A stretch of DNA of 64,000 nucleotides from Crambe crambe (lineage: Eukaryota; Porifera; Demospongiae; Poecilosclerida; Crambeidae), in the NCBI GenBank assembly GCA_963924555.1, contig OZ004582.1:8713927-8777926 (forward strand). The letters run 5' to 3'. Shown piece after piece: positions 1 to 64,000 of the stretch. Under the pieces are notes generated by a model, which ran no database searches, was not told where the DNA came from, and was given only the letters and a program-made list of their open reading frames with translations. Both the position numbers and the translations under genes were made by a program. Every line of letters begins with the position of its first letter. The first letter of the stretch is position 1.

Positions 1-3000
1 TAGAGAGAATTAAATGCCTGATTCTGCATAGGCTGGACCAATCCACTTTGTTCTATATGGGCAATGCTGAGAAATATGTGGACAGCGAGACGTACAACTT
101 GAGTGTGGAAGCAAAGCTTGATACAAGACTCACATACTGCCTCTGGGGAAATGTAGTAAAAAATCCAAGGTAGGGTATTGCGTTTTAGCTGCCTGGGAAA
201 AAAATATCAAGGTGGGGTACTGTGTTTTAGCTGGAACAATATTAAAATCGCCTGATCAAGCCCCACAACCATTACCATTAGTACAATGAAACCTGTCTTC
301 TAATGAGACCACTTTTCTTGTCCTATTTTAACTCTAGATCTCACTTGTCTTTCTTGTTTTTATTTCCTTTTTCACACAGATTGAAGACTTTTTCATTCCA
401 GGAGTTGCCTGGTTTCTCCCTTGATCTCCCAAAGTCCCTCCTTCTTGCTGACATTGCAGTACGAGTTATGCGGGTGGATTTTGACACCCTGACCCCTCAA
501 ACCCGCTCATACCGTCCTATAATCTCAAGGTACACCATGTCCCACAGTAGCTAAATGAAATAAGTTTGTGGAAGCTCTGATAAAACCACTCAATAAAGGA
601 CAATCTACACTCTATACAAAATAACCTCCAAAAGCTCTCAACAAAAGACAGTCTAAAAGTACCTTTGTATATACACTCTATAGAAAATAACCTTCGAAAG
701 AGGACAACCTCTCTACAAAGGACAAAATGCTGCCGGTCCCAAGTGATACCGGTAGTTCTAATAATCCTATAGAATTGGACCAATGGTTCCTCTATTTATT
801 GATCGGGTATAAAGTTAGTCCCAAGTGTTCTTTGATTTCTTTCTGGATTTCATTTTTAGGGAAAATGTTGTGTCTGCTCTATCAACATCGAGTGGCTTGA
901 CTGGAGATGAAGTGGAAATTGCTGGTGATCGCCAGGAAGAGGAGGGGAAGAAGGAGGAGGGGCAAACGGAAGAACTGAAGCCTGCCAAGAGCGGGAGCCG
1001 GAATAGGAGTAGGAGTGGGAAGAGGAGCAGGAGTAGGAGCGGGAAGAGGAGTAGGAGCGGGAGCAGGAAGAGGAGCAGGAGCAGGAAGAGGAGTCGCAGT
1101 GGGAAGAGGAGTCGCAGTGGGAAGAGGAGTGGCAGTAGGAGTAGGTCTCGGAGTGAACGGAGACCATCCACCAACAAGGTCACTGAAAATCCATCCATGT
1201 GCATGAAGTCTAATATCATGTTAGTCATCAATGGAGTCATACATGTACATGTGCACATGCATGTACAAGTCATGCACATATATGTGACATGTGCAGAGGA
1301 GTCATCCACGTAATATAAGACATGCACATGCATGTGACATGTGCATATCTAATGTAGAGCAATGAAAGTCATACACATACAACATGTGAGGATGCATAAT
1401 GGAGTCTTGCATGTACAGGCATGTACAGACTCGATCGTGCATGTTTTTTATTTGTTTGTTTTTGTTGTTGTTTTTATATCTTGTGTACTTGCATGCAGAG
1501 TGTGACTGATGTTATTCAAGATGGTGAGGGTGCACAGGAAGAAGAAGGTCGACCCACCACAGAAGACCATCAGAGAGAGAAATGTATGTCAAAGTCAATA
1601 CAGTGAACTCCCTCTAATCCATCAGGACCCCTGAAATGAGGCCACCCCTGTATTCAGGACACTTCTGCTGGCCCCAAAGGTGGACGGATTAGAGGGAGTC
1701 CACTGTAATCACTTTTGGGGAGTGAAATTGATGTATACATCTGGCGCAGAAAAGTGATTAGATTGAAGTGAATTTAGGGTGTCTTTTATAGGAGTGATTT
1801 ATTGCAAAGTGACACACATAATGACACATCATAGGTTTCAGGGGATTCCCTGTGATTACCTCCACAGATTGTATAGGGTTAAAGTGAAGACAAAAATGAA
1901 GGGCTGGGGGGATTCCCTGTGATTAGGGCTCCATAGTTAAAGTGAAGACAAAGCTAAATTGTTTTCTCTAGGATTTGCACACACTCATAGCTCCAGCTAC
2001 TTCTGCCAGCAGCTATCAATTGATATTCCTTACCAACAAAATACTAACCATCTTACAGCTGTGTAATCTAATAAATGTTATCATAGAGATTTAACAGAGT
2101 ACAAAGTGCTTTTATTGAACCACATCCAATCGTAAGCCTTTGTGGTTAGAAATTAGACTTGTTTGCATTGCTCAACAATAATAAAGTGTGGCTGATCATA
2201 TGAAGTTAAAAGCTCTGTTAGGAGTTTCATCATGTGGATTGCAAAATTTCCCATGAGTTATGCACATGACCATCTGTGTGTTATACTGCTACCTATGTCA
2301 ACCAGAGTACAAAGTGGCAAGTGTAAGACACTTTAAAAGTAAACATGGGCACAATATTATTTTGTTTATAAACGTTAAAGTTTTATTTAGGGTTTAATTC
2401 AGGATTTTGCTCGAGGGGGGTCAAATGCCTAGTGAAAAAATTTGAGGAGGGGCAACTACAAACCAGTATATGTATGTGGAATTGTATGATAATCTCATTA
2501 CAAAAGCTAGCTAATCCCAAGGGGGGGGGGCAAGAAAAGGGGCAGAAGCCCCCCCCCCTCACTCCCCCTTGAAATAAATCCTGATCCATGAGGTCATGCA
2601 TGCATGCATATTCTGTTTAGAGCTGAATTTTTTGCTTTTTTTTAAATTATGGTAGCTATTCCTTCCTCATCTCTTAGGGATAAATTTTTCTTTACATACT
2701 AAAAGGAGGCATGACTCGATCATTTTCTTTTTATGCATATGTCATTCTGGAAAGTGATATAATAGCGTTATGAGTACGATAGCAATACGTGGGAGCACAA
2801 GAATCGATATAACCATGCTCATAACATGAAATATTCCCCAAATATCAGCTCATAATTATTATGAAAATTAAATTTTATATCGTATCGTAACACTAAGTAA
2901 ATGATAGCAGCTGCAAATACAGTGGATGGTACACCGCGGCAGGTTTGTTTGCTTTATGTATTTATTACAATGAGAAAGCAGATGTGGAGGAAATCCATTA

Positions 3001-6000
3001 GCATTCATTATGCACACTTGAGTAATCAGTTTTCATTCCCTTTGTTGACATTTTGCCATTGCCATTGAAATTATGGTGAAATCAGTGGTGCCAGCATGAT
3101 TATTGAGGTTTGTATGGAGTCCACATTGGAGCATGAATTCTAAATAGCAATAGGACACACAAAAAAAAACATGAATTAAAAAAAAATTACCAGACCATCT
3201 GTCAGAAACTTTTCTTTTGTTACTTTTGTTGTTGTTTTTTCCTTTCATTAATGCTGTGCATACATGCATTCAAGACTCTAGAATAGTGGAGACCCTCTAT
3301 CCCCTGCAAAAAAAGTTTTCTTGATATTAAGTCACCCGTGAAAAAAGGATATGTTCCACCTTGAGTATGTTAATTCAATAAGCACCTTTCTAATCAGGAC
3401 ATCTCTTTCTTTAATCAGGACATCTCTCTAATCAGGACACCTTTCTAATCAGGACATATCTTTTAATCAATCCGGACATCTCTTTAATCAGGACATCTCT
3501 CTAATCAGGACACCTCTTTAATCAGGACACTTCTATGGTCCCCACATCAAGAGGTTCTTAGATCAGCATTCAAGTAGATTGAATGTAGTCACAGTTTTGT
3601 TAGTGTCTCAGTAAGGATGTATAAGAGTGAGAACATTTCCTCTATTGTAAACTCCATACAATATTAAAACACACACTGAATGTATCACAATGATATATCC
3701 TGCCCACGGTTTTGCACACTGAATGTGTCACAGTGATGATAATGATTATACATATCCTGCCCACCTTTTTTTTTTTCCATGGGTTTGTATAGGCTTTCCA
3801 TTTGCTTTTGTAGGTGGTCATTGTGACAAAAAAAAGAGAGGACTTTTTGAGAAAGTGAAAGAAGCTGCTCAAATTATTATAAAGGACTACAGTACTTCAT
3901 GTTCCCATGAGGGGTGGGAGTAATTTATATGCAAGTCTTCATGTAGAAATTCCATTTACTGCAATTGAATTTGCAATTTCTCAAATATGCAAACTTCTGT
4001 CTGTCATGTGTTCTATAATGGTTAGACTATCTCTACACCAAATTTCCAGACCATGACCACGTCTAATATTTTATTTTTCTTGGGACTAACAATGTAATTA
4101 ACATTATTCATAGTGTTGATTAGCAGAAGAATATTTGTGGTTTTGGTCATACCTAAATAGTATTGGACTATGGAAAGATGAGATCTCCCCTTAAAGAGAT
4201 CTTAATTTTTGGAAAGCCCACAACTATGGAGTTGCCATGTATTCCGAAATATAACCATCAATTAATAGCATTTCTTGTAGGCTATTTAATGTATGGAGTT
4301 AATGTAGGAGAGCTGGATAGTAAATGTAGAAAATAATTCCTTCACTGGAATACTGAATACCAAAACGCATCCCATTCTAATGATCACATGGCACACTTTA
4401 AAAAATAAAAAAATAACAGCCACCCACTTCATTCTGACCACTATCATCTATACTTTCACAATATCCATAACAACTCTGCTGAAATCCACTTGATACCTTG
4501 ATCTATAACTGCTATAACTTTTTTCAATTTCAAAAACCAGCTTGTAGAGGCTCGTAGAGTGGGTGATCAGCTCTCTGCTGGTATTTTTGAACGTTAAATT
4601 TGGTCAAGAATTGAGAAAGTTAGAGCAGATATAGCGAATGATCAAGGGATCGAGTGAATGTAAATAAACAGTAAATCCTCACCTAACTTTTTGTTGAAAA
4701 TGAAGTTAGTAAAGACCTTTTAATTCTTTAACCTTGAAATGCAGCACTTCCCTGAGGCCTTTTTTTAGCTTCCAGAACATGAAAACAGCAGATGGTATTT
4801 GTCATAAGGACTGTTCCTGCAACACTCAATGTCTTGTTATTAACATGGGATAAAACAGTTCAATCACATCAAAGTACTATTTGAAGTTGATGCATAGGTA
4901 CATGAAGAATTTAAGTGTACAGATGTGATACATAAATGACCCCTCTACTATTTGAAGTTGATGTGAAGAACCAAGTATACAGATGTGATACATAAAATAA
5001 TGACCCCTCTACTATTTGAAGTTGATGCATAGGTACATGAAGAATTTAAGTATACATAAACGACCTCTGGATGATTTTGACCCAGCTTTTTCTAATGGTA
5101 CTTTTCAGTACGTGTGCTTTTTCTGGATCAATTCATTTTAGCCTATTAATCTTTAATCTACTGTTTGCCAAAAAAAATTAATGATTTCCTTCCACTGCAC
5201 TTTGACTACTTAACCTTTTTTTCCACTCAGCAATGTTTGCATTGAAAACTAAGATTAGCATACTTGAAATTATACTTAAATGGTGTTTCACACACAATCC
5301 ATTACATTTCAGCGATGGAATGATTAGAGGTACTGATATATAATATTTACTATTGGTTTCGAATCGATGTTTCAATTTATGTCATTTCTTCTCTATACAC
5401 ACTGTAATAAAGAATATTGATTTTGAAGGATGCATTTCAGCTTTCCATTAATCTCTACTTGTGCACTTGATCCCTTGATCATTCACTATATTGCTTTAGT
5501 TTCTCACAATTTAAACACCAGCAGAGAGCTGATCAACCAGTTTTTTTTGAAATTTGGTTAAGAATTGGGAAAAAGTATAGCAGTTATGATGAATGATCGG
5601 GGATCAAATAGATAGTGGTACTATTAATTCACCCCCGAAATAAAGACATCTCTAATAAAGACATACATTCATCCTCTAAAGCTTCCTTACAATGAATACA
5701 TTATTTGTTATTTTAAAATCACACTCCATCAACAGAAGCTATTGACGATATTGCCATGAAAAATATAAACACTTGTTATGCATTATTACTATTACAATGG
5801 AGTACTAGAATCAATAATAAATTATTATGTTATATTCAGTTCGATTGTTATCAGTTGATCAAGTAGTGAATAAAGTTTTTATCGCCACTCTATATCATAG
5901 TGTAAGAGGCATAGTGAAAGAATAAACAAGGGAGCACATGGACTCATTGGCAAAATTATGTTTATTTGATGCGTTTCCTTCTTTCAGTTGAGTTGTGCAA

Positions 6001-9000
6001 GCAGGAGAGATCTCTCACTGCATTGTAAAACCTGGTACATCTGATAAATTAAAGTGAGTGCGCTTTTAAAGAGGGGAATCTCTGAATGCAGCACGTTTGG
6101 GACCAAATTATTTCAAGGGTGAATTAATGATTATTGAAATAATGGTGCCTATTTGAATAAATAATTTCGTTTATATTTAATTTTTATGTATTTAGTATGT
6201 GCTTGCTTTATGGAAGGTTAGCTGTGTGTATTATCTTTACTAGTTAGGTACCCACCTACTTTGTATTCAAGGCCTGAGGTGGTAGGTATAGAATGTGAAA
6301 TAATCATGGCATCAGATTAGTATCAACATCAAGATTAGGTGGTTTTTGGCGTAGTGATAAGTGAAGTGTCAAAAACCATGAATGGCTCACTTTTGATAAG
6401 TTTCCATATTTGGGTTGTACTTATACAATTCGTGGAAACTCATGATCTGACTGTGTCATTGCATTGCCTAAGAATTGTACAACAGAACTTTCCCCTTAGA
6501 GTAGTCACACACAAACTTTTGAACATTATATTCCTAGAGGAGGAGAAGGGATTAGAATAATGCTAGCTATGATAATTATTATGAATATGCATAGTAGTCA
6601 GAATCTTAGAACAGGTTCGATAAATTTGCACAGTCCAAACGTTTTGATATCCCATGCATAATGCTGTCTCACTGTCATTCACCAGCTTGCTATGCTGCAA
6701 GGATTAGCTAACCAAAATTTAATGATGCAATATTTTATTGGGAAATATAAATTATTCTTGTTTAACTACATGTATCAGCTCCACAGGTCACTGAATTGGA
6801 GGTATGGTTTGTTGTTGTTGCTACCTGATCAGCCTCCATGTTATAAGACCATGGAGTGCTCTTACCTATGCAGGTACATACCAATGCTTAGAGGTACGCT
6901 GGAGCCATTCACTATGGATTATCTGAATTCAAAAATAATCAGGACACATTTTTCCCTTTCCGCGTTCCATTCCAATAATTACTCCTCCTTGAAGTTAGGA
7001 CACTTCTCTAATCAGGACACCTCTTGAATCAGGACACCTCTCTAATCAGGACACCTCTCTAATTAAGGCAACACAGTTGAGAGGTTCCAATAGTAACTCA
7101 GTAACTTAATAGATACAAATTACTTTCGTCATGTGATAACAAAGTAACTGGGGAGAATACAAGTTAAGCTCATGAACTGACCCTAAACTTTGACCTTTAT
7201 GCCTGATAAAGGCCGACTATATATGGAAGCTTAGCATGGAAAATTGTATCGACTAAAAATCAGAGGAAAAAAAAAAGGTTCCGCTAAACTACTTCACATT
7301 CAAACCAAATACCGTTTATCTTTCTTTAAGTAAATATATGATATGGCTATGATCATGCTGATACTCTTCCGTCTGTGACCAGAGAAGGTGGAAAGGGCTG
7401 AGAATGAGTATCTTGTGGATCTAAATGTATACAATCTTTAGAAAATTACAACCCAAAAAGCAGGATTTATCACTTTGGAAGTTTTTACATCCGCGCACGA
7501 TGAAGCACTGGTGTCAGATTTTAATATTCTTTTCCCCCCTCCCTGAATAGGGTGGTAACATAAATCTCTCTGATCATGTTTATATATTACCAACTAACAA
7601 CTAACACCACACTAGGAAAGAGATGCCTGAATTTTTTTTACATGCACCTGAAAAACTTTTTTAGAATAAGGGATAGTTTTCACTATCAAGTAAGCATTCA
7701 ATAAACACCTTCCTTCACTAAGGAGTGAAATGTTTGTTTAATTTTTGTTTTATATATGACTAAGTTGATAGAGGCTCATTTTGCCATGATTGGATCTTTA
7801 GTTCCTGTATAGTGGTGATTGAAAACACACTGAAATGCGGGTGGAAGATATATTTCACAGTTTTTCTACACTAAAGGAAAGAGATTCCATTATGGATATG
7901 TATTTCTTTTCCTTTATGAGACACATTTTTAGATCAGCTGTGGGAAGAGGCATTGTTTTTTTTGAGAAAAATTCCTTTGTTCCAAATATATGTATTATGA
8001 GTGTGGTGTTGGATTTCTATAGAGCCTGATTCAAAATATTGACTGAAACTGTTTGAACCTCTCTGATCAAGAGATTTCATAACTGCAGTATTGCCATTAA
8101 AGGTAAAACCGTGGTACTTATGCACTACTTCTAAAGTCTCAAAGTTAAAATGTGCACTTAGTGATTTATATCCCATAGAATTGGATTCAAACTCTATACA
8201 TACATAAGTAATATTATTTCAAAAAAAAAAATCAAAGGTGGTACTTTTACATCACATAAGCTGTAAACAACAGTAGTTGGACATCTGCCTTAACAGTAAG
8301 TATGCTTTATTAGTGTTGGCTTCACATGTGCGTACCTTACTTCCGAAGTTTAAAAACAAGCTGAATTAGGGGCACTTTTTTCTTACACTTTCTGGTGAAA
8401 ACAGTGTATGTGAAACCATTTGATATACCTCTCTATGATTAGTCTGATCAGTAATAGGCAGGTTTTCTAATGCTGTGAATGTGACTAAAGCTTATTTGCA
8501 TATACTTGATCCCTCGATAACTACTATAACTTTAAATTTCAGAAACCAGCTCATAGAGTGGTTGATCAGCTCTCTGCTGGTATTTAAATGTGAAATTTGG
8601 TGAGAAAGTTAGAGCAGTTTATAGCGAATGATCAAGAGATCAGTAAATATATAGCTTGCTACATCCTTTGTGCATGTGACATTGACAACTAACCATAATT
8701 ATGAGCAATCTCTAACCACACATTTCGCAATGAAGGTATACCTATTGCAAGTTGTAATCTGTGACTTGGTGGTTTATATTCCTACCTTAGACTATATTCC
8801 CCACAGCTGGAGTTCAATAGTACAGGCTATAATTAGAAGTTCCTAATACTGGTGGTAATACCTAGTATTCCTTATAGGCTTTATGAGTGATTTTCTGGGA
8901 AAAAAATTGTCATGTGTATACTGAGACTTGTGATTAATAGTTGTAAAGAACATGTAAGATTTTACTCCTGTTTTTGGGAAGGTGATGCTATATATATTTA

Positions 9001-12000
9001 GCACTAGCACTTTAAACTTTCCAAATTTTAGATCTTGGAAATCCCTTTTGTGTTGAGGTTATTTACTACTACTATACTTCCTTATTTGCACATTTTCTTT
9101 TTAAGACCTGTTACCTTTCCTGTGCTTTTTGGTTCCCAGATAGTGGGAAATTCACTGGAAGCATAATTTGATGAGTCAAGGCAATACCTCAAATCTAAAG
9201 AACCAACACATTATCATTAATAAATATCCAAACCTTTTAATTAATTGTTCCCCTGGGTATAATTGAGCTGTGATACCTCTCTTGTGCTTTTTGGTTCCCA
9301 GATAGTGGGAAATTCACTGGAAGAATTCTCACATAATTTGATGAGTCAAGGCAATACCTCAAATCTAAAGAACCAACACAGTCATTATTATTAATAATTA
9401 TACCTGGACCTTCTAATTAATTGGGCCCCTGGGTATTATTGAGCTGTGATCAATTTTGTTGATGCAGCTGGATTAGAAACGGAGAATAAGGAGATGCTGT
9501 TTGAGGAAGGGGAGGTGGACATGAGATCGTTCCGACCTGCTGGAGGACCCATCCTCTTGAATATCCTGGAACTTCCCCCTCAACCAAAAGTCATCAATAA
9601 TTGGACCATCAAGAATGGTATGGAATACAGGGGGCGTGGCTATAAGTATGTGGATAGCTAGCAAGGGAGAAAGTAGTCACTGCTAATTTGGTAAAGGGTC
9701 ATCAAGTATTATGTGGCACTGAGTAAAGGGTCGTCAAGTAGATATACTTCACTTACTCATTATAGAGAGAATAATTGTTATTATGGTGACCTTTTACCGA
9801 ATCGTCCACAGTTCTCTCCAAGACCCTACCCACATTCAAGTACCCAGTGGAAGTGCAGCGCCCAATATCTTCACATGTGGGAGAGACAGAGGAACCAGCA
9901 CCTCCCGCCCCTGTACCGGGATCTTCATCATGGCAACCCATCACTATTAGCATGAAGTAAGCAGAGTTTATAAGCAGAATTTTGATTTATCCTCTTGTAA
10001 TTTCAATTATCTTACAGTGGAACCTCCGAATAATGGGGTCCATCCTTTTGCCCTTTATAAAGAGATTATCTTCTTTTGTATAAAGTGAAGGTTGTCCCCT
10101 TGTCCTCTTTCGGAAGGTTCCACTGTATACATTATACTTACATATACTATAATATATGGTTCTACAGTTTACCAGATCAGTACATATATCCAGAGGATCC
10201 TCAAGTGGCTCGCTGGGATGATGAGAACAAGATGTGGCGGACCAATGGAATGCAGCACATTAAGTTTGAAATGAGTAGGTCATACTGGTACAAGTATGTA
10301 TGTACTCTTCAGCATGCTTTATAATGGACTTTGCACCTCAGCCCATGTGATCTGCTTAATGCTTCTTTTTTTTTTTGGGGTGAAAATTTTAAAGGTTCAT
10401 CCACAAATTTCATAATATATAACACTCCCCCCCCCCCCCCCCCCCCCTTCATGTAGATGAGGATTCAAAGACAGTGTCATTTCAGACTTTCTACTTCAGT
10501 CCATTTGCCATCATGGTGGTGAGTTCCTTATTAGTTTCCTCTGGCCAGCCCCTTCATGAAAATGGGCATAGACTATTTACCACATCAATCATTTGAGCAG
10601 CATGTTTCAGTTCTTAGTGGTGATCAGTCCCTCAACCTATAGTTCCATATTAGGAGGTTGAGGTTTCCCCCCTCTACCCAAGTGCACTCCATGAATCTGT
10701 GTGGGTGATGACAGGAAGCCAAGCAAGATCTGCTCAGCTATAAATGTGTGACCTCTTGTTGTAGGGTACTACTGCCCTATTAAGCATTTATGTTAAAAAT
10801 AGAAACCAGTGATATTTTATTCTGTATCTATTTATAGTAGCCAATAAAACACACCTGAATTGTAAATTTAGAGTAACAGATTTCCTGCTTTTGTGACACT
10901 ACAATGTGAAATGGGTAACTGATTTTTAACTATAATCTCGGGTTTTGGTTATGGAATGGTTGAAGTGTGCATTCTATGATGACTGATTTAATGGTTATTT
11001 CATAGTAACAACCATATCCATTTTGTCAGATCATTTCAAAAGAGTTATAATCCTCACTGGGCTTTGTTACGGAGTGGTTGGTTCTACATAATTCAATAAG
11101 GAAATGCTTTAGATTGCTGTGGCTTTGCTTCATTGGCTTCTTGCTGTGTTAAATACACTCATCAAAACTGATATTCCTATTCAGTTTCATCTTAACTGCT
11201 TAGGTTGTTAGCTTATCTACAAGAACTGGTATAAAATTTGGCAAAAATGGCTGAAGAAGCAGTCAAGAAACTTGAAGAGCAGCTCAATTGTGCCATTTGT
11301 CTTGATACCTACATTGACCCTAAGCTACTCCAGTGCTTCCATGTCTTCTGTAAGCAATGCCTCGTAAAGCTTGTAGTCCGAGATGAGGAGGGACAACTCA
11401 TCCTCGATTGTCCGACCTGTCGTCAGATCACGCCCATTCCAGCCCGAGGGGTTTCTGGTCTTCTATCAGCATTTCATATTAATCACCTCCTGGAGATTAA
11501 AAAATCTTTAAAGAAAGTAGAAACATTTGAAATGGGTCCAAAAGCGATTAAAGGTGACACGACACAGAAAGATATAATTTCCTCTGGTCAATGTTCGGTC
11601 CACAATCTGAAAGAGTTAGAGCTGTATTGTGAGACGTGCGAGATGCTTATCTGCTCTCACTGTGCACTCCGAGGCCAGAAACATCACAGCCATCAGTACG
11701 ACATGATCAGCTCGAGCTATGAACGCTATAAGGAAGATTTAACTGCCATGCTAGAGCCTATGGAGAAGAAACTCGGTACTATCGAACGATCATTGGCACA
11801 GTTGGATAGGCACTGTGGTAAAATAACCACTCAGCAAGCTACTATCGAAATGGATATATCCAACACTATCAAGAAAATTCAAGAGATTTTTGATGCAAGG
11901 AAAGAGGATTTGATCAAGCAGCTGGAGCAAATGACCCAGGAGAAGTTGAAGGACCTTGCCATTCAGAAGAATCAGATGGAATCCATCCATGTTCAATTGA

Positions 12001-14969
12001 GTAGCTGTATTGGTTTCTTAAGGGAGAGTTTACAGACAAAAAAGTTGGGAAGAGCACTAGAAATGAAGGCAACCCTAGCAAGACAAGTGACAGAACTAGC
12101 TACTGATTTTCAACCTGATGTACTGAGACCTAGTGCTGAAGCCAACATCAAGTTTTCATCTTCACCAAACTTTCCATCTCTTTGTCAGAATTTCGGTCAA
12201 TTATTCTCACCGGGATCTACAGATTCTTCGAGGTCATATGCCACTGGGAAAGGGTTGGAGGTAGCAGTGGTTGGGGAAAAATCTACTGTTATTCTTCATG
12301 CTGTAAACTTTAAAGGCAAACCATTAGGGAAGCTCGTCAAATCGTTAGAATGTGAGGTTGTATCTGAGATAACAGGTGCCACAGTGAGTGGTATTGTTAC
12401 TAAACAAGAACAGAGTCAGTATGAATTAAGCTATCAGCCTATTGTCAAAGGAAGGCATCAGTTACACATTAAAGTCGACGATCAACACATCAAAAGTAGC
12501 CCATTCACTGTAACAGTGAAGTTACCAGTTGAGAAAATTGGTACTTCAATTCGAACTATTAGTGGACTGAAAAGACCATGGGGAGTGGCTATCAACCTGA
12601 GAGGAGATTTGATAGTAACTGAATGGGATAAGCATTGTGCATCTATCTTCAGCCCCAATGGAAAGAAGCTTCAGTCATTTGGTAAATATGGTACCAAGAA
12701 CGGACAATTTATTCATCCTTGTGGACTGACAGTTGATGGCGAGGGAAATGCTATAATCGCGGATAATTATAATTGTCGTATTCAGAAGTTCACGTCAGAT
12801 GGTCTGTTTCTTGCTGCAGTTGGTACTGAAGGTAATGGACCATTGCAGTTTGATCATCCCAAGGATATTGCATTCAATGCTAGTAATGATAAGATATATG
12901 TAGTGGATAAAAACAACCGTGTTCAAGTTCTGAATCCCGACCTTACCTTCTCCAGCACTTTTGGGAAAACAGGAAACTCTAAAGGGCAGTTCAATGCACC
13001 TTGGGGTATTGCCTGTGATAGCACTGGGAATGTTTATGTGGCTGATAGTTCCAACAATCATATTCAAGTCTTCACGGCTGATGGACACTTTTTGAGAAAA
13101 TTTCAGATTTACGATCATGCTGAGAGCGAGGCAGTACACAGACCAGTTGGTATCACTATTGATGCCAATGATTTCATTTACATCAGTGAGAGTTGGAAAC
13201 ATCGTGTCTTCGTTCTCACTTCTGAGGGTCAGTTTGTGACGTCACTTGGTCAAGAAGGGACTGAAGTGGGCAAGTTTGAGTGTCCTCGTGGACTTGCAGT
13301 GGCTGATGGTGGAGTTGTTTACGTGTGTGACAGAGATAACAATCGTATTCAAATATTCTAGGCCAAAAAAAAAAAAAAAAAAAAAAAAAAAAGAAAGAAA
13401 AAGAGCAGATATAACAATTCTTTTCTTTTTATATGTACTCTCTTCAATGATAATTCAATTTTTATGCCATTACCACAAACACAGGATGTAATCATGATAT
13501 CCTGTTTTACCTGTAGGACCAGTATGCTAACATGCCCTACCAGTCATGGGGGATGCTACCTCTTGGGGAGGGCCACACCCTCTTTAGCATTGAAGGGGGT
13601 ATAGCTGATATCGAAGTAGAGATACAAGTAAGTCTGGAACTGAATCCAAAACCATGACTACTCTCCCATGAAGCCTGTGGCTATTATATGAGTCAGCACT
13701 AGAGCAATAATAGTTCAATTTGATGCAAGCATTCTGGCATGCCATCCTAATGGAGTGGAACCCCTCAATGTGAACTCCTTGAAGTGCACATATTATTTTA
13801 TAGTTAATATGATCAGGACAGTGTTAATTCACCTTTGTAATGAGGATATTTCTAGTGAATACTCTATTCTGGTGTCCTACATTAAGGGTAGAGTACTTCT
13901 GAATAATAATTGACTTCTTTGCCAGGGGGACACAAGTACTCTAGTGGGTCCTCTTGAACGACCTCCTCTGACACACCTCCTCAACCAACCAATGACTACA
14001 TTACAACTCATGGCGGCCCTCACCAAAACGGGTGCCAACTTCTTCCCCGAAGGAGATGCAGCCAAGTATGTCAGCATTACCAAGAAGCACCACTTTGTGG
14101 AAGAGCAGATGTATAGGAGTATGGCATTGGCTAGTTGTGGTTTTGGTTTTCAATGGAGCCAATGGAACAGTGATGTCAGTCCTGGGAAAGTGGTGATTAG
14201 AGTGGCCAAGGGTAACACTGAGTCTGACAAGCAGAGTCCTCAGAATGTATGTTCATCTAGCAACTATAGATAGTCTATTAATTTTGTATTCAGTTAAACC
14301 CTTGATCATTTGCTATAATTATCTGTACCAACTTTCCCAATTCTTCACCGAATTTCACAAAACACCATCAGAAAGGCTCCCTCAATGAGCTGGTTTTTGA
14401 AATTTGAAATTTGGTTAAGAATTGATAGCGAATGATAAAATTTTGTTTAAGTGTGTCTGGACGAAGAAATGAATTAAAATGATCACATAAAGGACAAAGG
14501 TTTACAATAATTACCCCCCCCCCCTTTTTTTTTTAAAGTTGAAATGGAGAAACTATGTTGGAGGCAATCACTGCTTCAGGCTACAAGTCTCAGAAGAAGA
14601 CGAGCGTTTTTCATTGGACATGGATAGTAATTGCTTGGTAAGAGACTCGATCACATCATAATTATGTTGTGTATCTGAGGCTTCCACTTGATAACTGAAC
14701 CCTGTAATAAGTTTCGGAAGCAGAAAAAAGTGTTTTCATTAAAGGGGTGCGCATTCTGGGATGAATTGATGTGATTTTCAGGAAGAGATTCTTGTCTGTA
14801 TAACCTGTCCTGTATTATATTATAATTATAGACACATCCTGATGTTTATTCTGCCTTGGAACATGAGGCCTCTCCTGCTATCAAAAAGATAATGAAAGAA
14901 ACTTCCTCTGTTCACTTTGAGGCTGTCAAAACATGGCTCACTGCTACTAAACCACTCACATTTGCTTAA
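1..14969 (+). CDS. DNAI7: DNAI7/CASC1-like axonemal protein, 3' part of the gene (5' end outside window)
   Basis: Ten coding exons are readable: <1-169, 380-529, 860-1178, 1499-1583, 9468-9617, 9812-9956, 10168-10274, 10457-10518, 13517-13627, 13926-14246, 14539-14637 and 14832-14969 (twelve blocks in all, the first open at the window edge). Every junction is GT-AG and in phase. The protein contains KNPRLKTFSFQELPGFSL, RPAGGPILLNILELPPQPK and PEDPQVARWDDENKMWRTNG, and ends WLTATKPLTFA before TAA. These match, from memory of the family, the C-terminal half of CASC1/DNAI7, a factor tied to axonemal inner dynein arms and ciliary motility. Odd points: the 860-1178 exon encodes a long Arg-Ser/Gly-Lys-Arg low-complexity run; one intron is about 7.9 kb; another intron (10519-13516) contains a complete TRIM-NHL gene. 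Family assignment is fairly secure; a role in cilia is inferred from the family. Confidence 0.8.
860..1178 (+). repeat. RS-type low-complexity coding repeat inside a DNAI7-like exon
   Basis: The exon is in frame with both neighbours (AG|G on the left, AAG|gtcact on the right). From about 985 to 1167 it is an imperfect short-period repeat on GGAAGAGGAG with AGGAG-type variants, encoding a basic run of Ser, Arg, Gly and Lys after an acidic Glu-rich stretch. I do not recall such a tract in vertebrate family members. It could be a lineage-specific linker expansion, or an unspliced repeat. Confidence 0.6.
1601..1705. mobile_element. MITE-like element with ~20-bp terminal inverted repeats and TA flanks
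   Basis: The left end CAGTGAACTCCCTCTAATCC is the near-perfect reverse complement of the right end GGATTAGAGGGAGTCCACTG, with TA directly outside both. That is the layout of non-autonomous Tc1/mariner-type elements. It is about 105 bp long with no coding capacity. Confidence 0.75.
3378..3545. repeat. Short-period tandem repeat on 'aatcaggaca(c/t)'
   Basis: Many imperfect copies of a 16-20 bp unit reading tctttaatcaggacatc occur in a row. The same phrase recurs dispersed at 6930-7060, 32830-33010, 34905-34945, 38600-38860, 42640-42740 and 43920-43990, usually in or beside MITE-like sequence, so this is probably part of a dispersed element family. Confidence 0.6.
4490..4655. mobile_element. 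GATC-ended inverted-repeat element, copy A
   Basis: It starts near 'ttgataccttgatc' and ends near 'gaatgatcaagggatc', which are inverted relative to each other, with a core containing 'gatcagctctctgctgg'. Related copies lie at 5467-5606, 8505-8642 and 14300-14438. There is no coding capacity; it is a MITE by structure. Confidence 0.65.
4868..5060. repeat. Three-unit direct repeat
   Basis: The phrase 'ctatttgaagttgatg' followed by 'acagatgtgatacataaa' and 'tgacccctctacta' recurs three times with small indels. Units are about 65-85 bp. Noncoding, within the large DNAI7-like intron. Confidence 0.7.
5467..5606. mobile_element. GATC-ended inverted-repeat element, copy B
   Basis: Same family as 4490-4655, inserted in the opposite orientation. 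It begins 'ttgatcccttgatcattc', has a core 'cagcagagagctgatcaacc' and ends 'gaatgatcggggatcaa'. Confidence 0.65.
8505..8642. mobile_element. GATC-ended inverted-repeat element, copy C
   Basis: It runs from 'cttgatccctcgataact' to 'agcgaatgatcaagagatc'. The two ends pair over roughly 40 positions with mismatches. The core 'gatcagctctctgctgg' is shared with the other copies. Confidence 0.7.
9113..9450. repeat. Direct duplication of a ~165-bp block
   Basis: Two consecutive copies run from 'tgtgctttttggttcccag' to 'ggtataattgagctgtgat'. The second has a few small insertions. The second copy abuts the splice acceptor of the DNAI7-like exon at 9468. Confidence 0.8.
10015..10125. mobile_element. 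TA-flanked MITE of the 'cagtggaacctcc' family
   Basis: The left end CAGTGGAACCTCCGAA pairs with the right end TTCGGAAGGTTCCACTG, flanked by TA on both sides. It is 111 bp and noncoding, and lies in the short intron between DNAI7-like exons 9812-9956 and 10168-10274. Longer relatives occur at 33226-33401, 37511-37660, 44645-44800 and 46740-46898. Confidence 0.75.
11247..13361 (+). CDS. TRIM-NHL protein (RING, B-box, coiled coil, filamin, NHL), intronless and nested in a DNAI7-like intron
   Basis: A 704-residue single-exon frame. The first in-frame ATG is 11247 (context caaaaATGG); an upstream TTG at 11238 is not a plausible start. Domains in order: C3HC4 RING at about residues 15-58 (C15, C18, C30, H32, C35, C38, C55, C58); B-box 2 with C-x2-H, CETC and HHSHQ near 110-150; coiled coil about 155-270; filamin/ABP280-type domain about 340-425, with SPFTVTVK at its end; about six NHL repeats from 430 to the end, with GQF.P.G and DNNR.QI.. 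phrases. This is the TRIM2/TRIM3/TRIM71 layout: an E3 ubiquitin ligase, often RNA-binding through NHL. No orthologue is claimed. It sits on the host strand inside intron 10519-13516. A tract of about 28 A begins 3 bp after the stop. Confidence 0.92.
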   Translation: MAEEAVKKLEEQLNCAICLDTYIDPKLLQCFHVFCKQCLVKLVVRDEEGQLILDCPTCRQITPIPARGVSGLLSAFHINHLLEIKKSLKKVETFEMGPKAIKGDTTQKDIISSGQCSVHNLKELELYCETCEMLICSHCALRGQKHHSHQYDMISSSYERYKEDLTAMLEPMEKKLGTIERSLAQLDRHCGKITTQQATIEMDISNTIKKIQEIFDARKEDLIKQLEQMTQEKLKDLAIQKNQMESIHVQLSSCIGFLRESLQTKKLGRALEMKATLARQVTELATDFQPDVLRPSAEANIKFSSSPNFPSLCQNFGQLFSPGSTDSSRSYATGKGLEVAVVGEKSTVILHAVNFKGKPLGKLVKSLECEVVSEITGATVSGIVTKQEQSQYELSYQPIVKGRHQLHIKVDDQHIKSSPFTVTVKLPVEKIGTSIRTISGLKRPWGVAINLRGDLIVTEWDKHCASIFSPNGKKLQSFGKYGTKNGQFIHPCGLTVDGEGNAIIADNYNCRIQKFTSDGLFLAAVGTEGNGPLQFDHPKDIAFNASNDKIYVVDKNNRVQVLNPDLTFSSTFGKTGNSKGQFNAPWGIACDSTGNVYVADSSNNHIQVFTADGHFLRKFQIYDHAESEAVHRPVGITIDANDFIYISESWKHRVFVLTSEGQFVTSLGQEGTEVGKFECPRGLAVADGGVVYVCDRDNNRIQIF
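13365..13394 (+). repeat. Poly(A) tract right after the TRIM-NHL stop codon
   Basis: An A homopolymer of about 28 nt starts 3 nt after TAG and trails into 'gaaagaaaaagag'. It could be the tail of a retroposed transcript or a simple repeat. I saw no clear flanking target-site duplication. Confidence 0.7.
14300..14438. mobile_element. GATC-ended inverted-repeat element, copy D (degenerate)
   Basis: It has 'cttgatcatttgctataa' at one end and 'attgatagcgaatgat' at the other, with the family's 'gagctggtttttgaaatt' in the middle. It lies in the DNAI7-like intron after exon 13926-14246. Confidence 0.55.
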
Positions 14970-15272
14970 TTAAATCCTCATCATGCAAATAGTAAAATAA
15001 TGACTAATACTGGTATATGATCTGGATATTATTATTATGTGGTGAATTAGTTATGTCTTGGGCTTTGTGACAGTGGTTGAACCTTTGAAATCCCCACCCC
15101 CTTTAAGATCCTTTGATGTTTGAATATCCATCCTCCCCATTTTAGCTGATGCATACATGCATAGACTGAGTGACATGTCAATATATTGGGGGGTGGAACA
15201 GGCTCATTGCACTTTATAGTTGGGGTGGAAAAGATACATGTAACAAACAGTACAGCTACTACAGTGTCAATC

Positions 15273-16935
15273 ATGGATGTTATTGAGTGGTGGAACTCTG
15301 TGAAGGCTAGCTATGAAGAATCAGTGTACAGAAATGGAGGTAAACTTTAGTTTGCATACACAAAAATAGCTACTGGTTTCTGTCCCTCTAGCTAAGGTTA
15401 GTTTTCTAGTGCTACTTTGGGCTATAGCTGAAATAACATTTCATTTCCAGATAAGCGTGTAGAGAACTGGATCTTTGTCCACTCCCCCTGGCCAACCATA
15501 ACTCTCTGCTTGTCCTACCTCCTCATGTGCACTGTTGGACCCAAACTCATGGCACAGAGAGAACCCTTCAACCTAAAGCCATTGCTGGTGATCTACAACT
15601 TCTTAATGGTCTGCTTATCTTTCTACATCTTCATGGAGGTAGCGAACTACTCCTACTGTTGTTCAAGTAGTAGTAGTCTGGCTTCATACTTGTTTTTGTT
15701 TTTTTGAACAATGCAGCTCATTATTTGTGCCAGACTCCTGGGTTATAACTTCATCTGTGATAAACTGGTGTACAAAGATGATCCGACACACATGAGGGTA
15801 CAGTCATTATCATTCACTATAGGCAGTTACAGCCAAAGAATGCCAAAATTTATATTTACTTACGGGGGGGGGGGGGGGGGGGGTTGTAGTTTGTAAGCCC
15901 TGTTCAATCTCTCTGCATGGTCTTTTATACAGTTAGCAGCAGCAATATGGTTGTTTTACTTCTCCAAATTCATTGAGTTTCTGGACACACTCTTCTTTAT
16001 CCTGCGCAAGAAGAACAGCCAGATTAGTTTCCTTCACATCTACCACCACACCTCCATGCTCTTCATCTGGTGGATAGCAGTAAAGTGGTATGCTGGAGGC
16101 ACATGTGAGTCAATAAGTAGCTAGCTAGCTGGCTGGCTAACATCAAAATAACAAAATTGATGCTAGAAAATTTTATGAGAAAGATGTGCCCAATATCCCA
16201 ATCAAAGATTTAAATCCATGATACTATGCTGGTACAGTAGTATAGAGGTGTCCTTTTATATTCGGAGGTCATTTAATACACAAAGTATGGTGGGACAGCA
16301 AAGGTGGAGGTGTCCTTTATTCGGAGGTTATAATAGCCAGAGACATCTTTTTGCCTTTTTCTGTAGCATTTTTTTCTCCGATGCTGAACTGTGTAGTGCA
16401 TACATTCATGTACACCTACTATGCCCTCTCTGTGTTCCCATCACTCCGCAAGTACCTATGGTGGAAACGATATCTCACAATCTTGCAACTGGTAAGGGAT
16501 CATATTGAGCTCCCACCACCTTGAATCCTGTACATTATAGAGCCATATTAGAGCTATGAGGCTGCATGACTAGCTATTATGAAATCCCTGTAACAATAGC
16601 TACTAGTAACCACAAAAAGTGGAAGGTGGACTCGAAATTTTGAAGTGGTCTTTAAGAAGGTGGTCTCTGGTCTTTAATTAAGGCAGGTATATTTTATTTT
16701 TGTCCGATAGAGCCAATTTCTGCTTGTGATAGTTGTATGTGTCTACAACCTCTACACTGCCTGTGACTTTGACAAGAGAGTGCTCTGGTCAGCTGTCATC
16801 TACTTGACTTCACAGTTCCTCCTCTTCTTGAATTTCTACTTGAAATCGTATTCCAAATCCAATAAAAAGAAAACCGATTCCAATGCTAATAACTTTATAA
16901 AGAGTGGAGATTTCGATAACCAAAAGCAAGATTAG
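15273..16935 (+). CDS. ELOVL: ELOVL-family very-long-chain fatty acid elongase
   Basis: Six exons: 15273-15339, 15451-15638, 15717-15797, 15933-16104, 16367-16491 and 16711-16935. All are GT-AG and in phase, giving 285 residues, the usual family length. The protein has the [16 protein letters not shown] segment, the catalytic histidine box HIYHH, the [16 protein letters not shown] segment and a Lys-rich C-terminal tail (SNKKK). Six to seven hydrophobic membrane spans can be read. Members catalyse the condensation step of fatty-acid elongation in the ER membrane (malonyl-CoA plus acyl-CoA to 3-ketoacyl-CoA). It most resembles the ELOVL4/2/5 group, but the exact paralogue is not resolved. The gene starts 304 bp after the DNAI7-like stop on the same strand and converges on the next TRAF gene. 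Confidence 0.93.
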
Positions 16936-16963
16936 TAGCTATATGAACTTTCAGACTGATTTG

Positions 16964-16969
16964 AATAAA
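16964..16969 (+). terminator. Likely poly(A) signal of the ELOVL gene
   Basis: AATAAA lies 29 bp after the TAG stop, followed by T- and A-rich DNA. Confidence 0.6.
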
Positions 16970-17162
16970 CCATTTTTTAATTAATAATAACATTATTAAA
17001 TAAGGGAAGGGTTTTTTCTTATTACAGCCTGTACAAAATATAGAGCAGCGTGATAAAAATAGCTATTCTCAGCACTCACTGTTTTTCTTTGTTCGTTTGT
17101 TGTTTTGTTTTTTGTTGTTTTTTTAAAAAGGTATTGTTACAACAAAAATTTTGTACCTGTGA

Positions 17163-18668
17163 TCAGCTAGCTGCCATATATTTAAACACCCGAAATTTTA
17201 AGCTATTATTCTTTACAAATCCTCTGATTTTCAGATCATCATGACGCATAAACTTCCCTTTCCCCCATGGTTTGGACATCCTCCCATCCTCTTTGACCCG
17301 TCCAGCACTAGCATTTGGAGTACTGTCATGATATTTGATAACCTCCGTATGATGAGACTCGTCATCCCTTAGGTTCAGCAATTGAACGTAAATTGAACCT
17401 CTAAAAGGCCACTTTAGTTTGGAATCGTATTCGCCCTTAGTTAGACTTATGAACACAGACATGTAAATTCCTTTGCCTGGACCATTTCCTCCAATATCGA
17501 CCCAAAGACACATGCGATAGCCTTGATCGTGAGTATAAAACAGGGGTGAGCTCCAACCCATATCACCTTGAGTACGGCGATTCTCGTAATCATCGAGTAC
17601 AAAGGTCAGAGGAATAATTGACGAATATGCTTGAAGAACTTCAATGGATTGACGATTTTCGTCCTGTCTGGTTTTAAGTTTGTCAAATTCCGATCTAAGT
17701 TCTCTGATGTCCTGTACTTCTTTCTGGAATTGTGCCTGCATTTCTTTCTTCTCTTGTAGCAACCTTTCAATGAATTTATCGTTTTCATCGAGATGGTTTT
17801 GCTGTTGGATGAGTCTCTCTCTTAAGGTGATGTAACTACTTGCCATCAGTGAGAGATGAGATTGCATATTAGACTCTAGATGCTCCTGCAGTCGGTCAGG
17901 AGGTATCTGTTCCATACATCCAGCAAACTCGAATTCACAAGGTATGGGATCAGGGTGATTACATTTGCAGTCATTTTCGATATGGTTTTCCAAGTCACAC
18001 TGTTTTAATGACAATCCACAACCATTTGGACAAGAAACTGGTCGAGATAAGCATTCTGGTTGGTGCTCTTCGATGACATCAATATATTTGCCTTTATATT
18101 CTTGACAGAATTCGCAAGTATATGGTCTAAATGCGCACAAGTTAGATTCATGATTCTTGAGAGTTCTTCTCAAAAATGAAGATGTGTGACATAAGAAACA
18201 ATCTACTTCAGCATATTCGCAACCCAAAAAACGACGTTCGAAAACTGGCTTGGTATTGAGATGCGCTTCCAATTCTCCCAACTCTCCTGACCAGTTGCAG
18301 CCTTCTTCTCTTAGACTGCACCAGACTTTGAAACTATACAGACTTCGATGTAACCTTTTATCAGAGAAAATATCAAACTCAACCCTATTGCAAGTGGGAC
18401 AAGGCTTTCTACTGGATTTGATACGCTCTATGCAGCTTTTGCAGTAGATATATCCGCAGCAAGTAGCTTGGTAAGGCTCACGGAGAACGAGAAGACATAT
18501 TGGGCAGTTAGTTTGAAGTTCCTTAGGTGGTTCTAGGAATTCACAATCGAAGCCAACTTCTGCGTCTTTCTTTGGCTGAAGGGATGCATCGAAGGCTGGG
18601 GGTGGTAGGTCTATTCCAGAGTCTTCTTCGATACGAAGTTTGTCTTCCTTCTTTAGCTTTGCCATCAT
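17163..18668 (-). CDS. Canonical TRAF protein (RING, TRAF zinc fingers, coiled coil, MATH), intronless
   Basis: A 501-residue single exon. Tandem ATGs at 18668 and 18665 give MMAKLKKEDK. The RING starts at CPIC (C55, C58) and ends at CPTC near 94. Several Cys/His TRAF-type zinc fingers follow to about 280, then a Glu/Gln-rich coiled coil to about 345 and a full TRAF-C/MATH domain (FYTHDQGYRMCLWV, KWPFRGSIYVQLLNLRDD, SKPWG) to near the end. TRAF proteins are cytoplasmic adaptor and E3 ligases for TNF/IL-1/Toll-type receptors, trimerising through the coiled coil. The complete MATH domain sets this and the next gene apart from the shortened copies elsewhere in the window. They stand in tandem, 141 bp apart on the same strand. 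Confidence 0.93.
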   Translation of the reverse strand: MMAKLKKEDKLRIEEDSGIDLPPPAFDASLQPKKDAEVGFDCEFLEPPKELQTNCPICLLVLREPYQATCCGYIYCKSCIERIKSSRKPCPTCNRVEFDIFSDKRLHRSLYSFKVWCSLREEGCNWSGELGELEAHLNTKPVFERRFLGCEYAEVDCFLCHTSSFLRRTLKNHESNLCAFRPYTCEFCQEYKGKYIDVIEEHQPECLSRPVSCPNGCGLSLKQCDLENHIENDCKCNHPDPIPCEFEFAGCMEQIPPDRLQEHLESNMQSHLSLMASSYITLRERLIQQQNHLDENDKFIERLLQEKKEMQAQFQKEVQDIRELRSEFDKLKTRQDENRQSIEVLQAYSSIIPLTFVLDDYENRRTQGDMGWSSPLFYTHDQGYRMCLWVDIGGNGPGKGIYMSVFISLTKGEYDSKLKWPFRGSIYVQLLNLRDDESHHTEVIKYHDSTPNASAGRVKEDGRMSKPWGKGKFMRHDDLKIRGFVKNNSLKFRVFKYMAAS

Positions 18669-18809
18669 TCAATTTTACTTATCCAATTAAGAGAATAGTT
18701 GACGTCATCATTGTTATTAAAATTAATGTCAAACAAGAAGATATACCAGTGATAAAAAAATTTTAAACAGTGTTCTAAAAGCACACACTTGATACAAAAA
18801 TAAGGGGGA

Positions 18810-20228
18810 TCACATCTCAAGAGCAACATTAGATACTCTAAATTTAAGAGTATCATTCAAAACGAACTCATCTGAGTTCAGTTTCTCATGACTAATGAAA
18901 TTTACCTTTCCCCATGGCCTAGACGTCCTTCCCTCTTCCAGTACCCTACCTGAAGTTGCAATGGGAGTAGTGGCATGGTATTTAATCACTTCTTCATACA
19001 AAGAACCCTCGTCTCTTTGATTGAGTATCTGTATACTAACGGTTCCCCTAAACGGCCAATTGAGCTGACTATCGTACTCTCCTTTAGTGAAATTAAGAAA
19101 CACAGACAAACAGGATCCTCTTGTTGGTCCTCCTCCTCCAACATCCACTAAGAGGCACATGCGATACCCACGAGGGTGCGTATAGAAACCAGGTGAAGTC
19201 CATCCCACATCTAATTGAATCAAGCGCTTTTCATAGTCATCCAACGTGAAAACGACTGGCACTATTGATAAGTGGGTCTTCAGCATGTTGATAGTATCAT
19301 GATCTTCAGCTTCACGTATTTTCATTGTCTCTAGTTCACTTCGTAGAGCTTGTGTTTCTGCTCGTAGAAATTGTACTTCTTTACTTGTTTCACCTGGTGG
19401 AGTTTTCTTAAAGTAATCAGCAATCAAGCTGGATACTTTTGTCTTAACAGCTGCTTCTATATACTTGTGGACTTCACTTAACGGCACCATCTGGGATGAA
19501 GATTCAGATATATGTACACGTAACTCACATTCGTAATTCAGGTGGTAATCAAAGTCTTTACGAAGGGGGCATACCCCACACTCATTAGCACAAGGGACAG
19601 CTCTAAACGGACACTCGTTCCAATGCTTCCCCACGACGTCTTCACAAGTTCCAGTGTAGTTATTACAATACTCACATGTGTACGGTCGCTGTAGACATTT
19701 CTTCATCTCGTGTTCTTCGAGCATTCCACGGGGGTACGGTTGCTTACATAGAATGCACATCTCTTCTGAAAACTCACATCCAAAGAAGCGATGTTCAGGT
19801 TGAGGATTGAGATTCAAGTGCTCGTCAAGATGCCGCAATTCGCCTATCCATTCACACCCTTGCTCTTTATTGGTACACCGAACTTTGAACCCATAGAGGG
19901 CGTTTCGTAGTCCCCTATCCACAAAGACATCAAAATCAACATTCCTGCATGCTGGACACGGTTTTTTATCGGTATGGACACGCTCGATACAAAGACGGCA
20001 ATAGATGGTACCACAGCAGGTTGCCTGGTACGGTTCCCTCAGGATATAGAGACAAATAGGACACTCTGTTCTCAGTTCTCTTGGCGGATTGATGAAGTCA
20101 CACGCAAAGCCAACGATAAATTCTCTTCTTGGGTAGCCGGGAGCCTTACTTACTGGAACTGGAGGAGGTGGTGATCTGTATAGGTCTCCGCCTTTCGTAT
20201 CGGAAGAAGAGCCACAGCATTCTGCCAT
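18810..20228 (-). CDS. Second canonical TRAF protein, intronless, divergent from POLD1
   Basis: 472 residues starting MAECCGSSSD at 20228. The RING begins CPICLYILREPYQATCCG at about residue 55, followed by TRAF-type zinc fingers, a coiled coil (about 265-325) and a full MATH domain containing FYTHPRGYRMCLLVDVGGGG and NWPFRGTVSIQILNQRDEG, ending VSNVALEM. It is clearly paralogous to 17163-18668 throughout but well diverged, so this duplication is old compared with the recent copies downstream. Only 256 bp separate its start from that of POLD1 on the other strand, so the two probably share a promoter region. Role inferred: signalling adaptor with ubiquitin-ligase activity. Confidence 0.93.
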   Translation of the reverse strand: MAECCGSSSDTKGGDLYRSPPPPVPVSKAPGYPRREFIVGFACDFINPPRELRTECPICLYILREPYQATCCGTIYCRLCIERVHTDKKPCPACRNVDFDVFVDRGLRNALYGFKVRCTNKEQGCEWIGELRHLDEHLNLNPQPEHRFFGCEFSEEMCILCKQPYPRGMLEEHEMKKCLQRPYTCEYCNNYTGTCEDVVGKHWNECPFRAVPCANECGVCPLRKDFDYHLNYECELRVHISESSSQMVPLSEVHKYIEAAVKTKVSSLIADYFKKTPPGETSKEVQFLRAETQALRSELETMKIREAEDHDTINMLKTHLSIVPVVFTLDDYEKRLIQLDVGWTSPGFYTHPRGYRMCLLVDVGGGGPTRGSCLSVFLNFTKGEYDSQLNWPFRGTVSIQILNQRDEGSLYEEVIKYHATTPIATSGRVLEEGRTSRPWGKVNFISHEKLNSDEFVLNDTLKFRVSNVALEM

Positions 20229-20484
20229 TCCCTCCTGTGGTTTTTTTTTTCCTTCCTCACCTCTCTTTCTAAATTTTCTCTCTAATTAACCGTAAGCCTA
20301 TGGATGGACGATCTTTTCCTAATGAAAACGCAGTACATGTGAAGAGTAGCTGTACAGTTGTTGTTACTAAAAAGGTACGAATGAAATAGTAAACATAATA
20401 TTGAAGTTATGCATTATCCAAATTTCTCAGATCCTTGATTTGCCTGTGAGGAAAATTTTTTTCCCTCCATCACTGAAATAGCTA
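20229..20484. promoter_or_regulatory. Short divergent intergenic region, TRAF gene / POLD1
   Basis: 256 bp between two start codons pointing away from each other, so it must hold both 5' UTRs and promoters. I see no convincing TATA box. Confidence 0.5.
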
Positions 20485-23400
20485 ATGGCATCAAATACAC
20501 CAGCTAAAAGAAGCTTTGATTCTTCTTCAGCATCAGATGCTGGACCCTCTGAGAAGAAGGCTAAATCAGATGACTTTGATGCTTCCTTTGAAATATCGTC
20601 TTCTTTGATTGATGAAATGGAAGAATTGGAACAAGAGGAGGAGTTGTTGTGCAGTTCTAATATGCCGAGCTTGCAAACTGCTAAGGATGTGGTACGGAAT
20701 AGCAGTATAAAAACAAAGCAGAACTGGTCCCGTCCCTCTCCTCCAGATATCAACCCTGCAAATGATGTAATTTCCTTCCAGCAAATCGACATTGATCACT
20801 ACCAGGACCGTCCCATTCCTGGGATGCCGGGACTGCAGAGCGGGCAGGTTCCCATTCTGAGGATGTACGGGGTCACCATGGAAGGGAACAGCGTCTGCGC
20901 TCACTTGCATGGCTTCCTCCCGTATTTCTACGTGCCCCTTCCATGCGACCAATTCAAAGTAGAACACTGCAACGATTTCCGCCGAAGTCTTAACGATGCG
21001 GTGCTTTCTGACAGGCGTTCAAAAATGGATGAATCTATTGCCGTGGTGTCTGTTGAAATCTGCCAAAGGTGCTCCCTTTATGGTTTCCACTTTAATAAGA
21101 TGTATCCCTTTTTGAAAATCACTATGGCATCGCCCAAACTGGTGGCACCTGCTCGACGGATCGTTTGCTCGATGGAGATGGACCCATTTAATACTGTGAG
21201 TTTCCAGTCATATGAGAGTAATATTGAGTACGAGATTCGTTTCATGGTGGATTCAGGAGTCGTTGGATGCAACTGGATAGACTGCCCACCAGGTAAAAAA
21301 GAGTATAATTAATTTCATAGCGCAGAAAAACATTCATACTGGGGAAAATGCAAGCATTGATTCTAATGTCGCAGCTTTTTTCGTGACAAACTTGAGTAAA
21401 ACTGAGCATGTGTGCTCATCCCACAACTTACGAAATATACATTTTAATATATAACTTGACTCCTGGTAGAATAGGATGTATGACCCAATTTAGCTCGTGA
21501 CCAATCAAAATTGGATCTGTTACTTCTACTGTTGCTACAGGTAAATACACTTTGAGATGTCCTTCACCAGTGATGTCATCCGCTACCATATCAACCCAGA
21601 ATGGCTTCACTACTGTCGGCCAGGGAAGTGGTAGCCTCGCCCCCAAGACAAAATGCCAAATTGAGCTTGACATCTCATGGGAAAACATCGAGAGCCACAC
21701 CGCTGAGGGGGAGTGGCAGAAGATCGCTCCTGTTCGGATTCTGAGTTTTGATATCGAGTGTGCAGCAAGGAAGGGAATCTTTCCTGAACCGGAGAAGGAT
21801 CCTGTGATTCAGATTGCTAATATGGTGGTGAGACAGGGAGAGAAAGAGCCGTTTATCAAGAATGTCTTCACTCTGGAGGAGTGTGCTCCAGTTGTGGGAA
21901 GTGAGGTCATTTGCTTCGTCAAAGGCAGTAAAGAAGCCGAGCTTCTGAAGGTAAAATATCCTTGCATTCTGCTCTCTTAATGTACTTCAAGGCTTCAGGA
22001 TTGATCATACACATTTTTGTTTTCTGACTAAATTTCAGTATTTCAAGTGATATAGGATGTCCAAATTTGCCCTTTCAGTGTAACAGGATTTCCAATGAAT
22101 ATACTAATAATAGCATTATCAGGTGTTCTTTAATTAGAAATGGAGTGAGTTTGTACAGGCAGTGGACCCTGATATTATCACAGGCTACAACATTGTGAAC
22201 TTTGACCTTCCCTACTTGATAAACAGAGCCAAGAAATTGAAGGTATGATGGTTCTTTCAGAGGTGATGTTGGAGACACGTATCACCCACCCAGTAGACCT
22301 GTAGAAGATAAAGAGATGAGGAGAACATTGTTCCATTCCATTAGGGAAGGGTGGGCTAGGGGAAGTGATTAATTGTCTGTATGTATAATAATAACAGGTG
22401 AATGATTTCCCATATCTTGGACGTGTCCATAACTCCATGACTACAATGAAAGACAGTACCTTTGAGTCCAAAGCCTACGGCAAGAGGGTTAACAAGATCA
22501 TCTCCATCGAAGGCAGGGTGCAGTTTGACCTCTTTCAGGTTGGTCGGGACTTATTAAATTTGATATATGCTCCTGGGGATTTGCTACATAATAATAATTA
22601 TTCTAATTAATGGGGAAGTGCCAGAGGGCCATTAATCAAAATCTCACTCAGCTCTAAAAGCACATTACTTGCTTGCTTGCTTGCTCGCTCGCTCGCTCGC
22701 TGTCAAATGTTGCACAGTCATTGCTGTGGTAAATATCTCAACATATGCCTACGTATGTGAGCGCTATCAGGTTATAGATTATTAAGTGCCTGTACCATGC
22801 ATTAAAGGTAAGTATTCAAATGCAATTAGGGATGTTGAGGATACAAGGATGTTATTAAATTTGTATATCTGTGCATGCTGCTCACAATTATTGAACAATG
22901 CAGAATTTGTTATTATAGCTATCATGCTCATTACAGCTCCACCTTCTTAGCATAATACTTGCATGCAGCCCCTCCTCTTTTATATAGAGAGGACAAACAG
23001 AAAGGTGTAATACCTCCACTAGATGACACACCCCCAAATTGTGTTTTTGGAGGGAGATCTCTATCTTTGCTATGCCCACTTTTAGTAAACATTAAGCCCC
23101 ACCCATTTCTGCAAAGTAATATATTGTGTATGCAGTTATGAAGCAGCCCCACCCACTTTTCTCTTAGTAGTAAACAAAGGGTGTAACTTTAACAAAGGGT
23201 TGCTAATTGTTGACGGTTACAATTGCTGTCTTTAACAAAACAAGGGAGAAGGATGTCTTTTATTATACCAGGCTTCGAATGCGAGTTTACTGAACAACTT
23301 CCAAGTTTTGTGCGTTCTCATTGTCCTATTTGTCTCCTGGTCCTCCGAGAGCCGTACCAAGTCACCTGCTGTGGGAAGAGCTTCTGTAGAGCATGTATCC

Positions 23401-26400
23401 ATCGAGTTAAAGAAGATAGTGTACTCTGTCCTGCTTGCAAGCAAGATGAATTTTATGTTTATTCAGATAAAGGACTGAAGCAAAGCCTTTATAGCTTCAA
23501 AGTTTATTGCTGTAACAAAAATGAAGGCTGTGATTGGCAGGGAGAACTCGGGCAATTGGATCAGCACATCAACTCAAGTCCTGACCGAAATAAACGCTTG
23601 GAAGGATGTGCTCATACTAAAGTAAGATGTTCTTATTGTTCCAAACGTCATCGAAGATTCAAGATTGAGCGTCACGAGGGTACCCAGTGCGTCCAGAGAC
23701 CCTTTACCTGTCAAATGTGTAAGGAGTTCGAGTCCACATATGATGACGTGACTAAGAACCATGCACCTTCATGCAAGTGCAGACCTGTGGAGTGTCCTAA
23801 CAGATGTGGAAACACTTTACAACATCAAGAGCTTGAAGAGCACCTGTCAAGTACATGTCCTTTGTCGATGGTTGAGTGTGAGTTTAGCCATGCTGGTTGT
23901 GATGTCAAGATGCACAGGAAAGACCTTCCTTCCCACTTGAGTGAGAGCATGGTCAGTCACATGTCTCTACTGGCCAGAGAGAATGAAAATTTAAAATTTC
24001 AGCTCCGGAAACAGTCTGAAGATTTAACACTGATTTTTGAGTCACGCTGTGATGTGGAAAGCAAGAACCTGAAGTCCCTACTCCAGAAGCAATCTGGTGT
24101 GATTCATGCCTTGAGGAAAGAAATGAAGAAACAGCCTATCTCATTTAAGCTTGGAAAGAAAATAGCGAGAAGACGCTTATCTAAACTAAGGAAGTAGAGT
24201 ATCTTATGGCAATATAGCTCTCTTGTAGCTAGATCTATTATATTTGATTTCATTTTGAATGTATCTTTCATTAGTGCATGCTTCTTGTAGTAAAAGTTTG
24301 AATTATTCATTAGCTCTGTATTACCATATTCATGAATAGCATTTTATGCCCCGCCCTAATTTTTAACCCAAGATTCTATTAAGCATGGCTCTTGAAGTGA
24401 CAGGTTTTGATTGCGCATTTGTTGAAAAACCTCCCGAGTTTTTTCAGACCTCTTGCCCTATCTGTCTTCTAATCCTCAGAGAGCCTCACCAAGTGACTTG
24501 CTGTGGGAAGAGCTTCTGTAGAACATGTATCCAGAAGATAAAGACCAAGAAGAACCCCTGTCCTACTTGCAACAAGGAGAACTTTACTGATTTTCCCAAT
24601 CTTGGGCTACAACAACCCTTGTATGGTTTTAAGGTTCACTGTTCTAATAAAGATGAAGGCTGTGATTGGCAAGGTGAGTTGGGGCAGTTAGACAAGCACC
24701 TCAACTTGAATCCTGACAAAGATAAACAAGAAATAGGCTGTGCTTATACCAAAGTCAAGTGCTTACACTGTAGTGAACTGTATCAGCGACGTTTGATAAA
24801 GCACCATCAGACTTTAGAATGCTTATTGAGACCATTCAGCTGTGAGATGTGTAATGAGTTCAAGTCCACTTACGATGACGTGACAAAGAACCATGCACCT
24901 TCATGTAAGTGCAGACCTGTGGAGTGTCCTAACACATGTGGAAACACTTTACAACATCAGAAGCTTAAGGACCACGTATCAAACATTTGCCCGTTATCAA
25001 TGGTCGATTGTGAATTTACTGGTTGTGAGATCAAAATGCACAGGAAAGATCTTCCTTTGCACTTGAGTGAGAGCGTGGTCACTCACTTGTCTTTACTAGC
25101 CAGAACGTACGGGGAGAAGATTGCAATGTTAGAAAGAGAAAATGAAAATTTGAAATTGGAGCTGCAGAACCAAGCACGCATAACTAAATCGTTTCTTCCT
25201 CATTTTTACGAACCTCCGTTTGACATTACATGTGTGAAAAGAAGCACTGGATGGGTATCTGAACCATTCTACAGTCATGGAGGGTACAAGTTGCTATTCA
25301 CTCTGAAAACTAATAATTTCGGAAGTTCTGAGAACTCTTACTTCTTTTGTTTTGATGTGCTAAATAGTGAATATAAAGTGAAGACACCATGTACTCTCTC
25401 CATCACTGCTGAGATCATTGATCAACTCGAAGGCAAGGCTAATATTGCTCGTGCTTTTGAAGTGTGTTATCCCTCGGTAACAGGCAAGACATGTACACTG
25501 AGTCTTACTGGGAAGAAATATCTGAAGAATGATCGTTTTATCGTCAGAATAACTAATATCACAAGTCCATGACTAATGTATTTGGGGGGAAGAGTACTGT
25601 AAGTATATTTATTTTGGGGGAACATGTGTCTAAAATGTGGCTATATCTGACAAATAATCATTGTGGTTATTATACCAGTACTGTGGTTCATTTGTTTTAA
25701 GTGGCTACCGAGTATAACCACACTGATGTATGTTTTTATCACTCCCAGAACACTCACTCCATGAGCGCTAATTGGCCAGTCTCAGAACCTTTATTGTATT
25801 GTGGCCCATGAAACTCATATCTTGCTCAGCTTAATAAATGTACTAACTACTCAAATACCAGCTGGCTATGTTCACAGTTATCGCCATTGATTTTTAGTTC
25901 TATGGAAATTAATTATATATGGCAAAATTTGTTTTACATCTATAAACTTCACCTGTTCCTAGCTATCAAGCGCTTCTCTGGCCCATCATTTAATTAAGAT
26001 GATGGGTGCATGTGATTGGGGTGGAGAACCTTCAAATATATTAATTAGGCACCCATAGCTGTGTTCTCTCACCCTGTGGCTATAGTAATCATATGAGTGG
26101 GAAGATCCTTATGTGGTAAAACATATCACATGATCTGACAAAACACAACTTGTGGTGGTATGTCTCTAGTAGCAATGTGAATTTGTAGAAAAAAGCCCCA
26201 AGAATAATTATTTGCAGTCTTCTTGCCCTATTTGTCTCTAATCCTCCGAGAACCATACCAAGTGACCTGCTGTGGGAATAGCTTCTGTAGAGGGTGTATC
26301 CAGAAGATAAAGACCAAGAACAAGCCCTGTCCTACTTGCAAACAAGATAACTTCACTTTCTTCCCTACAGCAATCTTTAAGGTTTACTGTTCTAATACAG

Positions 26401-29400
26401 ATGAAGGCTGTGATTGGCAAGGTGAGTTGGGGCAGTTAGACAAGCACCTCAACTTGAATCCTGACCAAGATAAACAAGAAATAGGCTGCAGTGAAGTATA
26501 TCAGCAATGTTTGATAAAGTGCCATCAGACTTAAAGCTCTCTGTATTTCATTAATGCATGGTAAATATTCATGAGCTCTATACTTGAATAGCAATTTTAT
26601 GCCCCGCCCTAATTTTTCCCAAGATTCTAAACATGGCTCAAGTGACAGGTTTCGATTATGAATTTGTTGAAAAACCTCCAGAATGTTTTCAAACCTTGTG
26701 CCCTATCTGTCTCCTAATCCTCCGAGAGCCTCACCAAGTGACCTGCTGTGGGAAGAGCTTCTGTAGAGCATGTATCCAGAAGATAAAGTCCAAGAACCAG
26801 CCCTGTCCTACTTGCAACAAGAAAAACTTTACAGATTTCCCCAATCTTGGCCTACAGCAACCCTTGTATGAATTCAGGGTGTTTTGTTTTAATAAAGGTG
26901 ATGGCTGTGTGTGGCAAGGTGAGTTGGGGAAGTTAGACCAGCACCTCAACTTGAATCCTGACCAAGATAAGCAAGAAATAGGCTGTGCTTATACCAAAAT
27001 CAAGTGTTTACACTGTAGAGAACTGTATCAGCGATGTTCTATAAAATACCACCAGGCTTTAGAATGTTTACTGAGACCATTTAGCTGTGAGATATGTAAG
27101 GAGTTCAAGTCCACATATGATGATGTGAGTAAGAACCATGCACCTTCATGCAAGTGTAGACTAGTGGAGTGTCCTAACACATGTGGGAGCACTATGCAAT
27201 ATCAGAAGCTTGAAGATCACTTTTCAAGTTTATGTCCTTTATCGATTGTTGAGTGCGAGTTTAGTCATGCTGGTTGTGATGTCAAGATTAAAAAGAAAGA
27301 TCTTCCTTCCCATTTGAGTAAGAATATGGTCACTCATTTATCTCTGCTGCTGCAAAAAATTCCGTCATTAGAATCGGAGCTACAGGAAATTAAAAGTGAA
27401 AATAAGAAATTAAAATTGGAGCTGCAGGACCAAGCTAATGTCACAAGATCGTCACTGGAAAAGATTTCCTTGTTAGAAAGCGAAAATAAGAAATTAAAGT
27501 TAGAGTCACAGCTATTTCCTTCTTTCTCATGTGTGCCTCCTATTGATATCACATGCGAAGCCAAAGGAAATGGACTACGTCTCACATCTTGTCCTTTTTA
27601 CAGCCACACTTGTGGCTATAAATTTGAAATAGAAGTTCACAGGGCAGGTCATGTTCTTGATCGTTCAACCTCCGTATTGTATTCGCTGATTTTCACTGTA
27701 TTAGAAAGTGAATTTGTTGTGACATCACCTCGTACTTTTCAGATCACTGCAATTATTCTTAACCAATTGGATGCTAAGAAGAACATTACTCATGAATTCA
27801 AACTTTCTTATCCTTCGAATAAATATGTAACATTTAAATTTCATCTTTCTGCTAGGGAGTACATATTAAAAAATAATAGTTTGATAATCAGAATAGCTAA
27901 GATTTCTATGATGTAACAATGTATTTATTGAATTTATATTAGCTACAGTCTATTTATTTGTATATCCAAGTAACAGATGATGAGATTATGAACTCTCTGA
28001 GTTAGGCCTCAATAGTACAAGTTTCGTTTAAAAATCCCTATCTAATATCTGCATGGGAGTGTAGGAACATAATGTCTCAAATGTATAGGTACCAGAAAGT
28101 ATCACTATTTGACAGACATTGTGGTCACTGATAGAGTACAGTTGATAGAGTACAGTTTGTGTACGTTGGCTAACCACATATAATCACACACAGACATGTT
28201 CTTATCATTGTGTACATCTCTGAATACTCTATATTGTCCGCATCGTCATCCTGCACTATTTGTCTCTTTACCAAGAGCCGTACCAAGTGACCTGAGAGAA
28301 TAACAAAGCCATAAAAATACTGCCCCCATGAAAACCTTTGACCACATCAAGAGTTGGCTGGAGAAGGAAAGCCCTTTTTGTTCCTAATGGACAAGTCTTT
28401 TGTCCTCTGTCAACATGCAATGCGGCCAATAATCACCTAGAAGTGACACATGCCTATCTTAGTGTATAGTTGCTATACATGGTAACAGTTTGGTCAGTGC
28501 AGCGATAGTGACTCCAAGTCTTAGTGTACAGTTTTAATATTTTTTACTTTGTAGCTTGTTTAGTTTTTTGTCTGTCTCTACAGCCTAGTGCAGCTGTAAG
28601 TGGCAGTGACTCTGTATCTTAGTATAGAATCGTTTACTACACAGTCACTTAGTATCTCTGATAGTGCAGCTGTAAGTTGTAATAACTCTGTGTACAGTTT
28701 CCATTACATAGTAACTTACTAGCTCTGCACAGTGTTAGTGCAGCTGTAAGTTGTAATAACTCTGTGTACAGTTTCCATTACATAGTAACTTACTAGCTCT
28801 GCACAGTGATAGTGCAGCTGTAAGTTGTAATAACTCTGTGTACAGTTTCCATTACATAGTAACTTACTAGCTCTGCACAGTGTTAGTGCAGCTGTAAGTT
28901 GTAATAACTCTGTGTACAGTTTCCATTACATAGTAACTTACTAGCTCTGCACAGTGTTAGTGCAGCTGTAAGTTGTAATAACTGTGTACAGTTTCCATTA
29001 CATAGTAACTTACCAGTGATAGTGCAGCTGTGAGTTGTATGTTAGTGTACAGTTTTCATTAGACATAGACTTATAGTGTTGAGCTCTGCACAGTGTTAGT
29101 GCAGCTGCAAGTTGGTGTGACTATCTTTGTGTACTGTTTTCACTACATAATTACTACGCAGTAGCTTGTTTTTGTTAGTTTTTTTTCTATTTCTGTACTA
29201 CTGGGTATACATTCAATGGTAGTTTATAGGTAGTTTGTTATCGGACTATGACATTTCCCAACTGAAAACCAAATTATCTCTCTTTTAATAATCAGGTCTT
29301 GGGAAGACATTTCAATCACTGAAAGTTTCTAAAAAATAATCTTCATGTTTGTGTGCCATTGAAGCTAGTACTCTTGCAGAGAAGAAAGAGATTGTACTCT

Positions 29401-32400
29401 GGTTGACATGTCTCTTGTGGTGGGAGGTTTCCAGTGTGATTTTGCAAAAGAACCTCAAGAGTATTTGCAGTTTTCTTGCCCAGTTTGTCTCCTAATCCTC
29501 CGAGAGCCGTACCAAGTGACCTGCTGTGGGAAGAGCTTCTGTAGAGGGTGTATTGACCGGATTAGGACTGTGAACCAAGTCTGCCCTACTTGCAAGCAAA
29601 AGAACTTTACCCATTCTCCTAACATCAGTCTACAGCAATTCTTGTATGGTTTCACGGTATATTGTTCTAATAGAGATGAAGGCTGTGATTGGCAAGGTGA
29701 GTTGGGGCAGTTAGACCAGCACCTCAACTTGAATCCTGACAAAGATAAGCAAGAAATAGGCTGTGCTTATACCAGAGTCAAGTGCTTACACTGTAGTGAA
29801 CTGTATCAGCGACGTTCTATAAAATACCACCAGACTTCAGAATGTTTATCAAGACCTTTTACTTGTGAAGTTTGTAAGGAGTTCGAGTCCACCTTTTATG
29901 ATGTCACATGGAACCATGCACATTCATGCAAGTGCAAGCCTGTGGAGTGTCCCAATAGATGTGGATATGCTCTAAAATATCGAGATCTCGAAGAGCACCT
30001 ATCAAGCGTATGTCCATTGTCATTTATCAAGTGTGAGTTTAGCCATGCTGGGTGTTCCGTTACCGTAAAGAGGAAAGACCTTCCTTCCCACTTGAGTGAG
30101 AGCATGGTCACTCACATGTCTCTACTGGCCAGAGAGAATCAACGACAGGAGTCAGAACTTCAGAAGCAAATATCTTTACTTACTAAAGAGAATAAGAAAT
30201 TAAAATCGGAACTTCAACTCACTAAGTCCTTCATTTCAAGCGTACCACCTATTGAATATGTTTTTGAAAGATGGGAATTGTCATCACGGTTTTTTTACAG
30301 CCACATTGGTGGCTATAGACTTCAGTTGAGTGTCGATCTACTGTTCTCTCAAGCGCTAACCTTCACTGTTGTGGACAGTGAATTCCAAAAGACACGCCCA
30401 TTTTCTATCTCAGTCTCTGCAACAGTTATTGATCAAACTGACAACAAAGATCACATCACTTACGAGATCAAGTTAACTCATCCTTCAAGAAAGAGTGAGC
30501 CACGTACTTTAGTCGATGTCGAGAAATATCTTAAGAATGACTGTTTGAAGATCAGAATAGATAGCATTAAGATAGATTAGACATGCATTTAGAGTACATT
30601 TGTACATATATGGCATGCTGTCTAGTAAATGTATGTGTATCCTATTGTTACTGTCATAACATCAAAGTACTATTAATGTACATCATTACTACAGATAATT
30701 TAAGTGCATGTAGTGTAACAGATATCCTTATTATATTACGCAATGCTATACACTGTTCCCTTGCGATATGCTTTAGTGTTGTCTAAACATTAGTATTACG
30801 TATTGAAAGTTTTTGCTTCACTTCAACGTAAACGGCTTTGTTTGTTCATAAACCTTCACGTGATGCTCTACGTGGGCAGATTGAGTGTATGTGTAGTTTA
30901 CTGCATGGTTATCATGCTGGATCGTTGAACTTTCCTATAAGACTTCATATCCCACTGAGACTCACTCCATTGGCTGCAAATAATCCAAAGAATGTGGAGG
31001 ATGACTTCCCACTAGATAGGAGTCATTGATAGCACTTGTGTATCTAAGGTATAGGCTATAGGCTAGTCAAAAGATGTCTTTTATTGTACCAGGCTTTGAG
31101 TGTGAGTTTACTGAGCAACTTCCAAGTTATGTGCGTTCTCATTGTCCAATTTGTCTCCTGGTCCTCCGAGAGCCGTACCAAGTCACCTGCTGTGGGAAGA
31201 GTTTCTGTAGGGCGTGTATCCATCGAGTTAAAGAAGATAGTGTACTCTGTCCTGCTTGCAAGCAAGATGAATTTCATGTTTATTCTGATAAAGGACTGAA
31301 GCAAAACCTTTATAGCTTCAAAGTTTATTGCTCTAACAAAAATAAAGGCTGTGATTGGCAGGGAGAACTTGGGCAATTGGATCAGCACATCAACTCAAGT
31401 CCTGACCAAAATAAACGCTTGGAAGGATGTGCTCATACTAAAGTAAGATGTTCTTATTGTTCCAAATGTCATCGAAGATTCAAGATTGAGAATCATGAGA
31501 ATAGCCAGTGCATTTGGAGACCCTTTACCTGTCAAATGTGTAAGGAGTTTGAATCCACATATGATGACGTGACTACAAACCATGCACCTTCATGCAAGTG
31601 CAGACCTGTGGAGTGTCCTAACACATGTGGAAACACTATACAATTTCAAGAGCTTGAAGAGCACCTATCAAATGTGTGTCCTTTATCAATGGTCAAGTGT
31701 GAGCTGAGTCATGCTGGTTGTGATGTCAAGATGCACAGGAAAGACCTTCCTTCCCACTTGAGTGAGAGTGTGGTCACTCACATGTCTCTACTGGCCGGAG
31801 AGAACAAGAAGCTAAAGTTGCAGCTTCAGAAACAATCCAATGAATTGACAAGAAGTCATAAAGAGATCAAGTACTTGAAATCTCTGCTTCAGAAACAACC
31901 GGGAGGTATACAGAAGGAGTTGAAAAAGCCAGCTACAAGATTCAAGTTTCCAAGAAGAAAGATAGCAAGAAGACGGTTAAAACTAAAAGCTTATCAATTT
32001 TTGTGATTTCATGCCGGAATAACATATTTTCTCCAGCTGTTTAACATTAGCCTCTTCTCTTTCCTTTGCAACTCTGACAAGTTATACACATCACACAATA
32101 TAATTTTTAGTCATACTTTCATTCTAAATATATTCCTATGTATAATTGCGTTGCTATGTATGTTGCTATGTATTATGTACAATGTATAATCATTTATGAT
32201 ACTTATGCTTTCTCAGATTCTGCTTCGAGATACAAAACTTCGTTCGTACACTTTGAACTCTGTCAGCTACCACTTCCTGCAGGAGCAGAAGGAGGACGTC
32301 CACTACTCTGACATCTCTAAACTCCAGGTAGGTACAAGGTTGTAAGGTAGCTACAAGGTTATAAGAGTCTATGGCCTGTCAGGTAGCTACAAGGTTGTAA

Positions 32401-35400
32401 GAGTCTATGGCCTGTCAGGTAGCTACAAGGTTGTAAGAGTCTATGGCCTGTCAGGTAGCTACAAGATTGTAGGAGTCTATAATGTCCTGTCAATATTTCT
32501 TACATTAAACGCTCATCACATGCTTTAATTGTGTTGTTGTTGTTGTTGTTGTTATTGTTGTTATTGTTGTTGTTGTTGTTTCCTGCTGCTATTATTACTG
32601 TTCAATACTTACCTAGAATGGAAACATTCACACTCGTCGCAGACTTGCAGTCTACTGCATGAAGGATGCCATTCTTCCCTTGAGACTGCTGGACAAGCTC
32701 ATGTGCTTGATCAACTACATGGAAATGGCTCGTGTGACAGGCGTACCTCTCACTTACCTCCTCTCCAGGGGACAACAGATAAAGGTTGTTTCTCAACTTC
32801 TCAGGAAGGTATGGAAAGCATCATTTTGTAGTGTCCTAATCAGACCAGAAAGGTATCCTGATTAAAGAATGAGGTCCTGATCAAAGAGTGGTGTCCTGAT
32901 CAGCGAGATTTTTGTCCTAATCCTAATCTTACCAGAAAGGTGTCCTGATTAAAAAGAACGATGTCCTGGTCAGAGAGTGGTGTCCTGATCAGTGAGATTT
33001 TTATCCTAGATCTAGATTGGACTGAAACACGGCATATTACTCTCTTTGGTCACTGTGATGATCTCTGTATCATTTCATAGTGTGACCATAGCTTGTGCTA
33101 TTTATACTTTAAAAGACTATTTTTAGAAGAGGCCATTACAGATGGCCTAGAGGTGCATTTCACTTGCCCCACCATTTTCTGTATTACAGAGAGTTCACAT
33201 TGAGGGCAGCTATAATGAGACAGTACAGTGGAACCTCCAAATAATGGTCACACTTGGGACCCATCCTTTTGTCCTTCGTAGAAAGATTATCCTCTTTTGG
33301 AGGTTATTTTGTATAGAGTGTATATACAAAGGTACTTTTAGATTGTCCTTTGTTGAGAGGTTTGTCCTCTTTCAGAGTGTCCTTTATTGGAGGTTCCTCT
33401 GTATGATGTTACATACATGATTGCAATATATCTTCAGGCCAAGGAGTATAATCTGATCATGCCTGTGATGAAACCGGAAGCAGGTGACGTCTATGAAGGA
33501 GCCACAGTGATTGAACCCGAGAGGGGCTACTATGACGTCCCCATTGCCACCCTGGACTTCTCCTCTCTGTATCCCTCCATCATGCAGGCACACAATCTCT
33601 GCTACACCACTCTTCTGCAGAGGCCTGCTGACCGAGAAGCTCTCTCTGCCGATCAGTTCATTAAGACGCCCTCAGGGAATTACTTTGTCAAGAGCAGCGT
33701 CTATAGAGGGATCTTGCCTGAGATATTGGAAAGCCTGTTATCTGCCAGGAAGAAGTAAGTGTTATCATGTGGGATAGTGATGAAAAGGTGGTCAAAGGTC
33801 ACTGCATTGTGGTCGCACCTTTCTAATTTGATGACCCTTTACCAGGAAATTAGTTACAGCTATAGTTTCTCTTTCATTCATTCAGGGCCAAAGCAGATTT
33901 GAAGCAAGAAACTGATCCATTCAGAAGGAAGGTAACTCAATGTAGCCAAACTGTATTGTAGTTTCCAAACCTTCCAATCACCAGAGTATAATACATAGCA
34001 TTCAATAGGTTTTAGATGGCAGACAGCTGGCCCTGAAGATCAGTGCTAACTCAGTGTATGGGTTCACTGGAGCCACAGTGGGGAAGTTGCCCTGCATCGA
34101 AGTGTCACAGGTAAGGGAAATCCTGAAGTGTATGTTCTCTGTATAGGATTTTGAAGTTCTGCTCTGTCTTTGTTTTGTCTGTTTGTCTGTTTGTTTGCTC
34201 ATTTGTTTGTTATTTCTGCCCCTTGTTTTTATGACTTCCTTTAGAGTGTGACAGCTTTTGGGCGTATGATGATCGAACAGTCTCGCCAGCTGGTCGAGGA
34301 CAAGTACTGCATGAAGAATGGCTACAAACACGATGCTAAGGTCAGTCAGAGTACATATGTTCTTCCAGTTCCATCCTTTGCATGCAATGCAGTGACGTCA
34401 TTGGCTAACTGAGCATGCGGGCTCAGTATTCTCCCTAAAAAATAGGGGTGTGGTTTCATACATCAAAGGGTATTTGTGGCTAATCAGCATTCTATCGGCC
34501 ACATCAAAGCAAAGATGTATTTGAAGGCATAGTGGGCCCCTGCATTCTATTGGCCACATCAAGGCAAAGATGTATTTGAAGGCATAGTGGGCCCCTGCAT
34601 TCTATTGGCCACATCAAGGCAAAGATGTATTTGAAGGCATAGTGGGCCCCTGCATTCTATTGGCCACATCAAGGCAAAGATGTATTTGAAGGCATAGTGG
34701 GCCCCTGCATTCTATTGGCCACATCAAGGCAAAGATGTATTTGAAGGCATAGTGGGCCCCTGCATTCTATTGGCCACATAAAGGCAAAGATGTATTTGAA
34801 GGCATAGTGGGCCCCTGCATTCTATTGGCCACATCAAGGCAAAGACGTATTTGAAGGCATGGTGGGCCCCTATGCTTAAGGGTATGTGGGGAGAACACTG
34901 GGGCTCATAATAAAGGTATTCTGATTATGGAGGTGTCCTGATTATAGAGATGGGGGGGGGGGGGGGGGGGTGGGGGTTCCACTCTACAAGATTATATGAT
35001 TTCTCCCCCCAAATCTAAATCTGTATGCATATAATAATGAACCCTTCCCTCTAAGTTTCCTTGGACTTGTGGTGCCTGCAGGTTATTTATGGAGACACCG
35101 ACTCAGTGATGGTGAGGTTTGGGGTGAATACAGTGGCAGAGAGCATAGAACTGGGCAAAGAAGCTGCTGACTACATCTCCCGTACTTTCCTTCATCCCAT
35201 CAAGCTCGAGTTTGAAAAGGTATTGTTATTTTTAAAAGTTGTGAGTAAAAATATAAAGTTGTTGAGTTTTGCGTTTTTGGGGGGTTCACACTTCAAGCCA
35301 TGAATTTTGCCACATGTGTGATGCAAAAGTAAGAGACATTCCCCTCTTTTGTAAGGACAATGCATGATTTAGCACAGGAAGGAGATGCCACCCCCTTTTT

Positions 35401-38400
35401 GCACTGCCACGCCCCTTTCATCACATAGGGAATCTTGAAAACTGGAAGTGGAAAACCCACTCAAGTGACCCTTCCTACTTCTCTAACATCCCATCAATCA
35501 ATGCTTGATACTAACAAAATTAAATATGTCATTTAGTAACTGAACAATTATAAACACCTAATCTCCAATACTCTGAGTATATAAAAGCCTTCCTTAATAC
35601 ATTGTACTAATGAAGAGGATAGTTTCTGTTCTATTATTGCAGTCCTTGAAGGACAAGCAATAATCATTACATGATTGAAGTGTTTCTTATCGTCCTCTTG
35701 ATTTATGATCTTTATAATTATGATGAGCATTTTATATGGAGGCTCTGTCTCATCCTCGAGTTCATATTCCAGCATGGTAAGAGTAAAACGAACATAAGGG
35801 ATCTGAACACTGCTTGATAATTGAAGTTTGTAGCCTCCAATGTGGCTATAAAATGGCTGAGAGATACCTGATGTTTCTAATTTGATATCGATAGGAGGTA
35901 CATGCACAGAAGATTTTACGAGTACCACCTCTTTTTTTAACTCTTTATATGAATATTTTTGCTTCTGTAATTCTGTGTTCAATCTCTTATTTTCTCTTGC
36001 CAGCAGAGACATGTGAGTGACCATGCTTTCACTTATATGGGAAGGAAGGTCTTTCCTGTGCATCTTGACGTCACAACCAGCATGGCTAAACTCACACTCG
36101 ACCATCGATAAAGGACACGTACTTGATAGGTGCTCTTCAAGCTCTTGATGTTGTAAAGTGTTTCCACATGTGTTAGGACACTCCACAGGTCTGCACTTGC
36201 ATAAAGGTGCATGGTTCTTAACCACGTCATCGTATGTGGACTTGAACTCCTTACACATCTCACAGCTGAATGGTCTCAGTAAGCATTTAGAAATCTGGTG
36301 GCATTTTATAGAACGTCGCTGATACAGTTCACTACAGTGTAAGCACTTGACTTTGGTATAAGCACAGCCTATTTCTTGTTTATCTTGGTCAGGATTCAAG
36401 TTGAGGTGCTTGTCTAACTGCCCCAACTCACCTTGCCAATCACAGCCTTCATCTTTATTAGAACAATGAACCTTAAAACCATACAAGGGTTGTTGTAGAC
36501 CAAGATTAGAGTAATCAGTAAAGTTCTCCTGGTTGCAAGTCGGACAGGGCTGGTTTATGGACTTTATCTTCTGGATACATGCTCTACAGAAGCTCTTCCC
36601 GCAGCAGGTCACTTGGTATGGCTCTCGAAGGATTAGGAGGCAGATAGGACAGGAGGATTGAAACATTTCAGGAGGTTTTTCTACAAATTCACACTCAAAA
36701 CCTGTCACTAGAGACATGTTTAAGCTTGGATTATTATAAATACCTAATATGGAAGTTATCTGAGTCATGTGATCTCTTATGAATATATAGCTATGGAGGC
36801 TCTTAAGCTAAATCATAGCTTGTCTGGATATTCACCTCATAGCACATGTATGTCTTCCTCAAATGCTTCATACACAATACAGCAAGTTCCCTCACCTTTG
36901 CCTTGCAAAGCCAGAGGTCTTAAAACCACAGTTGATACAAACCTTTAGTTCTATACTGAGTCACAGTGTACAGATTTCTTTGAGCTTGGTCTAAAGGCTC
37001 TAGCTGAGTAGTGGCAAAAGTGATGAAACTTACTGTACTATAGTCCCGTTTTTCCTAGTTCTTGGGAGATCAGCGACCGTAGATAAGTCCTCCACTGTGG
37101 TCTTTGTAGCTTATCTCTGCAAGTGTCGGTAGTCTCGATATCAGTCCCTAGCAACCTGCACTCACAGGTCCCACCCTTTTCACTACGGAAAAGAGTGGAC
37201 TCCACAAGACTAACACAATTGACATAATATAACGACACCTCCCTTCTCTCTCCCTCCCTCCCTCCCTCCCTCCCTCCCTCCTTTCAGGTTTATTTCCCGT
37301 ATCTCCTGATCAACAAGAAGCGATACGCAGGTCTCTTCTTCACCAAGCCCGACACGTACGACAAGATGGACTGTAAAGGGATAGAGACTGTACGTCGAGA
37401 CAACTGCATGCTCGTGGCCAACCTCATCAACACCTGCCTCCACAAGATACTCATCGACAGGTACAAAAATAATTCAGACAGGATTTAATTTGTATGAATC
37501 ATTATAATCACAGTGGAACATCCGAGTAATGGACACACTTGGGGCCCATCCTTTTGTCCTTTGTAATTATTTGAATATTACTTCAAAAAAAGGTACTTTT
37601 AGATTGTCCTTTGTTGAGAGGTTTGTCCTCTTTTGGTGTCCTTTATCAGAGCTTCCACTGGTGGTATCCTTATTAAAATCCTATGGTACCATTGCACTGC
37701 CTTAGTCTCATTCCCTTTCAACGTGACATTGAGACAAAACCAAGCTAGGCCATTACTGACAACATTACATCAATACAGTTGTAACATCGATGCAACCATT
37801 AAGTTCTCTTCTTCGTTTCTTCTTCCCTCAGAGCTCCAAAGGAGGCTCTGTTGCATGCTCAACAGACCATCTCCAACCTGCTGTGCAACAGGATAGACAT
37901 TTCCCAGCTGGTCATCACAAAGGAGCTCACCAAGACCAGCAAGGACTACACCACTGGAGGGGGACCGAGGCTCGCCCATGTGGAGTTAGCTGAGAGGTGA
38001 GAGAGACATTGGAATATATGAGGTGGTTCATTCCACTGGTGGGTAAAATATATCATATGAAAAAATTCAATCCCACAAAAATTTTTGGTACTAACTATAC
38101 TTAATATCATTCAGGATGCGTAAGCGTGATCCAGGCTCTGCCCCTAATCTTGGAGATCGTGTGCCATATGTGATAGTAGCAGGAACCAAGGGAGCTGCGG
38201 CTTACATGAAGTCTGAGGTACGTATGTACGTTATCACCTATATTTCCATGTTTCAATTCTGTACATGTGGTCACATGAAACTGTACATGTAGTCACATGC
38301 ATGTTTCAATGCTGTGCACATAGTCACATGCAAGTTTCAATGCATGTACTCTCAGGATCCCATTTACGTTCTGGACAATAACATTCCGATTGACACCTCC

Positions 38401-39520
38401 TACTATTTGGAGAACCAGTTGGCAAAGCCTCTACTGCGAATCTTTGAGCCAATACTAGGAGATGCCAAGGCCAAGCAAGAACTCCTCAGTAAGTGGGGAG
38501 TCTAATAAAGAATTTTCAGCACACCAAATCTTTTATGGGCCAATTTATTGTTTGCTTATATCTCTTGGACATGTTCATCACAATGTTGTCTCTAGATTAT
38601 ACCTCTCCAATCAGGACACTTTTTGTGGTCTGCATTAAGGGTTGTACCATATCTCTTGTCCAAAACAATTGTTGTATAATTCACTCCTGAATTGAAGACA
38701 CCTCTCCACCTTTTGAGGGTTTTACTGTATCTCTTTACAAATGCTGGACTATTGTGTGACTCACTCCTGAATTGAAGACACCTCTCCACCTATATTGAGA
38801 GTTTTACACTATCTCTTTCCTTTATTGTATAATTTACTCCTACACCTCTCTAATTAGGCAGTCCACGTTGAGGGCTTGTACTGTATATCCTTATCCTTTA
38901 TTGTACAAATACTCGTCACCTTGGTCTGCCCCTGTTAATTATTTTAGAGGGGAGTCACACCATGTCCAAGACAGTGGTCACATCTTCGGGAAAAGCAGCT
39001 GGGATGTTATCTCGCTTCACCAAGAAGAAGGCTACATGCATTGGTTGTAGAGCTGTCCTGGACAGAGATGGTGAGGCCCAAATATTATACTGGGGTGGAA
39101 GGGGAGGGGAGAAGTAGAGGAGGAGTTGAGTGGGGGAATGAATAGAAGATTAACCAGTTTCAGCCCTTCTCTGTCCTCTAGATGCAGCTTTGTGCCAGCA
39201 CTGCAAGTGCAGGGAGTCTGAACTCTATCAGAAGGAGATGTCTCACTTCTCGTCCCTGGAGGAGAAGTTCTCCCGCCTCTGGACTCAGTGTCAGCGCTGT
39301 CAAGGAAGCTTGCATGAAGATGTCCTCTGCTCAAGGTATAAGGTCACATGACCTATAGCCAATCAGATCTCCCAAAATTGATGACACCAGACTGTATGTA
39401 AAATTTAACGATTCTTCTTATAGCCGAGACTGTCCGATATTCTACATGAGGAAGAAAGTACAGAAAGACCTTGCAGATCAAGATAAGCTGATACAAAGAT
39501 TTGGAACTTCAGATTGGTGA
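20485..39520 (+). CDS. POLD1: DNA polymerase delta catalytic subunit, complete, 18 exons
   Basis: Exons: 20485-21292, 21541-21950, 22138-22242, 22398-22538, 32217-32327, 32617-32808, 33438-33754, 33886-33931, 34009-34110, 34245-34340, 35082-35219, 37288-37460, 37832-37996, 38115-38217, 38356-38488, 38948-39070, 39182-39335, 39424-39520. All are GT-AG and in phase, giving 1137 residues (human about 1107). The 3'-5' exonuclease Exo I is LSFDIECA (D340, E342). Polymerase motif A is [10 protein letters not shown] (629-638), motif B lies around [10 protein letters not shown], and motif C is YGDTDS (D781, D783). The C-terminal zinc module is CIGC...CQHC (C1044, C1047, C1059, C1062). The Fe-S cluster cysteines are C1091, C1094, C1104 and C1109. 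All expected catalytic residues are present. It copies the lagging strand with PCNA. Introns 4 and 11 contain six intact TRAF-like genes. Confidence 0.97.
22668..22701. repeat. Tetranucleotide microsatellite (cttg)n/(ctcg)n
   Basis: Repeated gcttgcttgct passing into gctcgctcgct, in POLD1 intron 4. Confidence 0.85.
23253..24197 (+). CDS. TRAF-like RING/zinc-finger protein without MATH, polybasic tail (nested in POLD1 intron 4)
   Basis: 314 residues from ATG 23253 ([12 protein letters not shown]); the frame reaches upstream only to a [25 protein letters not shown] near residue 26, then TRAF-type zinc fingers to about 230 and a short coiled coil. Where relatives begin their MATH domain with PPI.FKL, this gene reads [20 protein letters not shown] and stops. 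The gene at 31074-32006 has the same design and a related IARRRL tail. Without MATH it should not bind receptor peptides in the usual way; the basic tail could be a nuclear or membrane-targeting signal (inference). Confidence 0.88.
   Translation: MSFIIPGFECEFTEQLPSFVRSHCPICLLVLREPYQVTCCGKSFCRACIHRVKEDSVLCPACKQDEFYVYSDKGLKQSLYSFKVYCCNKNEGCDWQGELGQLDQHINSSPDRNKRLEGCAHTKVRCSYCSKRHRRFKIERHEGTQCVQRPFTCQMCKEFESTYDDVTKNHAPSCKCRPVECPNRCGNTLQHQELEEHLSSTCPLSMVECEFSHAGCDVKMHRKDLPSHLSESMVSHMSLLARENENLKFQLRKQSEDLTLIFESRCDVESKNLKSLLQKQSGVIHALRKEMKKQPISFKLGKKIARRRLSKLRK
24385..25572 (+). CDS. TRAF-like gene with short divergent MATH-like end (nested in POLD1 intron 4)
   Basis: 395 residues from ATG 24385 ([10 protein letters not shown]). 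RING from C24/C27 to CPTC near 63, TRAF zinc fingers ([34 protein letters not shown]) to about 230, a coiled coil of about 35 residues, and a C-terminal domain of about 115 residues containing [15 protein letters not shown] and [12 protein letters not shown]. The SHGGYK phrase matches the FYTHxxGYR core of a TRAF-C domain, but the WPF...LLNLRD part of canonical TRAFs is absent. Upstream, ATTCATGA (24328) and CCCCGCCCT (24349) recur before the copy at 26633, so promoter DNA was duplicated with it. Confidence 0.9.
   Translation: MALEVTGFDCAFVEKPPEFFQTSCPICLLILREPHQVTCCGKSFCRTCIQKIKTKKNPCPTCNKENFTDFPNLGLQQPLYGFKVHCSNKDEGCDWQGELGQLDKHLNLNPDKDKQEIGCAYTKVKCLHCSELYQRRLIKHHQTLECLLRPFSCEMCNEFKSTYDDVTKNHAPSCKCRPVECPNTCGNTLQHQKLKDHVSNICPLSMVDCEFTGCEIKMHRKDLPLHLSESVVTHLSLLARTYGEKIAMLERENENLKLELQNQARITKSFLPHFYEPPFDITCVKRSTGWVSEPFYSHGGYKLLFTLKTNNFGSSENSYFFCFDVLNSEYKVKTPCTLSITAEIIDQLEGKANIARAFEVCYPSVTGKTCTLSLTGKKYLKNDRFIVRITNITSP
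26160..26534 (+). pseudogene. Broken TRAF-like copy (N-terminal part only)
   Basis: The start ATGTCTCTAGTAGC is recognisable but a TGA follows at once. CEFVEK, CPICL and [18 protein letters not shown] are all readable, but one C is missing in the RING codons 'tgtctctaatcc' (intact copies have 'tgtctcctaatcc'), which shifts the frame. The linker [11 protein letters not shown] is mostly deleted, and the sequence ends after a truncated second zinc finger. It lies between intact copies at 24385 and 26633. Confidence 0.85.
26633..27916 (+). CDS. TRAF-like gene with long coiled coil and divergent MATH-like end (nested in POLD1 intron 4)
   Basis: 427 residues from ATG 26633 ([11 protein letters not shown]). 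RING ([18 protein letters not shown]), TRAF zinc fingers, then a coiled coil of about 60 residues carrying a duplicated [10 protein letters not shown] phrase, so it is longer than in the 24385 gene. The C-terminal domain is MATH-like, with [14 protein letters not shown] and [10 protein letters not shown], ending IRIAKISMM. It shares about 70 bp of 5' flank (ATTCATGA, GCCCCGCCCT) with the 24385 gene. The RING/finger half is much closer to its neighbours than the MATH half is. Confidence 0.9.
   Translation: MAQVTGFDYEFVEKPPECFQTLCPICLLILREPHQVTCCGKSFCRACIQKIKSKNQPCPTCNKKNFTDFPNLGLQQPLYEFRVFCFNKGDGCVWQGELGKLDQHLNLNPDQDKQEIGCAYTKIKCLHCRELYQRCSIKYHQALECLLRPFSCEICKEFKSTYDDVSKNHAPSCKCRLVECPNTCGSTMQYQKLEDHFSSLCPLSIVECEFSHAGCDVKIKKKDLPSHLSKNMVTHLSLLLQKIPSLESELQEIKSENKKLKLELQDQANVTRSSLEKISLLESENKKLKLESQLFPSFSCVPPIDITCEAKGNGLRLTSCPFYSHTCGYKFEIEVHRAGHVLDRSTSVLYSLIFTVLESEFVVTSPRTFQITAIILNQLDAKKNITHEFKLSYPSNKYVTFKFHLSAREYILKNNSLIIRIAKISMM
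28225..28300 (+). pseudogene. TRAF-like RING relic
   Basis: 'tcctgcactatttgtctc' followed by 'gagccgtaccaagtgacctg' are the CxICL and EPYQVT codons of the family RING. The stretch between them is deleted and nothing is readable on either side. Confidence 0.65.
28580..29110. repeat. Tandem repeat, ~74-bp unit, about six copies
   Basis: The unit begins 'tagtgcagctgtaagttg' and ends 'tactagctctgcacagtg'. The central copies are nearly identical; the outer ones (from about 28480 and to about 29160) are degenerate. It lies just upstream of the TRAF-like gene at 29408. Confidence 0.9.
29408..30580 (+). CDS. TRAF-like gene, divergent MATH-like end (nested in POLD1 intron 4)
   Basis: 390 residues from ATG 29408 ([12 protein letters not shown]). 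[26 protein letters not shown] zinc fingers with [13 protein letters not shown], a coiled coil ([18 protein letters not shown]) and a MATH-like end with [35 protein letters not shown] and IRIDSIKID. It differs from its neighbours most after about residue 235. On the host strand, 1.5 kb after the previous intact copy, with a 74-bp minisatellite in between. Confidence 0.9.
   Translation: MSLVVGGFQCDFAKEPQEYLQFSCPVCLLILREPYQVTCCGKSFCRGCIDRIRTVNQVCPTCKQKNFTHSPNISLQQFLYGFTVYCSNRDEGCDWQGELGQLDQHLNLNPDKDKQEIGCAYTRVKCLHCSELYQRRSIKYHQTSECLSRPFTCEVCKEFESTFYDVTWNHAHSCKCKPVECPNRCGYALKYRDLEEHLSSVCPLSFIKCEFSHAGCSVTVKRKDLPSHLSESMVTHMSLLARENQRQESELQKQISLLTKENKKLKSELQLTKSFISSVPPIEYVFERWELSSRFFYSHIGGYRLQLSVDLLFSQALTFTVVDSEFQKTRPFSISVSATVIDQTDNKDHITYEIKLTHPSRKSEPRTLVDVEKYLKNDCLKIRIDSIKID
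31074..32006 (+). CDS. TRAF-like RING/zinc-finger protein without MATH, polybasic tail, second copy
   Basis: 310 residues from ATG 31074 ([12 protein letters not shown]), close to the 23253 gene throughout ([37 protein letters not shown]). It also lacks MATH, ending [20 protein letters not shown] plus FL. That two separate copies keep an IARRRL tail suggests the short form is a real lineage, not a chance truncation. It is the last gene in POLD1 intron 4, 211 bp before exon 5. Confidence 0.88.
   Translation: MSFIVPGFECEFTEQLPSYVRSHCPICLLVLREPYQVTCCGKSFCRACIHRVKEDSVLCPACKQDEFHVYSDKGLKQNLYSFKVYCSNKNKGCDWQGELGQLDQHINSSPDQNKRLEGCAHTKVRCSYCSKCHRRFKIENHENSQCIWRPFTCQMCKEFESTYDDVTTNHAPSCKCRPVECPNTCGNTIQFQELEEHLSNVCPLSMVKCELSHAGCDVKMHRKDLPSHLSESVVTHMSLLAGENKKLKLQLQKQSNELTRSHKEIKYLKSLLQKQPGGIQKELKKPATRFKFPRRKIARRRLKLKAYQFL
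32336..32475. repeat. Tandem repeat, ~36-bp unit, about four copies
   Basis: The unit 'ggtagctacaaggttgtaag' plus 'agtctatggcctgtca' occurs in POLD1 intron 5. It begins almost at the donor site. Confidence 0.85.
32528..32580. repeat. (TTG)n microsatellite
   Basis: About 17 ttg/tta triplets in POLD1 intron 5. Confidence 0.9.
33226..33401. mobile_element. 'cagtggaacctcc' MITE in POLD1 intron 6
   Basis: Starts CAGTGGAACCTCCAAATAAT, ends ATTGGAGGTTCCTCTG, TA on both sides. The inside carries the family phrases 'cacttgggacccatcc' and 'tttgttgagaggtttgtcct'. Confidence 0.75.
34486..34871. repeat. 55-bp tandem repeat, about seven copies, in POLD1 intron 10
   Basis: The period is exactly 55 bp (the unit starts at 34541 and again at 34596). 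It carries 'attggccacatcaaggc' and 'aaggcatagtgggcccc'. Internal copies are almost identical; the first and last have diverged. Confidence 0.92.
34950..34970. repeat. Poly(G) tract
   Basis: About 19 consecutive G. Similar tracts lie at 15864-15884 and 43557-43586, and poly(C) at 10426-10447; all are intronic. Confidence 0.85.
35548..36768 (-). CDS. TRAF-like gene on the opposite strand inside POLD1 intron 11
   Basis: 406 residues from the first ATG (36768, [13 protein letters not shown]). The ATG at 36717 ([11 protein letters not shown]) matches the family start and is the likelier one, giving 389 residues. [26 protein letters not shown] zinc fingers, a short coiled coil ([20 protein letters not shown]) and a MATH-like end with [20 protein letters not shown]. 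It lies wholly within the 2.07-kb intron between POLD1 exons 35082-35219 and 37288-37460, antisense to the host, unlike the five copies in intron 4. Confidence 0.9.
   Translation of the reverse strand: MTQITSILGIYNNPSLNMSLVTGFECEFVEKPPEMFQSSCPICLLILREPYQVTCCGKSFCRACIQKIKSINQPCPTCNQENFTDYSNLGLQQPLYGFKVHCSNKDEGCDWQGELGQLDKHLNLNPDQDKQEIGCAYTKVKCLHCSELYQRRSIKCHQISKCLLRPFSCEMCKEFKSTYDDVVKNHAPLCKCRPVECPNTCGNTLQHQELEEHLSSTCPLSMVECEFSHAGCDVKMHRKDLPSHISESMVTHMSLLARENKRLNTELQKQKYSYKELKKEVVLVKSSVHVPPIDIKLETSGISQPFYSHIGGYKLQLSSSVQIPYVRFTLTMLEYELEDETEPPYKMLIIIIKIINQEDDKKHFNHVMIIACPSRTAIIEQKLSSSLVQCIKEGFYILRVLEIRCL
36769..37287 (+). other. Remainder of POLD1 intron 11
   Basis: No gene seen. It ends in a (CCCT)n microsatellite (37246-37280) that also serves as the polypyrimidine tract before acceptor ctttcag. 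Confidence 0.6.
37511..37660. mobile_element. 'cagtggaac' MITE in POLD1 intron 12
   Basis: Starts CAGTGGAACATCCGAGTAAT, ends ATCAGAGCTTCCACTG. Internal phrases are shared with 33226-33401. The flanks are less clearly TA. Confidence 0.65.
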
Positions 39521-39811
39521 ATAACAAGTCGCAATAATGTGCTTTGTACTCCAAAATGATTATAATTTGTACTCTGTACTCCAACATGTGTTACTGTACT
39601 TTGTACCCTGTACTACAACATGTATTACTGTACTTTGTACTTTGTACTCTGTATTCCAGCATCCATTGCAATACACAATGATGCTTTGCGTATCATTGCA
39701 GCTAATCTTAAACATGATCCAACATCAGCAGTATAATAGCTCCTAAAGTGTTGGTATTGCCTTAATTACAGTTATACACAGAGCTCAACAATGTACACAT
39801 TTAACTTGAAG
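39521..39811. other. Convergent 3' region between POLD1 and the IF1 gene
   Basis: It holds an imperfect repeat on 'tactttgtac/tactctgtac' phrases. No coding region was seen. Confidence 0.5.
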
Positions 39812-40479
39812 CTAATCATCGAGTTCATCCACTTCCTTCAGGATCTTCTTGTGTCTTCGTATCTTCTCTTTGTGTCTCTTGATCTGGTCTTCCAGGTCTC
39901 TGATAGCGTCCTTGTGCTCGTCAATCTCTTCCTCATGGTGCTCCGCCCTCTCTTCTTTCAGTTTCCTCAGCTGGGCTGCCTCCTGGAAATTCGTTAGGAA
40001 AAAGTCATGAATGGACACAAGACTAGCCGAAAGCAAATCTGGTCTGGTACCAGTGTCGTGCAGTTAGACATAAGACATTCAATTTGATTGGTCATTTTGG
40101 TCGGACATTCAGTATCCTGTAATACTTAAAATATTGAAATTTGGTTGGCCATTTTGGTTGGAAGATGAGCAGTGGCCAGCAGTTTAATATTTCACAGCTC
40201 TGAGTGTGCATTAAATAGAAGTCCACCCACCAAATTCTTGAAGTACTGGTCTTCCTGAGCTTTCTCCTTCTTGCTGAAAGCGCCACCAGCATCTCTGATA
40301 GATCCAGCCGTGTCCTGTATCGGAATGAAGAACAAGCAGTTAAATGTACAGATGCTAGCACTGTTGTTTTTTTTTCTGTTTTTTTTTGTTTTTTTTTTTC
40401 ATCTTACATGGCCACTGGAGAAGCATCTGGCATACCACAGACGACCAGACTGCAAAAGAATCCTTGCACGGAGAGCCAT
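39812..40479 (-). CDS. ATP5IF1: Mitochondrial ATP synthase inhibitor IF1, three exons
   Basis: Exons on the minus strand: 40479-40408, 40314-40231 and 39982-39812. All are GT-AG and phase 0, giving 108 residues. Exon 1 encodes an Arg-rich amphipathic presequence, MALRARILLQSGRLWYAR, followed by CFSSGH, typical of mitochondrial import. Exon 2 has the inhibitory core GSIRDAGGAFSKKEKAQEDQ. Exon 3 is a His/Glu/Lys-rich coiled coil (HHEEEIDEHKDAIRDLEDQI). IF1 binds F1 at low matrix pH and stops ATP hydrolysis; the histidines in the coiled coil are the expected pH-sensing part. It is divergent from ETFRF1 with 171 bp between starts. Confidence 0.94.
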
Positions 40480-40650
40480 GGCTGATCTGTGTCTGGATAA
40501 TGGTCACAGAGTCACTCGCTGTCAAACTGTAGGAAGGTGAAGGATCGAATTTACTAGAACAAAAGTGCAGAGGTCAAACTGCACGATCAAGATGAACTTT
40601 GAACTGTGATCTGAAATATAGAAATTTTTGAAGTGTCTAATGGAGATGGT
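40480..40650. promoter_or_regulatory. 171-bp bidirectional region between IF1 and ETFRF1
   Basis: Two head-to-head genes for mitochondrial proteins have start codons only 171 bp apart, so both promoters and 5' UTRs must be here. A short upstream reading frame (ATG 40640, 10 codons, TGA) overlaps the ETFRF1 start in another frame. Confidence 0.55.
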
Positions 40651-41029
40651 ATGGCTAGAAGAGAAGTTTTGAAACTGTATAAGCAGGTAACATTACGTGA
40701 AAAATAAGTCATGGGAGGCCTAGGGTTGTGAAGGAATCCTCTATGCATATTCAGATCTTATAAAAGTTAATTATTGCGAACCTTTTACCTGATTGTTTTA
40801 GAACCTTGTTATGTTTATGTTTCAGATGCTTTTTATGGGGCGTGAATGGCCTCAGGGTTATGAAGTCTTCAGAGAGAGAACGAAGAGGGTATTCCTCAAG
40901 AACAGTACTGAGACCGATCCAGAGAAGATAAGAAAATCCATAGACCTAGGTAACTATGTACTGAAGGAAATAGAAGCTCTCTATAAACTTAAGAAATACA
41001 GAACACTTAAAAGAAGATATTATAAATAG
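40651..41029 (+). CDS. ETFRF1: LYR-motif protein ETFRF1/LYRM5, two exons
   Basis: Exons 40651-40686 and 40826-41029, GT-AG, phase 0, 79 residues. It starts MARREVLKLYKQMLFMGREW and includes the LYR-family LYK phrase, with YVLKEIEALYKLKKYRTLKR near the end, which matches LYRM5 closely (KELEALYFLRKYRAMKQRYY in vertebrates, from memory). In mammals this small matrix protein removes FAD from electron-transfer flavoprotein and so regulates fatty-acid and amino-acid oxidation. Two out-of-frame ATGs lie just upstream. Its neighbour IF1 is also mitochondrial. Confidence 0.92.
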
Positions 41030-41441
41030 CTGCTTGATTGCTTGTTTTACACAATGTGCTATCAGTTGACTTTTTCATCTGTCACACCATCATCATGGTT
41101 TTTTTAAAAATTCTGGCTACATAATGTAACCTGCTACATGCACTGTTATGAAAATGGCAGTGTTCATGGAATAGTCTTCTTAAAAATTAGAAATTAAGGT
41201 TTTGCCAACGATTTCCATATGATTTTCTCCAAATCAAATTGAGTAAACGATTGGTAAGAAAATTTCTACCAAAAAATAATTATAAAAGCTGTCAAAAGTG
41301 ATAATAAAATTTATAATTTAGATCCTATAAATTCAAGCTGTACTGTTGGCTACATTTTTAAAATAATAAAATGATTATTATAATGATACATTTCTGATAC
41401 TTCCTTCATATCGAAAAGACATTTAAAAAAAATATTGCTTC

Positions 41442-43018
41442 TTATAAAGGTTCAAAGTAACTGATGGGAACATATCCATATTTGTCAGCCATGGAGCCCT
41501 CTGCCCATCCATCTTCCCCCTCGTACATGATCCTGACCAGATCCCCTTCCTTGAAGGCCAGGTCGTCATTGGACTGGCCCGTATAGTCATACAGGGCTCT
41601 CATGAGCCTTCCCTGTGGTTCCTCACTGCTACTACGACTCCCACTAGCAACATCATCAGTGTTCACCTAAAATGATAATGGGGTAATGATAGGGAAGGTA
41701 TCACATAATTCTACTCTCCTGTAACTAAGAGGTATAATGGGGTTGGTGACTCTGTGGTCTTCTGGTGGATATTAGTAATGGTCTCCTATAATTGAAAGGT
41801 GCTTATGTAATTAATTAAGAGGGTAGCTATCTGTGCTCTCCTGTCACAGGGAATGCTAAGAAGGTGATGGTCTCGTATAATTAAAACGTGCATAGCTCTC
41901 CTGGGAATGCAGTAATTATATTAGTAGTGGGTTCTGTGGTCTCTCCTCCAGTGAACAGGGGTTATGACTGTAATCAGAGGCAATGGGTATTATGGGATGG
42001 AGTGAGATGGAAATAATGCTAGCATGTGTGAAATGCAATGCTTTTTACCTCTGGAGGGGGAGGGTCCAACCATTCATCTTCCTGGTCAAACGATTCTGGC
42101 AGATTCGGTCTCCCAGTGGAAGTGATGAAGGCGGGGCTGCTGGAGCTGCTATTGCTGTGTTCAGATGTATGCGAGAAGGTAGCACTGCTCCCACTAGATC
42201 CTCCAGCATTGTGTGCCAGTCTGGGGGAGGGCCGGGGGGAGATCCCGAGAGAAGATGTCTTTGTTTGACCTGGGGTATACGCCTAGAATGATAAGCAACA
42301 CAGCAGCAATGTTTATTCCCATCACAGCTATTTTGCATCAATTAACAGACTTTTTTGGGAGTCTAATCTATCTGTAGATCAGATGGACATTCAGTGTACA
42401 GTAATTGTGTCATCCCTGAAATATATATTCCAGATAGTATAGCGGGGAGAACCCTTTTAATTATTTCAGTGGAACCCTTAAATGTAGACTCCTTGAAATG
42501 TATATTTCAGATGGTATTGTAGTATTGGGGGAGAACCCTTTTAATTATTTCAGTGTGAAACCTTTAATGTAGACTCCTTGAAATGTATATTATTTCAGAT
42601 GGTATTGTAGTATTAGAGGGAGAACCCTTTAATCATTACGGTGGAGCAAACATCTCTAGTTATTCGAGACACTTTTTGGGACCCCTGAATTATAGGGACG
42701 CCTCCATAATCAGGACACTTATCACTGGTCCCCAAAGTGTTCACATTTAGAAGTTCCCACTGTGTATGAGTTGGAGCCTTAAATTCCAATCAGTATTCTG
42801 AAATTCATTACCACTGAAATTTTAGGGGGAGAATTTTCTGTGAATAACGAACCTCATATTCAGGCCAGCCATAGGAATTTCCAGTGCCATAGTTGATAGC
42901 GTACCACCTCAGGTCATCCTCCGGGCTAATCCTGTCCAAGCTTTCCACAAACTCTCCATAAATATTGTTCAGTCTGGAAAATGAATAAAGAAAATAATCT
43001 CTCGTATGGAAGATGGAA

Positions 43019-43072
<54 letters not shown>

Positions 43073-43556
43073 AGTGAAACCTCTAAATAAAATAAGAGTG
43101 TCTATTATAGAGGGTGACCTCTAAATAAAGGACACTTGTTGAGAGTCAATCATTACAATGCAGCACCTCTTGGTCCCATGACAATACTATTTTCATAATG
43201 TTGCATGGTTTCATTCATGCAGTGAATACTGAGGACAAACTCCATTATATAATCATGGAAAGAGTTCCAGCACAATAGGCAAGTGAAAGGAACTCTATGA
43301 CCAGATATTTGTTGTGTCTGATAGGAATCATTGTTAAAATTCCTACTTGGTAAAATGTCATTATGATTGTGTTGAAGAGCAATTCTCTAATGGCTACGCG
43401 AGTCCCAGGGAATTGGTACATGGCTGCACAGACATACCAATCTAAAGTGACATACCCATAATTATTATCAGCTAGCTCTTAAAAAGATATGGGCTGCCAT
43501 CATTATAAAATTAAATCGAAGCATTTATCATGTATCAAAAAATAGAAATTGCCCAA

Positions 43557-43587
<31 letters not shown>

Positions 43588-45565
43588 GGAGGGAGGGTAG
43601 GCAAGTGTGCGTCATTAGAGTTGATAACGTCATTACGTAATTTAGAGACTTTAAAATGGTGAGCCTGCACTTTGAACTTCCATGTTTTAACTGATGTTGA
43701 TATACTTGTACAAGCTTTGGGAACTTATGTTTTCTCTAATGTATACTGTGATATCAAAAGTGTGTAATATAGTACTGTGATATCAGCATAGTGTTGTCAC
43801 TGTCTTGAGAGGGTTATCTTTCATTGTATTAATGTTCTTATTGGGGAAGCCAAAACTATTACAATAACCTGTTACTCCACTAGATTAAGATTTCATGTGT
43901 ATTTGTATTTAAATGGCAATGGGACACCAAAGTGTCCTGATTATAGGGGTGTCCTGATTATAGAGGTGTCCTGATTATGGGAGGATGGGGGAGGAAGGAA
44001 CACTATACCTCTTTCAATTCAAACTCCCCTACCTGTTGGTTTTGATGATGTCTAGTATGCCTTCCATTTTATAAAAGGTAGTCTTGAAGAATTCCATCCG
44101 TGCCATCTCAGCCTCTTGGCATTTGTTGAACTGCATGGTCATGTCTTCTTCATACCTGGAGAAGTCAAAACAATAAACTCTTGAAAATACAGCATCAAAA
44201 ATTACATATTCATAGCCAAACTGGCTGGTAACAAACAGGCTCCTTGTTAGAAGAAAAAAAAGCTAATTTTGCAATGTATATAGGGATAATTACATACCAA
44301 GTATTAAAAACAAAAACAAAACAAAAACATATTTTAAGGAAAGGTACTAGCCGATAGGATAAGATTTATTATAATGTTATCATTCCAAAATAACAATTGA
44401 TCCAAAGGCTGTTATTGATTATTGAGATAAAACTGAAAATGTACATAGTCCATAAACAGCTTCCGCTGGTACCAAAACAATCCCTTTGTTGTAACTTCAA
44501 TTTCCTGGCCTACTATCGGCTAGTGAATTAACAAATCTGTCTGAATGCTCATTAATATTAATTTTATGTGCTTAGGAATAACCTTGTCCCCAAATGTTAT
44601 CAACATGCCTTGGTATCAGGTACAGAGTTATCATGCAGTCTCTACAGTACGTGGAACCTCCAATAAAGGACATTCTGAAAGAGGACAAACCTCTCAACAA
44701 AGGACAATCTACACTCTATACGAAATAACCTCCAAAAGAAGACAACTTCTGACAAATTCTGGTTCCCAAGTGTGCCTGTCCATTATTGGCGGTTTCACTG
44801 TATACGTCTTTCATCCTATGCCCATATTTGGTTCCATTTTTTTTTGATTATTATCTCAGTTATATAAAATTAACTACATCATACAAACCTGCTTCTGTAT
44901 CTCTGGGTCTCACCAAGCCTGTCTTTATACTTCTCCAGAGCTCTATCACGTTCTCCTTCGGCTCTCTCGTGCTTGGCACGAAGCTTCTGACACTGCTCAG
45001 CACTGATCTCTGGAGTCACATCAGCAGTGTGCACCTGGTTAGCCAGCACCTCCACTTCCTTTGCACTCTGATGGTATGCTTTCTTTGCTTTGATGCACTT
45101 GAAGAGTTTTTTTGCCCATGGTTTCTGAGAGGAAGCGAAACCTTCTTCTGCCCTTTTTGTTTCTTTGAGATGAACAATGGATTTATGATAATGACTATTT
45201 TTCCACGATTGTACTCCTTCTACAATCTCATCGGACAACTTCTGACTGATCTCCATGTGGATCTCAGCAATTTTTATAGATTCTTGAAGACCGGCTTTCC
45301 AACCAACTTCCAATGAGCCGTATTCAGGACCTTTGGCCACCAGATCTTCCCACTTCTTTGACCAATGCTGCAGACTCTTTGCATACTTTGACTCGATTTC
45401 TGCTCTCTCCTGGGCCATTTTCATCAAGTCACCACAGAGTCGGAGGCCATCTTCAATGCGCTTTACTACTCTCCTGTAATTTCCAATATCCCAGAAGCTG
45501 TCTGTTTTTGGTTCATCATACTTGCTTAGATCATCCTCACTCTTAAACATGCCACTGGTATTCAT
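41442..45565 (-). CDS. PACSIN: PACSIN/syndapin (F-BAR plus SH3), five exons
   Basis: Exons on the minus strand: 45565-44889, 44155-44033, 42973-42853, 42282-42049 and 41666-41442. All are GT-AG and in phase, giving 459 residues. The F-BAR domain starts DSFWDIGNYRRVVKRIEDGL and runs to about residue 300, with QKPWAKKLFKCIKAKKAYHQ and DDLRWYAINYGTGN as family marks. A Ser/Pro-rich linker of about 90 residues follows. A single SH3 is at the C-terminus (ALYDYTGQSNDDLAFKEGD, DGWAEG, YVPISYF). Vertebrate PACSINs have NPF motifs in the linker; I see none here. Syndapins bend membranes and recruit dynamin and N-WASP in endocytosis. It is divergent from RPS10. Confidence 0.95.
43022..43070. repeat. 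(CT)n microsatellite in PACSIN intron
   Basis: About 24 uninterrupted CT dinucleotides, directly followed by a piece of the 'cagtgaaacctct' MITE family (43071-43150). Confidence 0.95.
44645..44800. mobile_element. 'cagtggaacctcc' MITE in PACSIN intron 1
   Basis: The left end CAGTACGTGGAACCTCCAAT has a small insertion; the right end ATTGGCGGTTTCACTG is intact. TA lies on both sides. Confidence 0.7.
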
Positions 45566-45974
45566 AGCTAGTCAGATAGTAAATGGATTTCAATGAGCTC
45601 AACACAAAATCGTTCTAGTGCTGTTTTGCCCATAGCCATCAGTTTATCTAGCCATTGGCTATCAATCTGTAACGTAGCTATCTAAGCTTCGAGCCAGCTA
45701 GGAAAACTTTTTTGTGGTACTGTACCTACTTACTTCAAATTTCTGACCGGAGAGCCTATGTAGGATATGTATCTTGGTGGACCCAGTGCTTCGCCTCTAC
45801 TTCCCTGGAGTATGCTTGCCCGATCTGAGCGGTAGACAGACACAGACTGGAAGTTATGTAAACAGTAATGCATGCAGGCTGCAGCTATAAAAGGGTGGGC
45901 GTGTCCCTCGTTGCTATAGAATCCGCCTTCTAAACGCCGTGAGTCTGCGCATGCTCAAAAAGTAATTCCCTTTA

Positions 45975-46017
45975 CACGTGGCTCCTCCTTTTGGACATCT
46001 GTCTTCGAAGAAGTGAA
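45975..46017 (+). promoter_or_regulatory. RPS10 promoter end and 5' untranslated exon with TOP-like start
   Basis: An E-box CACGTG (45975-45980) is followed at once by the pyrimidine run CTCCTCCTTTT from 45982, as expected for a 5' TOP transcript start of a ribosomal protein gene. A donor GTAAGT begins at 46018 and an acceptor TTTAG precedes the start codon by one base, so exon 1 is a short leader. The start site is inferred. Confidence 0.5.
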
Positions 46018-46122
46018 GTAAGTTAGCGAATCTTTATTAATCTCCTTTTATATGCCTACTATACAGCACTAAAATTGTCCAAAGTAGTAAGACATTTAAT
46101 TTTAACTTTTATGGTATTTAGG

Positions 46123-48569
46123 ATGTTGATTCCGAAGAAGAATAGAAAGCTGATATACGAGACGATATTCAAAGAAGGAGTCCTTGTTGCCAAGAAAGAT
46201 TTCAACAAGCCAACGCATGACGAGATAGAGAGTGTTCCCAACTTGCAAGTTATTAAGTCTATGCAGGTATGGGAGTTTAACAAATCAGAAGGAATTCTAA
46301 TTAATGCCCACCCATTATATTAATTAGTCACTGAAGTCAAGAGGGTATGTCAAAGAGCAGTTTTCATGGCAACACTACTACTGGTATTTGACTAATGAAG
46401 GCAAGTTACAGATCAAAACTTGATTCTTTTTAAAGAGCACCTTTCCCATTTCCTTATTGTCGTTATGCCCAATGGAAGAAGGAAGTATCTTGGCTTCTGT
46501 CACATGTCGCTTTCCTAGTTGCCTTATTGATTGTGTTTTTATTTTCTTCTACTAGGAATTCAGTATCTGAGAGAGTATCTTCACTTACCACAGGAAATAG
46601 TCCCAGCCACTCTTAAGAGGCCAGTTCGTACAGACAACGCACGACCACGTCCTAAAGGTACACCACCTCCTCCTTGTCCCATAGTTATTGGGTCCCTGAA
46701 TCATTGGTCAGTTTGACCATTGAATTAGACAACCCTGTGCAGTGGAACCTCCAAAAATTGGACACACTTGGGACCAATCCTTTAGTCCTTGTGAAGAGGT
46801 TGTCCTCTTTTGGAGGTTGTTAGCATACCGTGTAAATACAAAGGTACTTATAGTTGAGAGATTTGTCCTCTTTCCGAGTGTCATTGGAGGTTTCTCTGTA
46901 TGTATTCCAAACTGTTATCATAAACTGATCAACTGTAACATAAATGTTATTCTACCTTCACTATAAAAGCACCTTGCAGTAGTTGGGGCCCCCGAGTGTG
47001 TCTCTGGGCATGCTCGTTGGCACCGGCGAGGACAGCCAAGGTTGTCACGGTGAAGGAGAGTGAGATCGGCAGTGGTGGGTGTGGTGCTAGAGGACCGCTT
47101 TCATAATGTCCGCTGATAGAGAGCTACAATTACCACTGCTACATTACGTGTTGATTTGATGAACTTAAACTTTCTTAGCATATTTATTGCAAGCTTCATT
47201 GGATTTGTGTGTTAATTAGCGAGGGTTTCTAAACTAATTATGAGGGTTTCTAAACAAAGTCTTTAAAGTCTTTCACCTTGGTTTTGGGTGTGTGTGTATC
47301 AAGTGGCTCATTCCGATTGTATTAATTTATTGCTGACACTGCAGGATTTGGTGAGGGCGACAGGTCAGCACGAGAGGACAGAGAAGGCAGAGAATCTTAC
47401 AGAAGGGACAACAGTGATTGTAAGCGCGATATTCGTCAATTGTGTTACTAATAAAGACCCAATTCAGTGCGTTGGGAAATTTAAGCATGATATATTCCCT
47501 TGCAGTTGAGAAGAAAGTGGAGACGGGTGCTGGTACAAACTTTGAGCCCACATTTGTGAGTACCTGTTTGTCTTAATTGTATGGGGTAACCCCTGTGGTT
47601 ATGATTTATAATCAATGCCTTAATTATCACAACTTATTCCCAATTTAGATTGGCTTCATACCATTATAACAAGCCCAATTTCTTGTTGTCAAACGGGCCA
47701 CTATAGGGACCAGCCTTTTCGTCCTTGCCCTCATAGGAAATTAGTGTAGTATCCTTCATTAGAAGTAACATTGGGACCAGGCTTTTTTCGTCCTTTGAAT
47801 TGTCCTTATTCGGAGGTTTTGTCCACTGTACCCTCCCCCCTTTGCTCCAAAAGCATCTCTTCCCAGTCAGTGTCTGTAGCAGCAAGCACAAGTGGACATG
47901 AACGATCATAATGATCCCATATCAGCATGTTCCAAGGAGTCCACCATGGCGATGCAACCATTAGCGATTACTGGGTAGGTATTTCACCTACTTTTGCCTC
48001 ACATTGAGGCATTGGTATCTTGCTCCTGGTGTACTCTCCTGGCAGACTCCTGGAGCTCCTTGGTAGTGGTATTATGTATCAGCATGGCTGCTCTGTGTTG
48101 CAGCTGCTTGGATGCTGGCAGTGACGGTTGAGGTTGTCATAACAAAGGGAAATCAAAAAATAGCAATTTAGGTTGGGTAGTGGTTTTTTGGAGGACCGCT
48201 TTCTGAATGTCTGCTGATATTAATCCACTCCTGCCATTTGCTACATTATTATTACGGTCGGGTACCTCACCTTTTGGGACCAGAAAGGTTTTCAACTTAT
48301 CAGAGGTTCAATTTGTAGTATGGTTTGGTTCTTTGAAAAGGTTTGCAGAGCTTATGATAACAGCCTGTGTCCAGCCAATATTGGCATATGTCTGGTCTGT
48401 TAAATGAAACCTGCCACAAGTTTTTCCCTGGAATTATGTGCATTGAAAATATTCTTTAATCTTTATTATAAGTATCTCTTCTTTACTGTATTCATGTTGT
48501 TCTCTTTCTCTCTGACAGCGAGGAGGATTTGGTCGCGGAAGAGCCCCTCCTGGTGGTGGATTTCAATAG
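46123..48569 (+). CDS. RPS10: Small-subunit ribosomal protein S10, six coding exons
   Basis: Coding exons: 46123-46266, 46328-46400, 46556-46657, 47345-47419, 47506-47555 and 48519-48569, giving 164 residues (human 165). It starts [20 protein letters not shown] and contains [39 protein letters not shown], an Arg/Asp/Glu-rich region and a GGFGRGR tail. All introns are GT-AG except the one after 46400, whose donor is GCAAGT. eS10 is part of the 40S subunit near the mRNA entry. Introns 46658-47344 and 47556-48518 each carry a candidate H/ACA snoRNA. Confidence 0.96.
46740..46898. mobile_element. 'cagtggaacctcc' MITE in RPS10 intron
   Basis: Starts CAGTGGAACCTCCAAAAATT, ends ATTGGAGGTTTCTCTG, with TA only at the right side. 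Same internal phrases as the other copies. Confidence 0.7.
46985..47146 (+). ncRNA. Candidate H/ACA snoRNA in RPS10 intron (copy 1)
   Basis: The 3' hairpin is plain: GCAGTGGT (47069-47076) is the exact reverse complement of ACCACTGC (47132-47139), with an inner stem GGAC/GTCC. One base later comes ACA (47141-47143), three bases before the presumed end. The 5' hairpin and H box are not convincing, so the 5' border is a guess. A related element sits in the next large intron, as is common for snoRNAs hosted in ribosomal-protein genes. Confidence 0.5.
48090..48248 (+). ncRNA. Candidate H/ACA snoRNA in RPS10 intron (copy 2)
   Basis: It shares 'gaggaccgctttc' and 'gtctgctgat' with copy 1 at 46985-47146. 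AGTGG (48179-48183) pairs with CCACT (48225-48229) and GGAC pairs with GTCT; a box ACA is at 48243-48245. AAATCA near 48150 fits the ANANNA H box. The 5' border is uncertain. Conserved boxes with changed, compensated stem bases suggest a real RNA pair. Confidence 0.45.
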
Positions 48570-48649
48570 AGAGACAGCAACTGTTTTACTGTTTTCATAT
48601 TTTCAAAATCTTATTTGCGTCTTGTGATTAAATTTTTAAGGGTGGGATG

Positions 48650-48655
48650 AATAAA
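48650..48655 (+). terminator. Likely poly(A) signal of RPS10
   Basis: AATAAA 81 bp after the TAG stop, the first such hexamer downstream. Confidence 0.6.
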
Positions 48656-48879
48656 CAAAAATTAATGATTACTGACCATCAGGAAAAATGAAGATACCTG
48701 AACTGACCAACGTTTGTTGAATAACTCTGATTGTAACACTGGCCATTCAGAGGTAAAGCTGAATTTTGTGCACGTGGTTGGTGTTTATGGTGTGTTAGCT
48801 AGGGACTGTTGGCAGTGAGGGTGTCCTTTTAAGGTAAGCTGCAGCATGCATGCAAGCATGATTATTTTAAGCATCAGTT

Positions 48880-48945
48880 GCTGTGTGGTCCAATCCTGCC
48901 TTGTCTCTTTCTGTGGAATAGTGTTAGAGATGCGACTGTCTTGTC
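48880..48945 (-). pseudogene. Duplicated fragment of the ANAPC5 terminal exon
   Basis: 'ccttgtctctttctgtgg' followed by 'aatag' and 'tagagatg' is shared with the true last ANAPC5 exon (51029-51115), in the same orientation. Read on the minus strand it gives YSTERDKA and then diverges. The TRAF-like gene at 49260 lies between the fragment and the real exon. Confidence 0.65.
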
Positions 48946-49259
48946 CAAACTTTCATTGGCCATTTCTCCATACTTGACCTCTACTAAATAGTAGCCTTGG
49001 GTGGGGTGTGGAAGTTTGGAACTATTGAAATGGGATTACTATTTGAATTAGTATTGTCACATTACTAGCGAGGGAAAACCATAACTTACTGCCTGTGATA
49101 TAATTATAGCTAAATGAGGATGCAGAAAATTAATTCAGATCTCACTAGCTACAACACATGATAACATTAATAATATTCATGACCTGGACACTCCATATAA
49201 TATGTTTCACTCCTCTTCATATTTCAGTCTCACCCCCTTTATAACATCCAGTTTAAAAC

Positions 49260-50465
49260 ATGGCTCTTGCAGTAACAGGTTTCGAGTGTGAATTTGTTGA
49301 AGAACCTCCTGAAGTTTTGCAGTCTTCCTGCCCTATCTGTCTCATGATTCTCCGAGAGCCTCACCAAGTGACCTGCTGTGGGAAGAGCTTCTGTAGAACA
49401 TGTATCCAGCAGATAAAGACAAAGAACAAGCCCTGTCCTACTTGCAACCAGAAGAATTTTTCAAATTTCTCTAATCTTGGCCTACGACAACCCTTGTATG
49501 GTTATAAGGTCTACTGTTCTAATAAAGATGAAGGCTGTGATTGGCAAGGTGAGTTGGGGCAGTTAGACAAGCACCTCAACTCGAATCCTGACCAAGACAA
49601 GCAAGAAATAGGCTGTTCTTATACTGAAGTCAAATGTTTATACTGTAGTGAACTGTATCAGCGACGTTCTATAAAATGCCACCAGATATTCAAATGCTTA
49701 CTGAGACCATTCACCTGTAAAATGTGTAAGGAGTTCAAGTCCACATACGATGACGTGGTTAAGAACCATGTGCCTTCATGCAATTACAGACCTGTGGAGT
49801 GTCCTAACACATGTGGAAATACTTTAAAACATCAAGAGTTTGAAGAACATTTATCAACTTTATGTCCTTTGTCAATGGTTGAGTGTGAGTTTAGCCATGC
49901 TGGTTGTGATGTCAAGATGCAGAGGAAAGACCTTCCTCCCCACTTGAGTGAGAGCATGGTCACTCACATGTCTCTACTGGCAAGAGAAAATAAGAGACAG
50001 AACTCGAAAATTACATCATTGGCCAGAGAAAATGAAAGACTGAACTTGCTAATCGCTAGAGATCAGAGCACAGAAATACAAAAGCTGAAGTCAGAGTTAC
50101 AATTTATGAGAATAGTATCTGGCCCACGTGTACCTCCTATAGATTTTAAATTATTAACAGGGGAATCTTCTCAGCCATTTTATAGCCACATGGGTGGCTA
50201 CAAACTCAAATTGACTATTGACATGAAAATATATATATTTTTAACCTTCACCGTATTACGAAGTGAATTTGAAGTGAAGTCCCCATACAACCTCTCAATC
50301 ACTGCAATGGTTATGGATCAAGTCAACAATAAAGACCACGAGACATGTATTGCAAAGATTTCCCACCCTTCAACAGCTGCAAGTAAAATCTTAAAGGTTC
50401 CTTTCTCAGTATATGGGAAAGATGGTTATTGTATAACCAGAATAATCGACGTTGCAATAGAGTAG
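49260..50465 (+). CDS. TRAF-like gene between RPS10 and ANAPC5
   Basis: 401 residues from ATG 49260 ([12 protein letters not shown]). [26 protein letters not shown] zinc fingers (one finger altered to [14 protein letters not shown], so the usual CKC pair is broken), and a coiled coil of about 65 residues with a repeated ARENKR/ARENER phrase. The MATH-like end contains GESSQPFYSHMGGYKLKLTI and SITAMVMDQVNNKDHE. It is the closest relative of the 54550 gene (shared [14 protein letters not shown] and ARENKRQNSKITSLARE), although the 3' half of ANAPC5 lies between them. Confidence 0.9.
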   Translation: MALAVTGFECEFVEEPPEVLQSSCPICLMILREPHQVTCCGKSFCRTCIQQIKTKNKPCPTCNQKNFSNFSNLGLRQPLYGYKVYCSNKDEGCDWQGELGQLDKHLNSNPDQDKQEIGCSYTEVKCLYCSELYQRRSIKCHQIFKCLLRPFTCKMCKEFKSTYDDVVKNHVPSCNYRPVECPNTCGNTLKHQEFEEHLSTLCPLSMVECEFSHAGCDVKMQRKDLPPHLSESMVTHMSLLARENKRQNSKITSLARENERLNLLIARDQSTEIQKLKSELQFMRIVSGPRVPPIDFKLLTGESSQPFYSHMGGYKLKLTIDMKIYIFLTFTVLRSEFEVKSPYNLSITAMVMDQVNNKDHETCIAKISHPSTAASKILKVPFSVYGKDGYCITRIIDVAIE

Positions 50466-51028
50466 TACAACATTGTTTAGCTACGTAGTTCTCATGCAAA
50501 GTCTGTACATTAACATTACACACATTCTTGGTTATAAATAGAAGATCCATGGAGATGGGAGTGGCACTTCCTGTACTACTTGTAAATGCTGTAATCACAA
50601 CTTCACCCTACATCACTCAACATTTTGAAGACGTGGGACTTATATATACAGTATTTTGTAAAAGAATGTGATGCACAATAGGGCTATGGAAACATTTCAT
50701 TGTTCCCAAAGCCACAAATGCTTCAAGGCCCACCACCTATCCCTGCCTGATGGATGACAATTGTTCTGCAAACTACTGTATGGAGAAGGAAGCAGTCATC
50801 TTTACATGTGTAGTACTCTACTCTTATGTTATTAGATAGTTTTGTATCCCTCTCCCTTCCTCAAATGGTTACTGATCATCAATTTTATGGTGAAATGTTT
50901 TTGCTAATTTTGTGCCGGGTGGTTGCTTATGGCGGTATATCTTCAGTAACTATTTCAGTCTTTTTAGCAAGATGTGCAGCAGACAATTCAGGGGTTGCTA
51001 GTGCAAAGATCATAATAGAGTATTTTAA
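50466..51028. other. 3' flank of TRAF-like gene and ANAPC5
   Basis: Two genes converge here. I see no coding region or clear repeat. 'gaagatccatggagatggg' and the surrounding DNA resemble the 3' flanks of the later copies weakly. Confidence 0.4.
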
Positions 51029-54000
51029 TTAAGTACATGCTGAACGCAGTTCCTGTATGTGGTTCAATGCCTTGTCTCTTTCTGTGGAATAGCCAATAGC
51101 ATTATAGAGATGAGCCTGCAGAGGGTGGATGAGAAAAACAATGACAAGGAGTCTTTAACAGAGCTAGCTAGTTTTTTCACCTACAGAATCAGAGTAAAAC
51201 ACTGACAAGGACCCTTAAAAGAATTAGCTAGTTTTTTAGTTTCTTTTTCCTCGTTTTCATTTCACCTGTAGAATCAGAGTGTCCCTCAGGTGTCCATTGG
51301 ATGAGCACTCTCTCAGATCTGCTACTGCACGTGCTACCAAAGGAACCACTGACAGAATGCCTAGAATAAGACAATCAACACTAGCAATGTGAGCATGCGC
51401 TGAAATTCGTACTGAGCACGTGCAGTGGATAGTGGAAGTATTATTGTTTGGTGGACTATACATTAACTTACTTTCTTTGGTAAGAGGTGACTTTTCCTTC
51501 ACTTGAATGAGAGTAGCTTGTGCCATGAGTGAGTGCATTATTCCTCTCTCCTCCACTGACCCTGAAACAAAAAATGAGCATAAAGCAAACAAGAACATGA
51601 CGTGATACATTAATGATATTATACCATTTGATAGGATTTGTAGACAGTTATCTTTGAGGATGTCCAGACACTCCATTGGAGATCCAAACTGAAGCTGGAA
51701 GAAACATAAAAGCTCTGTATTAATTTGACACTCCGAAAGAGGATAAACCTCTCAACAAAGGACAATCTTTGCAATATAAAATAGGATAACCTCTCTGCAA
51801 AGGACAAAATTTTGAGATTCCACTTACCAGTATACGACAGAGGGTAAGGTTGGTCCTGTGTGAAGAGAAGTGGTGTTTCCTGCACACAGCGAGGCACTCC
51901 ACTATGTGGGGCAGAGACGTGGACACTAAGCCAAGGTCAGAGTTCAACCCAGCCAGCAGCTGCAAACATCTGAGGTCAAAGTGCAAAATGCCATACAATA
52001 CCTCGTCCAAACTTCAAGATCCTTACCTTGAGTAAAGCTCAGGTGAGATTTCAGATTTGGATCTGCATGTAAAATAATAAGCATCAGTACATAATCCAAA
52101 CTGTATGGACTAGCCAGCTAACTTCATCATGTCGTGAAGGTTTTCCATGGCTTCGTGAAATTGTCCTTTTCTTCCTGCCAAAACAGCTGTCCTGGATATA
52201 AGACAATCATTAAAGTGAGTAGTGCTAAAATAACACCATTTGCTGGTCAAATTCCAGAACTACTAGCCCAGACAATACTTATTGCCTTATTTCAAGCACT
52301 GGTCTCACAAAAGAGTCTCACATAAGAGGTCTCGCACAAGGGTTCTAACAACTGGTCTCACATAAGAGGTCTAACACAAGGGTTCTAACGACTGGTCTCA
52401 CATAAGAGGTCTAACACAAGGGTTCTAACGACTGGTCTCACATAAGAGGTCTAACACAAGGGTTCTAACGACTGGTCTCACATAAGAGGTCTAACACAAG
52501 GGTTCTAACGACTGGTCTCACATAAGAGGTCTAACACAAGGGTTCTAACGACTGGTCTCACATAAGAGGTCTAACACAAGGGTTCTAACGACTGGTCTCA
52601 CATAAGAGGTCTAACACAAGGGTTCTAACGACTGGTCTCACATAAGAGGTCTAACACAAGGGTTCTAACGACTGGTCTCACATAAGAGGTCTAACACAGG
52701 GGTTCTAACGACTGGTCTCACATAAGAGGTCTAACACAGGGGTTCTAACGACTGGTCTCACATAAGAGGTCTAACACAGGGGTTCTAACGACTGGTCTCA
52801 CATAAGAGGTCTAACACAGGGGTTCTAACGACTGGTCTCACATAAGAGGTCTAACACAAGGGTTCTAACGACTGGTCTTATAATTATAATGGTTATTACT
52901 ACAACCAAAATTGAGGGTGCTTACCTGAAATGACCTTCTTCCTTGTCCAAGGTCTGTATGTTATTGAGGTGGATTCCAACGGAGGAAAAATCTCCAACAT
53001 TCAAGGCTCGATCAAACTTCAGTTCCTGCTCAAACTTGCTAAGTATCTATGGAAATTGTATAGAGAGTGATTTTGATGTTTCATCAAGAAAGTGTCGAGA
53101 TTTATTAGGATTTCTAGTAAGATAAGTGGCACTTACCTTGAATGGTAACCCAGTCTTTTTGAGTCGAGCGATGGAGTATTTCAGCAGTAATAAAGACTTA
53201 TCCATGTTACCCTAAAACAATAATTAATGTTAGATTTCAACTAGGCATGCTCACGTGCAGTGCTTCTGTGCAAATTTGACTTTTACGAACTCACGGTTTG
53301 TTGCAGATGTTTGGCAATGATAACTATGGCTAGAGCCACACCTTCTTGCTCTTCTGCACTCTGTGAGAGGAGATCACATGATGTCATGTGACACACCACC
53401 TGAGCATAGTGTAGTGCAAGCAACCTACAGTAAAATAATAGGCTAAGTAGGTATGGCTGGTGGTTGCCTTATAGGATGAACACCCTTTACCAATTACTGG
53501 AGTAGGAATGAAATGTATATTATTAGTAAATTCGGACACACCCACCTGTGTCCATAGTACTCCCACGTGGTTGCCAGGAGTGACAAGGCAGTGATGTGGA
53601 GTGCCGATTTCCACTTCTCTTGCTGACGATTGGACAGGCGATCCATTTCACATGTCAGGAGGGTCTGCAAAACTCTGCAATATTATTATTTACCAACTGT
53701 CAATAGTATCTTTCAAGGGGTACACACTAAGGGATTCCATGGTCTAGGTAAACCTAAAGATCATTGATTATGAACTCACGTTTTAGGTGCTTCGGATAAA
53801 GATATGAGTGTCTTCACTTCTTGCAGTCGACCCCATAAGCCTAGCAGCTGCATAAATAGAATTGTAGAGGTTTTGGTAAGAAAATAAAAGGTAAAGGGTC
53901 AACTTAATTCCAGGTTACAATAGCTTATGACTCACTGGGACTTTAAGATCGTCTGCATTCTTCACAAAAGTCTTTAGAATTACGAGACTGTCCTTTGCAT

Positions 54001-54167
54001 CAAAAGACTCCAACTTCAGTAACCATGCCTACATACAAAACCGTATTGGGTGCAATGGTATTTCTTACCAATCTTGCTCACTCACTAAGGCATGCTCTAG
54101 AAGGAGAGAGTGGTTATTTTGCTGGGCCAACCGAATAGCTTCTTCCAGAGCATACAGTCCTTCCTTG
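51029..54167 (-). CDS. ANAPC5: Anaphase-promoting complex subunit 5, C-terminal part (5' exons not in view)
   Basis: Fourteen exons on the minus strand: 54167-54086, 54028-53936, 53847-53780, 53674-53546, 53424-53295, 53211-53137, 53046-52925, 52191-52123, 52062-52027, 51969-51828, 51694-51625, 51561-51472, 51360-51266 and 51115-51029 (stop TAA). All are GT-AG and phases agree. Recognisable APC5 TPR stretches: YALEEAIRLAQQNNHSLLLE, LSKFEQELKFDRALN and AHLYNAIGYSTERDKALNHI. ANAPC5 is a scaffold subunit of the APC/C ubiquitin ligase that drives exit from mitosis. The highest exon begins with a proper acceptor (cag|C), so the gene continues upstream, but no further ANAPC5 exon is visible up to 64000; the TRAF-like cluster there is probably in its next intron. 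Confidence 0.9.
52306..52880. repeat. 40-bp tandem repeat, about 14 copies, in ANAPC5 intron
   Basis: The unit 'cataagaggtctaacacaag' plus 'ggttctaacgactggtctca' has an exact 40-bp period. Copies are almost identical apart from an a/g change (acacaag / acacagg) shared by four neighbours near 52690-52830 and a few edge differences. Confidence 0.96.
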
Positions 54168-54549
54168 CTGTGAGGAGAGAGAGGGAGGGAAGGAGGGAGG
54201 AGATTATGTCAATCTCTCGATAAATTAATTGATGTATGGTGAGCAGGGCGATTTTAAACAGTGGGACAATTTGGAATACTTGAAATTTCTCCTGAGGATA
54301 GAGAAGATTAATCCCACTAAAAGGATTAATCACATGGTAACATTAATAGCAGAGCTGGTAGGAGTAATACCCTCTAATATGTTCCACCCCTTTTTCATCC
54401 ATATTAAGCTCAGGACTAAGTGAATAACAGCATTAGTAGCATTCATGAGCTGGTAGGAGTAACACGTTCCACCCCTTTTTCATCCATATTAAGTCATGTA
54501 GTCCTTACTTAGTCTCCAGTCCCACCCCCTTCTACAGTTTTAGCTAAAC
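54168..54549 (+). other. 5' flank of TRAF-like gene with duplicated upstream block
   Basis: 'gagctggtaggagtaa' followed by 'ttccaccccttttt' and 'catccatattaag' occurs twice (54350-54412 and 54446-54493), a direct duplication of probable promoter DNA. ATTCATGA lies at 54441. Confidence 0.6.
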
Positions 54550-55749
54550 ATGGCTCTTGCAGTTACAGGTTTTGAGTGTGAATTTATTGAACAACCTCCT
54601 GAAGTTTTGCAGTCTTCTTGCCCTATCTGTCTCCTAATCCTCCGAGAGCCTCACCAAGTGACCTGCTGTGGGAAGAGCTTCTGTAGAACATGTATCCAGC
54701 AGATAAAGACAAAGAACAAGCCCTGTCCTACTTGCAACAAGAAGAATGTTTCGAATTTCCCTAATCTTGGCTTACAACAACCCTTGTATGGTTATAAGGT
54801 CTACTGTTCTAATAAAGATGATGGCTGTGATTGGCAAGGTGAGTTGGGGCAGTTAGACAAGCACCTCAACTCGAATCCTGACCAAGATAAGCAAGAAATA
54901 GGCTGTTCTTATACCAAAGTCAAGTGCTTACACTGTAGTGAACTGTATCAGCGACGTTCTATAAAATGCCACCAGATACTCAAATGCTTACTGAGACCAT
55001 TCACCTGTAAAATGTGTAAGGAGTTCGAGTCCACATACGATGACGTGACTAAGAACCATGCACCTTCATGCAAGTGCAGACCTGTGGAGTGTCCTAACAC
55101 ATGTGGAAACATTTTACAACATCATGAGCTTGAAAAGCACCTGTCAAGTGTGTGTTCTTTATCGATGGTCGAGTGTGAGTTTAGCCATGCTGGTTGTGAC
55201 GTTAAGATACACAGGAAAGACCTTCCTTCCCACTTGAGTGAGAGCATGGTCACTCACATGTCTCTACTGGCAAGAGATAATAAGAGACAGAACTCGAAAA
55301 TTACATCATTGGCCAGAGAACAGCATTTACAAATTACTCAACTAGTTCGAGAGAATGAAAATCAGAGTGTAGAAATAAAGAAGTTGAAGTCAGAGTTAGA
55401 ATTAACGAGATCATTCATCTCACGTGTACCTCCTATTGACTTTAAATTAAGATTAGGGGAATCCTCTCAGCCATTTTATAGCCACATTGGTGGCTACAAA
55501 CTAAAACTGACTATAGAAAAAGAAACATTTTGGGATGGTTTTGTCATCACTATGTTAGAAAGTGAATTTGAAGTGAAGTCCCCATACAATCTCTCAATCA
55601 CTGCAATGGTTATGGATCAAGTCAACGATGAAGACCACAGGACTTGCAATGTAAAGCTTTCCTCCCCTTCTAAGACTGCAAGTATAAGTATATTTGATAT
55701 GAAGGATGGTTATTTTATGATCAGGATAACTGATATTGCAATTGAGTAG
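54550..55749 (+). CDS. TRAF-like gene, divergent MATH-like end (upstream of visible ANAPC5 exons)
   Basis: 399 residues from ATG 54550 ([12 protein letters not shown]). RING, TRAF zinc fingers, a coiled coil of about 65 residues (KITSLAREQHLQITQLVREN) and a MATH-like end with [20 protein letters not shown] and MKDGYFMIRITDIAIE. The N-terminal half matches the 49260 gene best, but the C-terminal 60 residues and about 250 bp of 3' flank match the 56931 and 59251 genes almost exactly. The gene is therefore a mosaic, as expected from gene conversion or unequal crossing-over. Confidence 0.9.
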   Translation: MALAVTGFECEFIEQPPEVLQSSCPICLLILREPHQVTCCGKSFCRTCIQQIKTKNKPCPTCNKKNVSNFPNLGLQQPLYGYKVYCSNKDDGCDWQGELGQLDKHLNSNPDQDKQEIGCSYTKVKCLHCSELYQRRSIKCHQILKCLLRPFTCKMCKEFESTYDDVTKNHAPSCKCRPVECPNTCGNILQHHELEKHLSSVCSLSMVECEFSHAGCDVKIHRKDLPSHLSESMVTHMSLLARDNKRQNSKITSLAREQHLQITQLVRENENQSVEIKKLKSELELTRSFISRVPPIDFKLRLGESSQPFYSHIGGYKLKLTIEKETFWDGFVITMLESEFEVKSPYNLSITAMVMDQVNDEDHRTCNVKLSSPSKTASISIFDMKDGYFMIRITDIAIE

Positions 55750-56261
55750 TATACGTATACACACATTATAGTGAGGTAGTTATCATGCAAGGTCTGTACA
55801 TTACACACATAGATATGGATGTATGTCAGTTACTGGCTATGTATTATCATTATCATGCACATCAGTCATTGATGATTATAGTGGTTGCAATATCATGGGG
55901 GTGGGAGTGGACAGGATGTAGATTCCTCCTTCATGTGACTCACATATGCAAAGAGAACTGCTTCCTTCTCTCAGGGTGTATCAGCCATTAATCCAGTCTC
56001 ATTCCCATACATAAGAGAGGGAAGTCTGTGGAGCAAGACTAAAGTTAGTTATCAAAAATTGCCATGTGGAAGTACTGACCTCCACAAAAGTGCATATTTC
56101 ATAAGACACAGATTAGAGAGTGAATCAGAATATTCTCCACTCACGAATCATTTGGAGGGATGGGTCAAAAATAAGAATAGAAAAGTGCCCAGAGAGATTA
56201 GGAGTAAATATTTTGACCACTTGTGAATGATTAATTTTATTCCCTTTGATACTGTCAGATA
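55750..56261 (+). other. 3' flank unit shared between TRAF-like copies
   Basis: From the stop codon to 'atcagccattaatccag' it is almost identical to 58164-58440, 60499-60780 and 62786-63060. The part after 56040 is shared only with 63080-63300. No gene is claimed. Confidence 0.7.
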
Positions 56262-56548
56262 CTAAGACCATGCACCTTCATGCAAGTGCAGACCTGTGTG
56301 TGTGGTTTCCTAACGGATGTGTAAATATTTTATAGCATCAAGAGCTTGAAGAGCACCTGTCAAGTGTGCGTCCTTTATCGATGGTTCAGTGTGAGTTTAG
56401 TCATGCTGGTTGTGCTGTCAAGATACCTTCCTTCTCTTCAACGATTGCAAGTACAGAAATGGTATAAGAGTTTACTAAATATTGGAAGGATGGTTATTAT
56501 ATGATCAGGATAACTGATATTCCAATGGAGTTGCTGTAATTTGTGTGT
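56262..56548 (+). pseudogene. TRAF-like relic: zinc-finger piece joined to MATH end
   Basis: 'accatgcaccttcatgcaag' and 'agagcttgaagagcacctg' come from the third zinc-finger region. The sequence then jumps to the MATH end ('ggatggttattatatgatc', 'aggataactgatattcc'). The coiled coil and most of MATH are deleted, and the frame is broken (gtgtgtgtggtttcc, tatag). An almost identical relic lies at 63301-63590. Confidence 0.8.
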
Positions 56549-56689
56549 TAATAGTTGGGATTATAAAGAATTCTGTCCAAATCATTCGAATAGTACACAC
56601 ATAGCTATGCAATAACTATAGGTCTGAGTACATTACTAGGGCAATATGGAACATTTCACAGCAAGCGAACGAGCAAGTATTCCTATAGC

Positions 56690-56830
56690 TAGGCTCTAAT
56701 GGCTACAAACTTAAAGTGGCGATTGAAAGGAACAATTCTTTCTTTTTTATCTTTACTATGCTAGAAGTAAAGTTTCCGTATAAGCTCTCAACCACTGTAA
56801 TGGTTATTGATCAAGTCAAATTGAAATCCT
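56690..56830 (+). pseudogene. TRAF-like MATH relic
   Basis: 'ggctacaaacttaaagtg', 'actatgctagaagtaaag' and 'gttattgatcaagtcaa' match the middle of the MATH-like domain, with deletions. It sits directly upstream of the 56931 gene. Confidence 0.7.
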
Positions 56831-56930
56831 ACTCCCAAATCCATGGATTGATAAGTCTAGACCAAAATTTACAAATATTAACTAGCATGTGATTTCTTCC
56901 ATATTAGGTTACTTCCTGCCTAGTAAAAAC

Positions 56931-58163
56931 ATGGCGATGGGTTTTGAGTGTGAATTTGTTGAACTACCTCCTGAAGTTTTTCAGTCTTCTTGCCCTATTT
57001 GTCTCATGATCCTCCGAGAACCGTACCAAGTGACCTGCTGTGGGAATAGCTTCTGTAGAGCATGTATCCAGAAGATAAAGACCAAGAACAAGCCCTGTCC
57101 TACTTGCAACAAGGAGAACTTTTCTAATTTCCCCAATCTTGGCCTACAACGACCCTTGTATGGTTTTAAGGTTTACTGTTCTAATAAAGATGAAGGCTGT
57201 GATTGGCAAGGTGAGTTGGGGCAGTTAGATAAGCACCTCAACTTGAATCCTGACAAAGATGAACAAGAAATAGGCTGTGCCTACACCAGAGTCAAGTGCT
57301 TACACTGCAGTGAACTGTATCAGCGATGTTCGATAAAATACCACAAGACTTCAGAATGCTTACTGAGACCATTCAGCTGTGAGATGTGTAATGAGTTCAA
57401 GTCCACATACGATGACGTGACTAAGAACCATGCACCTTCATGCAAGTGCAGACCTGTGGAGTGTCCTAACAGATGTGGAAATACTTTACAACATCAAGAG
57501 CTTGAAGAGCACCTGTCAAGTGTGTGTCCTTTATCAATGGTCGAGTGTGAGTTTAGCCATGCTGGTTGTGATGTCAAGATGCACAGGAAAGACCTTCCTT
57601 CCCACTTGAGTGAGAGCGTGGTCACTCACATGTCTCTACTGGCCAGGGAGAATGAAAGACAGAGCTCGCAAATTGAAAGACAGAGCTTGCAAATTGAAAG
57701 ACAGAACTTGCAAATTGAAAGACAGAGCTTGCAAATTGAAAGCCAGGACTCAGAAATTAAGAGACAGAATAAAGAAATCATTTTGCTGAAGTTGCTGGTT
57801 AGAGGGAAGAAAGAGATGAATCTACAAAAGATCTCATGTGTACCTCCTATTGTTTTTAAATTAAGAACAGGGGAATCCTCTCAGCCATTTTATAGCCACA
57901 TGGGTGGCTACAAACTAAAACTGACTATAGAAAAAAGAGTACTTTGGCATGATTTAGTCATCACTATGTTAGAAAGTGAATTTGAAGTGAAGTCCCCATA
58001 CAATCTCTCAATCACTGCAATGGTTATGGATCAAGTCAACGATGAAGACCACAGGACTTGCAATGTAAAGCTTTCCTCCCCTTCAAAGACTGCAAGTATA
58101 AGTATATTTGATATGAAGGATGGTTATTTTATGATCAGGATAACTGATATTGCAATTGAGTAG
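56931..58163 (+). CDS. TRAF-like gene with heptad-repeat coiled coil
   Basis: 410 residues from ATG 56931 ([14 protein letters not shown]); the frame extends upstream without an [29 protein letters not shown] zinc fingers, then a striking heptad repeat (ERQSSQI, ERQSLQI, ERQNLQI, ERQSLQI, ESQDSEI, KRQNKEI) encoded by a 21-bp tandem repeat at about 57652-57778, then the MATH-like end (TGESSQPFYSHMGGYKLKLT). The coil should give a regular trimeric or longer rod. It is nearly identical from the zinc fingers onward to the 59251 gene, but its first 30 residues differ. Confidence 0.91.
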   Translation: MAMGFECEFVELPPEVFQSSCPICLMILREPYQVTCCGNSFCRACIQKIKTKNKPCPTCNKENFSNFPNLGLQRPLYGFKVYCSNKDEGCDWQGELGQLDKHLNLNPDKDEQEIGCAYTRVKCLHCSELYQRCSIKYHKTSECLLRPFSCEMCNEFKSTYDDVTKNHAPSCKCRPVECPNRCGNTLQHQELEEHLSSVCPLSMVECEFSHAGCDVKMHRKDLPSHLSESVVTHMSLLARENERQSSQIERQSLQIERQNLQIERQSLQIESQDSEIKRQNKEIILLKLLVRGKKEMNLQKISCVPPIVFKLRTGESSQPFYSHMGGYKLKLTIEKRVLWHDLVITMLESEFEVKSPYNLSITAMVMDQVNDEDHRTCNVKLSSPSKTASISIFDMKDGYFMIRITDIAIE

Positions 58164-58479
58164 TATACGTATACACACATTTTAGTTAGGTAGTTATCAT
58201 GCAAGGTCTGTACATTACACACATAGATATGAATGTATGTCAGTTACTGGCTATGTATTATCATTATCATGCACATCAGTCATTGATGATTATAGTGGTT
58301 GCAATATCATGGGGGTGGGAGTGGACAGGATGTAGATTCCTCCTTCATGTGACTCACATATGCAAAGAGAACTGCTTCCTTCTCTCAGGGTGTATCAGCC
58401 ATTAATCCAGTCTCATTCCCATACATAAGAGAGGGAAGTCTGTGGAGCAAGACTAAAGTTAGACTAAAGTTTAGTCACA

Positions 58480-58725
58480 GTGGCTATTGAAGGGAACATA
58501 TTCCTTTTTTTAACCTTCACCATGCTAGAAAGTGAATTTGAAGTGAAGCCCTCATACAACCTCTCAATCACTGCAATGGTTATCGATCAAGTCAACAATA
58601 AAGACCATGAGACTTATAATTTAAAGCTTTCTTATCCTTCAAAGACTGCAGAAATTTATCTCTCCTCAATGTATATGAAGGATGGTTGTTATATGATCAG
58701 GATAACTGACATTACAATTGAATAA
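58480..58725 (+). pseudogene. MATH-like C-terminal half without upstream gene (copy 1)
   Basis: An open frame of 81 residues (GNIFLFLTFTMLESEFEVKP ... RITDITIE) equal to the last two thirds of a MATH-like domain. There is no RING, zinc finger or start of its own. It is preceded by 'tttagtcacag', which could act as a splice acceptor, so use as an alternative 3' exon is not excluded. The identical copy is at 60815-61060. Confidence 0.7.
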
Positions 58726-59250
58726 TAAACACACATACAATAGCTCAAGATGCAAGGCTTGTACATCCACACATAACTAAAAATTTTTAAATATGTGTAT
58801 CAGTTGTTGGTTAAGAAACGTGGGAGTGACACTTCCTGGAAGGCTAATTCAGTATACTTGGGTTTACAAGACACCTCTTCTCTGTCTAGAGAACTTTACA
58901 GTATTCACCGTTATGACTTATGTAACCAAAAAAGGTATTTTGTGCACTTCAGAGAGCCCAACACCATTGAAAGAGTTCTCTGCAAGTTGATTGGGAGAAG
59001 ATCTCTGAGATCAATAATCAGGTTGGTTGAAGGACACCCATGCACACTTATTAAGTATACACGTGTGATGATAAAATGATATAGGTAAATAAAGCCACAG
59101 TTACTTACTTATGGTCTAGTAGAATAGGACTTATCAACCACAGCTAGACATGTGGATAAGTAAAGTTTATAGAGTGATAGTATTCTACTCACAGTGTGAT
59201 GATCAAATCATTGGTCATGTGACATCCGGTATACTTCCCAGTTTTAAAAC

Positions 59251-60498
59251 ATGTCTCTAGATCTGGCAGTGACAGGTTTTAAGTGTGAATTTGTTGAAAA
59301 ACCTCCTGAAGTTTTGCAGTCTTCCTGCCCTATCTGTCTCCTAATCCTCCGAGAGCCGTACCAAGTGACCTGCTGTGGGAATAGCTTCTGTAGAGCATGT
59401 ATCCAGAAGATAAAGACCAAGAACAAGCCCTGTCCTACTTGCAACAAGGAGAACTTTACCGATTACTCTAATCTTGGTCTACAACGACCCTTGTATGGTT
59501 TTAAGGTTTACTGTTCTAATAAAGATGAAGGCTGTGATTGGCAAGGTGAGTTGGGGCAGTTAGATAAGCACCTCAACTTGAATCCTGACAAAGATGAACA
59601 AGAAATAGGCTGTGCCTACACCAGAGTCAAGTGCTTACACTGCAGTGAACTGTATCAGCGATGTTCGATAAAATACCACAAGACTTCAGAATGCTTACTG
59701 AGACCATTCAGCTGTGAGATGTGTAATGAGTTCAAGTCCACATACGATGACGTGACTAAGAACCATGCACTTTCATGCAAGTGCAGACCTGTGGAGTGTC
59801 CTAACAGATGTGGAAACACTTTACAACATCAAGAGCTTGAAGAGCACCTGTCAAGTGTGTGTCCTTTATCAATGGTCGAGTGTGAGTTTAGCCATGCTGG
59901 TTGTGATGTCAAGATGCACAGGAAAGACCTTCCTTCCCACTTGAGTGAGAGCGTGGTCACTCACATGTCTCTACTGGCCAGGGAGAATGAAAGACAGAGC
60001 TCGGAAATTGAAAGACAGAGCTTGCAAATTGAAAGACAGAACTTGCAAATTGAAAGACAGAGCTTGCAAATTGAAAGCCAGGACTCAGAAATCAAGAGAC
60101 AGAATAAAGAAATCATTTTGCTGAAGTTGCTGGTTAGAGGGAAGAAAGAGATGAATCTACAAAAGATCTCATGTGTACCTCCTATTATTTTTAAATTAAG
60201 AACAGGGGAATCCTCTCAGCCATTTTATAGCCACATGGGTGGCTACAAACTAAAACTGACTATAGAAAAAAGAGTACTTTGGCATGATTTAGTCATCACT
60301 ATGTTAGAAAGTGAATTTGAAGTGAAGTCCCCATACAATCTCTCAATCACTGCAATGGTTATCGATCAAGTCAACGATGAAGACCACAGGACTTGCAATG
60401 TAAAGCTTTCCTCCCCTTCAAAGACTGCAAGTATAAGTATATTTGATATGAAGGATGGTTATTTTATGATCAGGATAACTGATATTGCAATTGAGTAG
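59251..60498 (+). CDS. TRAF-like gene with heptad-repeat coiled coil (tandem duplicate)
   Basis: 415 residues from ATG 59251 (MSLDLAVTGFKCEF). [26 protein letters not shown] zinc fingers ([14 protein letters not shown]), six Gln/Arg-rich heptads in the coiled coil (about 59989-60115) and the MATH-like end. It differs from the 56931 gene by only a handful of residues after the RING, and from the 61586 gene by almost none in the first 110 residues. With its upstream flank it forms a unit repeated 2335 bp further on. Confidence 0.92.
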   Translation: MSLDLAVTGFKCEFVEKPPEVLQSSCPICLLILREPYQVTCCGNSFCRACIQKIKTKNKPCPTCNKENFTDYSNLGLQRPLYGFKVYCSNKDEGCDWQGELGQLDKHLNLNPDKDEQEIGCAYTRVKCLHCSELYQRCSIKYHKTSECLLRPFSCEMCNEFKSTYDDVTKNHALSCKCRPVECPNRCGNTLQHQELEEHLSSVCPLSMVECEFSHAGCDVKMHRKDLPSHLSESVVTHMSLLARENERQSSEIERQSLQIERQNLQIERQSLQIESQDSEIKRQNKEIILLKLLVRGKKEMNLQKISCVPPIIFKLRTGESSQPFYSHMGGYKLKLTIEKRVLWHDLVITMLESEFEVKSPYNLSITAMVIDQVNDEDHRTCNVKLSSPSKTASISIFDMKDGYFMIRITDIAIE

Positions 60499-60814
60499 TA
60501 TACGTATACACACATTATAGTGAGGTAGTTATCATGCAAGGTCTGTACATTACACACATAGATATGGATGTATGTCAGTTACTGGTTATGTATTATCATT
60601 ATCATGCACATCAGTCATTGATGATTATAGTGGTTGCAATATCATGGGGGTGGGAGTGGACAGGATGTAGATTCCTCCTTCATGTGACTCACATATGCAA
60701 AGAGAACTGCTTCCTTCTCTCAGGGTGTATCAGCCATTAATCCAGTCTCATTCCCATACATAAGAGAGGGAAGTCTGTGGAGCAAGACTAAAGTTAGACT
60801 AAAGTTTAGTCACA

Positions 60815-61060
60815 GTGGCTATTGAAGGGAACATATTCCTTTTTTTAACCTTCACCATGCTAGAAAGTGAATTTGAAGTGAAGCCCTCATACAACCTCTC
60901 AATCACTGCAATGGTTATCGATCAAGTCAACAATAAAGACCATGAGACTTATAATTTAAAGCTTTCTTATCCTTCAAAGACTGCAGAAATTTATCTCTCC
61001 TCAATGTATATGAAGGATGGTTGTTATATGATCAGGATAACTGACATTACAATTGAATAA
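60815..61060 (+). pseudogene. MATH-like C-terminal half without upstream gene (copy 2)
   Basis: Identical in translation to 58480-58725, 2335 bp away, and carried along by the tandem duplication. Confidence 0.7.
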
Positions 61061-61585
61061 TAAACACACATACAATAGCTCAAGATGCAAGGCTTGTACA
61101 TCCACACATAACTAAAAATTTTTAAATATGTGTATCAGTTGTTGGTTAAGAAACGTGGGAGTGACACTTCCTGGAAGGCTAATTCAGTATACTTGGGTTT
61201 ACAAGACACCTCTTCTCTGTCTAGAGAACTTTACAGTATTCACCGTTATGACTTATGTAACCAAAAAAGGTATTTTGTGCACTTCAGAGAGCCCAACACC
61301 ATTGAAAGAGTTCTCTGCAAGTTGATTGGGAGAAGATCTCTGAGATCAATAATCAGGTTGGTTGAAGGACACCCATGCACACTTATTAAGTATACACGTG
61401 TGATGATAAAATGATATAGGTAAATAAAGCCACAGTTACTTACTTATGGTCTAGTAGAATAGGACTTATCAACCACAGCTAGACATGTGGATAAGTAAAG
61501 TTTATAGAGTGATAGTATTCTACTCACAGTGTGATGATCAAATCATTGGTCATGTGACATCCGGTATACTTCCCAGTTTTAAAAC

Positions 61586-62785
61586 ATGTCTCTAGATCTG
61601 GCAGTGACAGGTTTTAAGTGTGAATTTGTTGAAAAACCTCCTGAAGTTTTGCAGTCTTCCTGCCCTATCTGTCTCCTAATCCTCCGAGAGCCGTACCAAG
61701 TGACCTGCTGTGGGAATAGCTTCTGTAGAGCATGTATCCAGAAGATAAAGACCAAGAACAAGCCCTGTCCTACTTGCAACAAGGAGAACTTTACCGATTA
61801 CTCTAATCTTGGTCTACAACGACCCTTGTATGGTTTTAAGGTTTACTGTTCTAATAAAGATGAAGGCTGTGATTGGCAAGGTGAGTTGGGGCAGTTAGAC
61901 AAGCACCTCAACTTGAATCCTGACAAAGATAAGCAAGAAATAGGCTGTGCTTATACCAAAGTCAAGTGCTTACACTGTAGTGAACTGTATCAGCGATGTT
62001 CGATAAAACGTCATCAGACTTCAGAATGCTTACTGAGACCATTCAGCTGTGAGATGTGTAAGGAGTTCAAGTCCACATACGATGACGTGACTAAGAACCA
62101 TGCACTTTCATGCAAGTGCAGACCTGTGGAGTGTCCTAACACATGTGGAAACACTTTACTACATCAAGAGCTTGAAGAGCACCTGTCAAGTGTGTGTCCC
62201 TTGTCGATGGTTGAGTGTGAGTTTAGCCATGCTGGTTGTGATGTCAAGATGCACAGGAAAGACTTTCCTTCCCACTTGAGTGAGAGCATGGTCACTCACA
62301 TGTCTCTACTGGCCAGGGAGAATAAAAGACAGAGCTTGCAAATTGAAAGCCAGGACTCAGAAATCAAGAGACAGAATAAAGAAATCATTTTGCTGAAGTC
62401 ATCGATTGCTTTGCTGGTTAGAGGGAAGAAAGAGATGAATCTACAAAAGATCTCACGTGTACCTCCTATTGTTGTTAAATTAAGATTAGGGGAATTCTCT
62501 CAGCCATTTTATAGCCACATTGGTGGCTACAAACTCTTACTGACTATAGAAAAAAGAGGACTTTGGCATCATTTAGTCATCACTATGTTAGAAAGTGAAT
62601 TTGAAGTGAAGTCCCCATACAATCTCTCAATCACTGCAATGGTTATCGATCAAGTCAGCAATAAAGACCACAAGACTCGCAATGTAAAGGTTTCCTATTC
62701 TTCAAAGACTGCAAGTATAATTTCCCCACAGTATATGAAGGATGGTTATTTTATGATCAGGATAACTGATATTGCAATTGAGTAG
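61586..62785 (+). CDS. TRAF-like gene, third tandem copy with shortened coiled coil
   Basis: 399 residues from ATG 61586, the same first 110 residues as the 59251 gene. The coiled coil has only three of the heptads (KRQSLQI, ESQDSEI, KRQNKEI) but carries an extra SSIAL. The MATH-like part is different again ([40 protein letters not shown]). The zinc-finger half carries variants seen in other copies (CPNTCGN, KRHQTSEC). It shows directly how heptad loss and MATH replacement create a new version within a recent duplicate. Confidence 0.92.
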   Translation: MSLDLAVTGFKCEFVEKPPEVLQSSCPICLLILREPYQVTCCGNSFCRACIQKIKTKNKPCPTCNKENFTDYSNLGLQRPLYGFKVYCSNKDEGCDWQGELGQLDKHLNLNPDKDKQEIGCAYTKVKCLHCSELYQRCSIKRHQTSECLLRPFSCEMCKEFKSTYDDVTKNHALSCKCRPVECPNTCGNTLLHQELEEHLSSVCPLSMVECEFSHAGCDVKMHRKDFPSHLSESMVTHMSLLARENKRQSLQIESQDSEIKRQNKEIILLKSSIALLVRGKKEMNLQKISRVPPIVVKLRLGEFSQPFYSHIGGYKLLLTIEKRGLWHHLVITMLESEFEVKSPYNLSITAMVIDQVSNKDHKTRNVKVSYSSKTASIISPQYMKDGYFMIRITDIAIE

Positions 62786-63300
62786 TATATGTATACACAC
62801 ATTATAGTAGGTAGTTATCATGCAAGGGCTGTACATTACACACATAGATATGGATGTATGTCAGTTACTGGTTATGTATTATCATTATCATGCACATCAG
62901 TCATTGATGATTATAGTGGTTGCAATATCATGGGGGTGGGAGTGGACAGGATGTAGATTCCTCCTTCATGTGACTCACATATGCAAAGAGAACTGCTTCC
63001 TTCTCTCAGGGTGTATCAGCCATTAATCCAGTCTCATTCCCATACATAAGAGAGGGAAGTCTGTGGAGCAAGACTAAAGTTAGTTATCTCTATCATCAAA
63101 AATTGCCATGTGGAAGTACTGACCTCCACAAAAGTGCATATTTCATAAGACACAGATTAGAGAGTGAATCAGAATATTCTCCACTCATGAATCATTTGGA
63201 GGGATGGGTCAAAAATAAGAATAGAAAAGTGCCCAGAGAGATTAGGAATAAATATTTTGACCACTTGTGAATGATTAATTTTATTCCCTTTGATACTGTC
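62786..63300 (+). other. 3' flank unit shared between TRAF-like copies
   Basis: Matches 55750-56261 along its length (including the stretch after 'gtggagcaagactaaagtt'), not the flanks of the two nearer copies, which carry the MATH half at that point instead. Confidence 0.7.
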
Positions 63301-63590
63301 AGATACTAAGACCATGCACCTTCATGCAAGTGCAGACCTGTGTGTGTGGTTTCCTAACGGATGTGTAAATATTTTATAGCATCAAGAGCTTGAAGAGCAC
63401 CTGTCAAGTGTGCGTCCTTTATCGATGGTTCAGTGTGAGTTTAGTCATGCTGGTTGTGCTGTCAAGATACCTTCCTTCTCTTCAACGATTGCAAGTACAG
63501 AAATGGTATAAGAGTTTACTAAATATTGGAAGGATGGTTATTATATGATCAGGATAACTGATATTCCAATGGAGTTGCTGTAATTTGTGG
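63301..63590 (+). pseudogene. TRAF-like relic, second copy of the zinc-finger/MATH deletion product
   Basis: Same deletion structure and same broken frame as 56262-56548. It then joins a coiled-coil segment at 63591. Confidence 0.8.
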
Positions 63591-64000
63591 CAAATTGAAA
63601 GCCAGGACTCAGAAATTAAGAGACAAAATAAAGAAATCATTTTATTGAAGTCATCGATCACTCTGCTGGTTAGAGGGAATAAAGGGTTGAAGTCAGAGCT
63701 ACAAAAGATCTCACATGTACCTCCAATTGGTTTTAAATTAGCAGTAGGAGAATCCTCTCAGCCATTTTATAGCCACATTGGTGGCTACAAACTCAAATTG
63801 ACTCTTGAACAGAGCACATTATGTAGGAATTTAGCTGTCACTTTGCTAGAAAGTGAATTTGAAGTGAAGTCCCCATACGAGCTCTCGATCACTGCAATGG
63901 TTATCGATCAAGTCAACAATAAAGACCACAAGACTCGCAATGTAAAGCTTTCCTCCCCTTCAAAGACTGCAAGTATAATGTCGTTTCCTATCTCAATATA
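63591..64000 (+). pseudogene. TRAF-like coiled coil plus MATH-like part, no RING, open at window edge
   Basis: Open frame from QIESQDSEIKRQNKEI through [20 protein letters not shown] and SITAMVIDQVNNKDHKTRNV to the window end. The RING and fingers that should come first are replaced by the relic at 63301. It is a 5'-truncated copy, or the 3' part of something spliced. Its end is not seen. Confidence 0.65.

Follow-up and report, generated by a model that had tools for sequence, protein, structure and literature searches.

How did two essential genes of a sponge come to hold arrays of intact TRAF-type genes in their introns, and what might such genes do? We analysed a stretch of 64,000 nt from Crambe crambe (GCA_963924555.1, OZ004582.1, 8,713,927-8,777,926, forward strand), here called the window. 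Extended counts include a further 40 kb downstream, and coordinates above 64000 continue the window scale in that direction. The host genes and the gene neighbourhood are as follows.

20485..39500, plus strand: host gene POLD1, for the catalytic subunit of DNA polymerase delta; E 0 for its exons against POLD1 in 6s1m; right end approximate
22539..32216, plus strand: POLD1 intron A, 9,678 bp, GT..AG; contains five intact TRAF-type genes and one fragment
35220..37287, plus strand: POLD1 intron B, 2,068 bp, GT..AG; contains one antisense TRAF gene
41445..45565, minus strand: one gene with F-BAR (44879-45565) and SH3 (41445-41666) exons, presumably PACSIN-like; synteny marker
46027..48573, plus strand: RPS10, extent approximate; S10_plectin match (6e-15); a 12-residue protein stretch near 48522
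51000..54167, minus strand: ANAPC5 3' exons, in-window part; exon start 54167, left end approximate
54168..64000, minus strand: in-window part of an ANAPC5 intron of 34,993 bp, which continues beyond the window to 89160 (extended scale)

The first POLD1 exon lies inside the open reading frame 20485-21312, and RPS10 and ANAPC5 are convergent. The 5' exon of ANAPC5 was located 35 kb away, ending at 89161, so that the intron runs on the minus strand from 89160 down to 54168. The two exons join in frame, and the translation of the junction aligns with ANAPC5 residues 298-345 of 4ui9 without a gap across the junction (E 8.5e-6). The Pfam match of ANAPC5 is weak (E 0.49), as are its single stretches (i-Evalues 0.02, 9 and 1.1e+03, against 7e-6 for the whole).

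Thirteen intact TRAF-type genes lie in the window, each a single open reading frame with start and stop. "Intronless" means here one open frame, and a non-coding first exon is possible.

17163..18668, minus strand: TRAF gene, long type, canonical MATH (4.7e-25), 501 aa; divergent from POLD1
18810..20228, minus strand: TRAF gene, long type, canonical MATH (5.8e-24), 472 aa
23253..24197, plus strand: TRAF-type gene without MATH, 314 aa, of an old subtype, ending in a polybasic tail; POLD1 intron A
24385..25572, plus strand: TRAF gene, diverged MATH, 395 aa; POLD1 intron A
26633..27916, plus strand: TRAF gene, diverged MATH, 427 aa; POLD1 intron A
29408..30580, plus strand: TRAF gene, diverged MATH, 390 aa; POLD1 intron A
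31074..32006, plus strand: MATH-less TRAF-type gene, 310 aa; POLD1 intron A
35548..36768, minus strand: TRAF gene, 406 aa; antisense in POLD1 intron B
49260..50465, plus strand: TRAF gene, 401 aa; between RPS10 and ANAPC5
54550..55749, plus strand: TRAF gene, 399 aa, mosaic; ANAPC5 intron
56931..58163, plus strand: TRAF gene, 410 aa, 21-bp in-frame repeats in the coiled coil; ANAPC5 intron
59251..60498, plus strand: TRAF gene, 415 aa, paired in tandem with the 56931 copy (2,335-bp unit); ANAPC5 intron
61586..62785, plus strand: TRAF gene, 399 aa, modelled by AlphaFold2; ANAPC5 intron

An earlier note on this DNA had counted the same 13 genes and placed six of them in POLD1 introns, one between RPS10 and ANAPC5, and four upstream of an ANAPC5 exon whose 5' part was still to be found. 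All of these placements hold: splice sites define the two POLD1 introns, with five copies in A and one in B, the 49260 copy lies between the two convergent neighbours, and the recovered 5' exon makes the last four intronic. The remaining two copies (17163, 18810) are upstream of POLD1 and divergent from it. The locus is larger than had been noted, with ten further intact copies immediately downstream of the window, or 23 in 72 kb. The ANAPC5 intron alone holds 14 of them, all 14 in one orientation and antisense to ANAPC5.

The intact copies are accompanied by fragments, of which the earlier note had counted about eight in the window. A tblastn search at 1e-4 found only five touching the window, and 11 in the window plus 40 kb.

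26142..26531, plus strand: fragment, RING to first zinc fingers; POLD1 intron A
56219..56856, plus strand: fragment
58438..58722, plus strand: fragment, C-terminal domain
60773..61057, plus strand: fragment, C-terminal domain
63263..64000, plus strand: fragment or fragments, continuing past the window to 65100

The proposed large expansion is borne out by the genome. A count of the RING signature T-C-C-G-x-x-[FY]-C over 143 Mb gives 43 occurrences (0 for the reversed pattern), 24 of them at the POLD1-ANAPC5 locus. There are 388 zf-TRAF candidates genome-wide, and the 150 that were scored all exceed the Pfam cut-off.

The encoded proteins consist of a RING, TRAF zinc fingers, a coiled coil of variable length and, in all but two copies, a MATH-related C-terminal domain. 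Describing the genes as RING and TRAF-zinc-finger genes was thus correct for those domains but incomplete for the C-terminus. In the window, zf-TRAF clears its Pfam threshold in 12 of the 13 copies, the exception being 18810 (26.0, with 27 required), and a RING model exceeds its own cut-off in 11 of 13, missing 18810 and 49260. The N-terminal part of the copies matches the RING-zinc finger of TRAF6. Known TRAFs other than TRAF1 have an N-terminal RING. The canonical RING histidine is absent, as none of 34 RINGs has CGH and CCG is invariant across 74 aligned proteins. All 23 copies have the spacing C-X2-C-X11-C-C followed by C-X2-C, and ten residues (X10) precede the final C-X2-C. A long helix (235-281), a candidate counterpart of the trimeric coiled coil of TRAFs, is predicted in the modelled copy, 61586. 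Coiled-coil lengths are not generally multiples of seven as a heptad rule would have it, despite the 21-bp in-frame repeats.

The C-terminal domain is a MATH domain by profile and by fold, the fold having been modelled for one copy alone, and it mostly falls under the Pfam cut-off. Only two of 13 copies pass that cut-off, and three of 13 lack a MATH match at E 0.05. One copy without a Pfam MATH match, 35548, has a C-terminal domain homologous to that of the other copies. The Pfam scores hint at decay of the MATH domain, an idea that fold and profile reject for the modelled copy. The MATH domain expected of a TRAF is missing from 23253 and 31074, a type with no MATH match that ends in a polybasic tail; we class both as relatives of TRAF without MATH and not as TRAFs in the strict sense. 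Decay of these short copies was likewise rejected because both fall with an old MATH-less subtype whose members in two other genomes have no MATH either.

The arrangement of the copies bears on how they arose. The earlier note had envisaged copying into introns as separate insertions, which does not describe the ANAPC5 intron. All copies there point the same way, and flanking DNA is common to neighbours (a 2,335-bp unit, 96% over 3,863 bp), the mark of tandem duplication inside the intron. The older copies in the POLD1 introns share little sequence outside the open reading frame. Across copies, similarity tends to rise with proximity (rho 0.28; 39 of 2000 permutations as high). Copies also recombine, and 54550 is a mosaic with a coiled coil nearest the 68361 copy and a C-terminus nearest the 56886 copy. 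The PHI test gave no recombination signal inside the RING part alone or the C-terminal domain alone. Retrocopies or mobile-element cargo landing in introns could account for single open frames in every copy and for the use of both strands of the locus. However, the uniform orientation and shared flanks of the ANAPC5 array, which is not dispersed as retrogenes would be, together with relatedness by position, make this origin very improbable. Many relatives elsewhere are also single open reading frames of about 400 aa, in a predicted-protein database that favours single open frames, and the single-exon state is therefore probably older than the arrays. The near-identical tandem units at 56931 and 59251 could also raise the suspicion of uncollapsed haplotypes or misjoined repeats. 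We regard such an artefact as scarcely credible, since there is no N in 104 kb, introns splice in frame, and a second contig (1,410,613 bp, against 9,683,886 for C3) encodes proteins identical to 11 copies, seven of them from the POLD1-ANAPC5 locus, though it may be the same animal's other assembly. The 26633 copy differs from the nearest protein of that contig in 74 of 435 aligned columns.

In other genomes, POLD1 relatives and TRAF relatives occur on contigs of equal size, the contigs being equated by size only. Three other contigs, equated in the same way, have POLD1 and F-BAR relatives and no TRAF among the matches listed. Nineteen of the locus copies form a clade special to the Crambe crambe genome. 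In the earlier note, an old, static family was to be recognised by unchanged copies at identical sites in distant sponges. The neighbourhood does seem common, judging by the equal-sized contigs, but the copies differ and the clades are genome-specific. By sequence comparison, the locus looks like an old POLD1-linked address with new copies. The picture of birth and death in a single-exon, intronic E3- or signalling-type family of mixed ages stands: the family is young, active and large.

Constraint is unevenly distributed along the proteins. The RING and zinc fingers have a pN/pS of about 0.3 and the MATH sandwich framework around the loops has 0.51, with F308-H311, G314-L317 and S337-F339 identical in 15 of 15 copies. 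The most variable parts are two MATH loops (residues 322-329 and 377-389 in 61586), with pN/pS about 1 in pairwise counts with wide bootstrap ranges. In the model these would be the beta3-beta4 loop and, less surely, the beta6-beta7 loop. The main one, loop 1, corresponds to the receptor pocket of TRAF2 in loop position only; the position of TRAF2 Arg393 is T or A in the copies in our own alignment. Values near 1 are no proof of positive selection. Relaxed constraint is a live rival and alignment error is possible, because pN/pS does not clearly exceed 1 and pS in loop 1 is also high (0.52).

We favour, at somewhat better than even confidence, a birth-and-death repertoire of TRAF-type adaptor or E3 genes in introns with diversified docking, probably serving microbe or self sensing. 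The coiled coil would multimerise the protein, and the RING with the first zinc finger might work with an E2 as in TRAF6, assuming E3 activity in a RING that lacks the usual histidine. The MATH loops of each copy could dock a different receptor or adaptor tail, to judge by loop correspondence. The array would then feed many recognition specificities into one ubiquitin output. Copies may come and go in the POLD1 and ANAPC5 introns without harm, since unequal exchange inside an intron spares the host message, while exchange between arrays would delete essential exons. A role in immunity or self-recognition is suggested by TRAF kinship, loop variability and published sponge TRAF responses. Neutral or near-neutral birth and death, which keeps the N-terminal E3 module and leaves the MATH loops unused in redundant copies, is a serious but lesser possibility. 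It would fit the loop values near 1, the shortened MATH domains under the Pfam cut-off, the MATH-less subtype and the five fragments. Yet the framework is constrained, and loop 1 ranks 1-3 of 101 windows for variability in four of six other-genome sets (18 and 28 in the remaining two). Loop 1 is also rich in F/W/Y/H (0.24, against 0.12 in whole proteins of Crambe crambe; 0.11-0.27 in loop 1 of the other-genome sets). TRAFs and SIAH-type E3s have many roles, and the expansion might instead consist of diversified E3 ligases for development, protein quality control or contraction, unrelated to microbes. We nevertheless consider it improbable, as fast copy turnover would suit conflict better than housekeeping, and sponge TRAFs, though other copies than these, respond to LPS or bacteria according to PMC8242945 and PMC6678784.

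A wider proposal, which we hold only tentatively, is that sponges keep a polymorphic TRAF adaptor repertoire with variable MATH docking loops and constant RING and zinc fingers. It would be made by tandem duplication and segmental exchange in introns of essential replication and cell-cycle genes, at an address predating the split of several sponge lineages. If so, immune or self-recognition diversity would lie at the adaptor level, not the receptor level. The ANAPC5 intron with its 14 genes offers a case for studying how essential genes host fast-evolving arrays.

Compared with the TRAF family (TRAF6, TRAF2/3/5, TRAF4), the sponge copies are single open frames, 23 of them intact at one locus, with a short MATH whose beta3-beta4 loop is hypervariable and a RING with a CCG pair and no histidine. 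The RBBP6-type RING (C4C4 or C3NC4; pattern from excerpts of PMC1360078), retrieved by sequence, shares the cysteine spacing, and the sponge copies may likewise bind two zincs through the CC pair. RBBP6 has X12 where the copies have X10, and Pfam matched neither its DWNN domain nor its zinc knuckle in the copies. TRAF enrichment in sponges is already published. Excerpts of PMC4083563 and PMC4772301 report 32 TRAF genes in Acropora and enrichment of TRAF domain-like domains in Stylissa and Amphimedon, likewise a TRAF excess in sessile marine animals. Those excerpts give counts or enrichment only and mention neither intron nesting nor a constant/variable map nor a common address. Titles and abstracts of open-licence literature on sponge and coral TRAFs or nested arrays yielded no intron-nested TRAF arrays or hypervariable sponge MATH loops. 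The TRADD-N/Death-like repertoire of Amphimedon is also large, lineage-specific and intracellular with constant and variable parts, but uses a different domain, and passages of PMC8195603 state that animals with large TRADD-N repertoires have no corresponding MATH expansion. The at least 150 MATH matches above the Pfam cut-off in Crambe crambe bear on that statement as excerpted; Pfam TRADD_N matches nothing in the same genome, although NCOA6-type domains such as those of PMC8195603 may escape this model. Diversity at this locus seems to lie at the adaptor or E3 level, in an animal that lacks adaptive immunity, with the variable part where known TRAFs recognise receptors. In animals, innate repertoires are usually seen as diversity at the sensor level (NLR, SRCR, Ig). 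The NLR, TRIM and IAP expansions of invertebrates show a similar turnover by birth and death, in ubiquitin or sensor genes with different domains.

Twenty-three intact TRAF-type genes, each a single ORF with RING, TRAF zinc fingers, coiled coil and mostly a MATH domain, lie within 72 kb (C3:8731092-8802764, C3 being contig OZ004582.1). This region is covered by the window (C3:8713927-8777926) and the next 40 kb, in a genome of 143.1 Mb and 119 contigs. We name these copies by their start position and carry the numbering on past 64000. The earlier note counted 13 intact single-exon genes, and all are intact ORFs of 310-501 aa where it had placed them. Searches by tblastn with the copies as query recovered further pieces, 5 touching the window and 11 in 104 kb. 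Most intact copies (20/23) are nested in introns. Exons of POLD1 were identified by their match to 6s1m POLD1 (E 0), and the gene's two copy-bearing introns account for the six intact copies previously assigned to them. The ANAPC5 exon thought to need its 5' part now has an upstream partner. Joining the exon that ends at 89161 to the one that starts at 54167, both on the minus strand, keeps the reading frame. The joined sequence aligns to residues 298-345 of 4ui9 ANAPC5 with no gap at the junction (E 8.5e-6). The two exons thus bound one 34,993-bp ANAPC5 intron, and each of the 14 intact copies inside it runs antisense to that gene. Between RPS10 and ANAPC5 there is one copy, as had been claimed, and two are head to head with POLD1.

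Copy-bearing POLD1 introns and neighboring genes
22539-32216, 9,678 bp: POLD1 intron A, five copies inside
35220-37287, 2,068 bp: POLD1 intron B, one copy inside, antisense
11247-13361, plus strand: TRIM-NHL type E3-like gene near the array, encoded by one unbroken ORF of 704 aa that carries RING, B-box, filamin and NHL repeats
96758-102559 on the extended numbering, in the further stretch L012 (C3:8807927-8817926): some four related ORFs in a tandem array, each about 190 aa long (MDPKVSINSKL..)
L011:7632-9233, numbered within stretch L011: ALS2CR8-domain ORF just past ANAPC5

The last ORF of the MDPKVSINSKL.. array is split into two frames, and a Pfam scan of two of its ORFs found no match. 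Highly uniform minisatellites occur among the ANAPC5 3' exons (52315-52878; 40 bp x 14, 99%) and in a POLD1 intron (34487-34871; 55 bp x 7, 98%). A cathepsin-like frame at C15:865549 (stretch L037) contains CGSSYAF, the active-site motif of silicatein type, fitting a siliceous sponge.

All 23 copies share the RING pattern C-X2-C-X11-C-C-X4-C-X2-C-X10-C-X2-C. The usual RING His is absent from all 34 RINGs checked in the window and at further loci, with CCG, CxCG or KCG instead. A genome-wide scan for this subfamily's RING signature gives 43 hits, 24 of them at this locus, against 0 for a reversed control pattern. The wider TRAF-type family is far larger. For zf-TRAF (388 candidates) and MATH (239 candidates), all 150 scored exceeded the cut-off in each case, which sets lower bounds of at least 150 each, with the MATH count taking in non-TRAF proteins.

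Judging from sequence, the ANAPC5-intron copies are products of tandem duplication, because 56940-60797 matches 59275-63083 (96% over 3,863 bp) with a unit of 2,335 bp, all 14 copies in that intron share one orientation, and likeness tends to rise with nearness (rho 0.28; 39/2000 permutations as high). The sequence GTCATGTGACATCCGG is identical about 20-40 bp before the ATG in 8/14 of these copies (59251, 61586 and six downstream), which may reflect shared descent only. Among 15 copies (the 14 and 49260), the PHI test detected recombination across the coding region and inside the zinc-finger part (0/1000 permutations each). The RING part alone (839/1000) and the C-terminal domain alone (936/1000) gave no recombination signal in this set. 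Copy 54550 is an example of a mosaic, with its coiled coil 1.3% from copy 68361 and its C-terminus 4.4% from copy 56886. In-frame 21-bp repeats, one heptad each, were seen in the coiled coils at 57653-57769 and 59988-60103; taken together, the coiled-coil lengths do not fall on multiples of seven.

Relatives from the same species comprise 22 proteins, 21 from a second contig of 1,410,613 bp and the other from a contig of 36,336 bp. Clustered at 90% and counted from the matches listed, and thus not copy numbers, 12 are identical to copies of this genome, eight at this locus (seven of these from the 1,410,613-bp contig) and four at 8.23 Mb. The remaining ten include one at 99.7% over its length, seven at 83-97.5% identity, and P0002 and P0007, with no counterpart of at least 90% among this genome's copies. 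Copy 26633 diverges most strongly from the second contig (74/435 columns). The differences suggest haplotype, assembly or individual variation.

In trees of 129 proteins and, built more carefully, of 55, a single branch sets off the 19 expanded copies together with nine second-contig proteins (98/96; 99% of 200 bootstrap trees). TRAF-type proteins of other genomes cluster separately, each genome with its own groups. Taking contigs of equal bp as the same contig, which would show linkage rather than intron position, relatives of the POLD1 first exon share contigs with TRAF relatives at 177525, 52219 and 70498 bp, and relatives of the F-BAR exon between POLD1 and RPS10 do so at 177525 and 213528 bp. 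Contigs of 355630, 667579 and 1912103 bp carry POLD1 and F-BAR relatives, with no TRAF among the matches listed (best 120 of 272). The genome-specific clusters and the POLD1 and F-BAR relatives on TRAF-bearing contigs make the address of the locus look old and its copies new.

Variation is unevenly spread along the 15 copies: pN/pS is low for the RING (0.29) and zinc fingers (0.34) and higher for the coiled coil (0.78) and the C-terminal domain (0.70). Inside the latter, pN/pS reaches 0.99 in loop 1 (322-329, numbered on the AlphaFold2-modelled copy 61586) and 1.14 in loop 2 (377-389), and is 0.51 in the remainder. Since pS in loop 1 is also high (0.52), positive selection is not claimed. Among 101 C-terminal windows in six sets from other genomes, the variability of loop 1 ranks 1, 1, 1, 3, 18 and 28; in the two last sets the most variable window of the domain begins at 382 and at 371, closer to loop 2. 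Per-site variability of the domain correlates with that of this genome in 5/6 sets (rho 0.29-0.44; sixth 0.13, p 0.20).

Loop 1 is the predicted tip of a hairpin (316-324/327-335) and aligns to the TRAF5 beta3-beta4 loop. According to the available text of PMC6125299, beta3 and the beta3-beta4 loop of TRAF2 make up the polar pocket that takes receptor tails, and the serine finger consists of beta6 with the beta6-beta7 loop; loop 2 falls close to this second region, where the alignment is poor. The putative zinc-binding RING of the window copies has nearly the spacing of the RBBP6 RING, termed C4C4 or C3NC4 in the accessible part of PMC1360078. As far as the consulted portions of these sources extend, TRAF enrichment is published for sponges (PMC4772301) and corals (PMC4083563), and sponge TRAFs respond to LPS or bacteria with a rise or a fall that depends on the treatment (PMC8242945, PMC6678784). 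The copies may have a role in sensing. The consulted parts of the TRAF and nested-array literature contained no description, for sponges, of TRAF arrays nested in introns or of hypervariable MATH loops. Organisms with TRADD-N expansions are said, in the available text of PMC8195603, to be without matching MATH expansions, whereas the present genome is rich in MATH domains.
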